Source: an uncultured Ruminococcus sp. (lineage in GTDB: Bacteria; Bacillota; Clostridia; Oscillospirales; Acutalibacteraceae). From it: a DNA stretch of 44,551 bases. This document shows, piece after piece, positions 1-44,551 of the stretch. How positions within the stretch are numbered: the stretch's first letter is position 1; every line of letters begins with the position of its first letter. Position numbers and translations under genes: made by a program. Location: NCBI GenBank assembly GCA_902802795.1, contig CADCNI010000018.1, positions 1 through 44,551 of the forward strand, written 5' to 3'. The notes below the pieces were generated by a model. The model was not told the origin of the DNA, did not search any database, and worked only from the letters and a program-made list of their open reading frames with translations.

Positions 1-219
1 TGGCGCTAGATTGCAGATGTGTTCTCTTTCCTTAGGTTAGTGCATATGGGGCTTTGCCCCACTCCCCACAAGGGCGCTGCCCTTGACCTGCCAGGAGGAA
101 CTAGTTCCCCCTGGACTCCCACGCTCGCATTCGCTCGCTGGTTATGCGCTTCGCTTTTTCTTCTTTTTTCTTTTTCTCTCCACTCCCCACTTCCCACTTC
201 CCACTAAATTCTCATTTAT
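1..219. repeat. Partial copy (A) of dispersed palindromic repeat family
   Basis: This stretch matches the right arm of the 495-bp palindrome at 33903-34397. It carries the AAGGGC/GCCCTT hairpin at about 68-82, the CTGCCAGGAGG block, the CTCGCATTCGCTCGCT block at about 124-139, a pyrimidine tract at about 150-180 and a terminal run of CCCAC/TTCCC units ending in TTTAGTGG read on the minus strand. The inner part diverges and seems to run off the left edge, so the element is incomplete. Open frames here are low-complexity and I do not regard them as genes. Confidence 0.75.
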
Positions 220-229
220 CTTATAATAC

Positions 230-294
230 AAAAAGCGGACAGCTCGTTTCGGCGCGTCTTTTGGAACGCGAACAAAACGGCGCTGTCCGTTTTT
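230..294 (-). terminator. Hairpin terminator of the small secreted-protein gene
   Basis: An inverted repeat of 13 pairs with one G-U (231-243 with 282-294) is followed, on the minus strand, by a short T-run. It lies 20 bp past the stop of the minus-strand gene at 314-667 and is its likely intrinsic terminator. The loop is long (38 nt). Confidence 0.6.
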
Positions 295-313
295 GGCGGT
301 CACTAAGGATAAA

Positions 314-667
314 TTATCGCGTTGCGGCGGCGGAACGCGTGGTGGTGGTCGTGGTCATGGTTGTGTTTGTCGCGTAGGTGGTGGAGGTGGTGGCATTGTT
401 GGTCATGCCGTCGTCGATCTCGTCCAGACCGCGTTCCACACGATCCGCGCCCCGTTCGATAGCGTCGCCGGTGTCGTCAATCACCTGACCCGCGCGGTCA
501 AGAAGATTGTCACGGTTGGAGCCGTCATAAATGCCGTTTTCGTTGACGCCGTTGGAAGTGGTGTTTCTGTCGTTTGCGCCGCAGCTTACAGGAATCGCCA
601 TGAGGGCGAGCGCGGAGGCGGCACACATCATGCGCCATTTAAAACTTGTCTGATTTGTCATTGCCAA
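314..667 (-). CDS. Small secreted or lipoprotein-like hypothetical protein, Thr-rich tail
   Basis: I do not recognise a family. The protein has a charged N-terminus, a hydrophobic stretch (about residues 12-27) and a Cys in the context PVSC, which is close to but not a clean lipobox because of the Pro at -3. The mature part has an amphipathic Asp/Glu/Arg-rich helix (DDTGDAIERGADRVERG) reminiscent of small Gram-positive envelope stress proteins. The tail is almost entirely Thr, Ala and Asn, encoded by a GGT/GTG-like repetitive stretch. An AAAGGGA box lies 6 nt before the TTG at 667 and 12 nt before an in-frame ATG at 661, so the start is uncertain by two codons. It stands alone, followed by its own hairpin. 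Probably exported; function unknown. Confidence 0.55.
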   Translation of the reverse strand: MAMTNQTSFKWRMMCAASALALMAIPVSCGANDRNTTSNGVNENGIYDGSNRDNLLDRAGQVIDDTGDAIERGADRVERGLDEIDDGMTNNATTSTTYATNTTMTTTTTTRSAAATR

Positions 668-819
668 AAACCGTCCCTTTTCTGATAGAGTAGAGTTTTT
701 CCCGTTTTTCGTCGCGGAAAAATCCCTGTTTTATTTTTCGCATACAGCGGCGATTCATGCAATGCGGCGTGATGTAATAGTTGCCGCGAGTGGAAAATTT
801 TTTAAAATATATGGCATGA

Positions 820-864
820 AAAAAACCGACCCGAAGCCTTGAGGAAAGCCCGAATCGGTTTTTT
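820..864 (-). terminator. Intrinsic terminator of the sugar ABC transporter operon
   Basis: A 10-bp inverted repeat (820-829 with 855-864) has A/T-rich outer ends that give T-runs on both strands. It lies 45 bp beyond the stop of the last permease gene on the minus strand. It could act in both directions. Confidence 0.75.
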
Positions 865-908
865 GGTTTTGTAGGTTAATGATTGAGGGATGTTTCCGAT
901 AATAGTAA

Positions 909-1787
909 TTATCCCTTGACAGCGCCGGAAAGTACGCCCTTGATGATGTACTTCTGGAGGAAGAGGTAGAGGATGACGATAGGCACGATAGTGATGACCA
1001 TGCTCGCCATGATCGCGCCCCACTCTACACGGCCGTAACCGCTCTGGAAGTATTGGATGACGATCGGAACGGTCTTGTAGTATCTGATTTTAAGCACCAG
1101 GTACGGCAGGAGATAGTCGTTCCAGATCCACATGGTTTCCAGAATACCGACCGAAATAATGGTGGGCTTCATGATGGGAAGCACGATGAAGAAGAAGGTC
1201 TTGATGGGACCGCAGCCGTCAATCATAGCGGCTTCTTCAATATCCGGCGGTAGCGACTTGAGGAAGTTGCTGAACATAAACATTGCCGTGCCTGCGCCGA
1301 ATCCCAGGTAGACCAGCGGAATGCGGAAAGGCGTGTTGAGCTGAAGCACGTCCGTCACCTTGGAGAGCGGGAACATGATCATCTGGAACGGCACGATCAT
1401 GGAGAAAAGGCACAGATAATAGAAGATGGCGGTGTACCAAGTCTTGACTCTCGAAACGTAATAGGCGCACATCGAGGTGCACAGCAGAATCAGCGCCACA
1501 GAGAATACCGTGATAATCACGCTGTTCATCAATGCGGACATAAAGTCCATCTTAGTGGTGACGGCCTGCACATAGTTGTCGCCATAAACCGTGGTTTTTT
1601 CATCCGGCAAAGCAAACGGATTCTGGAAGATATAATTTTTGTTTTTGAAGGAGTTGATCAGTACCATGACCAGCGGATACATCCAGAATACCGATATGAT
1701 GGAAAATACCACGGTAAATACGATGTCACTGGTTTTCCGCTTGATTTTGATCTCATCAGCCGTTTTGATTTTGTTTGTATTTTCCAT
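909..1787 (-). CDS. Sugar ABC transporter permease, MalG/AraQ type (CUT1)
   Basis: Inner-membrane subunit of a carbohydrate importer, 292 residues, the usual length for MalG-type proteins. It has a cytosolic N-terminus, about six hydrophobic segments, and the EAA loop that docks the ATPase (EEAAMIDGCGP followed by a conserved LP). The start ATG lies 3 bp after the stop of the partner permease, with an AAGGAGG site inside the end of that gene, so the two are translationally linked. The pair would form the channel for the binding lipoprotein encoded upstream. No ATPase gene is present; CUT1 systems of Firmicutes often share one MsmX-type ATPase encoded elsewhere. The substrate cannot be read from the sequence, though an oligosaccharide is likely. 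Confidence 0.93.
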   Translation of the reverse strand: MENTNKIKTADEIKIKRKTSDIVFTVVFSIISVFWMYPLVMVLINSFKNKNYIFQNPFALPDEKTTVYGDNYVQAVTTKMDFMSALMNSVIITVFSVALILLCTSMCAYYVSRVKTWYTAIFYYLCLFSMIVPFQMIMFPLSKVTDVLQLNTPFRIPLVYLGFGAGTAMFMFSNFLKSLPPDIEEAAMIDGCGPIKTFFFIVLPIMKPTIISVGILETMWIWNDYLLPYLVLKIRYYKTVPIVIQYFQSGYGRVEWGAIMASMVITIVPIVILYLFLQKYIIKGVLSGAVKG

Positions 1788-1790
1788 AAA

Positions 1791-2642
1791 TTAGTCCGCC
1801 TCCTTGCTTTGGGTGAGTTTGAGCTGCAAAATGGCGATCGCACCGACCAACAGGAAGAAGACAACTGCTTTGGCCTGACCGACGCCCATATATCCGACAC
1901 GTCCGTAGAACGTGTTATAGATATTGAGCGCGAGCATTTCGGTGTTGTGCATGGGTTCGCCGCCGGTCAAAGAGAGGTTCTGGTCGAACAGCTTGAAGCC
2001 GTTGGTGATGGTCAGGAACGTGCACATACTGATAGACGGCATAACCAGCGGAATGGTGATTTTGAAGAGAATCTGCTTGTCATTGGCACCGTCGATTCTG
2101 GCCGCTTCCTTGATGTCGTCGGAAACGCCCTGCAAGCCTGCCACGTAGATAATCATCATGTAACCCACCTGCTGCCAGATCATGAGAATGAGCAAACCGA
2201 CAAAGCCGTAGGTGCCGTTGCTGGTGAGTGTCTGTTTAAAATTGGTGAGAATGCCGTTAAAGAGGATTTTCCAGATGGTACCCAGCAAAATACCGCCCAT
2301 GAGGTTCGGCATGAAGAATACGGTGCGGAAGACATTGGTTCCCGCGAAGTTTCTGGTCAGCAGCACTGCTACCATGAACGCAATCACATTAATGGCAATC
2401 GTGGACACAATAGCGAACAGGGCGGTAAACCAGAAGGACTGCCCAAACACTTGATCGCCGCTGAATACCTGTACATAGTTGTCGATACCGATTAACTTGA
2501 TGTTGTTCATGGTCTTGAATTTACAGAATGACAAATAGATACCGATGCCAAACGGAATGACGAAGCCTATCAGAAAGGCCGCCGCCGTCGGCAACAGGAA
2601 CATACAGAGATATAAGGGATTCTTTTGTAATGTTTTTCCCAT
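1791..2642 (-). CDS. Sugar ABC transporter permease, MalF/UgpA type (CUT1)
   Basis: First permease of the CUT1 carbohydrate importer, 283 residues with six predicted membrane helices. The EAA loop reads KEAARIDGANDKQ with the downstream IPL, as expected for contact with a MalK/MsmX-like ATPase. It follows the binding-protein gene after a 160-bp gap containing a hairpin (2678-2722) that could lower permease expression relative to the binding protein, a common arrangement. The start ATG sits behind a purine-rich AAAAGGGGGG site. The second permease follows after only 3 bp. I infer import of a sugar or oligosaccharide; specificity is unknown. Confidence 0.93.
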   Translation of the reverse strand: MGKTLQKNPLYLCMFLLPTAAAFLIGFVIPFGIGIYLSFCKFKTMNNIKLIGIDNYVQVFSGDQVFGQSFWFTALFAIVSTIAINVIAFMVAVLLTRNFAGTNVFRTVFFMPNLMGGILLGTIWKILFNGILTNFKQTLTSNGTYGFVGLLILMIWQQVGYMMIIYVAGLQGVSDDIKEAARIDGANDKQILFKITIPLVMPSISMCTFLTITNGFKLFDQNLSLTGGEPMHNTEMLALNIYNTFYGRVGYMGVGQAKAVVFFLLVGAIAILQLKLTQSKEAD

Positions 2643-2677
2643 AAATTGCCCCCCTTTTCAAAGGATAAACAACAGAC

Positions 2678-2722
2678 AAAAGGGGTGAACGGGCAAGACA
2701 AGCATGCCGTTCACCCTCTTTT
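2678..2722 (-). terminator. Intercistronic hairpin between binding-protein and permease genes
   Basis: Stem of about 13 bp (GGGTGAACGG paired with CCGTTCACCC) with a 14-nt loop and flanking A/T runs. It lies downstream of the binding-protein stop and just before the permease start on the minus strand. It is likely a partial terminator or mRNA-stabilising hairpin that keeps the binding protein in excess. Confidence 0.6.
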
Positions 2723-2802
2723 TTAGGTCTGTGGTAATATTTTTACTTACTGTGTCCGGCAACAGATCAGACCGAACCAGCCATGATTCTTTGCTTTACG
2801 GA

Positions 2803-4140
2803 TTAGTCCTTGGTAGCCTCCGCAACCAGATCCTTTTCAACCTTCCAGTTGTCAACATAAGCCTTGACGACGCCGGCCCAAGCTTCGTCGGTCTTGTCGG
2901 AAGCATAGGCAGCCATGAAGGAACCGAGGTTATCCTTCCAAGCCTGAGAAGGCATGGTGATCAGTGCCCAGGACACGTTGGTCTTACCGCCGGAAACCAT
3001 ATCATTGGCCATCAGGGTGAGCTTGTTGGAAACAGGCTTTGCGTTTTTGAAAGGAATGCTGAAGCCCATGTCATCCGCCATAACCTTGGTGACTTCGTCA
3101 TCGGTGACAGCCCACTCAAGGAAGTCGAGGGTAGCCTGAATGTCTTCCTCAGATGCCTGGCTGTTGACAGCCCAGAAGTTCTCGGTACCGGTGCAAACGC
3201 TCTGGTTTTCTTCGCCCTCTACGCCGATGTAGATCGGGAGGAAGCCGAGTTCCATATCCATCAGGCCGCTGTCCTTGTTGTATTCCCAAGTGCCGTTCTG
3301 ATAGAACACCGCTTCGCCGTTGACAAACTCGGTGCGGGCGTCGTCAATCTTCTTGCTGGCGGCAACACTGCGCTCACAGGTAGCGTTGTCCAGATAGAGA
3401 TCGAGAATCTGTCTGAAGTTGTCCATATAGGTTCCCTTGATTTCCTGAAGACCTACGCCGGGATCCACGTTGCCGTCCTTGTACTCATAGTACAGCGGGA
3501 GGTTGGCCAGATGGGTCTGCATTCTCCACCAGTCACCGGAAGTCAAGGAAGCGTTGGTGAACGCCGAGAAATTGATCTCGCCGGCAGCTTTCTTAGCGGT
3601 GATGTCTTCGGCAACCTTCTTGAGAGATTCAAAATTGGTGATATCGGTGATTTCATAGCCGGCTTCCTTGAGCAGTTTGGTGTTGGTGATCAAACCGTAG
3701 GATTCGGTAACAAATGCGATACCTCTGGTAGCGCCGTCCGCATCGTTGAGCGCGTATGCCTTGTCGGTCAGTTCCTTGGTGACAGCCGCGTCGGACAGAT
3801 CATAGCAATAATCCTTCCAGTTAGCCAGACCGGTGGGACCGTTGATCTGGAACAGGGTGGGAGCGTCTGCCTTGGAGATTTCGGAAGCGAGGGTTTCCTC
3901 ATACTTGCCGTCAGCCGCGGTGGTGATGTCGACCGTGATGCCGGTTTCCTCGGTGTACTTCTTGGCAAGATCCTGCCAGATACCGTCCGCTTCGGGCTTG
4001 AAGTTCAGGTAGTAAACGTGACCTTTCTCACTGCTTCCGCCTTCTCCGCCGGCACCGCCGCTCTTGCAGGAAGCCAGACCGGCAACAGCCGATGTAACCA
4101 GCATTGCAGACGCAAGAATGAGAGCTAATCTTTTTTTCAT
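2803..4140 (-). CDS. Extracellular sugar-binding lipoprotein of CUT1 ABC transporter
   Basis: Substrate-binding component, 445 residues, anchored by a lipidated Cys25 (signal peptide with positive start, hydrophobic core and lipobox LASC). A Gly/Ser-rich linker (about 27-38) leads to an SBP_bac_1-type fold with typical phrases such as WQDLAKKYTEETGI near the N-terminus and FLEWAVTDDEVTKVMADDMGF towards the C-terminus. A GGAGG site lies 9 nt before the ATG. It is first in the operon with the two permeases, and a promoter (4280-4308) and an inverted repeat (4173-4206) lie upstream. It would capture a mono- or oligosaccharide outside the cell. The ligand is unknown. Confidence 0.93.
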   Translation of the reverse strand: MKKRLALILASAMLVTSAVAGLASCKSGGAGGEGGSSEKGHVYYLNFKPEADGIWQDLAKKYTEETGITVDITTAADGKYEETLASEISKADAPTLFQINGPTGLANWKDYCYDLSDAAVTKELTDKAYALNDADGATRGIAFVTESYGLITNTKLLKEAGYEITDITNFESLKKVAEDITAKKAAGEINFSAFTNASLTSGDWWRMQTHLANLPLYYEYKDGNVDPGVGLQEIKGTYMDNFRQILDLYLDNATCERSVAASKKIDDARTEFVNGEAVFYQNGTWEYNKDSGLMDMELGFLPIYIGVEGEENQSVCTGTENFWAVNSQASEEDIQATLDFLEWAVTDDEVTKVMADDMGFSIPFKNAKPVSNKLTLMANDMVSGGKTNVSWALITMPSQAWKDNLGSFMAAYASDKTDEAWAGVVKAYVDNWKVEKDLVAEATKD

Positions 4141-4172
4141 GGTAATCTACCTCCAAAAAAATGACTTTTTTG

Positions 4173-4206
4173 GATTTGCCAATCCCTCTTAAAAATTTGG
4201 CAAATC
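4173..4206 (-). promoter_or_regulatory. 10-bp inverted repeat in ABC operon leader (possible operator)
   Basis: A perfect inverted repeat GATTTGCCAA / TTGGCAAATC with a 14-nt spacer lies in the 5' leader between the promoter and the binding-protein start. It could be an operator for a sugar-responsive repressor or a leader hairpin. No regulator gene is adjacent, so the role is inferred. Confidence 0.4.
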
Positions 4207-4279
4207 TCAGTTTAAAATACCGATGGCTTTGATGTCCCGAAATCCGGTTTGTTCCGGCTGACCTCAAAACTACGAGTAC

Positions 4280-4308
4280 ATGATAGCACAGGTTTTACAC
4301 AATTGCAA
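4280..4308 (-). promoter_or_regulatory. Promoter of sugar ABC transporter operon
   Basis: On the minus strand, TTGCAA (4303-4308), 17-bp spacer, TATCAT (4280-4285) preceded by TGC as an extended -10. It gives a leader of about 130 nt before the binding-protein gene. An A/T-rich tract lies just upstream. Confidence 0.65.
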
Positions 4309-4392
4309 GGGTTTTTTAAAAAAAAATAGAAAAAAAGCAAAAAATCTTCAAAAAAATCATCAATTTACTGTGACGGAACTGTGAATATTTCG

Positions 4393-5400
4393 TTAAAGAC
4401 CTTGCGGGTTGTTTTTCATGAAGTTCCAGCCGTCGCGGCACATATCCTCCATGTTCCGCTTGGCTTCCCAGCCCAGCAGCTCCCGCGCTTTGGTGCAGTC
4501 GGCGTAGCATTCCGCGATATCGCCGGGGCGGCGGGGCTTGATGGCGTAGGGAACAGACACGCCGCTGCCCGCTTCAAACGCCGCTACCAATTGCAATACG
4601 CTGGTGCCTTTGCCGGTGCCGAGGTTGACCGCCTGCGCGCCTTTGTGTTCCAGCGCGTAGCGGAGCGCGCAGACATGACCCTCCGCTAAATCCATGACGT
4701 GAATGTAGTCGCGCACGCCGGTGCCGTCCACGGTGGGATAGTCGTTGCCGAACACGCCCAGTTTTTCCAGTCTCCCGACCGCGACGCTCGCAATGTAGGG
4801 GAAAAGGTTGTTGGGAATGTCGTTGGGGCTTTCGCCGATGAGGCCGGAGGGATGCGCGCCGATGGGATTGAAGTAGCGCAGCAGCATGACGCTCCATTCG
4901 GGGTCGGATACGCAGATATCGCGCAGGATGTCCTCGATGAAGAGCTTGGTGGAGCCGTAGGGGTTGGTGGTGGAGAGCGGCATGGTTTCCACAAAGGGCG
5001 GCTCGTTGTTCATGCCGTACACCGTCGCGGAGGAGGAAAACACGATGGTCTTGCAGCCGTGTTTTCTCATCACGTCAAACAACACCAGACTGCCCGTGAT
5101 GTTGTTGTGGTAATACTCGATGGGCTTGGCGACCGATTCGCCCACCGCTTTCAGACCGGCAAAATGAATCACGGCTTCGATGTCGTTTTCGTCAAAAACG
5201 CGGTTCATCGCGTCACGGTCAAGGATGTCCGCCTCATAGAATGGGAAATCCTTGCCGGAGATGGTTTTGATGCGACGGAGCGCTTCGGGCTTGGAATTGG
5301 AGAAGTTGTCCACCACCACAATTTCATATCCCGCCTCTTGCAGCACGACGCATGTGTGCGAGCCGATAAAGCCCGCGCCGCCTGTTACCAGAATTGCCAT
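4393..5400 (-). CDS. galE: UDP-glucose 4-epimerase
   Basis: Interconverts UDP-galactose and UDP-glucose (and in some homologues the N-acetyl forms) with bound NAD, in the cytoplasm. The 335-residue length is typical. The N-terminal Rossmann motif GGAGFIGSH (residues 7-15), the SSSATVYG segment with the catalytic Ser, and the YGSTK Tyr-Lys dyad (about 149-153) are intact, as is a late GTGKGTSVLQL segment. It lies downstream of the vanZ-like gene on the same strand with an 88-bp gap and may be co-transcribed. It could supply UDP-Gal or UDP-GalNAc for the large polysaccharide locus in this window, since the SDR domain encoded there looks inactive; that link is inference. Confidence 0.95.
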   Translation of the reverse strand: MAILVTGGAGFIGSHTCVVLQEAGYEIVVVDNFSNSKPEALRRIKTISGKDFPFYEADILDRDAMNRVFDENDIEAVIHFAGLKAVGESVAKPIEYYHNNITGSLVLFDVMRKHGCKTIVFSSSATVYGMNNEPPFVETMPLSTTNPYGSTKLFIEDILRDICVSDPEWSVMLLRYFNPIGAHPSGLIGESPNDIPNNLFPYIASVAVGRLEKLGVFGNDYPTVDGTGVRDYIHVMDLAEGHVCALRYALEHKGAQAVNLGTGKGTSVLQLVAAFEAGSGVSVPYAIKPRRPGDIAECYADCTKARELLGWEAKRNMEDMCRDGWNFMKNNPQGL

Positions 5401-5488
5401 TTTTTAAATCATCCTTTTCTCATGCTTTTTTGTGATGCTTATTGATAAAATGCGCATGCATTTTTTTACCTACTGTAATTTTTTTCAC

Positions 5489-5992
5489 CTATATTACATT
5501 TCGTTGCTCCGCGTGCGGATTCTTCTTTTTCATTATAATGTAGGAAAGCAACCGGAACAGCATAAGGAAAATCAAAATACCGGCGCTGTCGATCAGCCAG
5601 TCGGTCAGCCGACCCGTGCGTCCGCCCGAAAAGAGCTGATGAATCTCGTCTGTCGCGGCATAAACCGACGCGGCGGCAAAGGCCGTGGGATAGAGCCGGG
5701 ATAGATTTCCGAAAGCGTTTTTGAGGGTGCCGAGCCAGAGCAGCCCCAGAAGACCGAATTCCGTCATGTGCGCGCCTTTGCGCACGCAGAACGTGAGAAA
5801 TTCTTCCCCGTGCGGCGTGAGATGCAGACACAGCGCGCGGCAGATCAAATCCACAATTGATCCGCTGGTGACGGACGAATCGTCTCCGTTCTGCGCGGAA
5901 AAGAGAAAAATCACAACCATCCATGCCAATGTGAGCAGAGCGAATGCAATGGTTTTACGGTTCAGATCCGGCTTTAAAGGCAAATACAACAA
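5489..5992 (-). CDS. VanZ-family membrane protein
   Basis: Small integral membrane protein with the VanZ-family signature: IFLFSAQNGDDS in the first helix region, RKGAHMTEFGLLG in the middle, and DEIHQLFSGGRTGRLTDWLIDSAG before the last helix. Four hydrophobic segments are visible. VanZ proteins give low-level teicoplanin resistance in enterococci, but most homologues have unknown roles. An open frame extends to 6073, but the promoter at 6032-6060 would start transcription near 6025, and an AGAGGGG site precedes TTG codons at 5992 and 5989, so I place the start there. It ends in a Lys-rich cytosolic tail. galE follows on the same strand. Confidence 0.85.
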   Translation of the reverse strand: MLYLPLKPDLNRKTIAFALLTLAWMVVIFLFSAQNGDDSSVTSGSIVDLICRALCLHLTPHGEEFLTFCVRKGAHMTEFGLLGLLWLGTLKNAFGNLSRLYPTAFAAASVYAATDEIHQLFSGGRTGRLTDWLIDSAGILIFLMLFRLLSYIIMKKKNPHAEQRNVI

Positions 5993-6031
5993 GGAACCCC
6001 TCTTTTTGAAAAGATTTTTTATGCATATCCT

Positions 6032-6060
6032 ATTGTACCATGTTTGCTCAGCGATTGCAA
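6032..6060 (-). promoter_or_regulatory. Promoter of vanZ-like gene
   Basis: Minus strand TTGCAA (6055-6060), 17-bp spacer, TACAAT (6032-6037). It supports a TTG start near 5992 rather than the longer open frame. Confidence 0.65.
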
Positions 6061-6138
6061 GTATTTCACGCAAAGAGGCAGGAAAATCGAAATTTTTTGA
6101 ATAAGGAATAAACTTTTGATTTTTCTGATAATTTTTGC

Positions 6139-6167
6139 TTTACATACAGATGAAAAAGTGTTAGAAT
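6139..6167 (+). promoter_or_regulatory. Promoter of pyruvate:ferredoxin oxidoreductase gene
   Basis: TTTACA (6139-6144), 17-bp spacer, TAGAAT (6162-6167). The transcript would carry a leader of about 150 nt before the AAGGAGG site at 6308-6314. I see no recognisable riboswitch in that leader. Confidence 0.6.
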
Positions 6168-6325
6168 ATACGGTGATGAATTGGAGCGTTTCACGGCGCT
6201 GCAATCAAGATTTTCGAGGCGGCTTGCCTGTCATGCGGCGTTATCCCTCTTACGCCTGCCTGATCAGAAAAGCGGCCGTCCCAATATCTCAATCATTCAA
6301 AATTTCCAAGGAGGAAACAAACAAC

Positions 6326-9886
<3,561 letters not shown>

Positions 9887-10045
9887 TGACACGGAACGTG
9901 TATTCCTGTGGTTAATCCGAAACCCTCTTCCGCTCTATCAACGAATATAATGTGATGCTTTGCAGGTGATTCCGCACCGCTTACCGTGCCAAGAACGTGC
10001 GGCGAAACGGGCGGAAGAACGCAAACATATCACATGGTTATCATA

Positions 10046-10098
10046 AGCAGCCGCGGTTTTCAGCGAAGAAAGTTGAAAATCGCGGCTGCTGCTTTTTT
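10046..10098 (+). terminator. Terminator of pyruvate:ferredoxin oxidoreductase gene
   Basis: A 17-position inverted repeat with one mismatch (10046-10062 with 10074-10090) encloses an 11-nt loop and is followed by GC and six Ts. It is a strong intrinsic terminator 160 bp after the stop. The 9887-10045 stretch before it holds no convincing gene. Confidence 0.85.
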
Positions 10099-10251
10099 GT
10101 GAATAAACTTCCGAATAAAAATGTGTATTAAATACCCATTTCAAAAAGTAAACCATGGTATCATGAATGTGTAAGGGCTTGACGGCGTATAACGGCATGT
10201 GCGCGATAGGCTCTGCAAACAGGTATTTTTACGAGCGAGGAGGGCAATTCG

Positions 10252-10470
10252 GTGAATTATATCAAGCGGCTGCGCGATCTGCGTGAGGACCACGACATGA
10301 CGCAGCAGGAGGTTGCCGATTACCTGAATACGTCACAGACCATGTATGCCAGATATGAACGCGGCGCCAATGAGCTGCCGATCCGTCATCTGATCAAGCT
10401 GGCGGAGCTGTATAATGTGTCGGTCGATTATCTGCTGTGTCTGACTGAAAATCCGAAACGGATGAAGTGA
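10252..10470 (+). CDS. XRE-family helix-turn-helix regulator, small
   Basis: A 72-residue protein made almost only of a Cro/CI-type helix-turn-helix domain: IKRLRDLREDHDMTQQEVADYLN, then TSQTMYARYERGANELPIRHLIKLAELYNVSVDYLL, the canonical order with the recognition helix in the second part. A GAGGAGGG site lies 7 nt before the GTG start. It probably represses or activates nearby genes. It may regulate itself or the downstream lipoprotein gene, whose promoter begins 24 bp after its stop. No effector domain is present. Confidence 0.88.
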   Translation: MNYIKRLRDLREDHDMTQQEVADYLNTSQTMYARYERGANELPIRHLIKLAELYNVSVDYLLCLTENPKRMK

Positions 10471-10493
10471 TTTCCCCGGCGATAAAAAACTCC

Positions 10494-10522
10494 TTGTAAT
10501 TTGCGTCGGGTTGTGATACAAT
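10494..10522 (+). promoter_or_regulatory. Promoter of permuted binding-protein lipoprotein gene
   Basis: TTGTAA (10494-10499), 17-bp spacer, TACAAT (10517-10522) with TGA just before the -10. It lies between the XRE gene stop and the lipoprotein start. Confidence 0.55.
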
Positions 10523-10569
10523 ACATAATACGCAGGATTCGATTCAAAATACAAGGAGAAGGTTTTACA

Positions 10570-11388
10570 ATGAAATTTGCAAAGAAAATGGCGGCATTCG
10601 GCGCAGCGGTTCTCGCGGTATGCCTGATGCTGACCTCCTGTTCTTCCAACCGCGAGGAAACAGGCGTGGCGAATGAAAAGAATATGTCCATTGCGAGCGC
10701 CGAAGATCTGGCAGGCAAGGCGGTCGCCGTGCAGCTTCGTTCGGCAGCGGACGACTATGTGGTCAGCCACAGTCTGACCGATTACCCCAAGCGTTATGAA
10801 AATCTGGAAAACGCGGTGCAGGATCTGATGGACAAGAAAGTGGCGGCAGTGGTGGCCGACAGCCATTACGCCCAAAAGTTAGTGGCCGACAAAGAGGGTA
10901 TTGAGATTGTCAAGGGCAGCATCGGCAGCATCGACTACCGCTTCCTGCTCAGCAAGTCCGCCGAAGTTCCGGTGGACGATATGAATGCGCAGATCACCGC
11001 GCTCAAAGCGTCGGACAGCTACAGTGAGATGATCGAGAGTGAACTGGTCAAGGGCGAGACGTATGCATTCGGCAAGGATGACCAGGTGCTTGACAAGACG
11101 CTGCTGTTGGTGTCGGAGCCTTATTTCAAGCCGTATGCTTATGAGAGTGAGAACGGCGGGTTGCAAGGCTTCTTTGTGACGGCGGCCGATGCGGTGGCCT
11201 ATGGCTGCCAATGCAATCTTACTGTTTCTTCGGTGAAGGCCGGCGAGGTGAACGCCGCTCTTGCAGGCGACAGCAATGCCTTTTGTGTCGTACATGAGGA
11301 GACAGACGACGAGGCGTATATCACCACGGAGCCTTTCTACACCTCCGAGCTGGTCATGATCATCCGCACACCCGAAAAGAAGAAGTAA
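10570..11388 (+). CDS. Lipoprotein with circularly permuted SBP_bac_3-like binding domain
   Basis: 272 residues, lipobox LTSC with lipidated Cys24, so anchored on the outer face of the membrane. Residues 43-158 look like the second lobe of family 3 solute-binding proteins (SAEDLAGKAVAVQLRSAADDY, then a repeated-L/D segment ending AAVVADSHYA). Residues 176-267 look like the first lobe (EPYFKPYAYESENGGLQGFFV, then ITTEPFYTSELVMIIR). In ordinary members the order is the reverse, so the chain seems circularly permuted. The start is the ATG after AAGGAGAAGG. No permease or ATPase is adjacent, which fits a sensor or orphan binder of amino acids. Function is inferred from fold resemblance only. Confidence 0.7.
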   Translation: MKFAKKMAAFGAAVLAVCLMLTSCSSNREETGVANEKNMSIASAEDLAGKAVAVQLRSAADDYVVSHSLTDYPKRYENLENAVQDLMDKKVAAVVADSHYAQKLVADKEGIEIVKGSIGSIDYRFLLSKSAEVPVDDMNAQITALKASDSYSEMIESELVKGETYAFGKDDQVLDKTLLLVSEPYFKPYAYESENGGLQGFFVTAADAVAYGCQCNLTVSSVKAGEVNAALAGDSNAFCVVHEETDDEAYITTEPFYTSELVMIIRTPEKKK

Positions 11389-11393
11389 TCAAA

Positions 11394-11457
11394 AGCCCCG
11401 CCGCCGCTGTTTTTGTGGTATATGCCACAGTAAAACGGCGGCAGTGGGGATCATTTT
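11394..11457 (+). terminator. Terminator after permuted lipoprotein gene
   Basis: A long hairpin pairs CCCCGCCGCCG-side sequence with CGGCGGCAGTGGGG, has an inner TGTGG/CCACA stem, and is followed by ATCATTTTTG. It separates the lipoprotein gene from the tRNA operon promoter. Confidence 0.75.
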
Positions 11458-11496
11458 TGCCGTATTTTGAAAAAAACAGGAATTTGAAAAAAAAAC

Positions 11497-11525
11497 TTGA
11501 CAAAGCGTGTGAGAAAGTGTATAAT
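11497..11525 (+). promoter_or_regulatory. Consensus promoter of the tRNA operon
   Basis: Perfect TTGACA (11497-11502), 17-bp spacer, perfect TATAAT (11520-11525). Transcription would begin about 12-13 nt before tRNA-Gly. Confidence 0.9.
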
Positions 11526-11544
11526 GTAACACGCTGTTAAATGC

Positions 11545-11618
11545 GCGGGTGTAGTTCAATGGTAGAACCCCAGCCTTCCAAGCTGGTCGCGTGGGTTCGA
11601 TTCCCATCACCCGCTCCA
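11545..11618 (+). tRNA. tRNA-Gly (TCC)
   Basis: Acceptor arms GCGGGTG and CACCCGC pair perfectly; the anticodon loop holds TCC, the T-loop TTCGATTC is standard, and CCA is encoded. It is the first gene of a five-tRNA operon. Confidence 0.97.
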
Positions 11619-11627
11619 CCGAGTTAT

Positions 11628-11704
<77 letters not shown>

Positions 11705-11708
11705 TTAT

Positions 11709-11786
11709 GGTGGTATTGGCGCAGTTGGTTAGCGCGCCAGATTGTGGCTCTGGAGGTCATCGGTTCGACTCCGATATACCACCCCA
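11709..11786 (+). tRNA. tRNA-His (GTG)
   Basis: Acceptor GTGGTAT pairs with ATACCAC, and the extra G at 11709 faces C at 11783, the G-1:C73 pair typical of tRNA-His. Anticodon loop TTGTGGC gives GTG. CCA is encoded. Confidence 0.97.
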
Positions 11787-11795
11787 CAGACTTAC

Positions 11796-11831
11796 TCGGC
11801 ACGAATGTTTCGTGCGAAAGATTCGTGCCGA
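11796..11831 (+). other. Inter-tRNA hairpin (11-bp perfect stem)
   Basis: TCGGCACGAAT (11796-11806) pairs exactly with ATTCGTGCCGA (11821-11831) across a 14-nt loop, between tRNA-His and tRNA-Gln. There is no T-run, so a processing or spacing structure is more likely than a terminator. A second, weaker 8-bp hairpin (11945-11952 with 11979-11986) sits between tRNA-Gln and tRNA-Lys. Confidence 0.5.
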
Positions 11832-11866
11832 TGTGTCTTTCCTATTTCATCACATGCCCAATATTT

Positions 11867-11942
11867 TGGGGTGTCGCCAAGCGGTAAGGCAACGGATTTT
11901 GATTCCGTCATGTCGCTGGTTCGAATCCAGCCATCCCAGCCA
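11867..11942 (+). tRNA. tRNA-Gln (TTG)
   Basis: Acceptor TGGGGTG pairs with CATCCCA with one G-U; anticodon loop TTTTGAT gives TTG (reads CAA). CCA is encoded. A second Gln tRNA with anticodon CTG lies at 36388-36461. Confidence 0.97.
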
Positions 11943-11991
11943 GCAAGTTTGCTGCCTGAGGAATCTTTTAATCAAGCGGCAAACTTCATAT

Positions 11992-12067
11992 GATCCATTA
12001 GCTCAGTCGGTAGAGCACTTGACTTTTAATCAAGGTGTCCGGAGTTCGAATCTCCGATGGGTCACCA
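11992..12067 (+). tRNA. tRNA-Lys (TTT)
   Basis: Acceptor GATCCAT pairs with ATGGGTC; anticodon stem CTTGA/TCAAG encloses CTTTTAA, giving TTT. CCA is encoded. It is last in the tRNA operon. Confidence 0.97.
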
Positions 12068-12070
12068 GAA

Positions 12071-12100
12071 AAGCCCCTTTGCGTGTTCGCAAAGGGGCTT
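12071..12100 (+). terminator. Terminator hairpin of the tRNA operon
   Basis: Perfect 13-bp stem (12071-12083 with 12088-12100) and a TGTT loop, 3 nt after the CCA of tRNA-Lys. It lacks a long T-run (followed by GCATTATAA), so termination is inferred from position and stem strength. Confidence 0.7.
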
Positions 12101-12210
12101 GCATTATAAATAACGGAGAATCATAAATAAAGAAGAAAGACAGGGATGGGGCGTTTCTGTATGATTCTTTATGATTTATTTTTTTCTTTTTTCAAAGAAA
12201 GGGAACGCAT

Positions 12211-12529
12211 ATGGAAGGAATCAGAATGCAAAAGCTGCCGGAGGACCTTGACCGGATGCCTTTTGCAGAGAGAATCAAAACGCTTGCCGCGCTTGCCAAT
12301 CATTGGCACGGCAGGCTGCACATTCGACTATTTTATCATGTGCCAAGGGAAAAAGCAGGGGCGTGTGGGCATATTGGACTGGAATATGGAGCCGGAGCGT
12401 GAATATGCGCCTGCCCTGTTTGATCTGACGCTTTCCGAGTGGCTGGAAAATTATTTTAAAAGAATCATACTGGGAAAAGTCATCTGGTGCAGATGTTTTT
12501 ACAAAGTGGATTATGACGCGGAACTATAA
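12211..12529 (+). pseudogene. Possible frameshifted small gene
   Basis: An ATG at 12211 behind AAAGAAAGGG opens a frame of 63 codons (FAERIKTLAALANHWHGRLHIRLF...) that ends at about 12402. The overlapping +2 frame then reads GILDWNMEPEREYAPALFDLTLSEWLENYF and continues to 12529. Both parts look protein-like, and the switch point falls near 12340-12370. A one-base slip would join them into a protein of about 105 residues. A good terminator follows at 12540. I do not recognise the family. Alternatives are a genuine short ORF or two unrelated frames. Confidence 0.4.
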
Positions 12530-12539
12530 TAGTGAAAGG

Positions 12540-12569
12540 GTGCGGAGCGGTTTCGTTCCGCACTTTTTT
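12540..12569 (+). terminator. Intrinsic terminator
   Basis: GTGCGGAGCG (12540-12549) pairs with CGTTCCGCAC (12554-12563) around a 4-nt loop, with one G-T wobble, followed by six Ts. It ends the transcript of the broken small gene. Confidence 0.85.
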
Positions 12570-12647
12570 ATGTGCCGTTCGATGAAATCATTTTAAAAAA
12601 ATCAAAAAATCTGTGATATTCCCGAAGAAAATCCGTCTATTGATATG

Positions 12648-12806
12648 ATACTAATTGTCAATCAAAAGTAGACATGCTTTGCGGTCTATTTCGCGCCCTG
12701 CTTCGTCTTCCTCCTAGGCGGGCGCCAGCCCGCCGTCGTCGTCATCCTCGCATGACACGAAATATCCTTGCAAATCATTTGTCTACTTTCAATCGACAAT
12801 TAGTAT
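12648..12806. mobile_element. 159-bp MITE-like near-palindromic element
   Basis: The ends carry imperfect inverted repeats of about 35 nt that share ATACTAATTGTC at the tip and AAAGTAGAC further in. The complementarity continues almost to the centre, where GGCGGGC and GCCCGCC form a hairpin. There is no coding capacity. The size, terminal inverted repeats and palindromic interior fit a miniature inverted-repeat element, or a large structured regulatory element, lodged directly in front of the sigma-factor gene. I found no second copy in this window, and no clear target-site duplication. Confidence 0.6.
12779..12806 (+). promoter_or_regulatory. Promoter-like sequence in right end of MITE-like element
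   Basis: TTGTCT (12779-12784), 16-bp spacer, TAGTAT (12801-12806), wholly inside the right terminal repeat and 40 bp before the sigma-factor start. No other promoter is evident for that gene. Confidence 0.4.
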
Positions 12807-12846
12807 GAAAAGGATTTTTTAACCACTGAAAGGAGCGTGTTGTCAA

Positions 12847-13419
12847 TTGCATCCCACAGAACCAATGGAGGACGACCGCATTGTGGACTTGTACTGGGAG
12901 CGGGATGAGCGTGCCATCGCCGCGACCAGCCGGAAATACGGCAGCTACTGCCGCGCGATAGCCTTGCACATTTTAGACGCGCCGGACGAGGCGGAGGAAT
13001 GCGTCAACGACACATGGTGGCAGGCGTGGAACGCCATGCCGCCGCAGCGCCCGTCAAGACTGGCGGTGTTTTTAGGCAAAATCACGCGCCATCTGTCGAT
13101 TGACCGCTGGCGCAGGAGCCGCGCCGACAGGCGGGGCGGGGGAGAGGCGGCGCTGCTTTGTGACGAGCTGGACGAGTGCGTTCCGGACGGCGGCAGCGTG
13201 GAACAGGAGATCGACCGACGGGAATTAGCGGCGGTCATCAATGCCTTTCTGCGCGGGCTGCCCGAAAAAAAGCGGGTGATGTTTGTGTGCCGCTATTGGT
13301 ACGGCGACAGCGTGACGGAAATCGCGAAGCGTCTTGGCATGAAGCCCGGTGCGGTTGCCACGGCGTTGGGACGCATCCGAGAGGAATGCCGCGTGTTTCT
13401 GACGGAAAGAGGGTTTTGA
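12847..13419 (+). CDS. RNA polymerase sigma-70 family factor (ECF-like)
   Basis: A 190-residue alternative sigma factor that would redirect RNA polymerase to stress or envelope promoters. Region 2 is visible from about residues 15-85 (YCRAIALHILDAPDEAEECVNDTWWQAWNAMPP, then FLGKITRHLSIDRWRR). After an acidic linker, region 4 runs from about 130-180 (LRGLPEKKRVMFVCRYWYGDSVTEIAKRLGMKPGAVATALGRIREECR) with its helix-turn-helix. GAAAGGAG lies 11 nt before the TTG start; an ATG at 12865 is an alternative. The stop overlaps the next start (ATGA-type), a hallmark of sigma/anti-sigma pairs. It sits just after the MITE-like element, which may supply its promoter. Confidence 0.92.
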   Translation: MHPTEPMEDDRIVDLYWERDERAIAATSRKYGSYCRAIALHILDAPDEAEECVNDTWWQAWNAMPPQRPSRLAVFLGKITRHLSIDRWRRSRADRRGGGEAALLCDELDECVPDGGSVEQEIDRRELAAVINAFLRGLPEKKRVMFVCRYWYGDSVTEIAKRLGMKPGAVATALGRIREECRVFLTERGF

Positions 13420-14375
13420 TGATGAACGGATTAAACGGATTGAGCGGATTAAACGGATTAAACGGAGAAACACTGTTTGACGTGATCGGAGAGATCGACG
13501 AAGGCTTTGTGGCGCAGGCGCATGCATACCGGCATATGCGCGGGAAGCTGTCGCGGCGGGGCGCTTTTGCTGCGGTCGCGTGTCTGCTGCTTGCGGCGGG
13601 TACGCTTTTCCCGTTTGTACGGTATGCCGTGAAAGGCGGCGATTGTCCGCTGGCGTGGCTGCCGGGGCTTCAGGAAAAATGCAGTCCGCCCGAGCCGGAC
13701 AACCAAGAAAAACTGCCCCTGCTGAGATGGAAGCAAAACGGAAAAAACGGGGATTCCCTTACGGAATCGACGGATCCCTTTGTGTACAACGGCGCCTATT
13801 ACGAAGCGCTGAACATGGCGGATGATGCGCTGTTGGAAAAAGAGCATCTGCCCCGCGTGATTTATGACAGTGATGTGGGAGAGAAGGTGGCGGAGGTGTC
13901 CGCCGACAGCGGCAGGAAGATGACGCTCTACGAATACATGGCGAACCAGCAGGCGTTGTATATAGCCGAATGCGGCGGAGCGTACACCTTTGCGGTGTTC
14001 TGCAACCGCGTGCGGACGGATTTATCTCAGTACGACACGGCGGGGGAACTGTTTGCGATCTACGGCATTGAGGACGCGGGCGATATCATGGCCGTGGAAA
14101 TCGGAGAGCGGCGGCTGGAAAAACCGGAGGAAATTCAAACATTCTATGATGCGCTGTGTTCGGCGCAGGGGATGGGGAACGTCCAGTGGAACACCGCCGT
14201 TTTCAGCGGTTTGTCCGAGAAGCAGTCGCAGACGCTTTGCACCGAGCTGGCGGACACGGCGCAGGAGGTTACGGTGATCTCCACGCGGGGACTGCGGGCG
14301 CATATGTCGTACTATCCGACAGTCGGCTATGTAGAGTGGGCGATCAATTATTATCGGCTGCGCCAGCCGCTGTAA
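13419..14375 (+). CDS. Membrane protein coupled to sigma factor, putative anti-sigma
   Basis: About 318 residues. The start ATG shares a base with the sigma-factor stop (a second ATG follows at once), so translation is coupled. The N-terminus contains NGL units encoded by 9-bp tandem repeats (13425-13466). A cytosolic segment (about 17-46) could bind the sigma factor, followed by one membrane helix (about 48-68) and an extracytoplasmic domain of some 240 residues that I cannot assign. The topology and gene order match Clostridial anti-sigma factors (DUF4179-like arrangement), but the sequence does not prove it. The helix end and the Pro/Glu-rich linker (SPPEPDNQEK) support export of the C-terminal part. 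Confidence 0.65.
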   Translation: MMNGLNGLSGLNGLNGETLFDVIGEIDEGFVAQAHAYRHMRGKLSRRGAFAAVACLLLAAGTLFPFVRYAVKGGDCPLAWLPGLQEKCSPPEPDNQEKLPLLRWKQNGKNGDSLTESTDPFVYNGAYYEALNMADDALLEKEHLPRVIYDSDVGEKVAEVSADSGRKMTLYEYMANQQALYIAECGGAYTFAVFCNRVRTDLSQYDTAGELFAIYGIEDAGDIMAVEIGERRLEKPEEIQTFYDALCSAQGMGNVQWNTAVFSGLSEKQSQTLCTELADTAQEVTVISTRGLRAHMSYYPTVGYVEWAINYYRLRQPL

Positions 14376-14388
14376 TGTAAAATTTCTA

Positions 14389-14417
14389 TTGAAAATCCGG
14401 TACAAGTATAGTATATT
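14389..14417 (+). promoter_or_regulatory. Promoter of trkA-trkH
   Basis: TTGAAA (14389-14394), 17-bp spacer, TATATT (14412-14417), in the 108-bp gap before trkA. An AAGGAAGG site follows at about 14470. Confidence 0.6.
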
Positions 14418-14483
14418 TAATGATAGGCAGATGACTGCCGCCGTATTAAACGGATTGGTGCCGGATGAAAAAGGAAGGATTAC

Positions 14484-15836
14484 ATGAACATTATTATTGT
14501 CGGCAACGGCAAGGTGGGCGCGTCGCTCACCAAACAGCTTGCCAAGGAGGGTCACGACGTTGTTGTGATTGACAAAAATCCGAAGGTAATTGAGGAAACG
14601 GTCAACGACTTCGACGTGATGGGCATCGTCGGCAACGGCGCGAGCTATGACATTCAGAAACAGGCGGGTGTGGAAAAAGCCGACCTGCTGATCGCCGTTA
14701 CACAGATGGACGAACTGAACATGCTCTGCTGCCTGCTTGCCAAAAAAATGGGCTGCCGCCATTCGATTGCCAGAGTGCGTACACCGGAATATTCCAAGCA
14801 ACTGGATTTTATGCGCGCTGGCTTTGGCATCAGCGTACTGGTCAACCCAGAATTTGAAGCGGCGAATGAAATTGCCCGCATTTTGCGCTTCCCCTCCGCC
14901 ATCAAGCTGGAACCCTTTGCGGGAGGACGTGTGGAGCTGGCGGAAATCGCGATTGCCGAGGGCAACGAACTGATCGGCAAGCCGGTTCATATTATCCATG
15001 AAAAATACCGCGTGCGCGTGCTGGTATGTGCTGTCAAGCGCGGGGACGAAGCCATTATTCCAAACGGCGACTTCATCATCAAAAAGGGTGACCGCATCTA
15101 CGTCACCGCTTCCCGTCCCGAACTGGTCAGCTTTATGAAGAGCCTTCGGCTTTACCGCAGCCGTACCGACCGCGTGATGATCGCCGGGGGAGGCAAGGTG
15201 GGCTTCTATCTTGCCCGTCAGCTCACGGATTCGGGTCACACCGTCAAGATTCTCGAAAAGGACGAGGCGCGGGCGCTGGAACTCAGCGAGGCGCTGCCGC
15301 AGGCGGAAATCCTTTACGGCGACGCGACCGACCGCGAGTTTCTGGAGGAGCAGGGACTTGCCGTGCAGGACGCGTTTGTGGCGCTCATGGGACGTGATGA
15401 GGAAAATGCGATTATTTCCATGTATGCCGCGGCGCAGAAAGTCAGCAAGGTGGTCACCAAGGCCAACCGCATGTCCACGGATGTGCTGGGCAGCATCGGT
15501 CTGGAAAGCGTCATTTCCGCCAAGGAACTGGCGACCGACCGCATTCTCAGCTATGTGCGCGCGCTGCACAATTCCGAGGGAACGGGTGTGCGCACCCTCT
15601 ACCGCATCGTGGACGGAAAGGCAGAGGCACTGGAATTTGTGGTGCCGGGCGACTTTGCCTACAACGGTATCACCTTCCGCGATCTCAGACTCAAAAGAAA
15701 TCTTATTATTGTCTGCATTATCCGTCACAACAAGGTCATTTTCCCGCGCGGCAACGACTGCATGGAGCCGGGGGATACGATTGTCGTCGTGACTTCCGTG
15801 GAAAATCTGCGTACCCTCGCGGATATTGTGGAATAA
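14484..15836 (+). CDS. trkA: Trk potassium uptake regulatory subunit TrkA
   Basis: Cytosolic NAD(H)/nucleotide-binding ring subunit that gates the TrkH potassium channel. The 450-residue chain has the duplicated RCK layout: Rossmann N1 with GNGKVG (7-12), a C-lobe (about 140-220), a second Rossmann N2 with GGGKVG (about residue 236), and a second C-lobe. The acid that binds the nucleotide ribose is present in both halves (VVVIDK and VKILEK). It is followed after 12 bp by trkH, so the two subunits are made together. Full length, with no defect seen. Confidence 0.96.
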   Translation: MNIIIVGNGKVGASLTKQLAKEGHDVVVIDKNPKVIEETVNDFDVMGIVGNGASYDIQKQAGVEKADLLIAVTQMDELNMLCCLLAKKMGCRHSIARVRTPEYSKQLDFMRAGFGISVLVNPEFEAANEIARILRFPSAIKLEPFAGGRVELAEIAIAEGNELIGKPVHIIHEKYRVRVLVCAVKRGDEAIIPNGDFIIKKGDRIYVTASRPELVSFMKSLRLYRSRTDRVMIAGGGKVGFYLARQLTDSGHTVKILEKDEARALELSEALPQAEILYGDATDREFLEEQGLAVQDAFVALMGRDEENAIISMYAAAQKVSKVVTKANRMSTDVLGSIGLESVISAKELATDRILSYVRALHNSEGTGVRTLYRIVDGKAEALEFVVPGDFAYNGITFRDLRLKRNLIIVCIIRHNKVIFPRGNDCMEPGDTIVVVTSVENLRTLADIVE

Positions 15837-15848
15837 GGCGGTGCGGTC

Positions 15849-17291
15849 ATGAATTATCAGATGCTCAGATATATTTTGGGGCAGATTTTTAAGCTGGAAG
15901 CGGCGCTGATGGCGCTTCCTCTGCTTTTTGGCCTGTATTACCGCGACGCGGGCGTGATGCCCATTCTGGAGGTCATGCTGCCGGTGGGAATCGCGGGTTA
16001 TCTGCTTACGGCGGTCAAGCCGAAAAATCAGACGATCTACGCGCGCGAGGGCTTTGTCATCGTGGCGCTGGCGTGGATTTTGCTGTCGGTGTTCGGGGCG
16101 CTGCCCTTTGTCATCGAGGGCGCCATCCCGAAATTCATCGACGCGCTGTTTGAAACCGTGTCGGGGTTCACTACCACCGGTTCCACGGCGCTGTCCGAGG
16201 TGGAATCGCTGCCCATGAGTCTGCTCATGTGGCGCAGCTTTACCCACTGGATCGGCGGCATGGGCGTGCTGGTGTTCGCGCTGGCCCTGCTGCCGAGCGG
16301 GAGCGCACAGTCGATGTATATCATGCGCGCCGAGGTGCCGGGACCTTCTGTGGGCAAGCTGGTCGCCAAGACGCAACTGACTGCGCGGATTCTCTACGGC
16401 ATTTATGTCTTTTTCACTGTGCTCGAGGCGGTTCTGCTGAAATTCACCGGCATGCGCTGGTTTGACTGCATTGCCAACGCCTTTGCCACGGCGGGAACAG
16501 GTGGATTTGCAGTGCTCAACGACGGCATATCCGGTTACCATAACGTGTGGGTAGAGGTTATTATTACGGTGTTTATGCTGGTTTTCAGCATCAATTTCAA
16601 CCTGTTTTACCTGCTGCTCATCAGGCAGTTTTCCGACGTGCTGCGCAATGTGGAGATCAAAGTGTTCTTTGCGATTTACACCCTTGCCACGCTCATGATC
16701 ACCTTTAATATCGCGCCGATGTATCATTCCTTTTCCCGCGCGTTCCGCTACGCGGGCTTCACGGTCGCGTCGCTGTGCAGTTCCACCGGTTTCGGCACGG
16801 CAGACTATACGCTGTGGCCGGGATTTTCTCAGACCATTCTGATTATCCTTATGTTTTGCGGCGCGTGCGCCGGTTCCACGGGCGGCGGTCTGAAGGTGGC
16901 ACGTGTGATGATTCTCTGCAAATCCGGCGTGAGCGAGATCCGCCGCCAGCTCAACCCCCGTCTGGTGTCCACCGTCAAACTCGAGGGGCAGGTGGTCGAG
17001 AACGAACAGATCCGCACACAGGGCGCGTTTTTCATTCTTTACATGATCATTCTGTTTGTGTCCACGCTGCTGCTGTCGCTCGATCAGTACGGCTTTGACG
17101 TGTCCTTTTCGGCGGCGCTCACGGCACTCAACAACATGGGTCCCGGTCTGGGCGCGATCGGACCCACCGGTAACTTCGGTGATTTTACCACTTTCTCCAA
17201 ATTAGTCATTATTTTTGATATGCTGGTGGGTCGATTGGAAATCTTCCCCATTCTCATTGCCTTTATGCCCAGAACATGGAAAAAGGCGTAA
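15849..17291 (+). CDS. trkH: Potassium uptake channel TrkH
   Basis: Membrane pore of the Trk K+ system, 480 residues with about ten or more hydrophobic segments in four MPM-type repeats. The selectivity-filter segments are visible: TTTGSTAL (about residue 110), TAGTGGFAVL, SSTGFGTADY and NNMGPGLGAIGPTGNF. WRSFTHWIGGMGVLVF after the first filter is characteristic of TrkH. It is coupled to trkA. It ends in a short basic tail, RTWKKA. Potassium import would be driven by ion gradients and controlled by TrkA. Confidence 0.96.
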   Translation: MNYQMLRYILGQIFKLEAALMALPLLFGLYYRDAGVMPILEVMLPVGIAGYLLTAVKPKNQTIYAREGFVIVALAWILLSVFGALPFVIEGAIPKFIDALFETVSGFTTTGSTALSEVESLPMSLLMWRSFTHWIGGMGVLVFALALLPSGSAQSMYIMRAEVPGPSVGKLVAKTQLTARILYGIYVFFTVLEAVLLKFTGMRWFDCIANAFATAGTGGFAVLNDGISGYHNVWVEVIITVFMLVFSINFNLFYLLLIRQFSDVLRNVEIKVFFAIYTLATLMITFNIAPMYHSFSRAFRYAGFTVASLCSSTGFGTADYTLWPGFSQTILIILMFCGACAGSTGGGLKVARVMILCKSGVSEIRRQLNPRLVSTVKLEGQVVENEQIRTQGAFFILYMIILFVSTLLLSLDQYGFDVSFSAALTALNNMGPGLGAIGPTGNFGDFTTFSKLVIIFDMLVGRLEIFPILIAFMPRTWKKA

Positions 17292-17496
17292 TGGGAGGGT
17301 TTTGACGAAGTGACGAAATTTTTGATTAAAAAATATAAAAAATAGCTAATCGAATCTTCTGAGTCCCATTTTTAAAGCGTTCGGAAAGATTTTAGAAAGC
17401 CAAAAAATCATTGAAAAGGCAATAAATTATTTACAAAATATTCTTAATTTTTGTTTGATGCTACAATAAAATCAGGTAATTTTAGGATAAATTGCG

Positions 17497-17534
17497 AAAA
17501 AATCTCCACTTTTTGCGGTGCGAGATTTTTTTCG
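17497..17534 (+). terminator. Intrinsic terminator upstream of the polysaccharide locus
   Basis: A perfect 10-bp inverted repeat AAAAAATCTC / GAGATTTTTT (17497-17506 with 17522-17531) with an inner CAC/GTG pair and a following T-run, in the A/T-rich 374-bp gap after trkH. It probably ends trk transcription and insulates the next operon. Confidence 0.8.
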
Positions 17535-17605
17535 TTATCAAATCATTCAAACATTTGTCGTATCTGCTTCATTCTTGGCTATACATAATTTATATAAATT
17601 AATGG

Positions 17606-17633
17606 TTGACTGAGAAATTTTTAGTGCTATAAT
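17606..17633 (+). promoter_or_regulatory. Promoter of Pel-like polysaccharide operon
   Basis: TTGACT (17606-17611), 16-bp spacer, perfect TATAAT (17628-17633) with an extended -10 TGC at 17625-17627. Transcription would start near 17640, giving a leader of about 65 nt. It is the only strong promoter I see before the run of plus-strand polysaccharide genes. Confidence 0.8.
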
Positions 17634-17704
17634 ATTAACGATAGCTGAATTGCGCCCAAATTCAAATGCTAACCATTACTTTATCAAAGATGGGAGACCT
17701 GTCT

Positions 17705-19489
17705 ATGTTAAAACGAAGCGAATACGTGGTTATGTCGTTGTCATTTGTATTTATGCTTGCCATATTTTTGGTAATCTCCATCAACTACATTTCCGACTCG
17801 GCGGCCAGCAACAACGATTTTACCGATAAGTTTGATTCCTCGGCGCATGTAGCCGATCTCAACAAGCTTGACAAGGATTATCTGATCATCACGGGAGACG
17901 ATGAAGAAGTCAAGGACAATGTCATCAATGCCCTGAATTATGCCAAAAAAGGCTATATGCTTTCTCAGATGGCCTACACGCTCAGCTCGAGCGAGCTCAA
18001 TCAGCTCAAGGGCATTATCGTCACCACGTCAAATCTTTCGTCTCTGGGCAGCATGGACGCACTGATGGCGGCGGTCAACAGAGGCGCCAATGTGTTCTTT
18101 GCGGTCTTGCCAAGGGAAGGTTCCGATGCCTATGACACTTACTGTGAGGCATTGGGCATTGTTTCCAGAACCGGTGAGGCAACCATCGAAGGCTTCCAGG
18201 CATTTGAAGGCATGTATGCGCAGGGTGAGATCGTCTGCAACGATTATCCGCTGACCGTGGAAGATATCCGCGTGGACGCCACCTGCCGCAAGTACATCTT
18301 TGAATATTCTTCCGATCCGGGCGCGGATCAGAGTGAAATGGTGCCGCTGCTGTGGAGAACGGTGTACGGTGACGGCCAGGTGTATGTGCTCAACGCCGAT
18401 TTCATGGAGCAGAAGTACGGCATGGGTCTTTGCATCGCGGTACTCGGCTGCATGGAGACGGAATACGCCTATCCGATCGTGGACGCCAAGGTCAATTATG
18501 TTGACAGCTTCCCCTTCCTCAGCTATGAAAACGGCGACAGCATGATGAAGTTCTACAACAGAGATTCCCAGTCGTTTATCCGCGACCAGGTCTGGCCGAA
18601 TCTGGTAACGATGATGAAGGATTCCGACCTGAAATTCACGGGTCTGTATTACGCGTACATTACCGACGCGGCGATGGAGTCGCAGTTCAACGAGGAAACG
18701 CTTTCCTATTTCAAAAAGCAATTCAGCAAGTACGAATGTGAATTCGGTTTCGGCGGCTACCACAAGGATGTCATGACGGGACATGAATATGAAGAAAAAG
18801 CCATGCAGCGAAGCTATGAGCTTTTCAAATGGAACATGGGCAGCTACAATCTGCGCACGTTCAAGTATTCCACCGAAACGTCTCAGGCGGTGCAGAACGA
18901 AATACTCCAGAAACTCCGGAACATCAGCGTGTATGTTTCCAAGATGGACGGCGACGAGAAGAAGGATTATATCCAGCCGCTTTCCATTGCGCAGAGCAAT
19001 GTGATCAACATTCCGATCATCTGCGAAGAAGTCGCGCCGAGCTACCAGGATTACTGGAAGGCCTGCAACATGGCTTCGGGTCTGGGACTGTCCACCCACT
19101 ATTTCGATCTGTATGACGTCATCACCAACCAGACCAATTACAACTACGAGTGGATGATCTATTCTCAGGATCTGGCCAAAGAGTTCAACCTGCTCAACAG
19201 AGGCACTTCCTGGCTGACCGAGAGAACCTCGGCACAGGCGGGTTATCATGCCAAGAGATATCTGTGCGTGATGCCGGAAATCAAATTTACCGACAAGGAA
19301 CTCACCATTAAGTGTGACAACTTCGACGATACGGCGACGTTTATTGTCAAGACCAATAAACGTCTCAAACCCGACGAGGCCAACTTTGTCTCCGAAAATC
19401 TGAGCAACGGCTTCTATAAGGTCACGGTGCTCAAGCCCGAAGTCACGATCACCCTGATTGACACGGGCAGCCAGCAGTATTTCTATTAA
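17705..19489 (+). CDS. PelA-like membrane-anchored protein (DUF2194-type)
   Basis: 594 residues from the ATG at 17705, chosen because GGGAG lies 8 nt upstream; an in-frame ATG at 17666 has no such site. One N-terminal membrane helix (about residues 5-28) places the rest outside. A Rossmann-like part (DYLIITGDDEEVKDNVINALNYA, then GIIVTTSN and GANVFFAVLPR) precedes a barrel-like part of some 300 residues. Position before pelF-pelG matches the PelA/deacetylase component of Gram-positive Pel clusters, where DUF2194 proteins recur. I cannot find a TFDD motif or a full H-x3-H zinc motif; the likely place reads GFGGYHKD. Deacetylase activity is therefore doubtful. Confidence 0.65.
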   Translation: MLKRSEYVVMSLSFVFMLAIFLVISINYISDSAASNNDFTDKFDSSAHVADLNKLDKDYLIITGDDEEVKDNVINALNYAKKGYMLSQMAYTLSSSELNQLKGIIVTTSNLSSLGSMDALMAAVNRGANVFFAVLPREGSDAYDTYCEALGIVSRTGEATIEGFQAFEGMYAQGEIVCNDYPLTVEDIRVDATCRKYIFEYSSDPGADQSEMVPLLWRTVYGDGQVYVLNADFMEQKYGMGLCIAVLGCMETEYAYPIVDAKVNYVDSFPFLSYENGDSMMKFYNRDSQSFIRDQVWPNLVTMMKDSDLKFTGLYYAYITDAAMESQFNEETLSYFKKQFSKYECEFGFGGYHKDVMTGHEYEEKAMQRSYELFKWNMGSYNLRTFKYSTETSQAVQNEILQKLRNISVYVSKMDGDEKKDYIQPLSIAQSNVINIPIICEEVAPSYQDYWKACNMASGLGLSTHYFDLYDVITNQTNYNYEWMIYSQDLAKEFNLLNRGTSWLTERTSAQAGYHAKRYLCVMPEIKFTDKELTIKCDNFDDTATFIVKTNKRLKPDEANFVSENLSNGFYKVTVLKPEVTITLIDTGSQQYFY

Positions 19490-19508
19490 TAAAGGAGGAA
19501 ATTACTCA

Positions 19509-20945
19509 ATGAAGGTTTGCTTAATAGCGGAGGGCAGCTATCCTTACACCTTCGGCGGCGTTTCCGCCTGGGTTCAGATGCTCATTCAGGGCGTGCCAAA
19601 GGTAGATTTTTCCGTGCAGACGATCGTGGCCAGCCGCGCGGACGCGGCGGAATGTAAATTTGTCATTCCCGCCAATGTCGTCTCCATGCATGACACCTTT
19701 CTGACGGATGACGACGTGGTTCACAAGGTTCGCAAAAAGACCAAGATGAGCAACAAAGAGAAGGACGCGTTCCGTTCGCTGCTCTACGGCAAGAATGTGG
19801 ACTGGGTGACAATCTTCAATTACTTTGAGCATAAGGACGTCTCGATCAACGGCCTGCTCATGGGCAAGGACTTCTACGACGTCGTCGCGGAGTTTTACCA
19901 TGACAAGTATTCCCAGACGGTTTTTGTAGACTTTCTGTGGAACACCCGTTCGCTTTATCTGCTGCTCTTTAAGGTGCTCAAAACCCCGATGGAAGTGTGC
20001 GACATCTACCACTGCGTCGCCACCGGCTATTCCGGCATTCTCGCCGCCAAGGGCAAGGTGCTTTACAACAAGCCGATGATTCTGAGCGAGCACGGTATCT
20101 ACACCCGCGAGCGTGAAGAGGAAATCATCAAGAGCAGTTGGACGCAGGGCATTTACAAGGATATCTGGATCAACTACTTCTACTGCCTTTCCGACTGCGC
20201 GTATTACTACGCCGACAAGATCACGTCCCTTTTCAAAGCGGCGCAGCACATTCAGCTCGAACTCGGCTGCAACCCCGAAAAGACGACGATCATTCCCAAC
20301 GGCGTAAACATCGAAGATTACGAGTCTTTCCCGCGCAAGGACGCAAGCGACCCCTATATCAACATCGGCGCTATGCTCCGTGTAACGCCGATCAAGGACG
20401 TCAAGACGCTGCTGAGCGCCTACAGCTTCGCTAAGGAAGAAGTCCCCGAGCTGAAACTCTGGATCATGGGTCCGACCGAGGAAGACCCTGACTATTACAA
20501 CGACTGTGTGGAAATGGTGGAGGTCAACCATCTGGAAGACGTGGTCTTTACCGGACGCATCAAGCCGAAAGATTACCTCGGCAAGATGGACATCCTGATT
20601 CTGACAAGTATCAGTGAAGGTCAGCCCATCGTTATGCTGGAAGCTATGGCCTGTAGTATCCCTTGTATTGCCACACAGGTCGGTGACTGTGCCGGTCTGA
20701 TCAGAGGCGATCATGATGACATGGGCGACTGCGGCATCGTCACCCCTACCATGAACGTGGCACGTATCGCGCAGGCATTGGTGACGCTCGCCAAGAGTCC
20801 CGATCTTCGTCGAAAGATGGGCGAAATCGGCAAGAAGCGTGTGGCCGATCACTACACCAAGGACGGCTGGCTGCATACCTACGCCGAGATGTACAATCAT
20901 TTCGCGGAGGTTGGTACCACCGTTACGGATCCCTACAAGAAATAA
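19509..20945 (+). CDS. pelF: PelF-type GT4 glycosyltransferase
   Basis: Cytosolic retaining glycosyltransferase (GT-B, family GT4) that polymerises the Pel-type polysaccharide from UDP-sugars. The 478-residue chain begins MKVCLIAEGSYPYTFGGVSAWV, where the EGSYP and GGVS motifs are the PelF signature at the nucleotide-side fold. The C-terminal domain carries NGVN, GRIKPKDY and SISEGQPIVMLEAMACSIPCIA, the E-x7-E-like nucleotide-sugar site. AAAGGAGG lies 9 nt before this ATG; an in-frame upstream ATG inside the previous gene is not supported. It is followed by pelG after 21 bp. In P. aeruginosa PelF uses UDP-GlcNAc/GalNAc; substrate here is not proven. Confidence 0.95.
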   Translation: MKVCLIAEGSYPYTFGGVSAWVQMLIQGVPKVDFSVQTIVASRADAAECKFVIPANVVSMHDTFLTDDDVVHKVRKKTKMSNKEKDAFRSLLYGKNVDWVTIFNYFEHKDVSINGLLMGKDFYDVVAEFYHDKYSQTVFVDFLWNTRSLYLLLFKVLKTPMEVCDIYHCVATGYSGILAAKGKVLYNKPMILSEHGIYTREREEEIIKSSWTQGIYKDIWINYFYCLSDCAYYYADKITSLFKAAQHIQLELGCNPEKTTIIPNGVNIEDYESFPRKDASDPYINIGAMLRVTPIKDVKTLLSAYSFAKEEVPELKLWIMGPTEEDPDYYNDCVEMVEVNHLEDVVFTGRIKPKDYLGKMDILILTSISEGQPIVMLEAMACSIPCIATQVGDCAGLIRGDHDDMGDCGIVTPTMNVARIAQALVTLAKSPDLRRKMGEIGKKRVADHYTKDGWLHTYAEMYNHFAEVGTTVTDPYKK

Positions 20946-20966
20946 ACGGAAGGAAAGAGGCGCTTT

Positions 20967-22544
20967 ATGGCTGGTATAGGTTTTGAATTAAAAAAGCTGA
21001 TGGGCAAGGGCAACATCGTCAACATGATCGCAGGTACGACCTACGCCGTCATGGTTACGATTGGCCCTACCATATTGCTCGCCGGCACACTGATGCTGAT
21101 GTACATGGTGCTGCCGTATTCTATGGAGGCGTTTGCCGACAGAGAATTCCTGTCGTCAACCATTCTTTACGTGTTCATCTTCTCCATGATTATTACCTCG
21201 CCGCTCAACTCGGTATTGTCGAGGTATGTCGCGGATAAAATTTATCAGGAACAGATCTATGACATCATGCCGGCGATCAACGTCGGTCTGGCGCTCAATA
21301 TGGTTCTGGCGTTCTTGGCCTCTCTTTTCATCGTGTTCAGAGAGATTGAAGTGGGCATTGACCCCTTCTTTACGTTCCTGTCCTACTGGTTCTTCATGGT
21401 TATCAATATGTCGCTTTACCTGATGACCTATGTATCCGCACTGAAGGATTACGGCAAAATCGGTATGGCGTATTTCATCGGTATTCTGGCCGCGCTGGTG
21501 TTTGCGATTCTGAGCGTGTATGTTTTCCGCAATGCGGTATCCTACTCCATCCTCGGCTCGATGGTGCTGTGCTTCTCCATCATCGCTACCATGCTGTACG
21601 CCAACCTGAAGACCTACTTCAAGCACTCCAGCAAAAACTACAGCGAGGCGCTCAAATACTTCCTGCGCTTCAAGCCGTTGTTTATCACCAACTTCTTCTA
21701 TACGCTGGGTCTGTACATCCATAACTTTGTCTATTGGAATACCGATTACGGCGCATACATCGGCAACGTCTTCTGGACGTCGCCTTCCTACGACATGGCG
21801 ACCTGTCTCGCACTGTTTACCAACATCTCCACGCTGGTGATTTTCGTTGTCAAGGCGGAAACCTCCTTCTTCGGTTCTTACCAGGCGTATCTTGAGACGG
21901 TCAACGGCGGCGGCGGCGAGGATATCGAACTGGCCAAAAAGAACATGTTCCGCACCCTTAAGAGCGAGCTGTTCTACATCATCCGGTTCCAGTTCATTAT
22001 CACCATCATTATCTTCATCCTCGCGATGATCTTCCTGCCCGACTTCGGCTTTGAAGGCCTCATCCTTTCCATCTATCCGGCACTCGCGGCGGCATACTTT
22101 GTCACCTTCATCATGTACTGTGAAGTCATCTTCCTCTTCTACTTTGACGATGGCGTGGGTACCTGCATGGTGACTGTCGGCTTCTGCCTCGGAACACTGA
22201 TCGCCACCATCGTTACCACTTATTTCAACGTGGTGTTTGCGGGTCTGGGTCTTTTCTTCGGCGCGTTTGTCGGCTGGACCATCGGCTATATGCGTCTGCG
22301 CAGAGTCATCAACAAGATCGACGAGCAGATTTTTTGCCGCGGCGCGATTGTCAACACCACTTCCGCCGGCAAGATGACCAAGAGACGTATTGAGGAAGCC
22401 GACCAGCAGCTCAATTATCTTAAGCTCACCAAGGAAGAAAAGATGAAGGCGGACGCGGAACAGCAGAAGCAGAAGATGTTTGCCGCGCAGAAGGCGGAAA
22501 AAGAGGCGGCACTGAAAAACGCGGCTGCCAGTGCCCAAAAATAA
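20967..22544 (+). CDS. pelG: PelG polysaccharide transporter
   Basis: Integral membrane protein of the MOP/polysaccharide-transporter superfamily that exports the growing Pel-type chain. It starts MAGIGFELKKLMGKGN, the hallmark N-terminus of PelG, and has about twelve hydrophobic segments in 525 residues, close to the family length. The C-terminus extends as a charged Lys/Glu/Ala-rich coiled-coil tail (about 465-525: KLTKEEKMKADAEQQKQK...), longer than expected and possibly a docking region. AGGAAAGAGG precedes the ATG. Downstream comes a non-coding repeat insertion before the GT8 genes. Confidence 0.95.
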   Translation: MAGIGFELKKLMGKGNIVNMIAGTTYAVMVTIGPTILLAGTLMLMYMVLPYSMEAFADREFLSSTILYVFIFSMIITSPLNSVLSRYVADKIYQEQIYDIMPAINVGLALNMVLAFLASLFIVFREIEVGIDPFFTFLSYWFFMVINMSLYLMTYVSALKDYGKIGMAYFIGILAALVFAILSVYVFRNAVSYSILGSMVLCFSIIATMLYANLKTYFKHSSKNYSEALKYFLRFKPLFITNFFYTLGLYIHNFVYWNTDYGAYIGNVFWTSPSYDMATCLALFTNISTLVIFVVKAETSFFGSYQAYLETVNGGGGEDIELAKKNMFRTLKSELFYIIRFQFIITIIIFILAMIFLPDFGFEGLILSIYPALAAAYFVTFIMYCEVIFLFYFDDGVGTCMVTVGFCLGTLIATIVTTYFNVVFAGLGLFFGAFVGWTIGYMRLRRVINKIDEQIFCRGAIVNTTSAGKMTKRRIEEADQQLNYLKLTKEEKMKADAEQQKQKMFAAQKAEKEAALKNAAASAQK

Positions 22545-22565
22545 AGAAATACAAACCATACCAGG

Positions 22566-22894
22566 CGATTGTAAAAGTAAATGAAAAAGAAGAAAAGCCA
22601 AGCGCAATTAGCGAGCGAATGCGAGCGTGGGAGTCCAGCCGATGACGGCAAGCGTCATCTCGGACTGGTCCTCCTGGCAGGTCAAGGGCAGAGCCCTTGC
22701 AGGGGAGTGGGGACAGCGTCCCCACAAGGGAGGCGGAAGCCGACCGAGCAGAACGAGCTAAGACCCAAGACGGAAATAGGCGAATACGGCAACAGCGCCA
22801 TATTACGATTTGCCTTGCTCCAAACGGAGAAAAATCATCCCTTTTCCCATTGTCCAAACCCCGAATGTACGCCGTTTTTCAACTTTTACAATCG
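22566..22894. repeat. Insertion with 13-bp terminal inverted repeats, copy B of dispersed repeat
   Basis: The gap between pelG and the first GT8 gene is bounded by a perfect 13-bp inverted repeat (22566-22578 with 22882-22894). Inside, about 22600-22770 matches the left arm of the palindrome at 33903-34397: AGCGAGCGAATGCGAGCGTGGGAGTC, a variable hairpin, CCTCCTGGCAGGTCAAGGGCAGAGCCCTTG and further short hairpins, then GGCGAATACGG, which in the large palindrome lies at the centre. The rest diverges. There is no convincing gene here. It interrupts the polysaccharide operon without blocking the next ribosome site. Confidence 0.7.
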
Positions 22895-22926
22895 GCTGAC
22901 AAACCATACGCAAAGGAGGCGGCAGC

Positions 22927-23811
22927 TTGAATATTGTGATTACAGTGGATGACAATTACATCCGGCCGGCGCTGATCATGCTGGAATCGCTGTTTGAGCA
23001 AAACCGGACGCCGATGCATATTTATCTGCTGCACTCCAACGTATGCGCGGAAAATCTGGAAAAACTCACCCGTCATGTGGCGGCGCTGGGAGGAACCTTC
23101 TCGGATATACGGGTGGACGGGGCGTTGTTTGAGGGCGCGCCGGTCAACAAGTATTTCACCAAGGAGATGTATTACCGCCTGCTGATTTACCGGCTGCTGC
23201 CGGAGGAGGAACGGGCGCTCTATCTCGATCCTGACATTATCATCCGGGGAGAGATCGACGATCTTTACCGCATGGATTTTGAAGGCAAAATGATGATAGC
23301 CGTTCCGGACTATCTGGGCGATTCCTATTACCCCGAGCGCAAGAAAAATCTGGGACTGGGGGAGGAATACCGCTACATCAATTCAGGCGTGATCCTCTTT
23401 AACATTCCGCTTATGCGCGAACAGTTTGATCTGAACGACATGTTCTCGTTTCTGGCGCGCGAAGGCAGCGGGTATGAGTTTCCCGACCAGGATCTGATCA
23501 ACGTCTACTTCAAAGACCGCATCAAATACGCCCCGCGGGAGTACAACTTCACCACCGAGTATGTCAGCGTGGGAGATTTCCTGCACTATGTCTTCAGTCC
23601 GCGCTACCGACGTTCCGAGCGGGTTGTCATTGCTCACTACATGGGCAAGTGCAAGCCGTGGAAGCCGTCGTACTACTATAAATATTACGGTATCTACTAT
23701 TCTTATCTGAAAAAATACCTCACGCCGGAAGAAAAACGGCAGCTTCGGCATCGGCCGTGGCTGGTATTCCGGTCGGTTGTCCAGGCGGTGTGGCGAGTAT
23801 TGTTCGGATAA
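22927..23811 (+). CDS. GT8-family glycosyltransferase (first of tandem pair)
   Basis: A retaining GT-A transferase of family GT8 (LgtC/glycogenin-like), 294 residues, cytosolic with a basic C-terminus that may touch the membrane. Seen: N-terminal MNIVITVDDNYIRPALIMLESL, metal-binding DPD at 101-103 in ALYLDPDIII, YINSGVILFN, and FPDQDLINVYF followed by a late HYMGKCKPWK that supplies the conserved His and Lys. The start is TTG, 7 nt after AAGGAGG. It probably adds galactose or glucose to a carrier or chain in the Pel-like locus. It is clearly paralogous to the next gene (shared APVN--FTKEMYYRLL), so the pair arose by duplication. Confidence 0.9.
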   Translation: MNIVITVDDNYIRPALIMLESLFEQNRTPMHIYLLHSNVCAENLEKLTRHVAALGGTFSDIRVDGALFEGAPVNKYFTKEMYYRLLIYRLLPEEERALYLDPDIIIRGEIDDLYRMDFEGKMMIAVPDYLGDSYYPERKKNLGLGEEYRYINSGVILFNIPLMREQFDLNDMFSFLAREGSGYEFPDQDLINVYFKDRIKYAPREYNFTTEYVSVGDFLHYVFSPRYRRSERVVIAHYMGKCKPWKPSYYYKYYGIYYSYLKKYLTPEEKRQLRHRPWLVFRSVVQAVWRVLFG

Positions 23812-23832
23812 CCGCAAAGGAGGGCGGAGAGA

Positions 23833-24753
23833 ATGAACGTGCTGGTCACAGTGTCCGAGAACTATTGCGGATATATGCTGACGATGCTCAAGTCCCTGTT
23901 TCAGCACAACAAATGCCGTGTGACGGTTTATCTGATGCATTCCCGCATCAGTGACGCCATGCTTGAAAAGGTGCGGCAGTACATTGAGGGCAAAGGTCAT
24001 GTGTTTGAGCCGGTTCGGGTAGGCGCGGACATGTTTGACGACGCGCCGGTGAATATGCATTTCACCAAGGAAATGTATTACCGGCTGCTGGCGAGCCGCA
24101 TGCTTCCCGAGAGCGAAGACCGTGTGCTGTATCTTGACCCGGATATCCTGATCCGCGGATCGGTGGAGGAATTCTATAACCTACCCTTTGACGGCAAGAT
24201 GCTGATCGCGATGCCCGATCCCCCGCAGATCAATGATCCCAAGTGTCCCGACAACCGTCCGCACTGGCAGCGGCTGGGGATTCCGGAAAGCTCCACCTAC
24301 ATCAACAGCGGCGTGCTGCTGCTGAATCTGGCGCTCATGCGGGAGAAAAACTTTGACGTCAGCGGTATATTCGAGATCATCAACGAAAAGAGCGCCGACC
24401 TGATTTATCCCGACCAGGACGCGATCAATGTGTATTTCCGGGATTCGATGAAGATCTGGAACAACCTGTACAACTACAATCCCGGACTACTCGCAAACGA
24501 GGTGGTCAAATGGGGGCTGAGCAAGAAGTACCGGCGGCGGGATAATCCCATCATCGTTCATTTCATGGGACCCGTCAAGCCATGGAGCATACACTACCGC
24601 AACAAATACTGCTTTGAGTATCAGGCGGTCTACAAGGAATTTGCTCCGCTGGGCTATCGGCTGCTCTGTCCGTTCCGACCGCTGGTGGCGGTGTGCGGAT
24701 ATGTGCTGACGGTGACGTGCATGGTGCTGCATGTGCAGCGTCCCGGCAAATGA
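23833..24753 (+). CDS. GT8-family glycosyltransferase (second of tandem pair)
   Basis: 306-residue GT8 transferase with the same plan as its upstream paralogue: MNVLVTVSENYCGYMLTMLKSL, DPD at 102-104 in VLYLDPDILI, TYINSGVLLLN, YPDQDAINVYF and HFMGPVKPW. It differs by a Cys- and Val-rich hydrophobic C-terminus (VAVCGYVLTVTCMVLHV), suggesting membrane attachment. AAAGGAGGG lies 7 nt before the ATG. It follows the first GT8 after 21 bp. The two may add successive sugars. A 130-bp gap follows, with only a weak CCCGT/ACGGG hairpin that could trim transcription. Confidence 0.9.
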   Translation: MNVLVTVSENYCGYMLTMLKSLFQHNKCRVTVYLMHSRISDAMLEKVRQYIEGKGHVFEPVRVGADMFDDAPVNMHFTKEMYYRLLASRMLPESEDRVLYLDPDILIRGSVEEFYNLPFDGKMLIAMPDPPQINDPKCPDNRPHWQRLGIPESSTYINSGVLLLNLALMREKNFDVSGIFEIINEKSADLIYPDQDAINVYFRDSMKIWNNLYNYNPGLLANEVVKWGLSKKYRRRDNPIIVHFMGPVKPWSIHYRNKYCFEYQAVYKEFAPLGYRLLCPFRPLVAVCGYVLTVTCMVLHVQRPGK

Positions 24754-24883
24754 CACAAAAAAAATAATCCCGTTGCGGCAGGCGGCCGAAAGCACGGGTT
24801 TATTGATAGAAGAAGGCGCCGTGTGAAAGCGGCGGACTTCGGAAAGCTCTGAGTGAATCTGTCAAATTATAACAAGGAAGGTT

Positions 24884-27109
24884 GTGGGTACAATTAAAGT
24901 TTTGATTGTAGGTTCATATGGTTTCTTTACCAACACACTGGTGCAGCGTCTTTCCAAGGAAGGCTGCGAAATCTATATGATAACGGGAAAAAATTCTAAA
25001 TTGAAGGGCAGAGGTCTTCCGAGACACATCAACTACGATTTTGCTCTGGACGATCCGCTGATCGAAAACATCATCGACAGCATCGGCCCGGACGCCATGG
25101 TATTCATGGGCGCGCAGGATACCGGATTTGAGTGGAACAGCAACGCCGACGCGGCGGTGTTTAACGCGGCTGTGTCCAACATCCTTACCTGTGCCAGCAA
25201 TGCCGGCGCCAAGCACCTGGTGTATCTTTCCTCCACCGACGTGTACGGTACGGATTACGATACGCCTATCACCGAAAAGAACAAGCCCGCGCCGACCTCC
25301 ATCAAGGGTCTTACCCTGCTCAACGGTGAAGGTCAGTGCAAGATCTACAACGACAACACGGGTCTGAAATCCATCATTCTCCGTTTGCCGATGGTCTACG
25401 GCCCTCAGGCGAATACCGAAGAGCAGCTCAATTTCATGAGCAACTGTTTCCTCTATGCCAAGATGGGGCTTCCCTTCGAGTGCGACCTCGATATGGAATA
25501 CAAAACCATCTTCATCGGTGACGCGGTGGACGCTGCCTACAGAGCCATAGCCAATACCTCCATTCCGAGAGGCACCTATAATGTTGACGGTAACAGCTAT
25601 GTTTCCAACAGAGACGTCGTTAAGATGGTGGAGCAGATCAGCGGCAGCAAGCTGCATGTGGTGGACACCAAGTCTGCCGGTAAGGGCTGCACCTGTAATC
25701 CGGTCGGTTCGCTCTATCAGAAGGCGACGGAATATACCCCGATCGTCACACTCGAAAAGGGTATGGAGCGCACCTATAAGTGGGTCAACAGCAATTTCAG
25801 CGCGCTCCAGGAAAATTACGCCGCCAAGAAAAAGCGCGGTGACAGCGCGGCATGGAACGAAAGCAAAAAGCGCATGAAGGAGATCGCCAAGGGTCTGCTT
25901 GCCTATGTGGAGAGCATCGCGCTGTGTGCCATCGCCTGTCTCGGCACCTATTTTGCCAGCGAATACACCATGCTGAACGGCCTCGACTTCTTCGTGATTT
26001 ACATTATCATCATGTCGGTCGTTTATACCATCACGCATTCCTACATTTCGATTTTCCTGTCATCCATCATGTATGTCGTCATGAAGATGGTTACAGGTAT
26101 GGAGTTTGCCGACATCATTCTGGACTACAGCACGCTCGTTAAGATTCTGTTCTTCTTCCTGGTCGGTATTCTCGTCGGCTACAGCAAGGACAGACTCAAA
26201 CTCAGAAACACCGAGCTTCTGGAGGAAAAGGCCGCTCTCCAGGAGGAACTCACCCGTATTTACGACATTTCCGAGAGACACATCCAGATCAAGAAGATGT
26301 TCGAGGAACGACTGATCAACTACGACAACTCCATTGCCAAGGTTTACTCCATTGTTTCCCAGCTCGACCTGCTCGACTCGGAAAAGATCGTCAACTCTGC
26401 TCTGGACGTTATTACGCAGATCATGGGCGTGCAGGATGTGGCGATTTACGTCAAGAGCAACGAGGGTCTTTACCGTCTGGCAGGCGCTTCATCCAGACGC
26501 GCACAGAAGATGAGAAACATCATCAACCTCGAAGACTACGAACAGCTCGAAGGCGTGGTGCTGGAAGAAAGAATCTTCGTCAACCGCAAGCTCGATCCCA
26601 ATCTGCCCTCGATGGTGGCGCCTGTTTTCTCCGAGCAGAAGATGATCTACATGATCATGCTCTTCAATATGGAGTTCGACAAGATGACGCTCTATCAGGA
26701 AAATCTCTTCTCGGTTCTCTCCAAGATTATCGCTTCCAGCTTCGAGAAAGCCTACCGTTATCAGAACGACACCAAAGACGCGCGTTATGTACCCGGTACC
26801 AATGTGCTTATCGCCAGCGCGTTTACGGAGGTTGTTAAGACCAAGCTCGGCGGCACAGGTTCCAACATCGCCGACTTTGCGGTTCTCCGCACAAGAGTGG
26901 ACGATCCTTCGCAGCTTATGGAAAAGGGTGCGGCTCTGGGCGGCATTCTTCGCGACAACGACTATGTCGGTCTCAGCGAGAGCGATCCCAACGAGCTGCT
27001 CATGCTGCTCAACAACACGACCGAAAAGGATCTGCCCTTCGTTTACAAGAAGATCGAACGCATTGATTTGAAGGCAGAGGTGGTATCATTAGATGAATAC
27101 AGGAATTAA
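24884..27109 (+). CDS. pelD: SDR-PelD fusion: c-di-GMP receptor with degenerate epimerase domain
   Basis: 741 residues from a GTG behind AAGGAAGG. Residues 1-305 are an extended SDR/epimerase-like fold (GSYGFFT at 10-16, SSTDVYG at 116-122), but the YxxxK dyad is replaced by Lys141 and Leu145 and the third Rossmann Gly by Thr16. Four membrane helices follow (about 339-360, 366-385, 386-406, 419-438), then a coiled coil (438-480), a GAF domain (about 490-627) and a GGDEF-like domain (630-741). There, RxxD (Arg690-Asp693) stands where the c-di-GMP inhibitory site is expected, while the GGDEF signature reads as a non-catalytic ESDPNE. That layout after the SDR part is PelD. It should activate polymer export on binding c-di-GMP with the PelE-like protein, whose gene overlaps by 17 bp. 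Confidence 0.85.
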   Translation: MGTIKVLIVGSYGFFTNTLVQRLSKEGCEIYMITGKNSKLKGRGLPRHINYDFALDDPLIENIIDSIGPDAMVFMGAQDTGFEWNSNADAAVFNAAVSNILTCASNAGAKHLVYLSSTDVYGTDYDTPITEKNKPAPTSIKGLTLLNGEGQCKIYNDNTGLKSIILRLPMVYGPQANTEEQLNFMSNCFLYAKMGLPFECDLDMEYKTIFIGDAVDAAYRAIANTSIPRGTYNVDGNSYVSNRDVVKMVEQISGSKLHVVDTKSAGKGCTCNPVGSLYQKATEYTPIVTLEKGMERTYKWVNSNFSALQENYAAKKKRGDSAAWNESKKRMKEIAKGLLAYVESIALCAIACLGTYFASEYTMLNGLDFFVIYIIIMSVVYTITHSYISIFLSSIMYVVMKMVTGMEFADIILDYSTLVKILFFFLVGILVGYSKDRLKLRNTELLEEKAALQEELTRIYDISERHIQIKKMFEERLINYDNSIAKVYSIVSQLDLLDSEKIVNSALDVITQIMGVQDVAIYVKSNEGLYRLAGASSRRAQKMRNIINLEDYEQLEGVVLEERIFVNRKLDPNLPSMVAPVFSEQKMIYMIMLFNMEFDKMTLYQENLFSVLSKIIASSFEKAYRYQNDTKDARYVPGTNVLIASAFTEVVKTKLGGTGSNIADFAVLRTRVDDPSQLMEKGAALGGILRDNDYVGLSESDPNELLMLLNNTTEKDLPFVYKKIERIDLKAEVVSLDEYRN

Positions 27110-28052
27110 CCTCGAATACATTATCAGCCATTTCCGGTTTACGCTTAACACGCGGGATCCCAACTTCATTTATCAGATCATCCTTGTCAACACGGCGCTG
27201 GTGCTGCTGTATTTTGTGTTCTTTACACTGATCGGCAAGTTCAAGGCGGCGCTCTGCAAGTCGATCGTCATGCTGTTGACGCCGCCCTTTGGTGTGATCT
27301 GCTTTTTCCTCAATTTTATCATCGGACTGTTTGACCGCAAGTCGGACATCGACTACCTGGAACTGACCTTCAGCAAGGAAAAGAGAGAGTTTGCCCAACA
27401 GACCGACTATGAGACGGAAAAGGAATTCGTTCCGCTGGAAGAAGCGCTCATTATCTCGGATGTCGAGGATAAGCGCCGGGCGCTGCTCAACGTGCTGAAA
27501 GCCGACGTTTCCAACAACATGAAGTCGCTCGTCAAGGCACTTGACAACGACGACGCGGAAACCGCTCACTATGCGGCCGCGGCGCTCATGGACGTGCTGC
27601 AAAAATATTCCAAGAAGCTGTCGGGGCTTTCGGTCAAGTACCAGGAAAATCCCGAAGACGCCGACGTCAACAAGGAATACGCCGACACGACCTACGAATA
27701 TATCAGCAGCGGCGTTCTGGGCGAGATCGAGGTCAAAAAGTACGCCCATCTGTATGTGGATCTGATTGATAACCTCAACAAGTATCATCCGGAGATGCTG
27801 GATACCGAGCAGTACAAGAACGTGGTGGACTGTCTGCTGACCATCGGCCGCTATGATGACGCTGACAAATGGGCCAATCTCTCGATTGACCGCCAGCCCA
27901 ACATAGAACAGTCTTATCTCAACGCGCTCAACGTCAAGTATAAGACGGAACAGTGGGATGATTTCAAGGAAGTTATGCAGAAGATGCTCAAATCGGGTGC
28001 ACAGCTCTCCGATAAGGGCATAGGCGTGATTCGTTTCTGGAATCGCAAGTAA
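27093..28052 (+). CDS. PelE-like membrane protein with TPR-type helices
   Basis: 319 residues. Two hydrophobic helices near the N-terminus (about 24-49 and 58-80) are followed by a cytosolic all-helical region with repeat-like pairs (ALNVKYKTEQWDDFKEVMQKML, CLLTIGRYDDADKWANLSID) typical of TPR-like solenoids. In Pel systems PelE has this build and works with PelD and PelG in the inner-membrane complex. The start ATG lies inside the end of the SDR-PelD gene (17-bp overlap), so the two are translationally coupled, which supports the assignment. Sequence identity to PelE cannot be judged by eye, so the symbol is withheld. Confidence 0.7.
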   Translation: MNTGINLEYIISHFRFTLNTRDPNFIYQIILVNTALVLLYFVFFTLIGKFKAALCKSIVMLLTPPFGVICFFLNFIIGLFDRKSDIDYLELTFSKEKREFAQQTDYETEKEFVPLEEALIISDVEDKRRALLNVLKADVSNNMKSLVKALDNDDAETAHYAAAALMDVLQKYSKKLSGLSVKYQENPEDADVNKEYADTTYEYISSGVLGEIEVKKYAHLYVDLIDNLNKYHPEMLDTEQYKNVVDCLLTIGRYDDADKWANLSIDRQPNIEQSYLNALNVKYKTEQWDDFKEVMQKMLKSGAQLSDKGIGVIRFWNRK

Positions 28053-28160
28053 CGTATCTCAGACTAATGACGGGTCGGAAACAGACAGTTTGGGTGAATA
28101 CAGATATTTTACAAACAACTGCCTGCTTTCAACCCTGGATTAGTACCAATGCAAAGGCTG

Positions 28161-28293
28161 ATGCCGTTCCGGTTGCAGCAATCCGCAGGGAACCCGGGCA
28201 AGCGCCGCCTCTCCGCCCGACGGAGAGCGGTGGGGGGTTGCCAAACCTTGCGGATTGCTGTCATCCGCATTCGGGCGGTAAACAGTTAGGAAC
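28161..28293 (+). ncRNA. Candidate structured RNA element within the operon
   Basis: The 291-bp gap after the PelE-like gene can fold strongly. A perfect 12-bp stem (28176-28187 with 28249-28260) encloses GGCAA/TTGCC (28197-28201 with 28238-28242) and a 7-bp hairpin CTCTCCG/CGGAGAG (28209-28215 with 28221-28227). The tip CCGCCCGA (28213-28220) is fully complementary to TCGGGCGG downstream (28271-28278), allowing a pseudoknot or alternative fold. An outer GTTCC/GGAAC pair (28166-28170 with 28289-28293) may close the element. It ends about 50 nt before the next gene. It matches no riboswitch class I can name. It is most likely a cis-acting leader or an inserted palindromic element. Confidence 0.5.
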
Positions 28294-28343
28294 TATGCAG
28301 AATTTAATCAGTCATTTTCTGCTTAAAAATACAGTATGCTTGC

Positions 28344-30746
28344 GTGTTTCAGAAAGTGAAATGTATCAATTATTTCTGCACGGCCGTGAGAAACAATATC
28401 TGGGCCTTTATCTGGTTTACGGTAGCATATGCCATTGTGTTTATCATGATACCGGCCAAGATCCTCAATCTTCGCCTGTGTGACGGGAATTTTCTGGACA
28501 ATGCATTGATAAGCATTCTTGTCAGCCAGACGACGCTGACATGTTTGGTGTATGTACTTTCCTTTATGAAAATGTACAACACCCTTACTTTGGTATTGGC
28601 CTTGATTGTGACAATACTGTTCTATTTCAAATTCAAGTACAGAATCAGCTATCGGCAGAAGCTCAATTCGTTTATCTACACGTTTTCAGACGTGATCAAC
28701 GGACAGTTGAAAATTACGCTGATCATCCGCGACTTTTTCAGCACCAGACTCGACAACGCTTCCAACGCTGTAAAGCGGTTTATCAGGTTTTACTTTGACA
28801 AAAACGTAGTGTACCACATCATTGGAACGGTTTGTCTTCTGGTGCTGGGTGTGCGCCGCGGCTATTTTGCCATGACCAGTGAGAGTTTTCCGACCTCCGA
28901 CGTGGCGGTTCATACCTCATGGATCAATTTCCTGGACGCGGGCTATATTTTCAGCGATGGCATCTATCCCTTTGCCATGCACAATGTGGTGTCTTCGTTT
29001 GCCAAGCTGACGCGTATTGACGTGGTAACCGTCATGCGGTTCATCGGTCCGTTTAACGCGATACTGATGGGCGTCATGCTCATGGCGTTTATCACCCGCA
29101 TCTTTAAAAGTCCGGCCGCGTCCATTATCACCGGTCTGATTTACTGCGTGAGCAGCTTCGGCAACGGTGCGGTGGTGGATCGTATGATCTTCTCGGTCCC
29201 ACAGGAATTCGGTATGTTCTACATTATCCCCACGGCTTATTTCATGATACGGTTCCTTGAAGAAGAGAAAACCCTCGACGGCCTTGCCTTTGCGTTTGCC
29301 GCCTCCATGACGGTGGCGGGCCACTTCTATGACGCGATCTTTGCGGTGCCGCTCTGTCTGGCCATCGTGATACCTTACATCCCCCGTCTTTTCAAAAATG
29401 GCATCTTTATCTTTATCAAGATGGTGCTCAGCGTTATTTTAGCGGCGGTTATTTCGCTTGCGCCTTTGATGGTCGGTCTGATGATGGGATATCACTGGCA
29501 GGGTTCTCTTGACTGGGCTGTCAGTATGATGGAATCAGGCGGCGACGACGCGGAAAGCAGCGAAAGTGAAGACAAGCAGAACAACCAGTCTGCCTCCTCT
29601 TCATCCGAATCGGGGGAAGAAGAACAAAAGGAGTCGTTCATACAAAAATCCGTCAACTCATTCGGTTGGATGGCGAAGCAATACACCGATTACTGGGGTA
29701 CCGTGATTTTAGTGTGCATCGGTTTGTCGCTGGCACTCGGTATTCTTGCCCTGATTATCCTGAAAGAAAAAATGGTGGGCAGGGTGGCCATAGGTGTGGC
29801 GCTGAACATGATATTCTTTAATTATCTTCTCATGTACCCGACCTATTACGGTCTTCCCTCTCTCATTGCCACCGATCGAACCATCTACTATCTGGCTTAT
29901 CTCGGGGCGATGGTACTGGGCGTGCCGTTCGGCGTGTTCTGGACTTTCTTTGAGGAGAAGCTGCGCGGTTTCCGCTGGGTTGGTTCCATAGCCATCGTAA
30001 CAGCCACCGCCTGTCTGATTGTCTTTACCGGCGCCACTTTCAGATCAAGCGCTTATTTCCGTTTGACCTATTCCTCTGTGACCGAGCAGTATTATAAGAT
30101 TAAAAACACGCACCGCAAGGACACATGGACGATCGTTTCTACGGTTGACGAACTGTCACTGACGCGAAACAAGGGCTGGCATTACGAGCTGTGGGAATTC
30201 ATTTTCTCGATGGAGCAGTATGAGCCCACCCGTGTGGTGCAGATTCCGACGGAATATGTGTATTTTGTGGTGGAAAAGCGTCCCCTCAAATATGCGGATA
30301 CGACCTATATGGGACAGCCGTTGAGTATCTATGGCAGAATCAGCAAATCGGCGGCCGACCAGTTGTTAACGGAGCGCACCGTTCGCACATACCGCAAGAG
30401 CGACTACTATTCTGATTATGAAATCAGAACGGCGATCATGTCCAAGGCGTATTTCTGGGCGGAGCAGTATATGCAATACTTCCCCGATCAGATGAGGTTG
30501 TATTATGAAGACCGCGATGTTGTCATTTACGAGATCAAGCAGAATATGTATGCCCTGAATAACTTCGCCATTGACTACGGTTACAATACCATCACAATGG
30601 AAGAATGGCTGCTCGAGCATCCCGAAGCGGTCGGTAATGAGCAGACCCCTGTGGTTTCCGACAGTGATCTTGCGGCTGACGAGGCCTCGCTTGCCGACGG
30701 CGGAGATTCGACAGCAGACGCCGGACAAACCGCCGACAATTCCTGA
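28344..30746 (+). CDS. Large polytopic membrane protein, GT-C glycosyltransferase-like
   Basis: 800 residues with about a dozen hydrophobic segments in the first 570. An early outside loop reads PTSDVAVHTSWINFL followed by GIYPFAMHNVV, the acidic-then-His pattern of GT-C lipid-linked-sugar transferases and polysaccharide polymerases. An acidic Ser/Glu-rich insert (about 398-431) divides the membrane region, and the soluble C-terminal part (about 590-770) ends in an Asp/Ala/Thr-rich disordered tail. The start is uncertain: GTG at 28344 lacks a clear ribosome site; a GTG at 28356 is possible. It lies just after the structured RNA candidate. It could transfer a sugar outside or polymerise repeat units. 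No PelB/PelC-type parts are present, as expected without an outer membrane. Confidence 0.7.
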   Translation: MFQKVKCINYFCTAVRNNIWAFIWFTVAYAIVFIMIPAKILNLRLCDGNFLDNALISILVSQTTLTCLVYVLSFMKMYNTLTLVLALIVTILFYFKFKYRISYRQKLNSFIYTFSDVINGQLKITLIIRDFFSTRLDNASNAVKRFIRFYFDKNVVYHIIGTVCLLVLGVRRGYFAMTSESFPTSDVAVHTSWINFLDAGYIFSDGIYPFAMHNVVSSFAKLTRIDVVTVMRFIGPFNAILMGVMLMAFITRIFKSPAASIITGLIYCVSSFGNGAVVDRMIFSVPQEFGMFYIIPTAYFMIRFLEEEKTLDGLAFAFAASMTVAGHFYDAIFAVPLCLAIVIPYIPRLFKNGIFIFIKMVLSVILAAVISLAPLMVGLMMGYHWQGSLDWAVSMMESGGDDAESSESEDKQNNQSASSSSESGEEEQKESFIQKSVNSFGWMAKQYTDYWGTVILVCIGLSLALGILALIILKEKMVGRVAIGVALNMIFFNYLLMYPTYYGLPSLIATDRTIYYLAYLGAMVLGVPFGVFWTFFEEKLRGFRWVGSIAIVTATACLIVFTGATFRSSAYFRLTYSSVTEQYYKIKNTHRKDTWTIVSTVDELSLTRNKGWHYELWEFIFSMEQYEPTRVVQIPTEYVYFVVEKRPLKYADTTYMGQPLSIYGRISKSAADQLLTERTVRTYRKSDYYSDYEIRTAIMSKAYFWAEQYMQYFPDQMRLYYEDRDVVIYEIKQNMYALNNFAIDYGYNTITMEEWLLEHPEAVGNEQTPVVSDSDLAADEASLADGGDSTADAGQTADNS

Positions 30747-30763
30747 TTGTCCGGAGGTAGGCC

Positions 30764-31759
30764 ATGATTAGTGTGATTGTACCCGTTTACAACTGCGGCG
30801 GATTTTTGCAGAGATGCGTCCGTTCGCTGCGTGAGCAGACCTATCAGGATTTACAGATCATTCTGGTGGACGACGGTTCCACTGACGATACCCCTGCGAT
30901 GTGCGACGCGCTGGCGGCGGAGGACGGCAGAATCACCGTTCTTCACCGCCCCAACGGCGGCGTATCTTCCGCGCGGAATGCGGGATTGGCGGCGGCCAAA
31001 GGCGAGTATGTGGCTTTTGCTGACGCGGATGATTATGTCAATCCGGACCATATGATGAATTTGTATGATGTGATGCAGAGACACGGGTGCGATGTGGCGA
31101 TCGGCAGCTATCTCACCGAAAGCGAGAACAAATGTTCTCCGCCCGTGTCCCGTCTGTCCAAAGACGGAAAAACAGGCACAAGCGGTTACAATGAAGTATG
31201 TTATGGCCATGACAGCGCGGTCTGCGAATTACTCGCGGGCGGCGCTGTCGGCGGTTTTGTATGGAACAAGCTGTACCGCCGGGAACTGTTGGAGGGGGCT
31301 TCCTTCCGCGGCGACATCAAAATTCTGGAAGACCTGCTGTTTAATTTCGACGTTTTCCAAAAGGTCAGAACCGCCGTTTATTCGGCGTATCCCTCCTATC
31401 ACTACATCCAGCGGGGACAGAGTGCCATGCACCGGGGATTCGGGGAAGAACACCGTCAAATGGTGCGCACGGCGCGTGAAGTCTGTCAGGCGCTGGCGGG
31501 GGAGAGCAGGGAACTGGCCGATGCGGGCAAGGGACTGCTCGCCACCACGATTCTCTGGGTGGTGGATGTGATGGCGGAATACGGCCCGTATGATAAAGCG
31601 CTCGTGCGGGCGTACCGCGCGGAATTCCGGCCGCTGCGAAAGACATACCTGCGGCTGGGGCGCGTGCCGCTGAGTTATCGGGCGAGCGCGATATTTTTCT
31701 CGATGGGATATCCGGTATTCAAAATTGCCGTCAATACGGTGAGAAAGCTGAAGGGGTGA
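30764..31759 (+). CDS. GT2-family glycosyltransferase
   Basis: Inverting GT-A transferase, 331 residues. N-terminal ISVIVPVYNCGGFL, nucleotide-binding DDGS (36-39 region), RNAGLAAAKGEYVAFADADDY with the metal-binding DAD at 87-89, then VWNKLYRRELL and ILEDLLFNFDVF that match the acceptor-side part of bacterial exopolysaccharide GT2 enzymes. A GGAGG site precedes the ATG 17 nt after the previous stop. The C-terminus is basic and amphipathic, perhaps membrane-associated. Donor and acceptor unknown; likely adds a sugar to a lipid-linked or nascent chain in the same locus. Confidence 0.93.
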   Translation: MISVIVPVYNCGGFLQRCVRSLREQTYQDLQIILVDDGSTDDTPAMCDALAAEDGRITVLHRPNGGVSSARNAGLAAAKGEYVAFADADDYVNPDHMMNLYDVMQRHGCDVAIGSYLTESENKCSPPVSRLSKDGKTGTSGYNEVCYGHDSAVCELLAGGAVGGFVWNKLYRRELLEGASFRGDIKILEDLLFNFDVFQKVRTAVYSAYPSYHYIQRGQSAMHRGFGEEHRQMVRTAREVCQALAGESRELADAGKGLLATTILWVVDVMAEYGPYDKALVRAYRAEFRPLRKTYLRLGRVPLSYRASAIFFSMGYPVFKIAVNTVRKLKG

Positions 31760-31764
31760 AGAGC

Positions 31765-33003
31765 ATGAAGGACAACAAGAACGCTGCCAGCGTGCAGGAC
31801 AAAAAGAAGATTTTGTTTGTCACCAATACGATGGGACGGGCCGGAGCGGAAAAATGCCTTCAGGCGTTGCTGGAACTGCTCGACCCAGCGCAGTACGATC
31901 TCTCGGTTTACTCGATTATCAACCGCGGGGAGCTTTACAGCGATATGCCGGCATACGTGCATATTCTCAACAAAAATCCCTGTACCAAGTCGGTGCTGGA
32001 CAACGCGGGTCTTGCCGCGATTGCCCGACAAATCCTGTGGAGTCTTATCAAAAAATTTCACTTTATCACGTATATACCTTATTTTTTCCGCGTGCTGGCG
32101 CATCAGATCAAAATCAGGCGGCTGGATTTCAGCAAGCTTTTCTGGATGCTGCTGGCGAGAAGCGCCAAGCGTTTTGATGAGGAATATGACCTGGCCGTGG
32201 CCTTTATCGAAGGCGCCGCCACCTATTACGTAGCCGATTATGTCAAAGCGCGGAAAAAGGCAACTTATGTGCATATCGACTATCTGGCGGCGGGTTATGA
32301 CCCCAAGCTGGACAAAAAATATTATGACAAATTTGACCGCGTGTTTTGTGTTTCCGACACAGTGCGGCAGGTCTTTCTCAAAGCCTATCCGGCATATGAA
32401 AACAAAACCTTCTTCTTTCACAACATGGTGCCAAGGGAGCGTATTCTGCGGCTTGCCAAGGAGGGCGAAGGCTTTGCTGACGGCTTTGACGGACTGCGGA
32501 TTCTCACCGTCGGCCGACTGCACTATCAGAAAGCGTATGATTTGGCGATTCCGGCGCTGGCGGAGCTGCGTCGGCGCGGTCATAACGTGCGCTGGTATGT
32601 GATCGGGGAAGGCGCGGAGGAAGATAACCTGCGCGCCCTGATTAAGCAGAACGGCGTGGAGGACAGCTTCATTCTGATGGGTTGTTTTGCCAATCCCTAT
32701 CCTTACATCGCGGGTTGCGACATCTACTCGCAGGTGTCACGCTTTGAGGGGTGGTGCATTGCTCTGGCGGAATCGCTGGTACTGGCGCGTCCCGTTCTGG
32801 CTTCCCGTTGTGCCGGCAACGAGGAACAGGTGACTGACGGCGAAACCGGCGTGCTGATTGACCTTTCCACAGAGAACATCGTGGAGGGTATGGAAAAACT
32901 GATCACGTCGCCTGAATTGCGGGCAAAATTCACACAAAATCTCAGCGGTGTGACGCTTGATTTTAAAAAAGATCTGGAAATGCTTTACGCATTGATCGAT
33001 TGA
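31765..33003 (+). CDS. GT4-family glycosyltransferase
   Basis: Retaining GT-B transferase of about 412 residues. N-terminal KKILFVTNTMGRAGAEKCLQALLELL has the Gly-rich acceptor loop; the C-terminal half has ILTVGRLHYQKAYDLAIPALAEL, YVIGEGAEEDNLR, and SRFEGWCIALAESLVLARPVLAS, the E-x7-E nucleotide-sugar site. I choose the ATG at 31765, 8 nt after AAGGGG, rather than the GTG three codons upstream. It starts 5 bp after the GT2 stop, so the genes are one transcript. Role inferred: sugar addition to the locus polysaccharide. Confidence 0.93.
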   Translation: MKDNKNAASVQDKKKILFVTNTMGRAGAEKCLQALLELLDPAQYDLSVYSIINRGELYSDMPAYVHILNKNPCTKSVLDNAGLAAIARQILWSLIKKFHFITYIPYFFRVLAHQIKIRRLDFSKLFWMLLARSAKRFDEEYDLAVAFIEGAATYYVADYVKARKKATYVHIDYLAAGYDPKLDKKYYDKFDRVFCVSDTVRQVFLKAYPAYENKTFFFHNMVPRERILRLAKEGEGFADGFDGLRILTVGRLHYQKAYDLAIPALAELRRRGHNVRWYVIGEGAEEDNLRALIKQNGVEDSFILMGCFANPYPYIAGCDIYSQVSRFEGWCIALAESLVLARPVLASRCAGNEEQVTDGETGVLIDLSTENIVEGMEKLITSPELRAKFTQNLSGVTLDFKKDLEMLYALID

Positions 33004-33031
33004 TTTGGTTAAATGATGGGGGTGAGTATCC

Positions 33032-33814
33032 ATGACATGCCTGGACAGAAAAACGCTGATCCTGATTCCCGCTTACAATGAAAAGGAAAGCATTGTTCAT
33101 GTACTCAGCAATATACACAGGGAGTGCGGCGATGTAGATGTGCTGGTCGTCAACGACGGGTCACGCGACAACACCGCCGAGATGGCCGAAAAAGCCGGCG
33201 CGATTGTGGTATCACATATCTACAATATGGGGTACGGCGTTTCGCTGCAAACGGGTTACAAATACGCGGTAGATCATGACTATGAGTTCATCATCCAGAT
33301 GGATGCGGACGGACAACATGATGTGTGTAATATCAGAACGATTTATCACGAACTGACGCAGGGAGAGCATCCCTATGACATTGTGATCGGATCCCGCTTT
33401 TTGACGCATGACAGCAAGATGAAGGTGGGTTTTGCCAAAAAAGTTGCCATTGGCTTTTTCAATATGGCGATCAAGATGGTGACGCACAAACGCTTTACTG
33501 ACCCCACATCGGGCTTGCAGGGACTCAGCCGCCGCGCGTTTACGGCCTATTCGCTCTACGATAATTTCGACACCAATTATCCCGACGCCAACATCATTAC
33601 CAAAATGCTGCTCAACGGGTACTGGATGCGAGAGGTTCCGGCGATTATGCATTCCCGTGAAAGCGGCGTGAGTATGCACAGCGGCCTGCGCAAGAATATT
33701 GCCTATATGTTCACTGTCACGCTGAATATCGTAGTGGTGGTCATGCAGTTCCACCTGATCAAGAAGGGCAGAAAGGACATCGTGGAGGATTTTGAAGTCG
33801 GCTTTTCCACATGA
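33032..33814 (+). CDS. DPM1/GtrB-like GT2 glycosyltransferase
   Basis: 260 residues resembling dolichyl/undecaprenyl-phosphate sugar transferases: LILIPAYNEKESI, VVNDGSRDNT (NDGS 41-44), MDADGQHD (DADG 91-94), VIGSRF and the RxFTDPTSGLQGLSRRA segment. A short hydrophobic end (IAYMFTVTLNIVVVVMQFHLI) is a single possible membrane helix. Such enzymes load a sugar on undecaprenyl phosphate, which outside GT-C enzymes then use; the 800-residue GT-C-like protein upstream is a fitting partner. The DUF2304 partner often found next to such genes is absent. Last gene of the locus; a strong terminator follows. Confidence 0.92.
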   Translation: MTCLDRKTLILIPAYNEKESIVHVLSNIHRECGDVDVLVVNDGSRDNTAEMAEKAGAIVVSHIYNMGYGVSLQTGYKYAVDHDYEFIIQMDADGQHDVCNIRTIYHELTQGEHPYDIVIGSRFLTHDSKMKVGFAKKVAIGFFNMAIKMVTHKRFTDPTSGLQGLSRRAFTAYSLYDNFDTNYPDANIITKMLLNGYWMREVPAIMHSRESGVSMHSGLRKNIAYMFTVTLNIVVVVMQFHLIKKGRKDIVEDFEVGFST

Positions 33815-33840
33815 TGGGGCTGTCTGAAAAAATGAGTATG

Positions 33841-33880
33841 AAAAAAGGTGCTGTTGCTTTGCGCGACAGCACCTTTTTTG
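33841..33880 (+). terminator. Terminator of the polysaccharide operon
   Basis: Perfect 14-bp stem AAAAAAGGTGCTGT / ACAGCACCTTTTTT (33841-33854 with 33866-33879), 11-nt loop, T-run built in. It ends the long plus-strand gene run. Confidence 0.92.
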
Positions 33881-33902
33881 TTGGACATTCTGTTTGAGGG
33901 GT

Positions 33903-34397
33903 AAATGAGAATTTAGTGGGGAGTGGGAAGTGGGAAGTGGGAAGTGGGGAGTGGGGAGTGGAGAGAAAAAAGAAGAAAAAGCGAAGCGCAACTAGCGAGC
34001 GAATGCGAGCGTGGGGTCCTAGGGGGCAAGGCTCCCTAGCGGGTCAAGGGCAGAGCCCTTGCGGGAGAGTGAGGGCAGGGCCCTCACAAGTGAGGCGTAG
34101 CCGAACGAGCGGAATGAGCCTCGATCAAGAAGGCAGTCGGGCGAATACGGATAGGCAAACTCCCTGTATTCGCCCTAGCTTCGTCTTGGGTCTTGGCGCG
34201 TCTTGCTCGCGCCGTTTGCGGCGCTTGTGAGGGCCCTGCCCTCACTCTCCCGCAAGGGCGCTGCCCTTGACCTGCCAGGAGGGCCTACCCCCCTCGACTC
34301 CCACGCTCGCATTCGCTCGCTAATTGCGCTTCGCTTTTTCTTCTTTTTTCTTTTTCTCTCCACTCCCCACTTCCCACTCTCCACTAAATTTTCATTT
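33903..34397. repeat. 495-bp palindrome: inverted pair (C/D) of the dispersed repeat
   Basis: The two arms (33903-34138 and 34176-34397) are long imperfect inverted copies. Each tip reads AAATGARAATTTAGTGG followed by GAGTGGGAAGTGGG-type units; then come a purine tract, GCGAATGCGAGCG, a variable hairpin, the AAGGGC/GCCCTT hairpin and a GAGGGC/GCCCTC hairpin. The centre is a 10-bp stem GGGCGAATAC / GTATTCGCCC (34139-34148 with 34166-34175). Copy A (1-219) shares the tip and arm; copy B (22566-22894) shares arm and centre sequence. No coding potential. It separates the plus-strand locus from minus-strand genes. Confidence 0.8.
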
Positions 34398-34414
34398 ATT
34401 ATTCTAACTGACTT

Positions 34415-34810
34415 TCACAAAATATTGCCCCATGTGGGCAGCTCCGTATCGAGGAGATGGTCGAGGGAGGCTTGTATCCGGCAGAGAGTGAGCCGCAGTT
34501 CGGTGTATTGCCCCGCGTCGCAGAGAGGACGCAGCTTCTGCATATCCTCCGAAACGCGTTCCACCTCGTCGTGACGGGAATAGGTGGAGAGTGTCCGGCT
34601 GGATGTCTCCCACGCGCGGCCAAGCCGGTCGATCTCGTGAGTGAGCCGGATGCCCTGTTCATCGGGCATATCGTCCTGTATCTTCATGGCAAGGGTCTGA
34701 CCGATCATCGCCTGCATGCGGCCGTGGGTGTGATGGGTGTTGACCAGCGCGAAGGTGCAGAAGCCGAGCAGGAGCGCGCAGAGCAGCAGGGTGATTTTTT
34801 GGCGGTTCAT
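34415..34810 (-). CDS. DUF4363-family small membrane-anchored protein
   Basis: 131 residues: a basic start, one hydrophobic helix (about 6-24), then a helical extracytoplasmic part with heptad-like charge pattern (RLTHEIDRLGRAWETSSRTLSTYSRHDEVERVSEDMQKL). This, and the overlap with the DUF421 gene (start ATG within its stop, 4 bp), fits DUF4363, the family that regularly follows DUF421 in Clostridia. Role unknown; likely acts with the DUF421 partner in the membrane. The gene ends at the edge of the 495-bp palindrome. Confidence 0.8.
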   Translation of the reverse strand: MNRQKITLLLCALLLGFCTFALVNTHHTHGRMQAMIGQTLAMKIQDDMPDEQGIRLTHEIDRLGRAWETSSRTLSTYSRHDEVERVSEDMQKLRPLCDAGQYTELRLTLCRIQASLDHLLDTELPTWGNIL

Positions 34811-35487
34811 CCGGCCTGCGCCTCCTTTTTAATGATCTGATAGCTGCCGTCGGCGCCGCCGGACAGGATAAAAACCTCGCTCATGGCGAGATGTTCGCGG
34901 GTAACGGTCTGGGTAATTCTGCTTTCCGTCCAGCCTGCGAGCTGCGCGGATTGGGCGTCGATCTCGCCGTCGCTCACCAGAAGAACGTGCAGCCCGTCGC
35001 TGCCGTCGTCTCTGTTCATCTGGGAAGCGGTGACAGGCTGCTGCCCGCTTTTGAGCAGCACGCTGAGCACGCCGTCGGTTTCCACAATGGCATATTCCAC
35101 CGCGCTGATGTCAAAGATATCCTTTTTGCGCAGTTCCTCAAACAAATCCTCGTTGCTCAGGCGCAGCGAACGCATGGCGGCCTGATTGACTTTCCCTTTT
35201 TGAATGACTACGACGGGCATCCCCGCGATGAGCTGACGGAAGCCGCGGTTTTTGAGCATCAGGTAGGACATGCCCATCTCCATCACGACCAGCGTGAAAA
35301 TCGGCACAATGCCGGTGAAGATGGAAATGCCCACCTCCTGCATCGGCATGGCGGCGATGTTGGAGATCATGAGCGTGACCACGATTTCTGAGGCCTGCAT
35401 TTCCTTGATCTGGCGCTTGCCCATCACGCGGACGGCAAAAATGACCACGGCGTATAAAATCACCGTGCGTATCAGCGAGACAAACAT
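34807..35487 (-). CDS. DUF421 (YetF-type) membrane protein
   Basis: 226 residues with three N-terminal membrane helices (MFVSLIRTVILYAVVIFAVRVMGKRQ, then SEIVVTLMISNIAAMP and FTGIVPIFTLVVMEMGMSYLML) and a soluble two-part cytosolic domain (VVVIQKGKVNQAAMRSLRLSNEDLFEELRKKDIFDISAVEYAIVETDGVLSVL), the diagnostic DUF421 pattern. Homologues in Bacillus (YetF, YdfS) are spore-membrane or envelope proteins. GGAGAGG precedes the ATG. It is coupled to the DUF4363 gene downstream. The 210-bp region upstream holds no gene I can support. Confidence 0.93.
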   Translation of the reverse strand: MFVSLIRTVILYAVVIFAVRVMGKRQIKEMQASEIVVTLMISNIAAMPMQEVGISIFTGIVPIFTLVVMEMGMSYLMLKNRGFRQLIAGMPVVVIQKGKVNQAAMRSLRLSNEDLFEELRKKDIFDISAVEYAIVETDGVLSVLLKSGQQPVTASQMNRDDGSDGLHVLLVSDGEIDAQSAQLAGWTESRITQTVTREHLAMSEVFILSGGADGSYQIIKKEAQAG

Positions 35488-35698
35488 AAATCCCTGCCTC
35501 TCCTTTCAAGCGTTCCGGATGTACGGCTGTAAATGCCTGTTTTGATTGCGATAGCATTAGTATGCCCTGCAAAACACCGTTTATGGATGGAGGTAAAGAA
35601 AATATCCTGTCTGTGCAAAACGGAGGCGGTTTTGCTCCACACTGCCATGAAAAATTTTGCCTGCGGTCAGGTTGGGATGGCTGTCGTATGGCCGGCTG

Positions 35699-36256
35699 TC
35701 AGGAGAACGTGACGTCGTTCAGAAATGCGGCATCGGTGCTTTCGTCACCGTAGACAAAGCTGATTTCATACACATCATTACCAAACTGGGTGACATATTG
35801 CATCTGTCGTGCCGAGCCGGCCGGTACGTAGCTTTTGAATGGCTGTCCGTTGATCTTCACATCTGTCGGTGTTCCTGTCGTGGCGAGATGGTACTCGAGC
35901 TTTGTGGCAGCGTTGAAAGTGACGCCGGTGTAAAGTTCGCCCTGCCACCCGATATGCTTGTAGGTAACGCCCATTCCGATCACATCGTGCAGTTCCTCGG
36001 TGATCTGACTGTAAAATCTGGGATAGTGTAGTTCCACGTCGTCAAAATCATCGGGGATCTGATATTGCAGCTCATACAACGATGTGTCTGTCAGGGTGGG
36101 GACATAAGCCTTTTGGGTCTTTTTCTGATTTTTGCCGCAGCCGGACAGCGAGGTGCAGCCCGCCGTCAGAACGACAGCCGCCAGAACCAGCGAGAGAACT
36201 TTTTTGAAAGTTTTCCTTATGATGATACACTCCTTTGTCAATGATCCTGTTTTCAT
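35699..36256 (-). CDS. Small lipoprotein, start unclear
   Basis: Secreted lipoprotein of about 175-185 residues: KKVLSLVLAAVVLTAGCTSLSGCGK offers two Cys, with LTAGC the better lipobox. The mature part (ELQYQIPDDFDDVELHYPRFYSQITEELHDVIGMGVTYKHIGWQGELYTGVTF) is unlike any family I know. The ATG at 36256 overlaps the -10 box of a strong promoter (36255-36283), so it cannot be used by that transcript. The AAAGGAG at 36230-36236 precedes only in-frame ATC (36226, 36223) and ATA (36220) codons. Either a non-AUG start or an upstream transcript is needed. Surface-exposed; function unknown. Confidence 0.65.
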   Translation of the reverse strand: MKTGSLTKECIIIRKTFKKVLSLVLAAVVLTAGCTSLSGCGKNQKKTQKAYVPTLTDTSLYELQYQIPDDFDDVELHYPRFYSQITEELHDVIGMGVTYKHIGWQGELYTGVTFNAATKLEYHLATTGTPTDVKINGQPFKSYVPAGSARQMQYVTQFGNDVYEISFVYGDESTDAAFLNDVTFS

Positions 36257-36283
36257 TATACACCAAAGGACGGTAAATTTCAA
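36255..36283 (-). promoter_or_regulatory. Promoter of small lipoprotein gene
   Basis: Minus strand TTGAAA (36278-36283), 17-bp spacer, perfect TATAAT (36255-36260). Predicted start of transcription is near 36248, followed by AAAGGAG about 12 nt later. Confidence 0.75.
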
Positions 36284-36340
36284 TAGTCCCTCGATAAACG
36301 GCATCTCGAAAAAATAAATGCATTTGTCAACTGCATAAAT

Positions 36341-36381
36341 AAAAGAAAAACCTCTCTTGCCTTAAGAGACAAAAGAGGTTT
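36341..36381 (-). terminator. Terminator of tRNA-Gln(CTG)
   Basis: Minus strand stem AAACCTCT / AGAGGTTT (36374-36381 with 36348-36355) followed by TTCTTTT, just 6 nt past the tRNA CCA end. Confidence 0.8.
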
Positions 36382-36387
36382 CTTTGA

Positions 36388-36461
36388 TGGCTGCGGAACT
36401 AGGATTCGAACCCAGACAAACAGAGTCAGAGTCTGTCGTGCTACCCTTACACAATTCCGCA
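36388..36461 (-). tRNA. tRNA-Gln (CTG)
   Basis: Minus strand: acceptor TGCGGAA pairs with TTCCGCA, anticodon stem ACAGA/TCTGT encloses CTCTGAC with anticodon CTG (reads CAG), T-loop TTCGAATC, encoded CCA. It complements the TTG-anticodon Gln tRNA in the five-tRNA operon. Single gene with its own promoter and terminator. Confidence 0.97.
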
Positions 36462-36510
36462 ATATTTTATTTTGCGCCGCTCGGTGCGATCCCCGCAGGC
36501 GACTTTTATA

Positions 36511-36538
36511 ATTATAATCGTTTTTTTCATTTTGTCAA
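36511..36538 (-). promoter_or_regulatory. Promoter of tRNA-Gln(CTG)
   Basis: Minus strand TTGACA (36533-36538), 16-bp spacer, TATAAT (36511-36516) in a very A/T-rich stretch, about 50 nt before the tRNA. Confidence 0.75.
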
Positions 36539-36607
36539 TAGGTTTTTGCAATTTTTTTTGAATCCTATAAAATAAATGAAAAGCCCGATAAAATTAACAA
36601 AAAACTG

Positions 36608-36636
36608 TTGAATGGTTCTACCCGATACTTTATAAT
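36608..36636 (+). promoter_or_regulatory. Promoter of polyphosphate kinase 2 gene
   Basis: TTGAAT (36608-36613), 17-bp spacer, perfect TATAAT (36631-36636). GGAGG follows before the ATG at 36686. Confidence 0.8.
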
Positions 36637-36685
36637 AGAAGCATAGCCGTGTTTCGCGGCAAGACCATGAATTTCGGAGGAAATA

Positions 36686-38185
36686 ATGCTTATGTTTGAT
36701 ATATTTGACAAATGTATCGAGGAAAACAAAAAAACCGTGACCCGCACGCAGGAGGAACTCGAAGCGCGTCTGGGCGAATTGCAGCGCGAGATGAAAGCGG
36801 CGGGCATCCCCACCGTCATCGTCTTTGAGGGCTGGAGCGCGTCCGGCAAAGGCACCATGATGGGCCGCCTGATCCGTTCGCTCGACCCCCGTGGCTTCAA
36901 GGTGTATTCCATGACCAAGCCGACCGACGAGGAAAAGCGCTATCCCAGAATGCGCCGCTACTGGCTGAATCTGCCGAGCAATGGCAATATTTCGGTCTTT
37001 GACCGCAGTTGGTACCGCTGCATTGATTTCAAGGACGGCAAGAAGCTCAAGGAGGAGGACGAAGAAAAAATCTACAGCCTCATCGACTTTGAATCCCAGC
37101 TCGCCGCTGAGGGCTATCTGATCATCAAATTCTTCCTGCACATCTCATCCGACGAGCAGAAGAAGCGCTTCAACAAGCTGAAATCGGTAAAATCTACCGC
37201 ATGGCGCGTCAAAAAATCCGATGTGAAGCAGAACGAGAATTATGTCAAGGTCTACCGTATGCTGTGCGAGCTTTTCGACCGGACCGATCTGCCCGGCGCG
37301 CCGTGGCACGCGCTCGACACATCCGACAGGGACAACGCCGCCGCACATATGTATTCCATTGTCATCGAGGCGATGGAGCGCGCGCTCGAACAGAAGAGCC
37401 GGGGGCTGGCGGTCAATCCCAAGCTGCCCGAAATCACCTCTCCCACCAAGCCGCAGGTTTCCGTCAGTTTGGCGGACGTCGATCTGTCGCTGAAGGTGGA
37501 GGACAATACTTACAAAAAACGCCTCAAAAATTTGCAGGAACGGCTTTTCGTGCTGCAAAACGAGCTTTACCGCCGCAGAATCCCTCTGATTATCGCCTAT
37601 GAGGGATGGGACGCGGCCGGCAAGGGCGGCAATATCCGCCGCATCGCGCAGGCGCTCGACCCCAGAGGCTATGAGGTGCTGCCCATCGGTTCGCCCACAC
37701 CCGACGAAAAGCAGCGTCACTTCCTCTGGCGTTTCTGGACGCGTCTGCCCAAGGACGGACATACCGCGATATTCGACCGCACATGGTACGGCAGAGTGCT
37801 GGTGGAGCGCATCGAGGGGTTCTGTACCGAAAACGAATGGAAGCAGGCTTATGACGAGATCAACCGCTTTGAATACAGCCTGACCAGCGCGGGAGCGATT
37901 GTGGTCAAGTTCTGGCTGCAAATTGACAGCGACGAGCAGCTCGTGCGGTTTACCGCCCGTCAGAATACACCTTCCAGGCAGTGGAAGATCACCGACGAGG
38001 ACTGGCGCAACCGCGCGAAATGGGGCGATTATGAGGTCGCCGTCAACGAGATGCTCGAAAAGACCAACACCCCCGAAGCGCCGTGGGTGATCGTCGAATC
38101 CAACGATAAGAAATACGCCCGTCTGCGCACGCTGGAAGAAGTGATCGCCCTCATCGAAAGGCGTCTGGCACAGAAAGACGATTGA
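36686..38185 (+). CDS. Two-domain polyphosphate kinase 2 (polyphosphate:AMP phosphotransferase)
   Basis: Cytosolic enzyme that transfers phosphate from polyphosphate to a nucleotide; two fused PPK2 domains (499 residues) mark the class that phosphorylates AMP to ADP. Each half has a Walker A loop (GWSASGKG at 49-56; GWDAAGKG at 307-314) and a Walker B-like FDRSWY / FDRTWYGRVLVER. The second half keeps all expected motifs, including GSPTPDEKQRHFLWRFW; the first has DRSWYRCI in place of DRxWYGRVLVE, so it is likely the structural half, as in known class members. GGAGG is 5 nt before the ATG. Own promoter; terminated by the 20-bp inverted repeat at 38226-38283. Suggests stored polyphosphate is used for nucleotide recharging. 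Confidence 0.93.
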   Translation: MLMFDIFDKCIEENKKTVTRTQEELEARLGELQREMKAAGIPTVIVFEGWSASGKGTMMGRLIRSLDPRGFKVYSMTKPTDEEKRYPRMRRYWLNLPSNGNISVFDRSWYRCIDFKDGKKLKEEDEEKIYSLIDFESQLAAEGYLIIKFFLHISSDEQKKRFNKLKSVKSTAWRVKKSDVKQNENYVKVYRMLCELFDRTDLPGAPWHALDTSDRDNAAAHMYSIVIEAMERALEQKSRGLAVNPKLPEITSPTKPQVSVSLADVDLSLKVEDNTYKKRLKNLQERLFVLQNELYRRRIPLIIAYEGWDAAGKGGNIRRIAQALDPRGYEVLPIGSPTPDEKQRHFLWRFWTRLPKDGHTAIFDRTWYGRVLVERIEGFCTENEWKQAYDEINRFEYSLTSAGAIVVKFWLQIDSDEQLVRFTARQNTPSRQWKITDEDWRNRAKWGDYEVAVNEMLEKTNTPEAPWVIVESNDKKYARLRTLEEVIALIERRLAQKDD

Positions 38186-38216
38186 CAGCCATGCAGGAAA
38201 TGTAACAATTAAACAC

Positions 38217-38245
38217 TTGTATTTGTCGCCCCCATTTGCTATACT
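38217..38245 (+). promoter_or_regulatory. Promoter of transglutaminase-like membrane protein gene
   Basis: TTGTAT (38217-38222), 17-bp spacer, TATACT (38240-38245). The -10 box lies inside the left arm of the terminator hairpin at 38226-38276, so the new transcript would carry only the right arm. Confidence 0.6.
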
Positions 38246-38283
38246 ACATTATTAAGAGTATAGCAAATGGGGGCGATTTTTTT
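38226..38283 (+). terminator. Terminator of polyphosphate kinase 2 gene, overlapping next promoter and start
   Basis: A perfect 20-bp inverted repeat (38226-38245 with 38257-38276), 11-nt loop and seven Ts. It is among the strongest hairpins in the window. Its left arm contains the -10 box and its right arm the ATG at 38267 of the following gene. Confidence 0.88.
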
Positions 38284-39511
38284 GGCGCGTCTGGCCAATC
38301 GAAAAAAATATCAGAAAAAGCGCGAGACCTTTTTGCAGTTTTACAACAGGACATGTGACAAGGTGTTTGCCTATGCCTTTGAAAAATGCCTCAATCATGA
38401 CGATACCATGATTGTCTGCCGCGAGGCGTACATCGACATGTATTTTGACATTTCCACCCTCCGCAGAGCTCCAAATGTGGACTACTGGCAGCGCAAACAG
38501 GTGGACAGAACCATGCGGTATCTCGTGCGCAAGGACAGGCTTTCGCTGATACACGAAAAAACGCTGGCGGATGTCCCCGACACCCTTACCGCGGATGAAA
38601 AGGAAGAACTGTGGCGGCGCATCAACCGCACGATTGACATTGACCCGTGGCGTTTGGTGCCGGTTCCCGGCAAATCGGGCATACTGACGGTGCTGTTTGA
38701 TCAGGCGGCGTCCGACATGAGCTATATGAGCCTGCTCGAAATAGCCAAGACGGTGGGTATTGCGCTGCTGTCGCTGGCTGTCATCGGAGGCGGCGTGTTC
38801 GGTTTGTATTATTTTGTCCTGCGCGGCACCTCGGGCGGCGTGGAGGATATGGAGGAAATCTTTCTCGACGAGCGCAGCTACACCCAGTACGACGAACAAT
38901 CCAAAGTGCGGGTGAGCGATGAGGAGATCAGTGAACTCATTAAGGACGCGTTCGGAGGGCTGGAGGATGAAGGCGGTCTGAGCGGCAACGCCGCCGTGGC
39001 ACGCAATTCGGCAAAAGACCCGACCTATACCAACAGCGACGAAATCAATCAGCAGTTGAAGATGATTGTGGAAGAAACCGTGAACAAGGACATGAGCGAC
39101 GACGAGATTTTATGGGCGTTGTATTCCTATGTGGGAACGCATACGCGCTATGAGACGGTGAAAGACCGCACCGAAGACGATTTAAAGCTGCTGCGTCACT
39201 ACTTCCAGACGCAGACGGGGGACAGCCGCCATTACGCCGCGCTTTTCACAGCGCTGTGTCACGCAGCGGGTTATGACTGCGAGATGATGAAGGGGCGCTT
39301 TGTGTTGAATGCCGACACCGAGTTCCGCCGCGACATTCTGCACTACTGGAACCGCATGCGGCTCAACGGCATGTATTACTATTTCGACTGCGAAGCCGAC
39401 AGCGACCAGTTCGGCACGCAGGTACGCGAGTATTATTTTATGGTCACCGACGGCAACGCCAAATGGTCGGTCTGGAACAGAGATCATGAGGGCGGCGCGG
39501 CAGTGGAATAA
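38267..39511 (+). CDS. Membrane protein with degenerate transglutaminase-like domain
   Basis: Up to 414 residues. The ATG at 38267 lies in the terminator arm; a TTG at 38282 after GGGGGCGA is an alternative start. The cytosolic N-terminus (about 20-100) reads like a degraded sigma-70 region 2 (FLQFYNRTCDKVFAYAFEKCLNHDDTMIVCREAYIDMYFDISTLR), which is only a resemblance. A membrane helix (160-186) leads to an outside acidic linker and a transglutaminase-like core: GDSRHYAALFTALCHAAGYDCEMMKG, where Ser320 stands for the catalytic Cys, with His359 (HYWN) and Asp374 kept. Activity is therefore unlikely; a binding or sensing role is possible. LicD follows 27 bp later. Confidence 0.7.
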   Translation: MGAIFLARLANRKKYQKKRETFLQFYNRTCDKVFAYAFEKCLNHDDTMIVCREAYIDMYFDISTLRRAPNVDYWQRKQVDRTMRYLVRKDRLSLIHEKTLADVPDTLTADEKEELWRRINRTIDIDPWRLVPVPGKSGILTVLFDQAASDMSYMSLLEIAKTVGIALLSLAVIGGGVFGLYYFVLRGTSGGVEDMEEIFLDERSYTQYDEQSKVRVSDEEISELIKDAFGGLEDEGGLSGNAAVARNSAKDPTYTNSDEINQQLKMIVEETVNKDMSDDEILWALYSYVGTHTRYETVKDRTEDDLKLLRHYFQTQTGDSRHYAALFTALCHAAGYDCEMMKGRFVLNADTEFRRDILHYWNRMRLNGMYYYFDCEADSDQFGTQVREYYFMVTDGNAKWSVWNRDHEGGAAVE

Positions 39512-39538
39512 CAAATAAAGAAAAAGGTTGGATTGACA

Positions 39539-40375
39539 ATGAGCGAAGAAAAGACCACCGAAAGCGCAGAGCGCACCTATGAAGAATCCATGGCGCTGGT
39601 AAAGGAATTGCAGCGCATTACGCTGGCGATGCTCAAGGACATCGACAAGGTCTGCACCGAATACGGCATTCCCTATTATCTGGGAGAGGGTACCATGCTG
39701 GGCGCGGTGCGTCACAAGGGATTCATCCCGTGGGACGACGACATCGACCTGCTGATGATGCGGGAGGATTACGAGCGTTTTTTGCAGATTGCCCCCCAAG
39801 CGATGGGGGACAAATACGAGATACAGCATTACACCACCATGGAAAACTGCTGGACGCCGCTGATGAAGGTGCGGCTTATTACCGACGACCCGCGGTTCCG
39901 CCAGTCGCATATCGCCCATGTCACCTCCAACAACGGTCCCATGATCGACATTTTCCCCCTCGACAATGTGCCGAAGCTGTCCTCCTTCGGGCAGACGGTG
40001 CAGGGGACAATGGCGCGGATTCTGCGCGGCACGCTTTCCCAGAAGATGAAAACCGCCGAGGCCGATACCTTTCAGAAGAAGGTGCTGCGCGTTGCGTCGC
40101 ACTTTGTCACGCGGGATTTCCTGTACAAATGCATTAACAGGAATTATCTGAAATACAACAATCCGGACAATGAATATATCGTCTGTCTGGCGAGTTATTA
40201 CAAGGTGCAGAAGGAGACGTTTCCCAAAGAGGCGTTCGGAGAACCCGTGCGCGTTCCCTTTGAGGACGGACTTTTCCCCGTACCGCAGGATACCGACCTG
40301 ATTCTCACCACCATCTACGGCGACTACATGACTCCGCCGCCGCCCGAAAAACGCGTGATTAAACATCATTTTTAA
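39539..40375 (+). CDS. LicD-family nucleotidyl/phosphocholine-type transferase
   Basis: LicD proteins attach phosphocholine or other phosphodiester-linked groups to cell-surface glycans. 278 residues; the signature is intact: EYGIPYYLGEGTMLGAVRHKGFIPWDDDIDLLM (51-72), with the nucleotidyltransferase-fold Gly-Thr/Ser and the DDDID acid cluster, then the FPLDNVP segment and a late NDYMTPPPPEKR-like end. ATG at 39539 chosen (AAGG 11 nt upstream); a TTG two codons earlier is possible. Cytosolic. With the TagF-like fusion nearby, it suggests decorated teichoic-acid-like or exopolysaccharide chains. The added group cannot be told from sequence. Confidence 0.93.
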   Translation: MSEEKTTESAERTYEESMALVKELQRITLAMLKDIDKVCTEYGIPYYLGEGTMLGAVRHKGFIPWDDDIDLLMMREDYERFLQIAPQAMGDKYEIQHYTTMENCWTPLMKVRLITDDPRFRQSHIAHVTSNNGPMIDIFPLDNVPKLSSFGQTVQGTMARILRGTLSQKMKTAEADTFQKKVLRVASHFVTRDFLYKCINRNYLKYNNPDNEYIVCLASYYKVQKETFPKEAFGEPVRVPFEDGLFPVPQDTDLILTTIYGDYMTPPPPEKRVIKHHF

Positions 40376-40395
40376 TGCTGGCGGTCAAATAATCA

Positions 40396-40424
40396 TTGCA
40401 ATGCGCTGTTGTTTTTGGTAGAAT
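40396..40424 (+). promoter_or_regulatory. Promoter of transposase-family gene
   Basis: TTGCAA (40396-40401), 17-bp spacer, TAGAAT (40419-40424), followed by GGGAGG before the ATG at 40451. Confidence 0.65.
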
Positions 40425-40450
40425 AATAAGGGAGAGACACAAGGGAGGCG

Positions 40451-41344
40451 ATGGCATTGAATGAGGAAGAAAAGCAGCGGCGAAAAGAGGCATCTCATCA
40501 GAGAAATTTAGAGAGAATCAAGCGGTTCCGATTGCTGGACGACACGTTTTTTACAGTCTGTTTTGAAGGCGACGGCGCGTGTACCGAATTGGTGCTGCGT
40601 ATTCTGCTGGGACGGGACGATCTGAAAGTGCTGGAAAACAAGACCCAGTTTTCCGTCAAAAATCTCTACGGGCATTCGGTGGTGCTGGATGTACTGGCGA
40701 CCGACAGCACAGGGCAGATATACAATATTGAGGTGCAGCGCGCCGACAGAGGGGCGTCCCCACGGCGTGCGCGGTACAACAGCAGTCTGCTGGACGGTCA
40801 TATTCTGGTGGAAGGCGACGCATACGACAGGCTGCCCGAAACCTATGTCATCTTCATCACGGAAAACGATGTGCTGGGCAAAGGGCTGCCGCTTTACCGC
40901 ATTGAGCGTATGATCGTGGGAACCGACAACGAATTCGGTGACGGTTCGCATATTCTGTATGTGGATGCGTCGCACACGGATGAATCCGCTGTCGGCAGAC
41001 TCATGCACGACTTCCGCTGCGCCGAGCCGGAGCAGATGCATTATGCCGTGCTGGCGGAAAGAGTGCGTTATTTTAAAGAGGACAGGAAAGGAGTCAGCTT
41101 TATGTGCAGGATTATGGAAGAAGTGAAAGCAGAAGGCTTTGAGGAAGGTCGCGAGGAAGGCTTTGAGGAAGGTCGCGAGGAAGGTCGCGAGGAAGAAAGA
41201 GAACTGGCAATAGCGCGGGCTTTGGCAAATGCCAAACAAAAGGCTGTCGGCATGCTCAAAGACGGCGTACTTTCCATTGAGAAGATTTGCGAATATACAG
41301 ATCTTTCTTTAGACGAAGTCAAAGCGCTTGCCGCCGCGCTGTAA
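40451..41344 (+). CDS. PD-(D/E)XK nuclease family transposase (Rpn/YhgA-like)
   Basis: 297 residues. The N-terminal part (FRLLDDTFFTVCFEGDGACTELVLRILLGRDDLKV) and the nuclease core VVLDVLATDSTGQIYNIEVQRAD, with Asp and the ExQ that supplies the catalytic acid/Gln, followed by RARYNSSLLDGHILVEGD, match the Rpn/PDDEXK transposase group common in gut Firmicutes. The C-terminus has a repetitive charged coiled coil (GFEEGREEGFEEGREEGREE, encoded by near-identical 15-30 bp DNA repeats at about 41131-41193) and a final helical pair. The ATG follows GGGAGG. Such genes act as recombination-promoting or genomic housekeeping nucleases; no inverted repeats bound it here. Confidence 0.9.
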   Translation: MALNEEEKQRRKEASHQRNLERIKRFRLLDDTFFTVCFEGDGACTELVLRILLGRDDLKVLENKTQFSVKNLYGHSVVLDVLATDSTGQIYNIEVQRADRGASPRRARYNSSLLDGHILVEGDAYDRLPETYVIFITENDVLGKGLPLYRIERMIVGTDNEFGDGSHILYVDASHTDESAVGRLMHDFRCAEPEQMHYAVLAERVRYFKEDRKGVSFMCRIMEEVKAEGFEEGREEGFEEGREEGREEERELAIARALANAKQKAVGMLKDGVLSIEKICEYTDLSLDEVKALAAAL

Positions 41345-41366
41345 ATTCATCAATAAAATATCCGCC

Positions 41367-41402
41367 ATCCTTCAGGAAGGGTTCCGCCGCTTTCTGAAGG
41401 AT
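41367..41402 (+). terminator. Weak hairpin after transposase-family gene
   Basis: ATCCTTCAG (41367-41375) pairs with CTGAAGGAT (41394-41402). No T-run follows beyond TTG, so termination may be partial and the next gene might be read through. Confidence 0.45.
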
Positions 41403-41431
41403 TTGCTGTGATTGTGGGAGATGTTGTTGTT

Positions 41432-43921
41432 ATGAGTTTTGTGGGTAAAATCAAAAAATCCGTCAAAAACGCAGCCACCGTTGCGCTGGGAGCGCAGTAT
41501 GCCCGTTATTATAAGAAGAACACCGTGAAAGAGAATGTGATCTTCTACTGCGCCCATTACGGATCGGGCATGCTGTGCAGCCCTTACGCCATTTTCCGCG
41601 GGCTGATGGCTTCGGGCGAATTTGACCGGTATGAGCATATCTGGCAGATCAATGACCCGGAGGAACGGGCGCTGCTGGAAGCGGAATACGGCGGGTACGG
41701 CAACGTGAAATTCGTCGCCAAGAACAGCGGCGCGTATTTTGACGCGCTGACGAGCGCGAAATACCTCATCAACAATGTCAATTTCCCGTTTTATTTTACC
41801 AAGAAGCCGGAGCAGGTCTATGTCAATACCTGGCACGGTATTCCCCTCAAGACCCTCGGCTATGACCTGCCGGACGGCAAATACAGCGTGCGGGGTACCA
41901 TGCACAATTTTTTGCAGGCGGATTACCTGATTTCCCCCTGTCGGTTTATGACGGGGGTTTTTCTGGATTCCTACAAGCTGCGGGGCCTCTATGAGGGAAA
42001 GATGACCGAGTGCGGCTATCCCCGCAACGACCTCATTCTTTCCACCGACCGGGACTATATTATTGACAAGCTGTTCGACCACAACACCGTGGTGGACGAG
42101 AGCCGCAAGGTGATTCTCTACGCGCCGACGTGGAAGGGTTCCGATGTGGAAAAAGCAGAGAATGACATCGCGCGGTACGACGAATTCTGCGACTACCTCG
42201 CCGATCACATTGACATGACGCAGTACCAGATATTGATTAAACCCCATCCCGCCGTTTACAAAAAGCTCACCAAGGAACAGCGCGAGAGCGGCCGGTATAT
42301 TTCGCAGAGCGTGGAGATCAATGAAATTCTGTCCATTACCGATCTGCTGGTGTCGGATTATTCCAGCCTGTTCTTTGACTTTCTGATGACCGACCGCCCT
42401 ATTTTGTTTTACATACCCGACGCGGCGGAATATATGGAGCAGCGGGGCGTTTACTTCGGTCTGGACGAACTGCCGGGGGCTTATTCCGGCGATATGGGCG
42501 ATATCGCGGACTGGATCAACGACGCGGCGCATCTGCGGGAACGCTTTGCCGACCGCTACGACAAAATGAAAGCATGGGCGTGCGAATTTGACGACGGCAA
42601 GGCCTCGCAGCGCGTCATTGACGCGATGTTCCACGGCGACGAATCCACCTGCCGCATGGTGCGGGGGATTACCGAAACCAAGAAGAAAAAACTGCTCGTC
42701 AACGGCGGCAGCTTTGCCATGAACGGCGTGACCACTACCTTGCTCACGCTGCTGGATCTGATCGACTACGATGAATATGACATCACGCTGCTGATTGTGG
42801 ATGACGAACGCAGCATGCCGAGCATCATGAAAGTCAATGACAAGGTGCGCACGCTCTGCCGCTGCGGTCAGATTCCCTTTACCGTGCGGGAGCTTTTCCT
42901 GCATAAGAAAATCATTCAGCATGGCGTTGTGAATCAGGAAATGTACCGGGAACTGCTGACCGACAGCGCCTACCGGCGCAATTACACCCGCTGTTTCGGT
43001 CATTCCCATTTTGACGCGGTGATCGACTTTTCGGGCTACGGTGTGACCCAGCCGCTGACGCTCATGCAGTGCGAGGGCGCGCGGCGGGTCATCTGGCAGC
43101 ACAACGACCTTTACCGCGACCTCAACAACAAAGCCAAGCGCCGCACCAAGTCCTACCGCCGCAAGAGTGCCACCACACTGGAGGCGCTGCTGACGCTGTA
43201 TCCGCTTTTTGACAAAGTGGTTTCCTGCTCCGAAGGTGCGATGGAAGTCAACCGCGAGAATCTCGCCGCGCCGGACACTTACGACAAATTCACCTTCTGC
43301 ACCAATCCGCTCAATGTGTCTCGCGTGCGAACCTGTCTGGAAAATGCCATATATGACAACGGCGATTTCATCGACTGCCCCGGCACTGACCGCGAGAAGC
43401 GGGTGAAGGCTCCCACCGAAGATCACGTCAATTTTGTGACGATGGGGCGTTTTTCGCCGGAGAAGAATCACATCGCGCTGCTGGAAGGGTTTGCAAGGCT
43501 TTGCGCCGAACGCCCCGATTGCCGCCTCTACATCATCGGTGACGGTGCGCTGCGGGGTGATTACGAGGCGAAAATCGAAGAATCAGGGCTGGCGGACAGC
43601 GTGGTGCTGACAGGGCAGATGGACAATCCCTTTGGCATCATGCGCAAGTGCGGGTGTTTCATTCTGCCGTCGCTTTATGAGGGCATGCCGATGGTGACAT
43701 ATGAGGCGCGGGAACTGGGCATGGCGATCATTCTGAGCGATTTCAGCACCGCGCTGTCGGTGTGCCTGCCGGACGGACAGCTTTACACGGGACATTCCGC
43801 TGAGGAATTGTACGCGGCGATGAAGCAGTTTGCGGACGGCCGTTTTAAAGCGACCTATACTTTTGACGCGGAAGCGCTCAATCAAAAGGCGCTGCGGGAA
43901 TTTGACACGGTGGTGGGATAA
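41432..43921 (+). CDS. TagF-like glycerophosphotransferase fused to GT4 glycosyltransferase
   Basis: 829 residues. The first half (about 40-410) is a CDP-glycerol:polyglycerophosphate transferase fold: YVNTWHGIPLKTLG with the catalytic His, ILYAPTWKG, LIKPHP, and LLVSDYSSLFFDFLMTDRPILFY. The second half (about 430-829) is a GT4 transferase: LLVNGGSFAMNGVTTTLLTLLDL, WQHNDL, FVTMGRFSPEKNHIALLEGFARL, and LPSLYEGMPMVTYEARELG. The fusion suggests a polymer with both glycerol/ribitol-phosphate and sugar units, such as a teichoic-acid-like chain. I choose the ATG at 41432, 10-11 nt after GGGAG; a GTG eight codons upstream has no good site. Membrane-associated through basic N-terminus. Confidence 0.9.
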   Translation: MSFVGKIKKSVKNAATVALGAQYARYYKKNTVKENVIFYCAHYGSGMLCSPYAIFRGLMASGEFDRYEHIWQINDPEERALLEAEYGGYGNVKFVAKNSGAYFDALTSAKYLINNVNFPFYFTKKPEQVYVNTWHGIPLKTLGYDLPDGKYSVRGTMHNFLQADYLISPCRFMTGVFLDSYKLRGLYEGKMTECGYPRNDLILSTDRDYIIDKLFDHNTVVDESRKVILYAPTWKGSDVEKAENDIARYDEFCDYLADHIDMTQYQILIKPHPAVYKKLTKEQRESGRYISQSVEINEILSITDLLVSDYSSLFFDFLMTDRPILFYIPDAAEYMEQRGVYFGLDELPGAYSGDMGDIADWINDAAHLRERFADRYDKMKAWACEFDDGKASQRVIDAMFHGDESTCRMVRGITETKKKKLLVNGGSFAMNGVTTTLLTLLDLIDYDEYDITLLIVDDERSMPSIMKVNDKVRTLCRCGQIPFTVRELFLHKKIIQHGVVNQEMYRELLTDSAYRRNYTRCFGHSHFDAVIDFSGYGVTQPLTLMQCEGARRVIWQHNDLYRDLNNKAKRRTKSYRRKSATTLEALLTLYPLFDKVVSCSEGAMEVNRENLAAPDTYDKFTFCTNPLNVSRVRTCLENAIYDNGDFIDCPGTDREKRVKAPTEDHVNFVTMGRFSPEKNHIALLEGFARLCAERPDCRLYIIGDGALRGDYEAKIEESGLADSVVLTGQMDNPFGIMRKCGCFILPSLYEGMPMVTYEARELGMAIILSDFSTALSVCLPDGQLYTGHSAEELYAAMKQFADGRFKATYTFDAEALNQKALREFDTVVG

Positions 43922-43954
43922 TCATACTTGTATAATCAAAAGGAGAAAATCACA

Positions 43955-44401
43955 ATGGTTCAATCGGAGACGAGTCCCGAAAGAGAACCCGCCCTGCCTC
44001 GGCTGACAGCGGTGGCGGATATCGGGCATGCCGTGCTGTCGGAAAGCGGGAAGCATTGGGTTTGAGGGATGTATTTCCTGCTGGATGGCATGGCCTATCC
44101 GTCACACCGATGGCATGATTTTGCCGACGTGCTGCTCCCTTGGTGGCTCGCGGAATGTTCACAGAAGAAACGGATCTATCGCTTCCGCTTCATGGACGGG
44201 CCGTATGAGATGACCGTTACCGATCTGGGCGGCGATCGGATGGAAGCGTGCTTTGACGGACAGACGGCGGTGTGCAGCGGTCAGCGGCTCATGGGCAGCA
44301 TAGTGGATGCCGCCAAAAGGCTGCTGAAGCAATATGAAGCGGCCGGCTTCGACGGGGAAGCGACGGCAGCGCTGCGCCGCGCTATCCGCAACGTGGAATG
44401 A
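43955..44401 (+). pseudogene. Small gene interrupted by in-frame TGA
   Basis: An ATG at 43955 with AAAGGAG upstream opens a frame of 36 codons that ends at TGA (44063-44065). The same frame continues from ATG 44069 for 110 codons (MYFLLDGMAYPSHRWHDFADVLLPWW...). Read through the stop, the product would be about 148 residues. A single base change (e.g. CGA to TGA) would explain it. The ATG at 44069 has no clear ribosome site of its own, although GAGGGATG is close. No family recognised; the C-terminal part has a helical repeat-like end (AAKRLLKQYEAAGFDGEATAALRRAIRNVE). It follows the TagF-GT4 gene by 33 bp. Confidence 0.6.
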
Positions 44402-44467
44402 ATGAAACCGTGCGGGAGGGAAACCCTACAGACCGACAGACAAATTTCAGAATTTTTTCCGAAACGC

Positions 44468-44497
44468 TTGACAAAAGCCCTGGTTTTGTGCTAAAAT
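44468..44497 (+). promoter_or_regulatory. Promoter at right edge for a gene outside the window
   Basis: Perfect TTGACA (44468-44473), 18-bp spacer, TAAAAT (44492-44497) with an extended -10 TGC. Nothing else is visible in 44402-44551; its gene lies beyond the window. Confidence 0.7.
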
Positions 44498-44551
44498 TAA
44501 AAACTGTGGCACAAGCAAATGTAAATTTATTTTAAATTCGTCAAATGCCCT

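Follow-up and report, generated by a model that had tools for sequence, protein, structure and literature searches.

A Pel-type locus of Clostridia with a GT-C-like glycosyltransferase module and a PelA homologue lacking the deacetylase residues

Described systems and layout of the locus

For the Pel polymer made by the synthase, the literature describes deacetylation and hydrolysis as modifications. The pelDEA(DA)FG locus of Bacillus cereus ATCC 10987 (PMC7112168, PMC13254593) resembles the locus studied here in having PelF, PelG, a PelD with an I-site, PelE (here a PelE-like protein), and a PelA homologue. By contrast, our PelA has no equivalents of B. cereus D263, H350, H354, and H488, and the locus adds a GT-C-like protein, a GT2 resembling polyprenyl-phosphate sugar synthases, a GT4, and other glycosyltransferases, whereas no CotH, VTC, or DUF4956 gene was found in it. 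The degenerate SDR on PelD is of the kind published for clostridia and streptococci (PMC7112168). Pel-like loci of Roseburia, which sit in clusters of wider extent labeled "capsule or teichoic acid", likewise combine pelDEAFG with GT1 and GT2 genes, and whether their product is Pel was left open; this comparison is by description only, and the available main text mentions no GT-C protein, DUF2304, or PelA inactivation (PMC7112168). One of our surveyed loci, from an uncultured Agathobacter MAG (L045), may be of this Roseburia-like type. Streptococcus intermedius Pel, which is of the CotH type, shares the degenerate SDR-PelD, and the domain of its DUF4832 hydrolase occurs in proteins of 31 of the 47 loci with a GT-C gene (GT-C-positive loci); however, it has CotH and lacks GGDEF, whereas loci of the GT-C type retain the I-site and, in 46/47 cases, have no CotH (PMC12345266).

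Outside Pel, GacI/GacJ/GacK/GacL and the lactococcal WpsA/WpsB with the GT-C protein WpsJ combine a C55-P-sugar synthase with a GT-C protein, to which the synthase-like GT2 and the GT-C-like protein may correspond here; their small DUF2304 protein has a counterpart in most GT-C-positive loci, and cytoplasmic glycosyltransferases may extend the unit here as proposed for Wps (PMC8035078, PMC10821137). Unlike in these systems, the acceptor here would be a synthase-made Pel-type chain rather than rhamnan or teichoic acid, and no flippase gene was found within the locus.

The window, that is, the whole 44,551-nucleotide stretch of DNA that was analyzed, comes from a Clostridia genome whose genus is found mainly in the ruminant gut. 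The Pel-type run lies at 17666-33814, with every named gene on the + strand in the order PelA/DUF2194, PelF, PelG, two GT8 enzymes, SDR-PelD, a PelE-like protein, the GT-C-like protein, GT2, GT4, and the synthase-like GT2. Hereafter, GTC denotes the 800-residue GT-C-like protein and DPM the polyprenyl-phosphate-sugar-synthase-like GT2. A preliminary description had named these genes with their strand and place, all of which were confirmed; its end of the run at 33814 was also correct, but the first gene begins at 17666, not at 17606. The long ORFs of the run, on inspection, left none over for PelB or PelC. Downstream in the window, at 34807-43921, are genes for DUF421, PPK2, transglutaminase, LicD, nuclease, and glycerophosphotransferase proteins.

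The gene order is conserved across the window's genus and was kept in 15 named relatives with 83-97% identical PelG (L031-L044 and L049, the last counted with only 111 residues of PelG). As far as their sequences reach, the first GT8 was present in 14/14, the second in 13/13, PelD in 13/13, and GTC in 12/12. On this conserved order, together with co-occurrence with the pel genes, a reading of the extra genes as chance neighbors was rejected, and assignment as a Pel-type synthase/export locus is supported.

Pel core and PelA homologue

PelF, a GT4-type synthase (19509-20945, with a possible alternative TTG start at 19458), matched PF11997 and the PelF equivalog NF038011, scoring 322.9 bits in the latter, whose cut-off is 100. 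It keeps the EX7E motif, as do all aligned PelF proteins from GT-C-positive (45/45) and GT-C-negative (41/41) loci. The polymer exporter PelG (20967-22544) matched PF16933 with an E-value of 3e-119 and is the only match in the genome. Both proteins stayed in their own families when searched, which upholds their earlier assignment.

SDR-PelD (24884-27109; PF01370 followed by a PelD-like remainder) overlaps the gene for the PelE-like protein (27093-28052), as had been described. Its GAF and membrane parts were assigned by eye, and its C-terminal part is a degenerate GGDEF-like domain in which the RxxD I-site is kept (R690, D693). RxxD was present in 12/12 sequences of PelD alignment A3, in 41/41 GT-C-positive PelD proteins, and in 32/36 GT-C-negative ones; from this residue conservation and homology, c-di-GMP bound at the I-site would control the system. 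Elsewhere in the genome, beyond the window, there are four GGDEF matches. The N-terminal SDR is degenerate, with the Tyr/Lys pair found in 0/41 GT-C-positive and 10/36 GT-C-negative PelD proteins. Among the best 60 of 200 PDB matches listed for the PelD profile, only SDR-type enzymes appeared, so that these gave no sequence link to the solved Pseudomonas aeruginosa PelD. The SDR-PelD fusion was considered as a novelty and rejected, as both it and the Pel core are already known (PMC7112168). The PelE-like protein had no curated family match in Pfam or NCBIfam; in blastp it was 31.6% identical over 215 residues to the PelE-position protein of locus L051, and it shares 23-32% identity with PelE-position proteins of distant pel loci.

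The PelA-like DUF2194 protein (17666-19489; PF09960, E-value 5e-42) matched PDB entry 9zau, which we take to be B. cereus PelADA, with a profile E-value of 2.7e-87. Scored against the catalytic set D262, D263, H350, H354, and H488 of B. cereus PelADA, it has DSGKD in place of DDHHH: DD is changed to DS, HxxxH to GxxxK, and the catalytic His to Asp. Judged from its sequence, the window's PelA is thus a homologue of the PelADA-type structure from which the deacetylase residues are gone. A complete set was found in none of the 46 GT-C-positive loci with a PelA row, as against 34 of 38 GT-C-negative loci. In the sister pair L014/L182, PelA catalysis is lost and GT-C is absent; L183, which lies outside the tree because its PelG is in pieces or cut, has GT-C and an inactive PelA. 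The correlation between PelA loss and GT-C gain reflects one or two ancestral events and therefore does not amount to many independent cases.

GT-C module and its distribution among pel loci

GTC (28344-30746) is polytopic, and no Pfam or NCBIfam family matched it above cut-off. Two low-confidence models were built, with pLDDT values of 61 and 55 (the second being poorer), and Foldseek ranked GT-C enzymes first for both, with low TM-scores and nothing at E ≤ 0.001. The profile gave only chance matches to PDB sequences (E-value 0.09 or worse). D186, H190, W193, Y208, P209, H213, R280, E288, and H327 were invariant in 45/45 sequences. From the model folds, we regard GTC as a GT-C-like glycosyltransferase.

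GTC is followed by a GT2 (30764-31759; PF00535, E-value 1e-41), a GT4 (31756-33003; PF00534), and DPM (33032-33814; PF00535). DPM did not score high enough for any named synthase family, the nearest NCBIfam being PpgS (96 bits against a cut-off of 370), and its PDB matches were ArnC and dolichol-P-mannose synthase (E-values 1.3e-8 to 3.3e-7). The small transmembrane partner of the GacJ/WpsB kind is presumably PF10066 (DUF2304); such a gene is absent from the window's own locus and present as a single copy elsewhere in the genome, and the DUF2304 proteins tested were above the Pfam cut-off in 3/3 cases. Two GtrA-type (PF04138) flippase candidates lie outside the window, on contigs 2 and 22. Taken together, the GT-C-like protein, GT4, and DPM1-like GT2 look like a transmembrane glycosylation module. 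The two GT8 genes (22927-23811 and 23833-24753; PF01501, E-values 1e-36 and 2e-34) lie in tandem between pelFG and pelDE in the window, as had been noted; this is not a general trait of the type, because GT8 was found in only 9/46 GT-C-positive loci, those of the window's genus plus L171, which has a single GT8 gene. Two GT8 genes were accordingly rejected as a marker of the type.

A tree of 89 PelG rows, drawn from 147 hits with 57 loci dropped, united the GT-C-bearing rows in one clade (SH-aLRT 98) that includes one GT-C-negative row. The loci dropped were short duplicates of the same genes, L049, L181 and L183 (PelG cut or fragmented), and near-identical members of the window's genus (L031, L035-L039, L041, and L042); PelG ORFs longer than 700 residues were trimmed to 520. 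The 46 GT-C-positive rows, 8 of which belong to the window's genus, include L043, whose contig stops before GTC, and L130, which has GTC on another contig and a cut PelA. L144, within the clade, has no GTC, only pelE and pelG being found, and was counted as GT-C-negative. L184, which has no full PelG, was added as GT-C-positive in the residue, DUF4832, and CotH-module tallies, so that the total is 47 in some of them. GT-C-negative status refers to the fetched stretch and, for most loci, whole-genome searches; for five Bacilli loci (L048 and L050-L053), it refers to the stretch alone.

Within the fetched stretches, GTC was found in 44, DPM in 36, DUF2304 in 31, and GT4 in 37 of the 46 GT-C-positive rows, compared with 0/43 GT-C-negative rows for each. 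Conversely, CotH, VTC, and DUF4956 occurred in 37, 35, and 35 of the 43 GT-C-negative loci and in one each of 47 GT-C-positive loci; the GT-C module occupies the place of CotH/VTC/DUF4956 in other loci. The preliminary description had attributed GT-C, GT4, and DPM1-like GT2 to the Pel-type system, and their co-occurrence with pelFG in relatives supports this.

Proposed working and alternatives

We think it fairly probable that the locus belongs to a distinct Clostridia clade of Pel systems, the GT-C type, whose polymer, rather than being deacetylated, would be completed by transmembrane glycosylation and carry exchangeable side chains. By homology, PelF would synthesize and PelG export a Pel-like chain. 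Because its sequence has lost the metal and acid residues, PelA would not de-N-acetylate this chain, unlike in B. cereus Pel; the inactive protein may be retained as a non-catalytic extracellular polymer handler. On the precedents of GacI/GacJ/GacL and WpsA/WpsB, DPM, with a DUF2304 partner in most relatives, would load a sugar onto undecaprenyl phosphate, GT4 and the variable GT8 and GT2 enzymes may lengthen the lipid-linked unit in the cytoplasm, and after flipping, GTC would move it onto the emerging chain outside the membrane. A stronger version, which we put forward tentatively and regard as somewhat short of an even chance, is that the clade swapped Pel deacetylation and the CotH module for extracellular glycosylation, that a GT-C/PelA cassette switches side chains in a serotype-like manner, and that the dead PelA is the acceptor-recognition subunit of GT-C.

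A heteropolymer without outside decoration seems unlikely. GT8, GT2, and GT4 would each contribute different sugars to a single backbone, or else assemble a primer; PelG would export the product, and GT-C and DPM would serve another glycan, for example teichoic acid or a wall polymer, with their genes nearby by chance. It would account for the several varied cytoplasmic-type glycosyltransferases in pel loci, and it agrees with the LicD and glycerophosphotransferase genes about 6-10 kb downstream and with the placement of Roseburia loci within capsule/teichoic clusters by Whitfield 2020 (PMC7112168). However, GTC and the pel genes share a strand in 44/44 loci. GTC has seven placements, and in 27/44 loci (17+7+2+1) it is flanked by pelE on one side and the end of the A-F-G genes on the other; it was found in none of the 43 GT-C-negative loci. 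In a related family of 347 genomes, PelG was found in 59 and GTC in 33; GTC and PelG share a contig, about 5-9 kb apart, in 31 of these 33. One of the other two (G555) has GTC on a different contig from PelG, and the other (G399), the one GTC genome without PelG, still has GTC next to pelD, pelE, pelA, and a pelF fragment, which also argues against service to another glycan.

GTC and PelA vary together. In the near-identical pair L128/L131, the one clear natural exchange pair seen, GTC is 27% and PelA 50% identical, whereas the other six genes are 91-99% identical. When PelG was accounted for, GTC divergence tracked PelA best of six genes (partial r 0.30); partial correlations were also seen with GT4 (0.22) and PelF (0.20), each of the three with 0/500 shuffles. 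Against PelG divergence itself, GTC had r 0.54 and DPM 0.60, compared with 0.89-0.93 for PelA, PelD, and PelF. GTC and PelA vary fast and are exchangeable together, so that side chains probably differ between strains. The same covariation could speak for a protein target: GTC would add sugars to the inactive PelA or join the chain to this protein, making PelA the polymer anchor. The first GTC model points in this direction as well, as its best fold matches are the protein glycosyltransferases OST, PglB, and DPY19. However, the models also match AftA, EmbA/EmbB, and ArnT, which work on polymers or lipids, all matches being weak, and covariation is equally expected if GTC and PelA merely bind the same polymer. 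We consider a protein target slightly less plausible still than the undecorated heteropolymer. An ordinary Gram-positive pel locus with incidental neighbors and a deacetylated α-1,4-GalNAc/GalN Pel product is disfavored and very improbable: the PelF, PelG, PelD, and PelE homologues and SDR-PelD are as published (PMC7112168), but the catalytic residues of PelA are gone, mutants of this kind in B. cereus did not restore biofilm adherence (PMC13254593), and the clade has the GT-C module and is without CotH in 46/47 loci.

New here are the GT-C-bearing PelG clade, its module, the loss of the PelA active site, and the replacement of CotH/VTC/DUF4956. In the open PMC literature, supplements aside, we recognized no paper describing either pel loci with a GT-C gene or an inactive DUF2194; of the open PMC papers naming DUF2194, none is about Pel by title. 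These results suggest that one way of finishing a Pel polymer was replaced by another. If transmembrane glycosylation is correct, the clade would have traded its deacetylase for lipid-linked glycosylation while keeping the synthase, giving a neutral, branched matrix polymer, which bears on the question of loci perhaps not making Pel, as raised in PMC7112168. PelA would then have a second, non-catalytic role, and gut Clostridia would gain a strain-variable surface glycan for contact with host, phage, and community.

Gene order of the window locus and its relatives

The window is the entire contig 18 of 99 from a genome of 2.8 Mb (98% complete). The named genomes closest to it are MAGs with the titles uncultured Ruminococcus, Clostridiales, or Clostridia; several of them have a goat abomasum/omasum source or a RUG name, which we take to denote rumen genomes. 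ORF calls and domain searches placed a pel-type locus of 11 genes on the forward strand (17666–33814) in the order DUF2194/PelA, PelF, PelG, GT8 (GT8a), GT8 (GT8b), SDR-PelD, PelE, a GT-C-like polytopic membrane glycosyltransferase (hereafter GTC), GT2, GT4, and a DPM1-like GT2 (hereafter DPM); an ORF between PelE and GTC (28067–28483) was left out of the gene count. PelF matched the NF038011 equivalog with 322.9 bits (cut-off, 100), and PelG, the single PelG match in the genome, matched PF16933 (E = 3e-119). GalE, encoded at 4393–5400 on the opposite strand to the locus (446 bits, above the cut-off), could supply UDP-galactose-type sugars to it. A 1199-aa ORF on the reverse strand (6293–9892) had no Pfam or NCBIfam matches.

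The order TrkA-TrkH-PelA-PelF-PelG-GT8-GT8-PelD-PelE-GTC-GT2-GT4 was kept, as far as the stretches extend, in 15 named loci of the genus (L031–L044 and L049; PelG 83–97% identical), one of which, L041, is apparently the same contig as that of the relative G036. Where the stretch reaches, GT8a was present in 14 of 14, GT8b in 13 of 13, PelD in 13 of 13, and GTC in 12 of 12. DPM follows GT4 in G036 (L013) and starts at the edge of L034; the remaining stretches stop short of this position. The potassium uptake genes TrkA/TrkH (14484–17291 in the window) precede the locus in those genus relatives whose stretch extends there. Comparing the window with G036 gave 85 to 91% identity for PelF, PelG, PelD, PelE, and GT4, 83% for GT8b, 82% for DPM, and 74% for GT8a; the fastest-changing genes are PelA (70%), GTC (66%), and GT2 (60–68% by piece).

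The window PelD carries an N-terminal SDR domain with degenerate motifs in the alignment, a fusion already published for clostridia, streptococci, and actinobacteria in the consulted part of PMC7112168. In pel loci labeled with (GT-C+) or without (GT-C−) a GTC gene, the SDR Tyr/Lys pair occurred in 0 of 41 and 10 of 36 PelD proteins, respectively, and the RxxD I-site was kept in 41 of 41 and 32 of 36. Since this site is kept and the genome of the window has four GGDEF matches, control of the locus by c-di-GMP is plausible from sequence.

Distribution of the GT-C type

In the related family to which G322 belongs (347 genomes), 59 genomes had PelG (E ≤ 1e-30) and 33 had GTC (E ≤ 1e-6), and 31 of these 33 have both on one contig within approximately 10 kb. 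G555 has them on separate contigs, and G399, the only one of 288 PelG-less genomes with GTC, has it beside pelD, pelE, pelA, and a pelF fragment. A second GTC in G551 lies on a contig without a visible pel gene (L120, a short stretch only). GTC was absent from 27 of the 59 PelG genomes. A class-wide draw gave PelG in 14 of 393 genomes, including that of the window, and the family of the window gave PelG above the cut-off in 5 of 150; GTC was present in three (G036, G307, and G409) of 14 PelG genomes chosen from the class and this family. Across these surveys, the GT-C type is represented in four or more family codes (f1, f28, f49, and f52).

The GT-C+ rows of an 89-row PelG tree (quick IQ-TREE) fell in one clade of 47 rows (SH-aLRT 98), whose sole GT-C− member, L144, had only pelE and pelG found. 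The 46 GT-C+ rows contained GTC in 44, DUF2304 in 31, GT4 in 37, GT8 in nine, and DPM in 36, the last being a lower bound because several stretches stop before DPM; each was found in none of the 43 GT-C− rows. CotH, VTC, and DUF4956 are accessory genes already described for Gram-positive pel loci. They were present in 37, 35, and 35 of 43 GT-C− loci, respectively, compared with one of 47 GT-C+ loci, namely L140, the only one with these genes as well as the GTC gene. By profile, ten loci (L048, L050–L053, L158, L160, L162, L163, and L166) encode a PelG with a CotH kinase domain fused to its C terminus, with PF08757 confirmed in L048 and L158; the fusion ties CotH directly to the exporter, and CotH may act on the polymer as it emerges. 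Stealth-type phosphotransferase genes, a possible further decoration, lie near seven of 47 GT-C+ loci (L128, L131, L134, L136, L151, L152, and L184) and none of 43 GT-C− loci.

A DUF4874/DUF4832 protein was encoded in 31 of 47 GT-C+ and 20 of 43 GT-C− loci; it was not found at the locus of the window, whose genome has one DUF4832 match elsewhere. DUF4832 is a domain of the Pel-disrupting hydrolase SIR_1591 from Streptococcus intermedius, according to an excerpt of PMC12345266, and its occurrence in proteins of GT-C+ loci hints that the backbone stays Pel-like.

Loss of catalytic residues in PelA

A profile built from DUF2194 proteins matched PDB entry 9zau over 551 positions (E = 2.7e-87). The entry is itself named "predicted membrane protein" and was taken to be Bacillus cereus PelADA because the residue spacing given in the paper describing the PelADA structure (PMC13254593) fits the aligned chain. 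The sections consulted of that paper give the residues D262, D263, H350, H354, H488, and D491, report that H350A, H354A, and H488A each abolish activity, and state that PelADA motif mutants did not restore biofilm adherence. The window PelA has D-S-G-K-D at the first five places and is, judged by these residues, a dead deacetylase. Among loci whose PelA row reached 380 aa, which leaves out L130 (GT-C+, cut at a contig end) and the GT-C− loci L144, L156, L058, L059, and L065, the five-residue set was complete in none of 46 GT-C+ loci compared with 34 of 38 GT-C− loci. The four GT-C− exceptions were L057 (two of five changed), L164 (genes in pieces), and L014 and L182, the sister pair of the GT-C clade. 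Both members of this pair have a dead PelA and CotH and lack GTC, which suggests that deacetylase loss preceded GT-C. Because one or two events rather than many are involved, the GTC, PelA, and CotH tallies represent consistency along a clade, not repeated independent association. Five GT-C− loci contain a second, dead PelA. Its partner has the complete set in three of them (L162, L163, and L166), whereas that of L164 is in pieces and that of L181 is cut off; such tandem pelA genes are a possible intermediate toward a noncatalytic PelA.

The GT-C module and a proposed mechanism

GTC matched no Pfam or NCBIfam family above the cut-off, and its AlphaFold models were weak (mean pLDDT of 61.4 for the window protein and 54.6 for that of L045). 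In Foldseek searches against the PDB, GT-C enzymes took ranks 1 to 16 for the window model (oligosaccharyltransferase complexes, PglB, DPY19, and EmbB) and ranks 1 to 11 for the L045 model (AftA, oligosaccharyltransferase, and DPY19), assuming that the matched chain in translocon and oligosaccharyltransferase entries is STT3; the best E value was 1.1e-3 for both, so that no match reached 0.001, and other folds followed at low probability. D186, H190, W193, G206, Y208, P209, H213, R280, E288, and H327 were identical in all 45 GTC proteins of at least 600 aa; GT-C enzymes typically have an invariant Asp in their first outside loop. The window GTC (28344) starts approximately 15 residues later than its relatives, and its first eight residues are unlike theirs, reflecting either real variation or assembly. 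GTC, PelA, PelF, and GT4 are each split in two in L046 (Eubacterium plexicaudatum ASF492), through either decay or assembly errors.

The nearest NCBIfam model to DPM, a GT2, was the polyprenyl-P-GalNAc synthase PpgS (96 bits, below the cut-off of 370), and the nearest solved structures were ArnC and dolichol-P-mannose synthase. A hydrophobic ORF of 121 to 160 aa lies between PelG and GT4 in all 11 other GT-C+ loci inspected and was above the DUF2304 cut-off in the three tested. No DUF2304 gene was found at the locus of the window; its genome has one copy and two GtrA-type matches elsewhere. We take GacJ to be a DUF2304 protein. A synthase, a small partner, and a GT-C enzyme have a precedent in GacI/GacJ/GacL and WpsA/WpsB, as far as described in the parts consulted of PMC8035078 and PMC10821137.

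Relative to pelD, E, A, F, G, and DPM, the 44 GTC genes, all on the same strand as the pel genes, fell into ten order strings, or approximately seven true placements after discounting missing DPM genes. With the genus of the window reduced to one representative, correlation with PelG distances was high for PelD (r = 0.93), PelA (0.89), and PelF (0.89) and lower for DPM (0.60) and GTC (0.54). Given PelG, GTC divergence followed PelA best (partial r = 0.30, a value reached in 0 of 500 shuffles), followed by GT4 (0.22, 0), PelF (0.20, 0), DPM (0.16, 2), PelE (0.12, 8), and PelD (0.11, 23). In L128 and L131, from two genomes with one genus code, PelD, PelE, PelF, PelG, GT4, and DPM are 91 to 99% identical, but GTC is 27% identical and differently placed, and PelA is 50% identical; this is the only such pair in a list of the ten closest pairs. 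The co-divergence is consistent with two proteins that meet the same finished polymer, and equally with an action of GT-C on PelA.

The Pel core, SDR-PelD, and Roseburia pel loci within capsule-like clusters are already published in the part consulted of PMC7112168, and PMC7112194, likewise seen in part, mentions pel clades of Gram-positive bacteria that are divergent and may produce other polymers. Among the papers listed by searches of an open PMC library, we recognized none that describes the GT-C module, the dead-PelA clade, or the swap. The gene content, the loss of PelA residues, the clade-wide module difference, and the joint GTC/PelA difference in one pair are established. As a mechanism, we propose that PelF and PelG would synthesize a Pel-like chain and export it, DPM would charge C55-P, GT4 and the variable glycosyltransferases would extend the C55-P-linked unit, GT-C would add this unit outside the cell, and PelA would act without catalysis.
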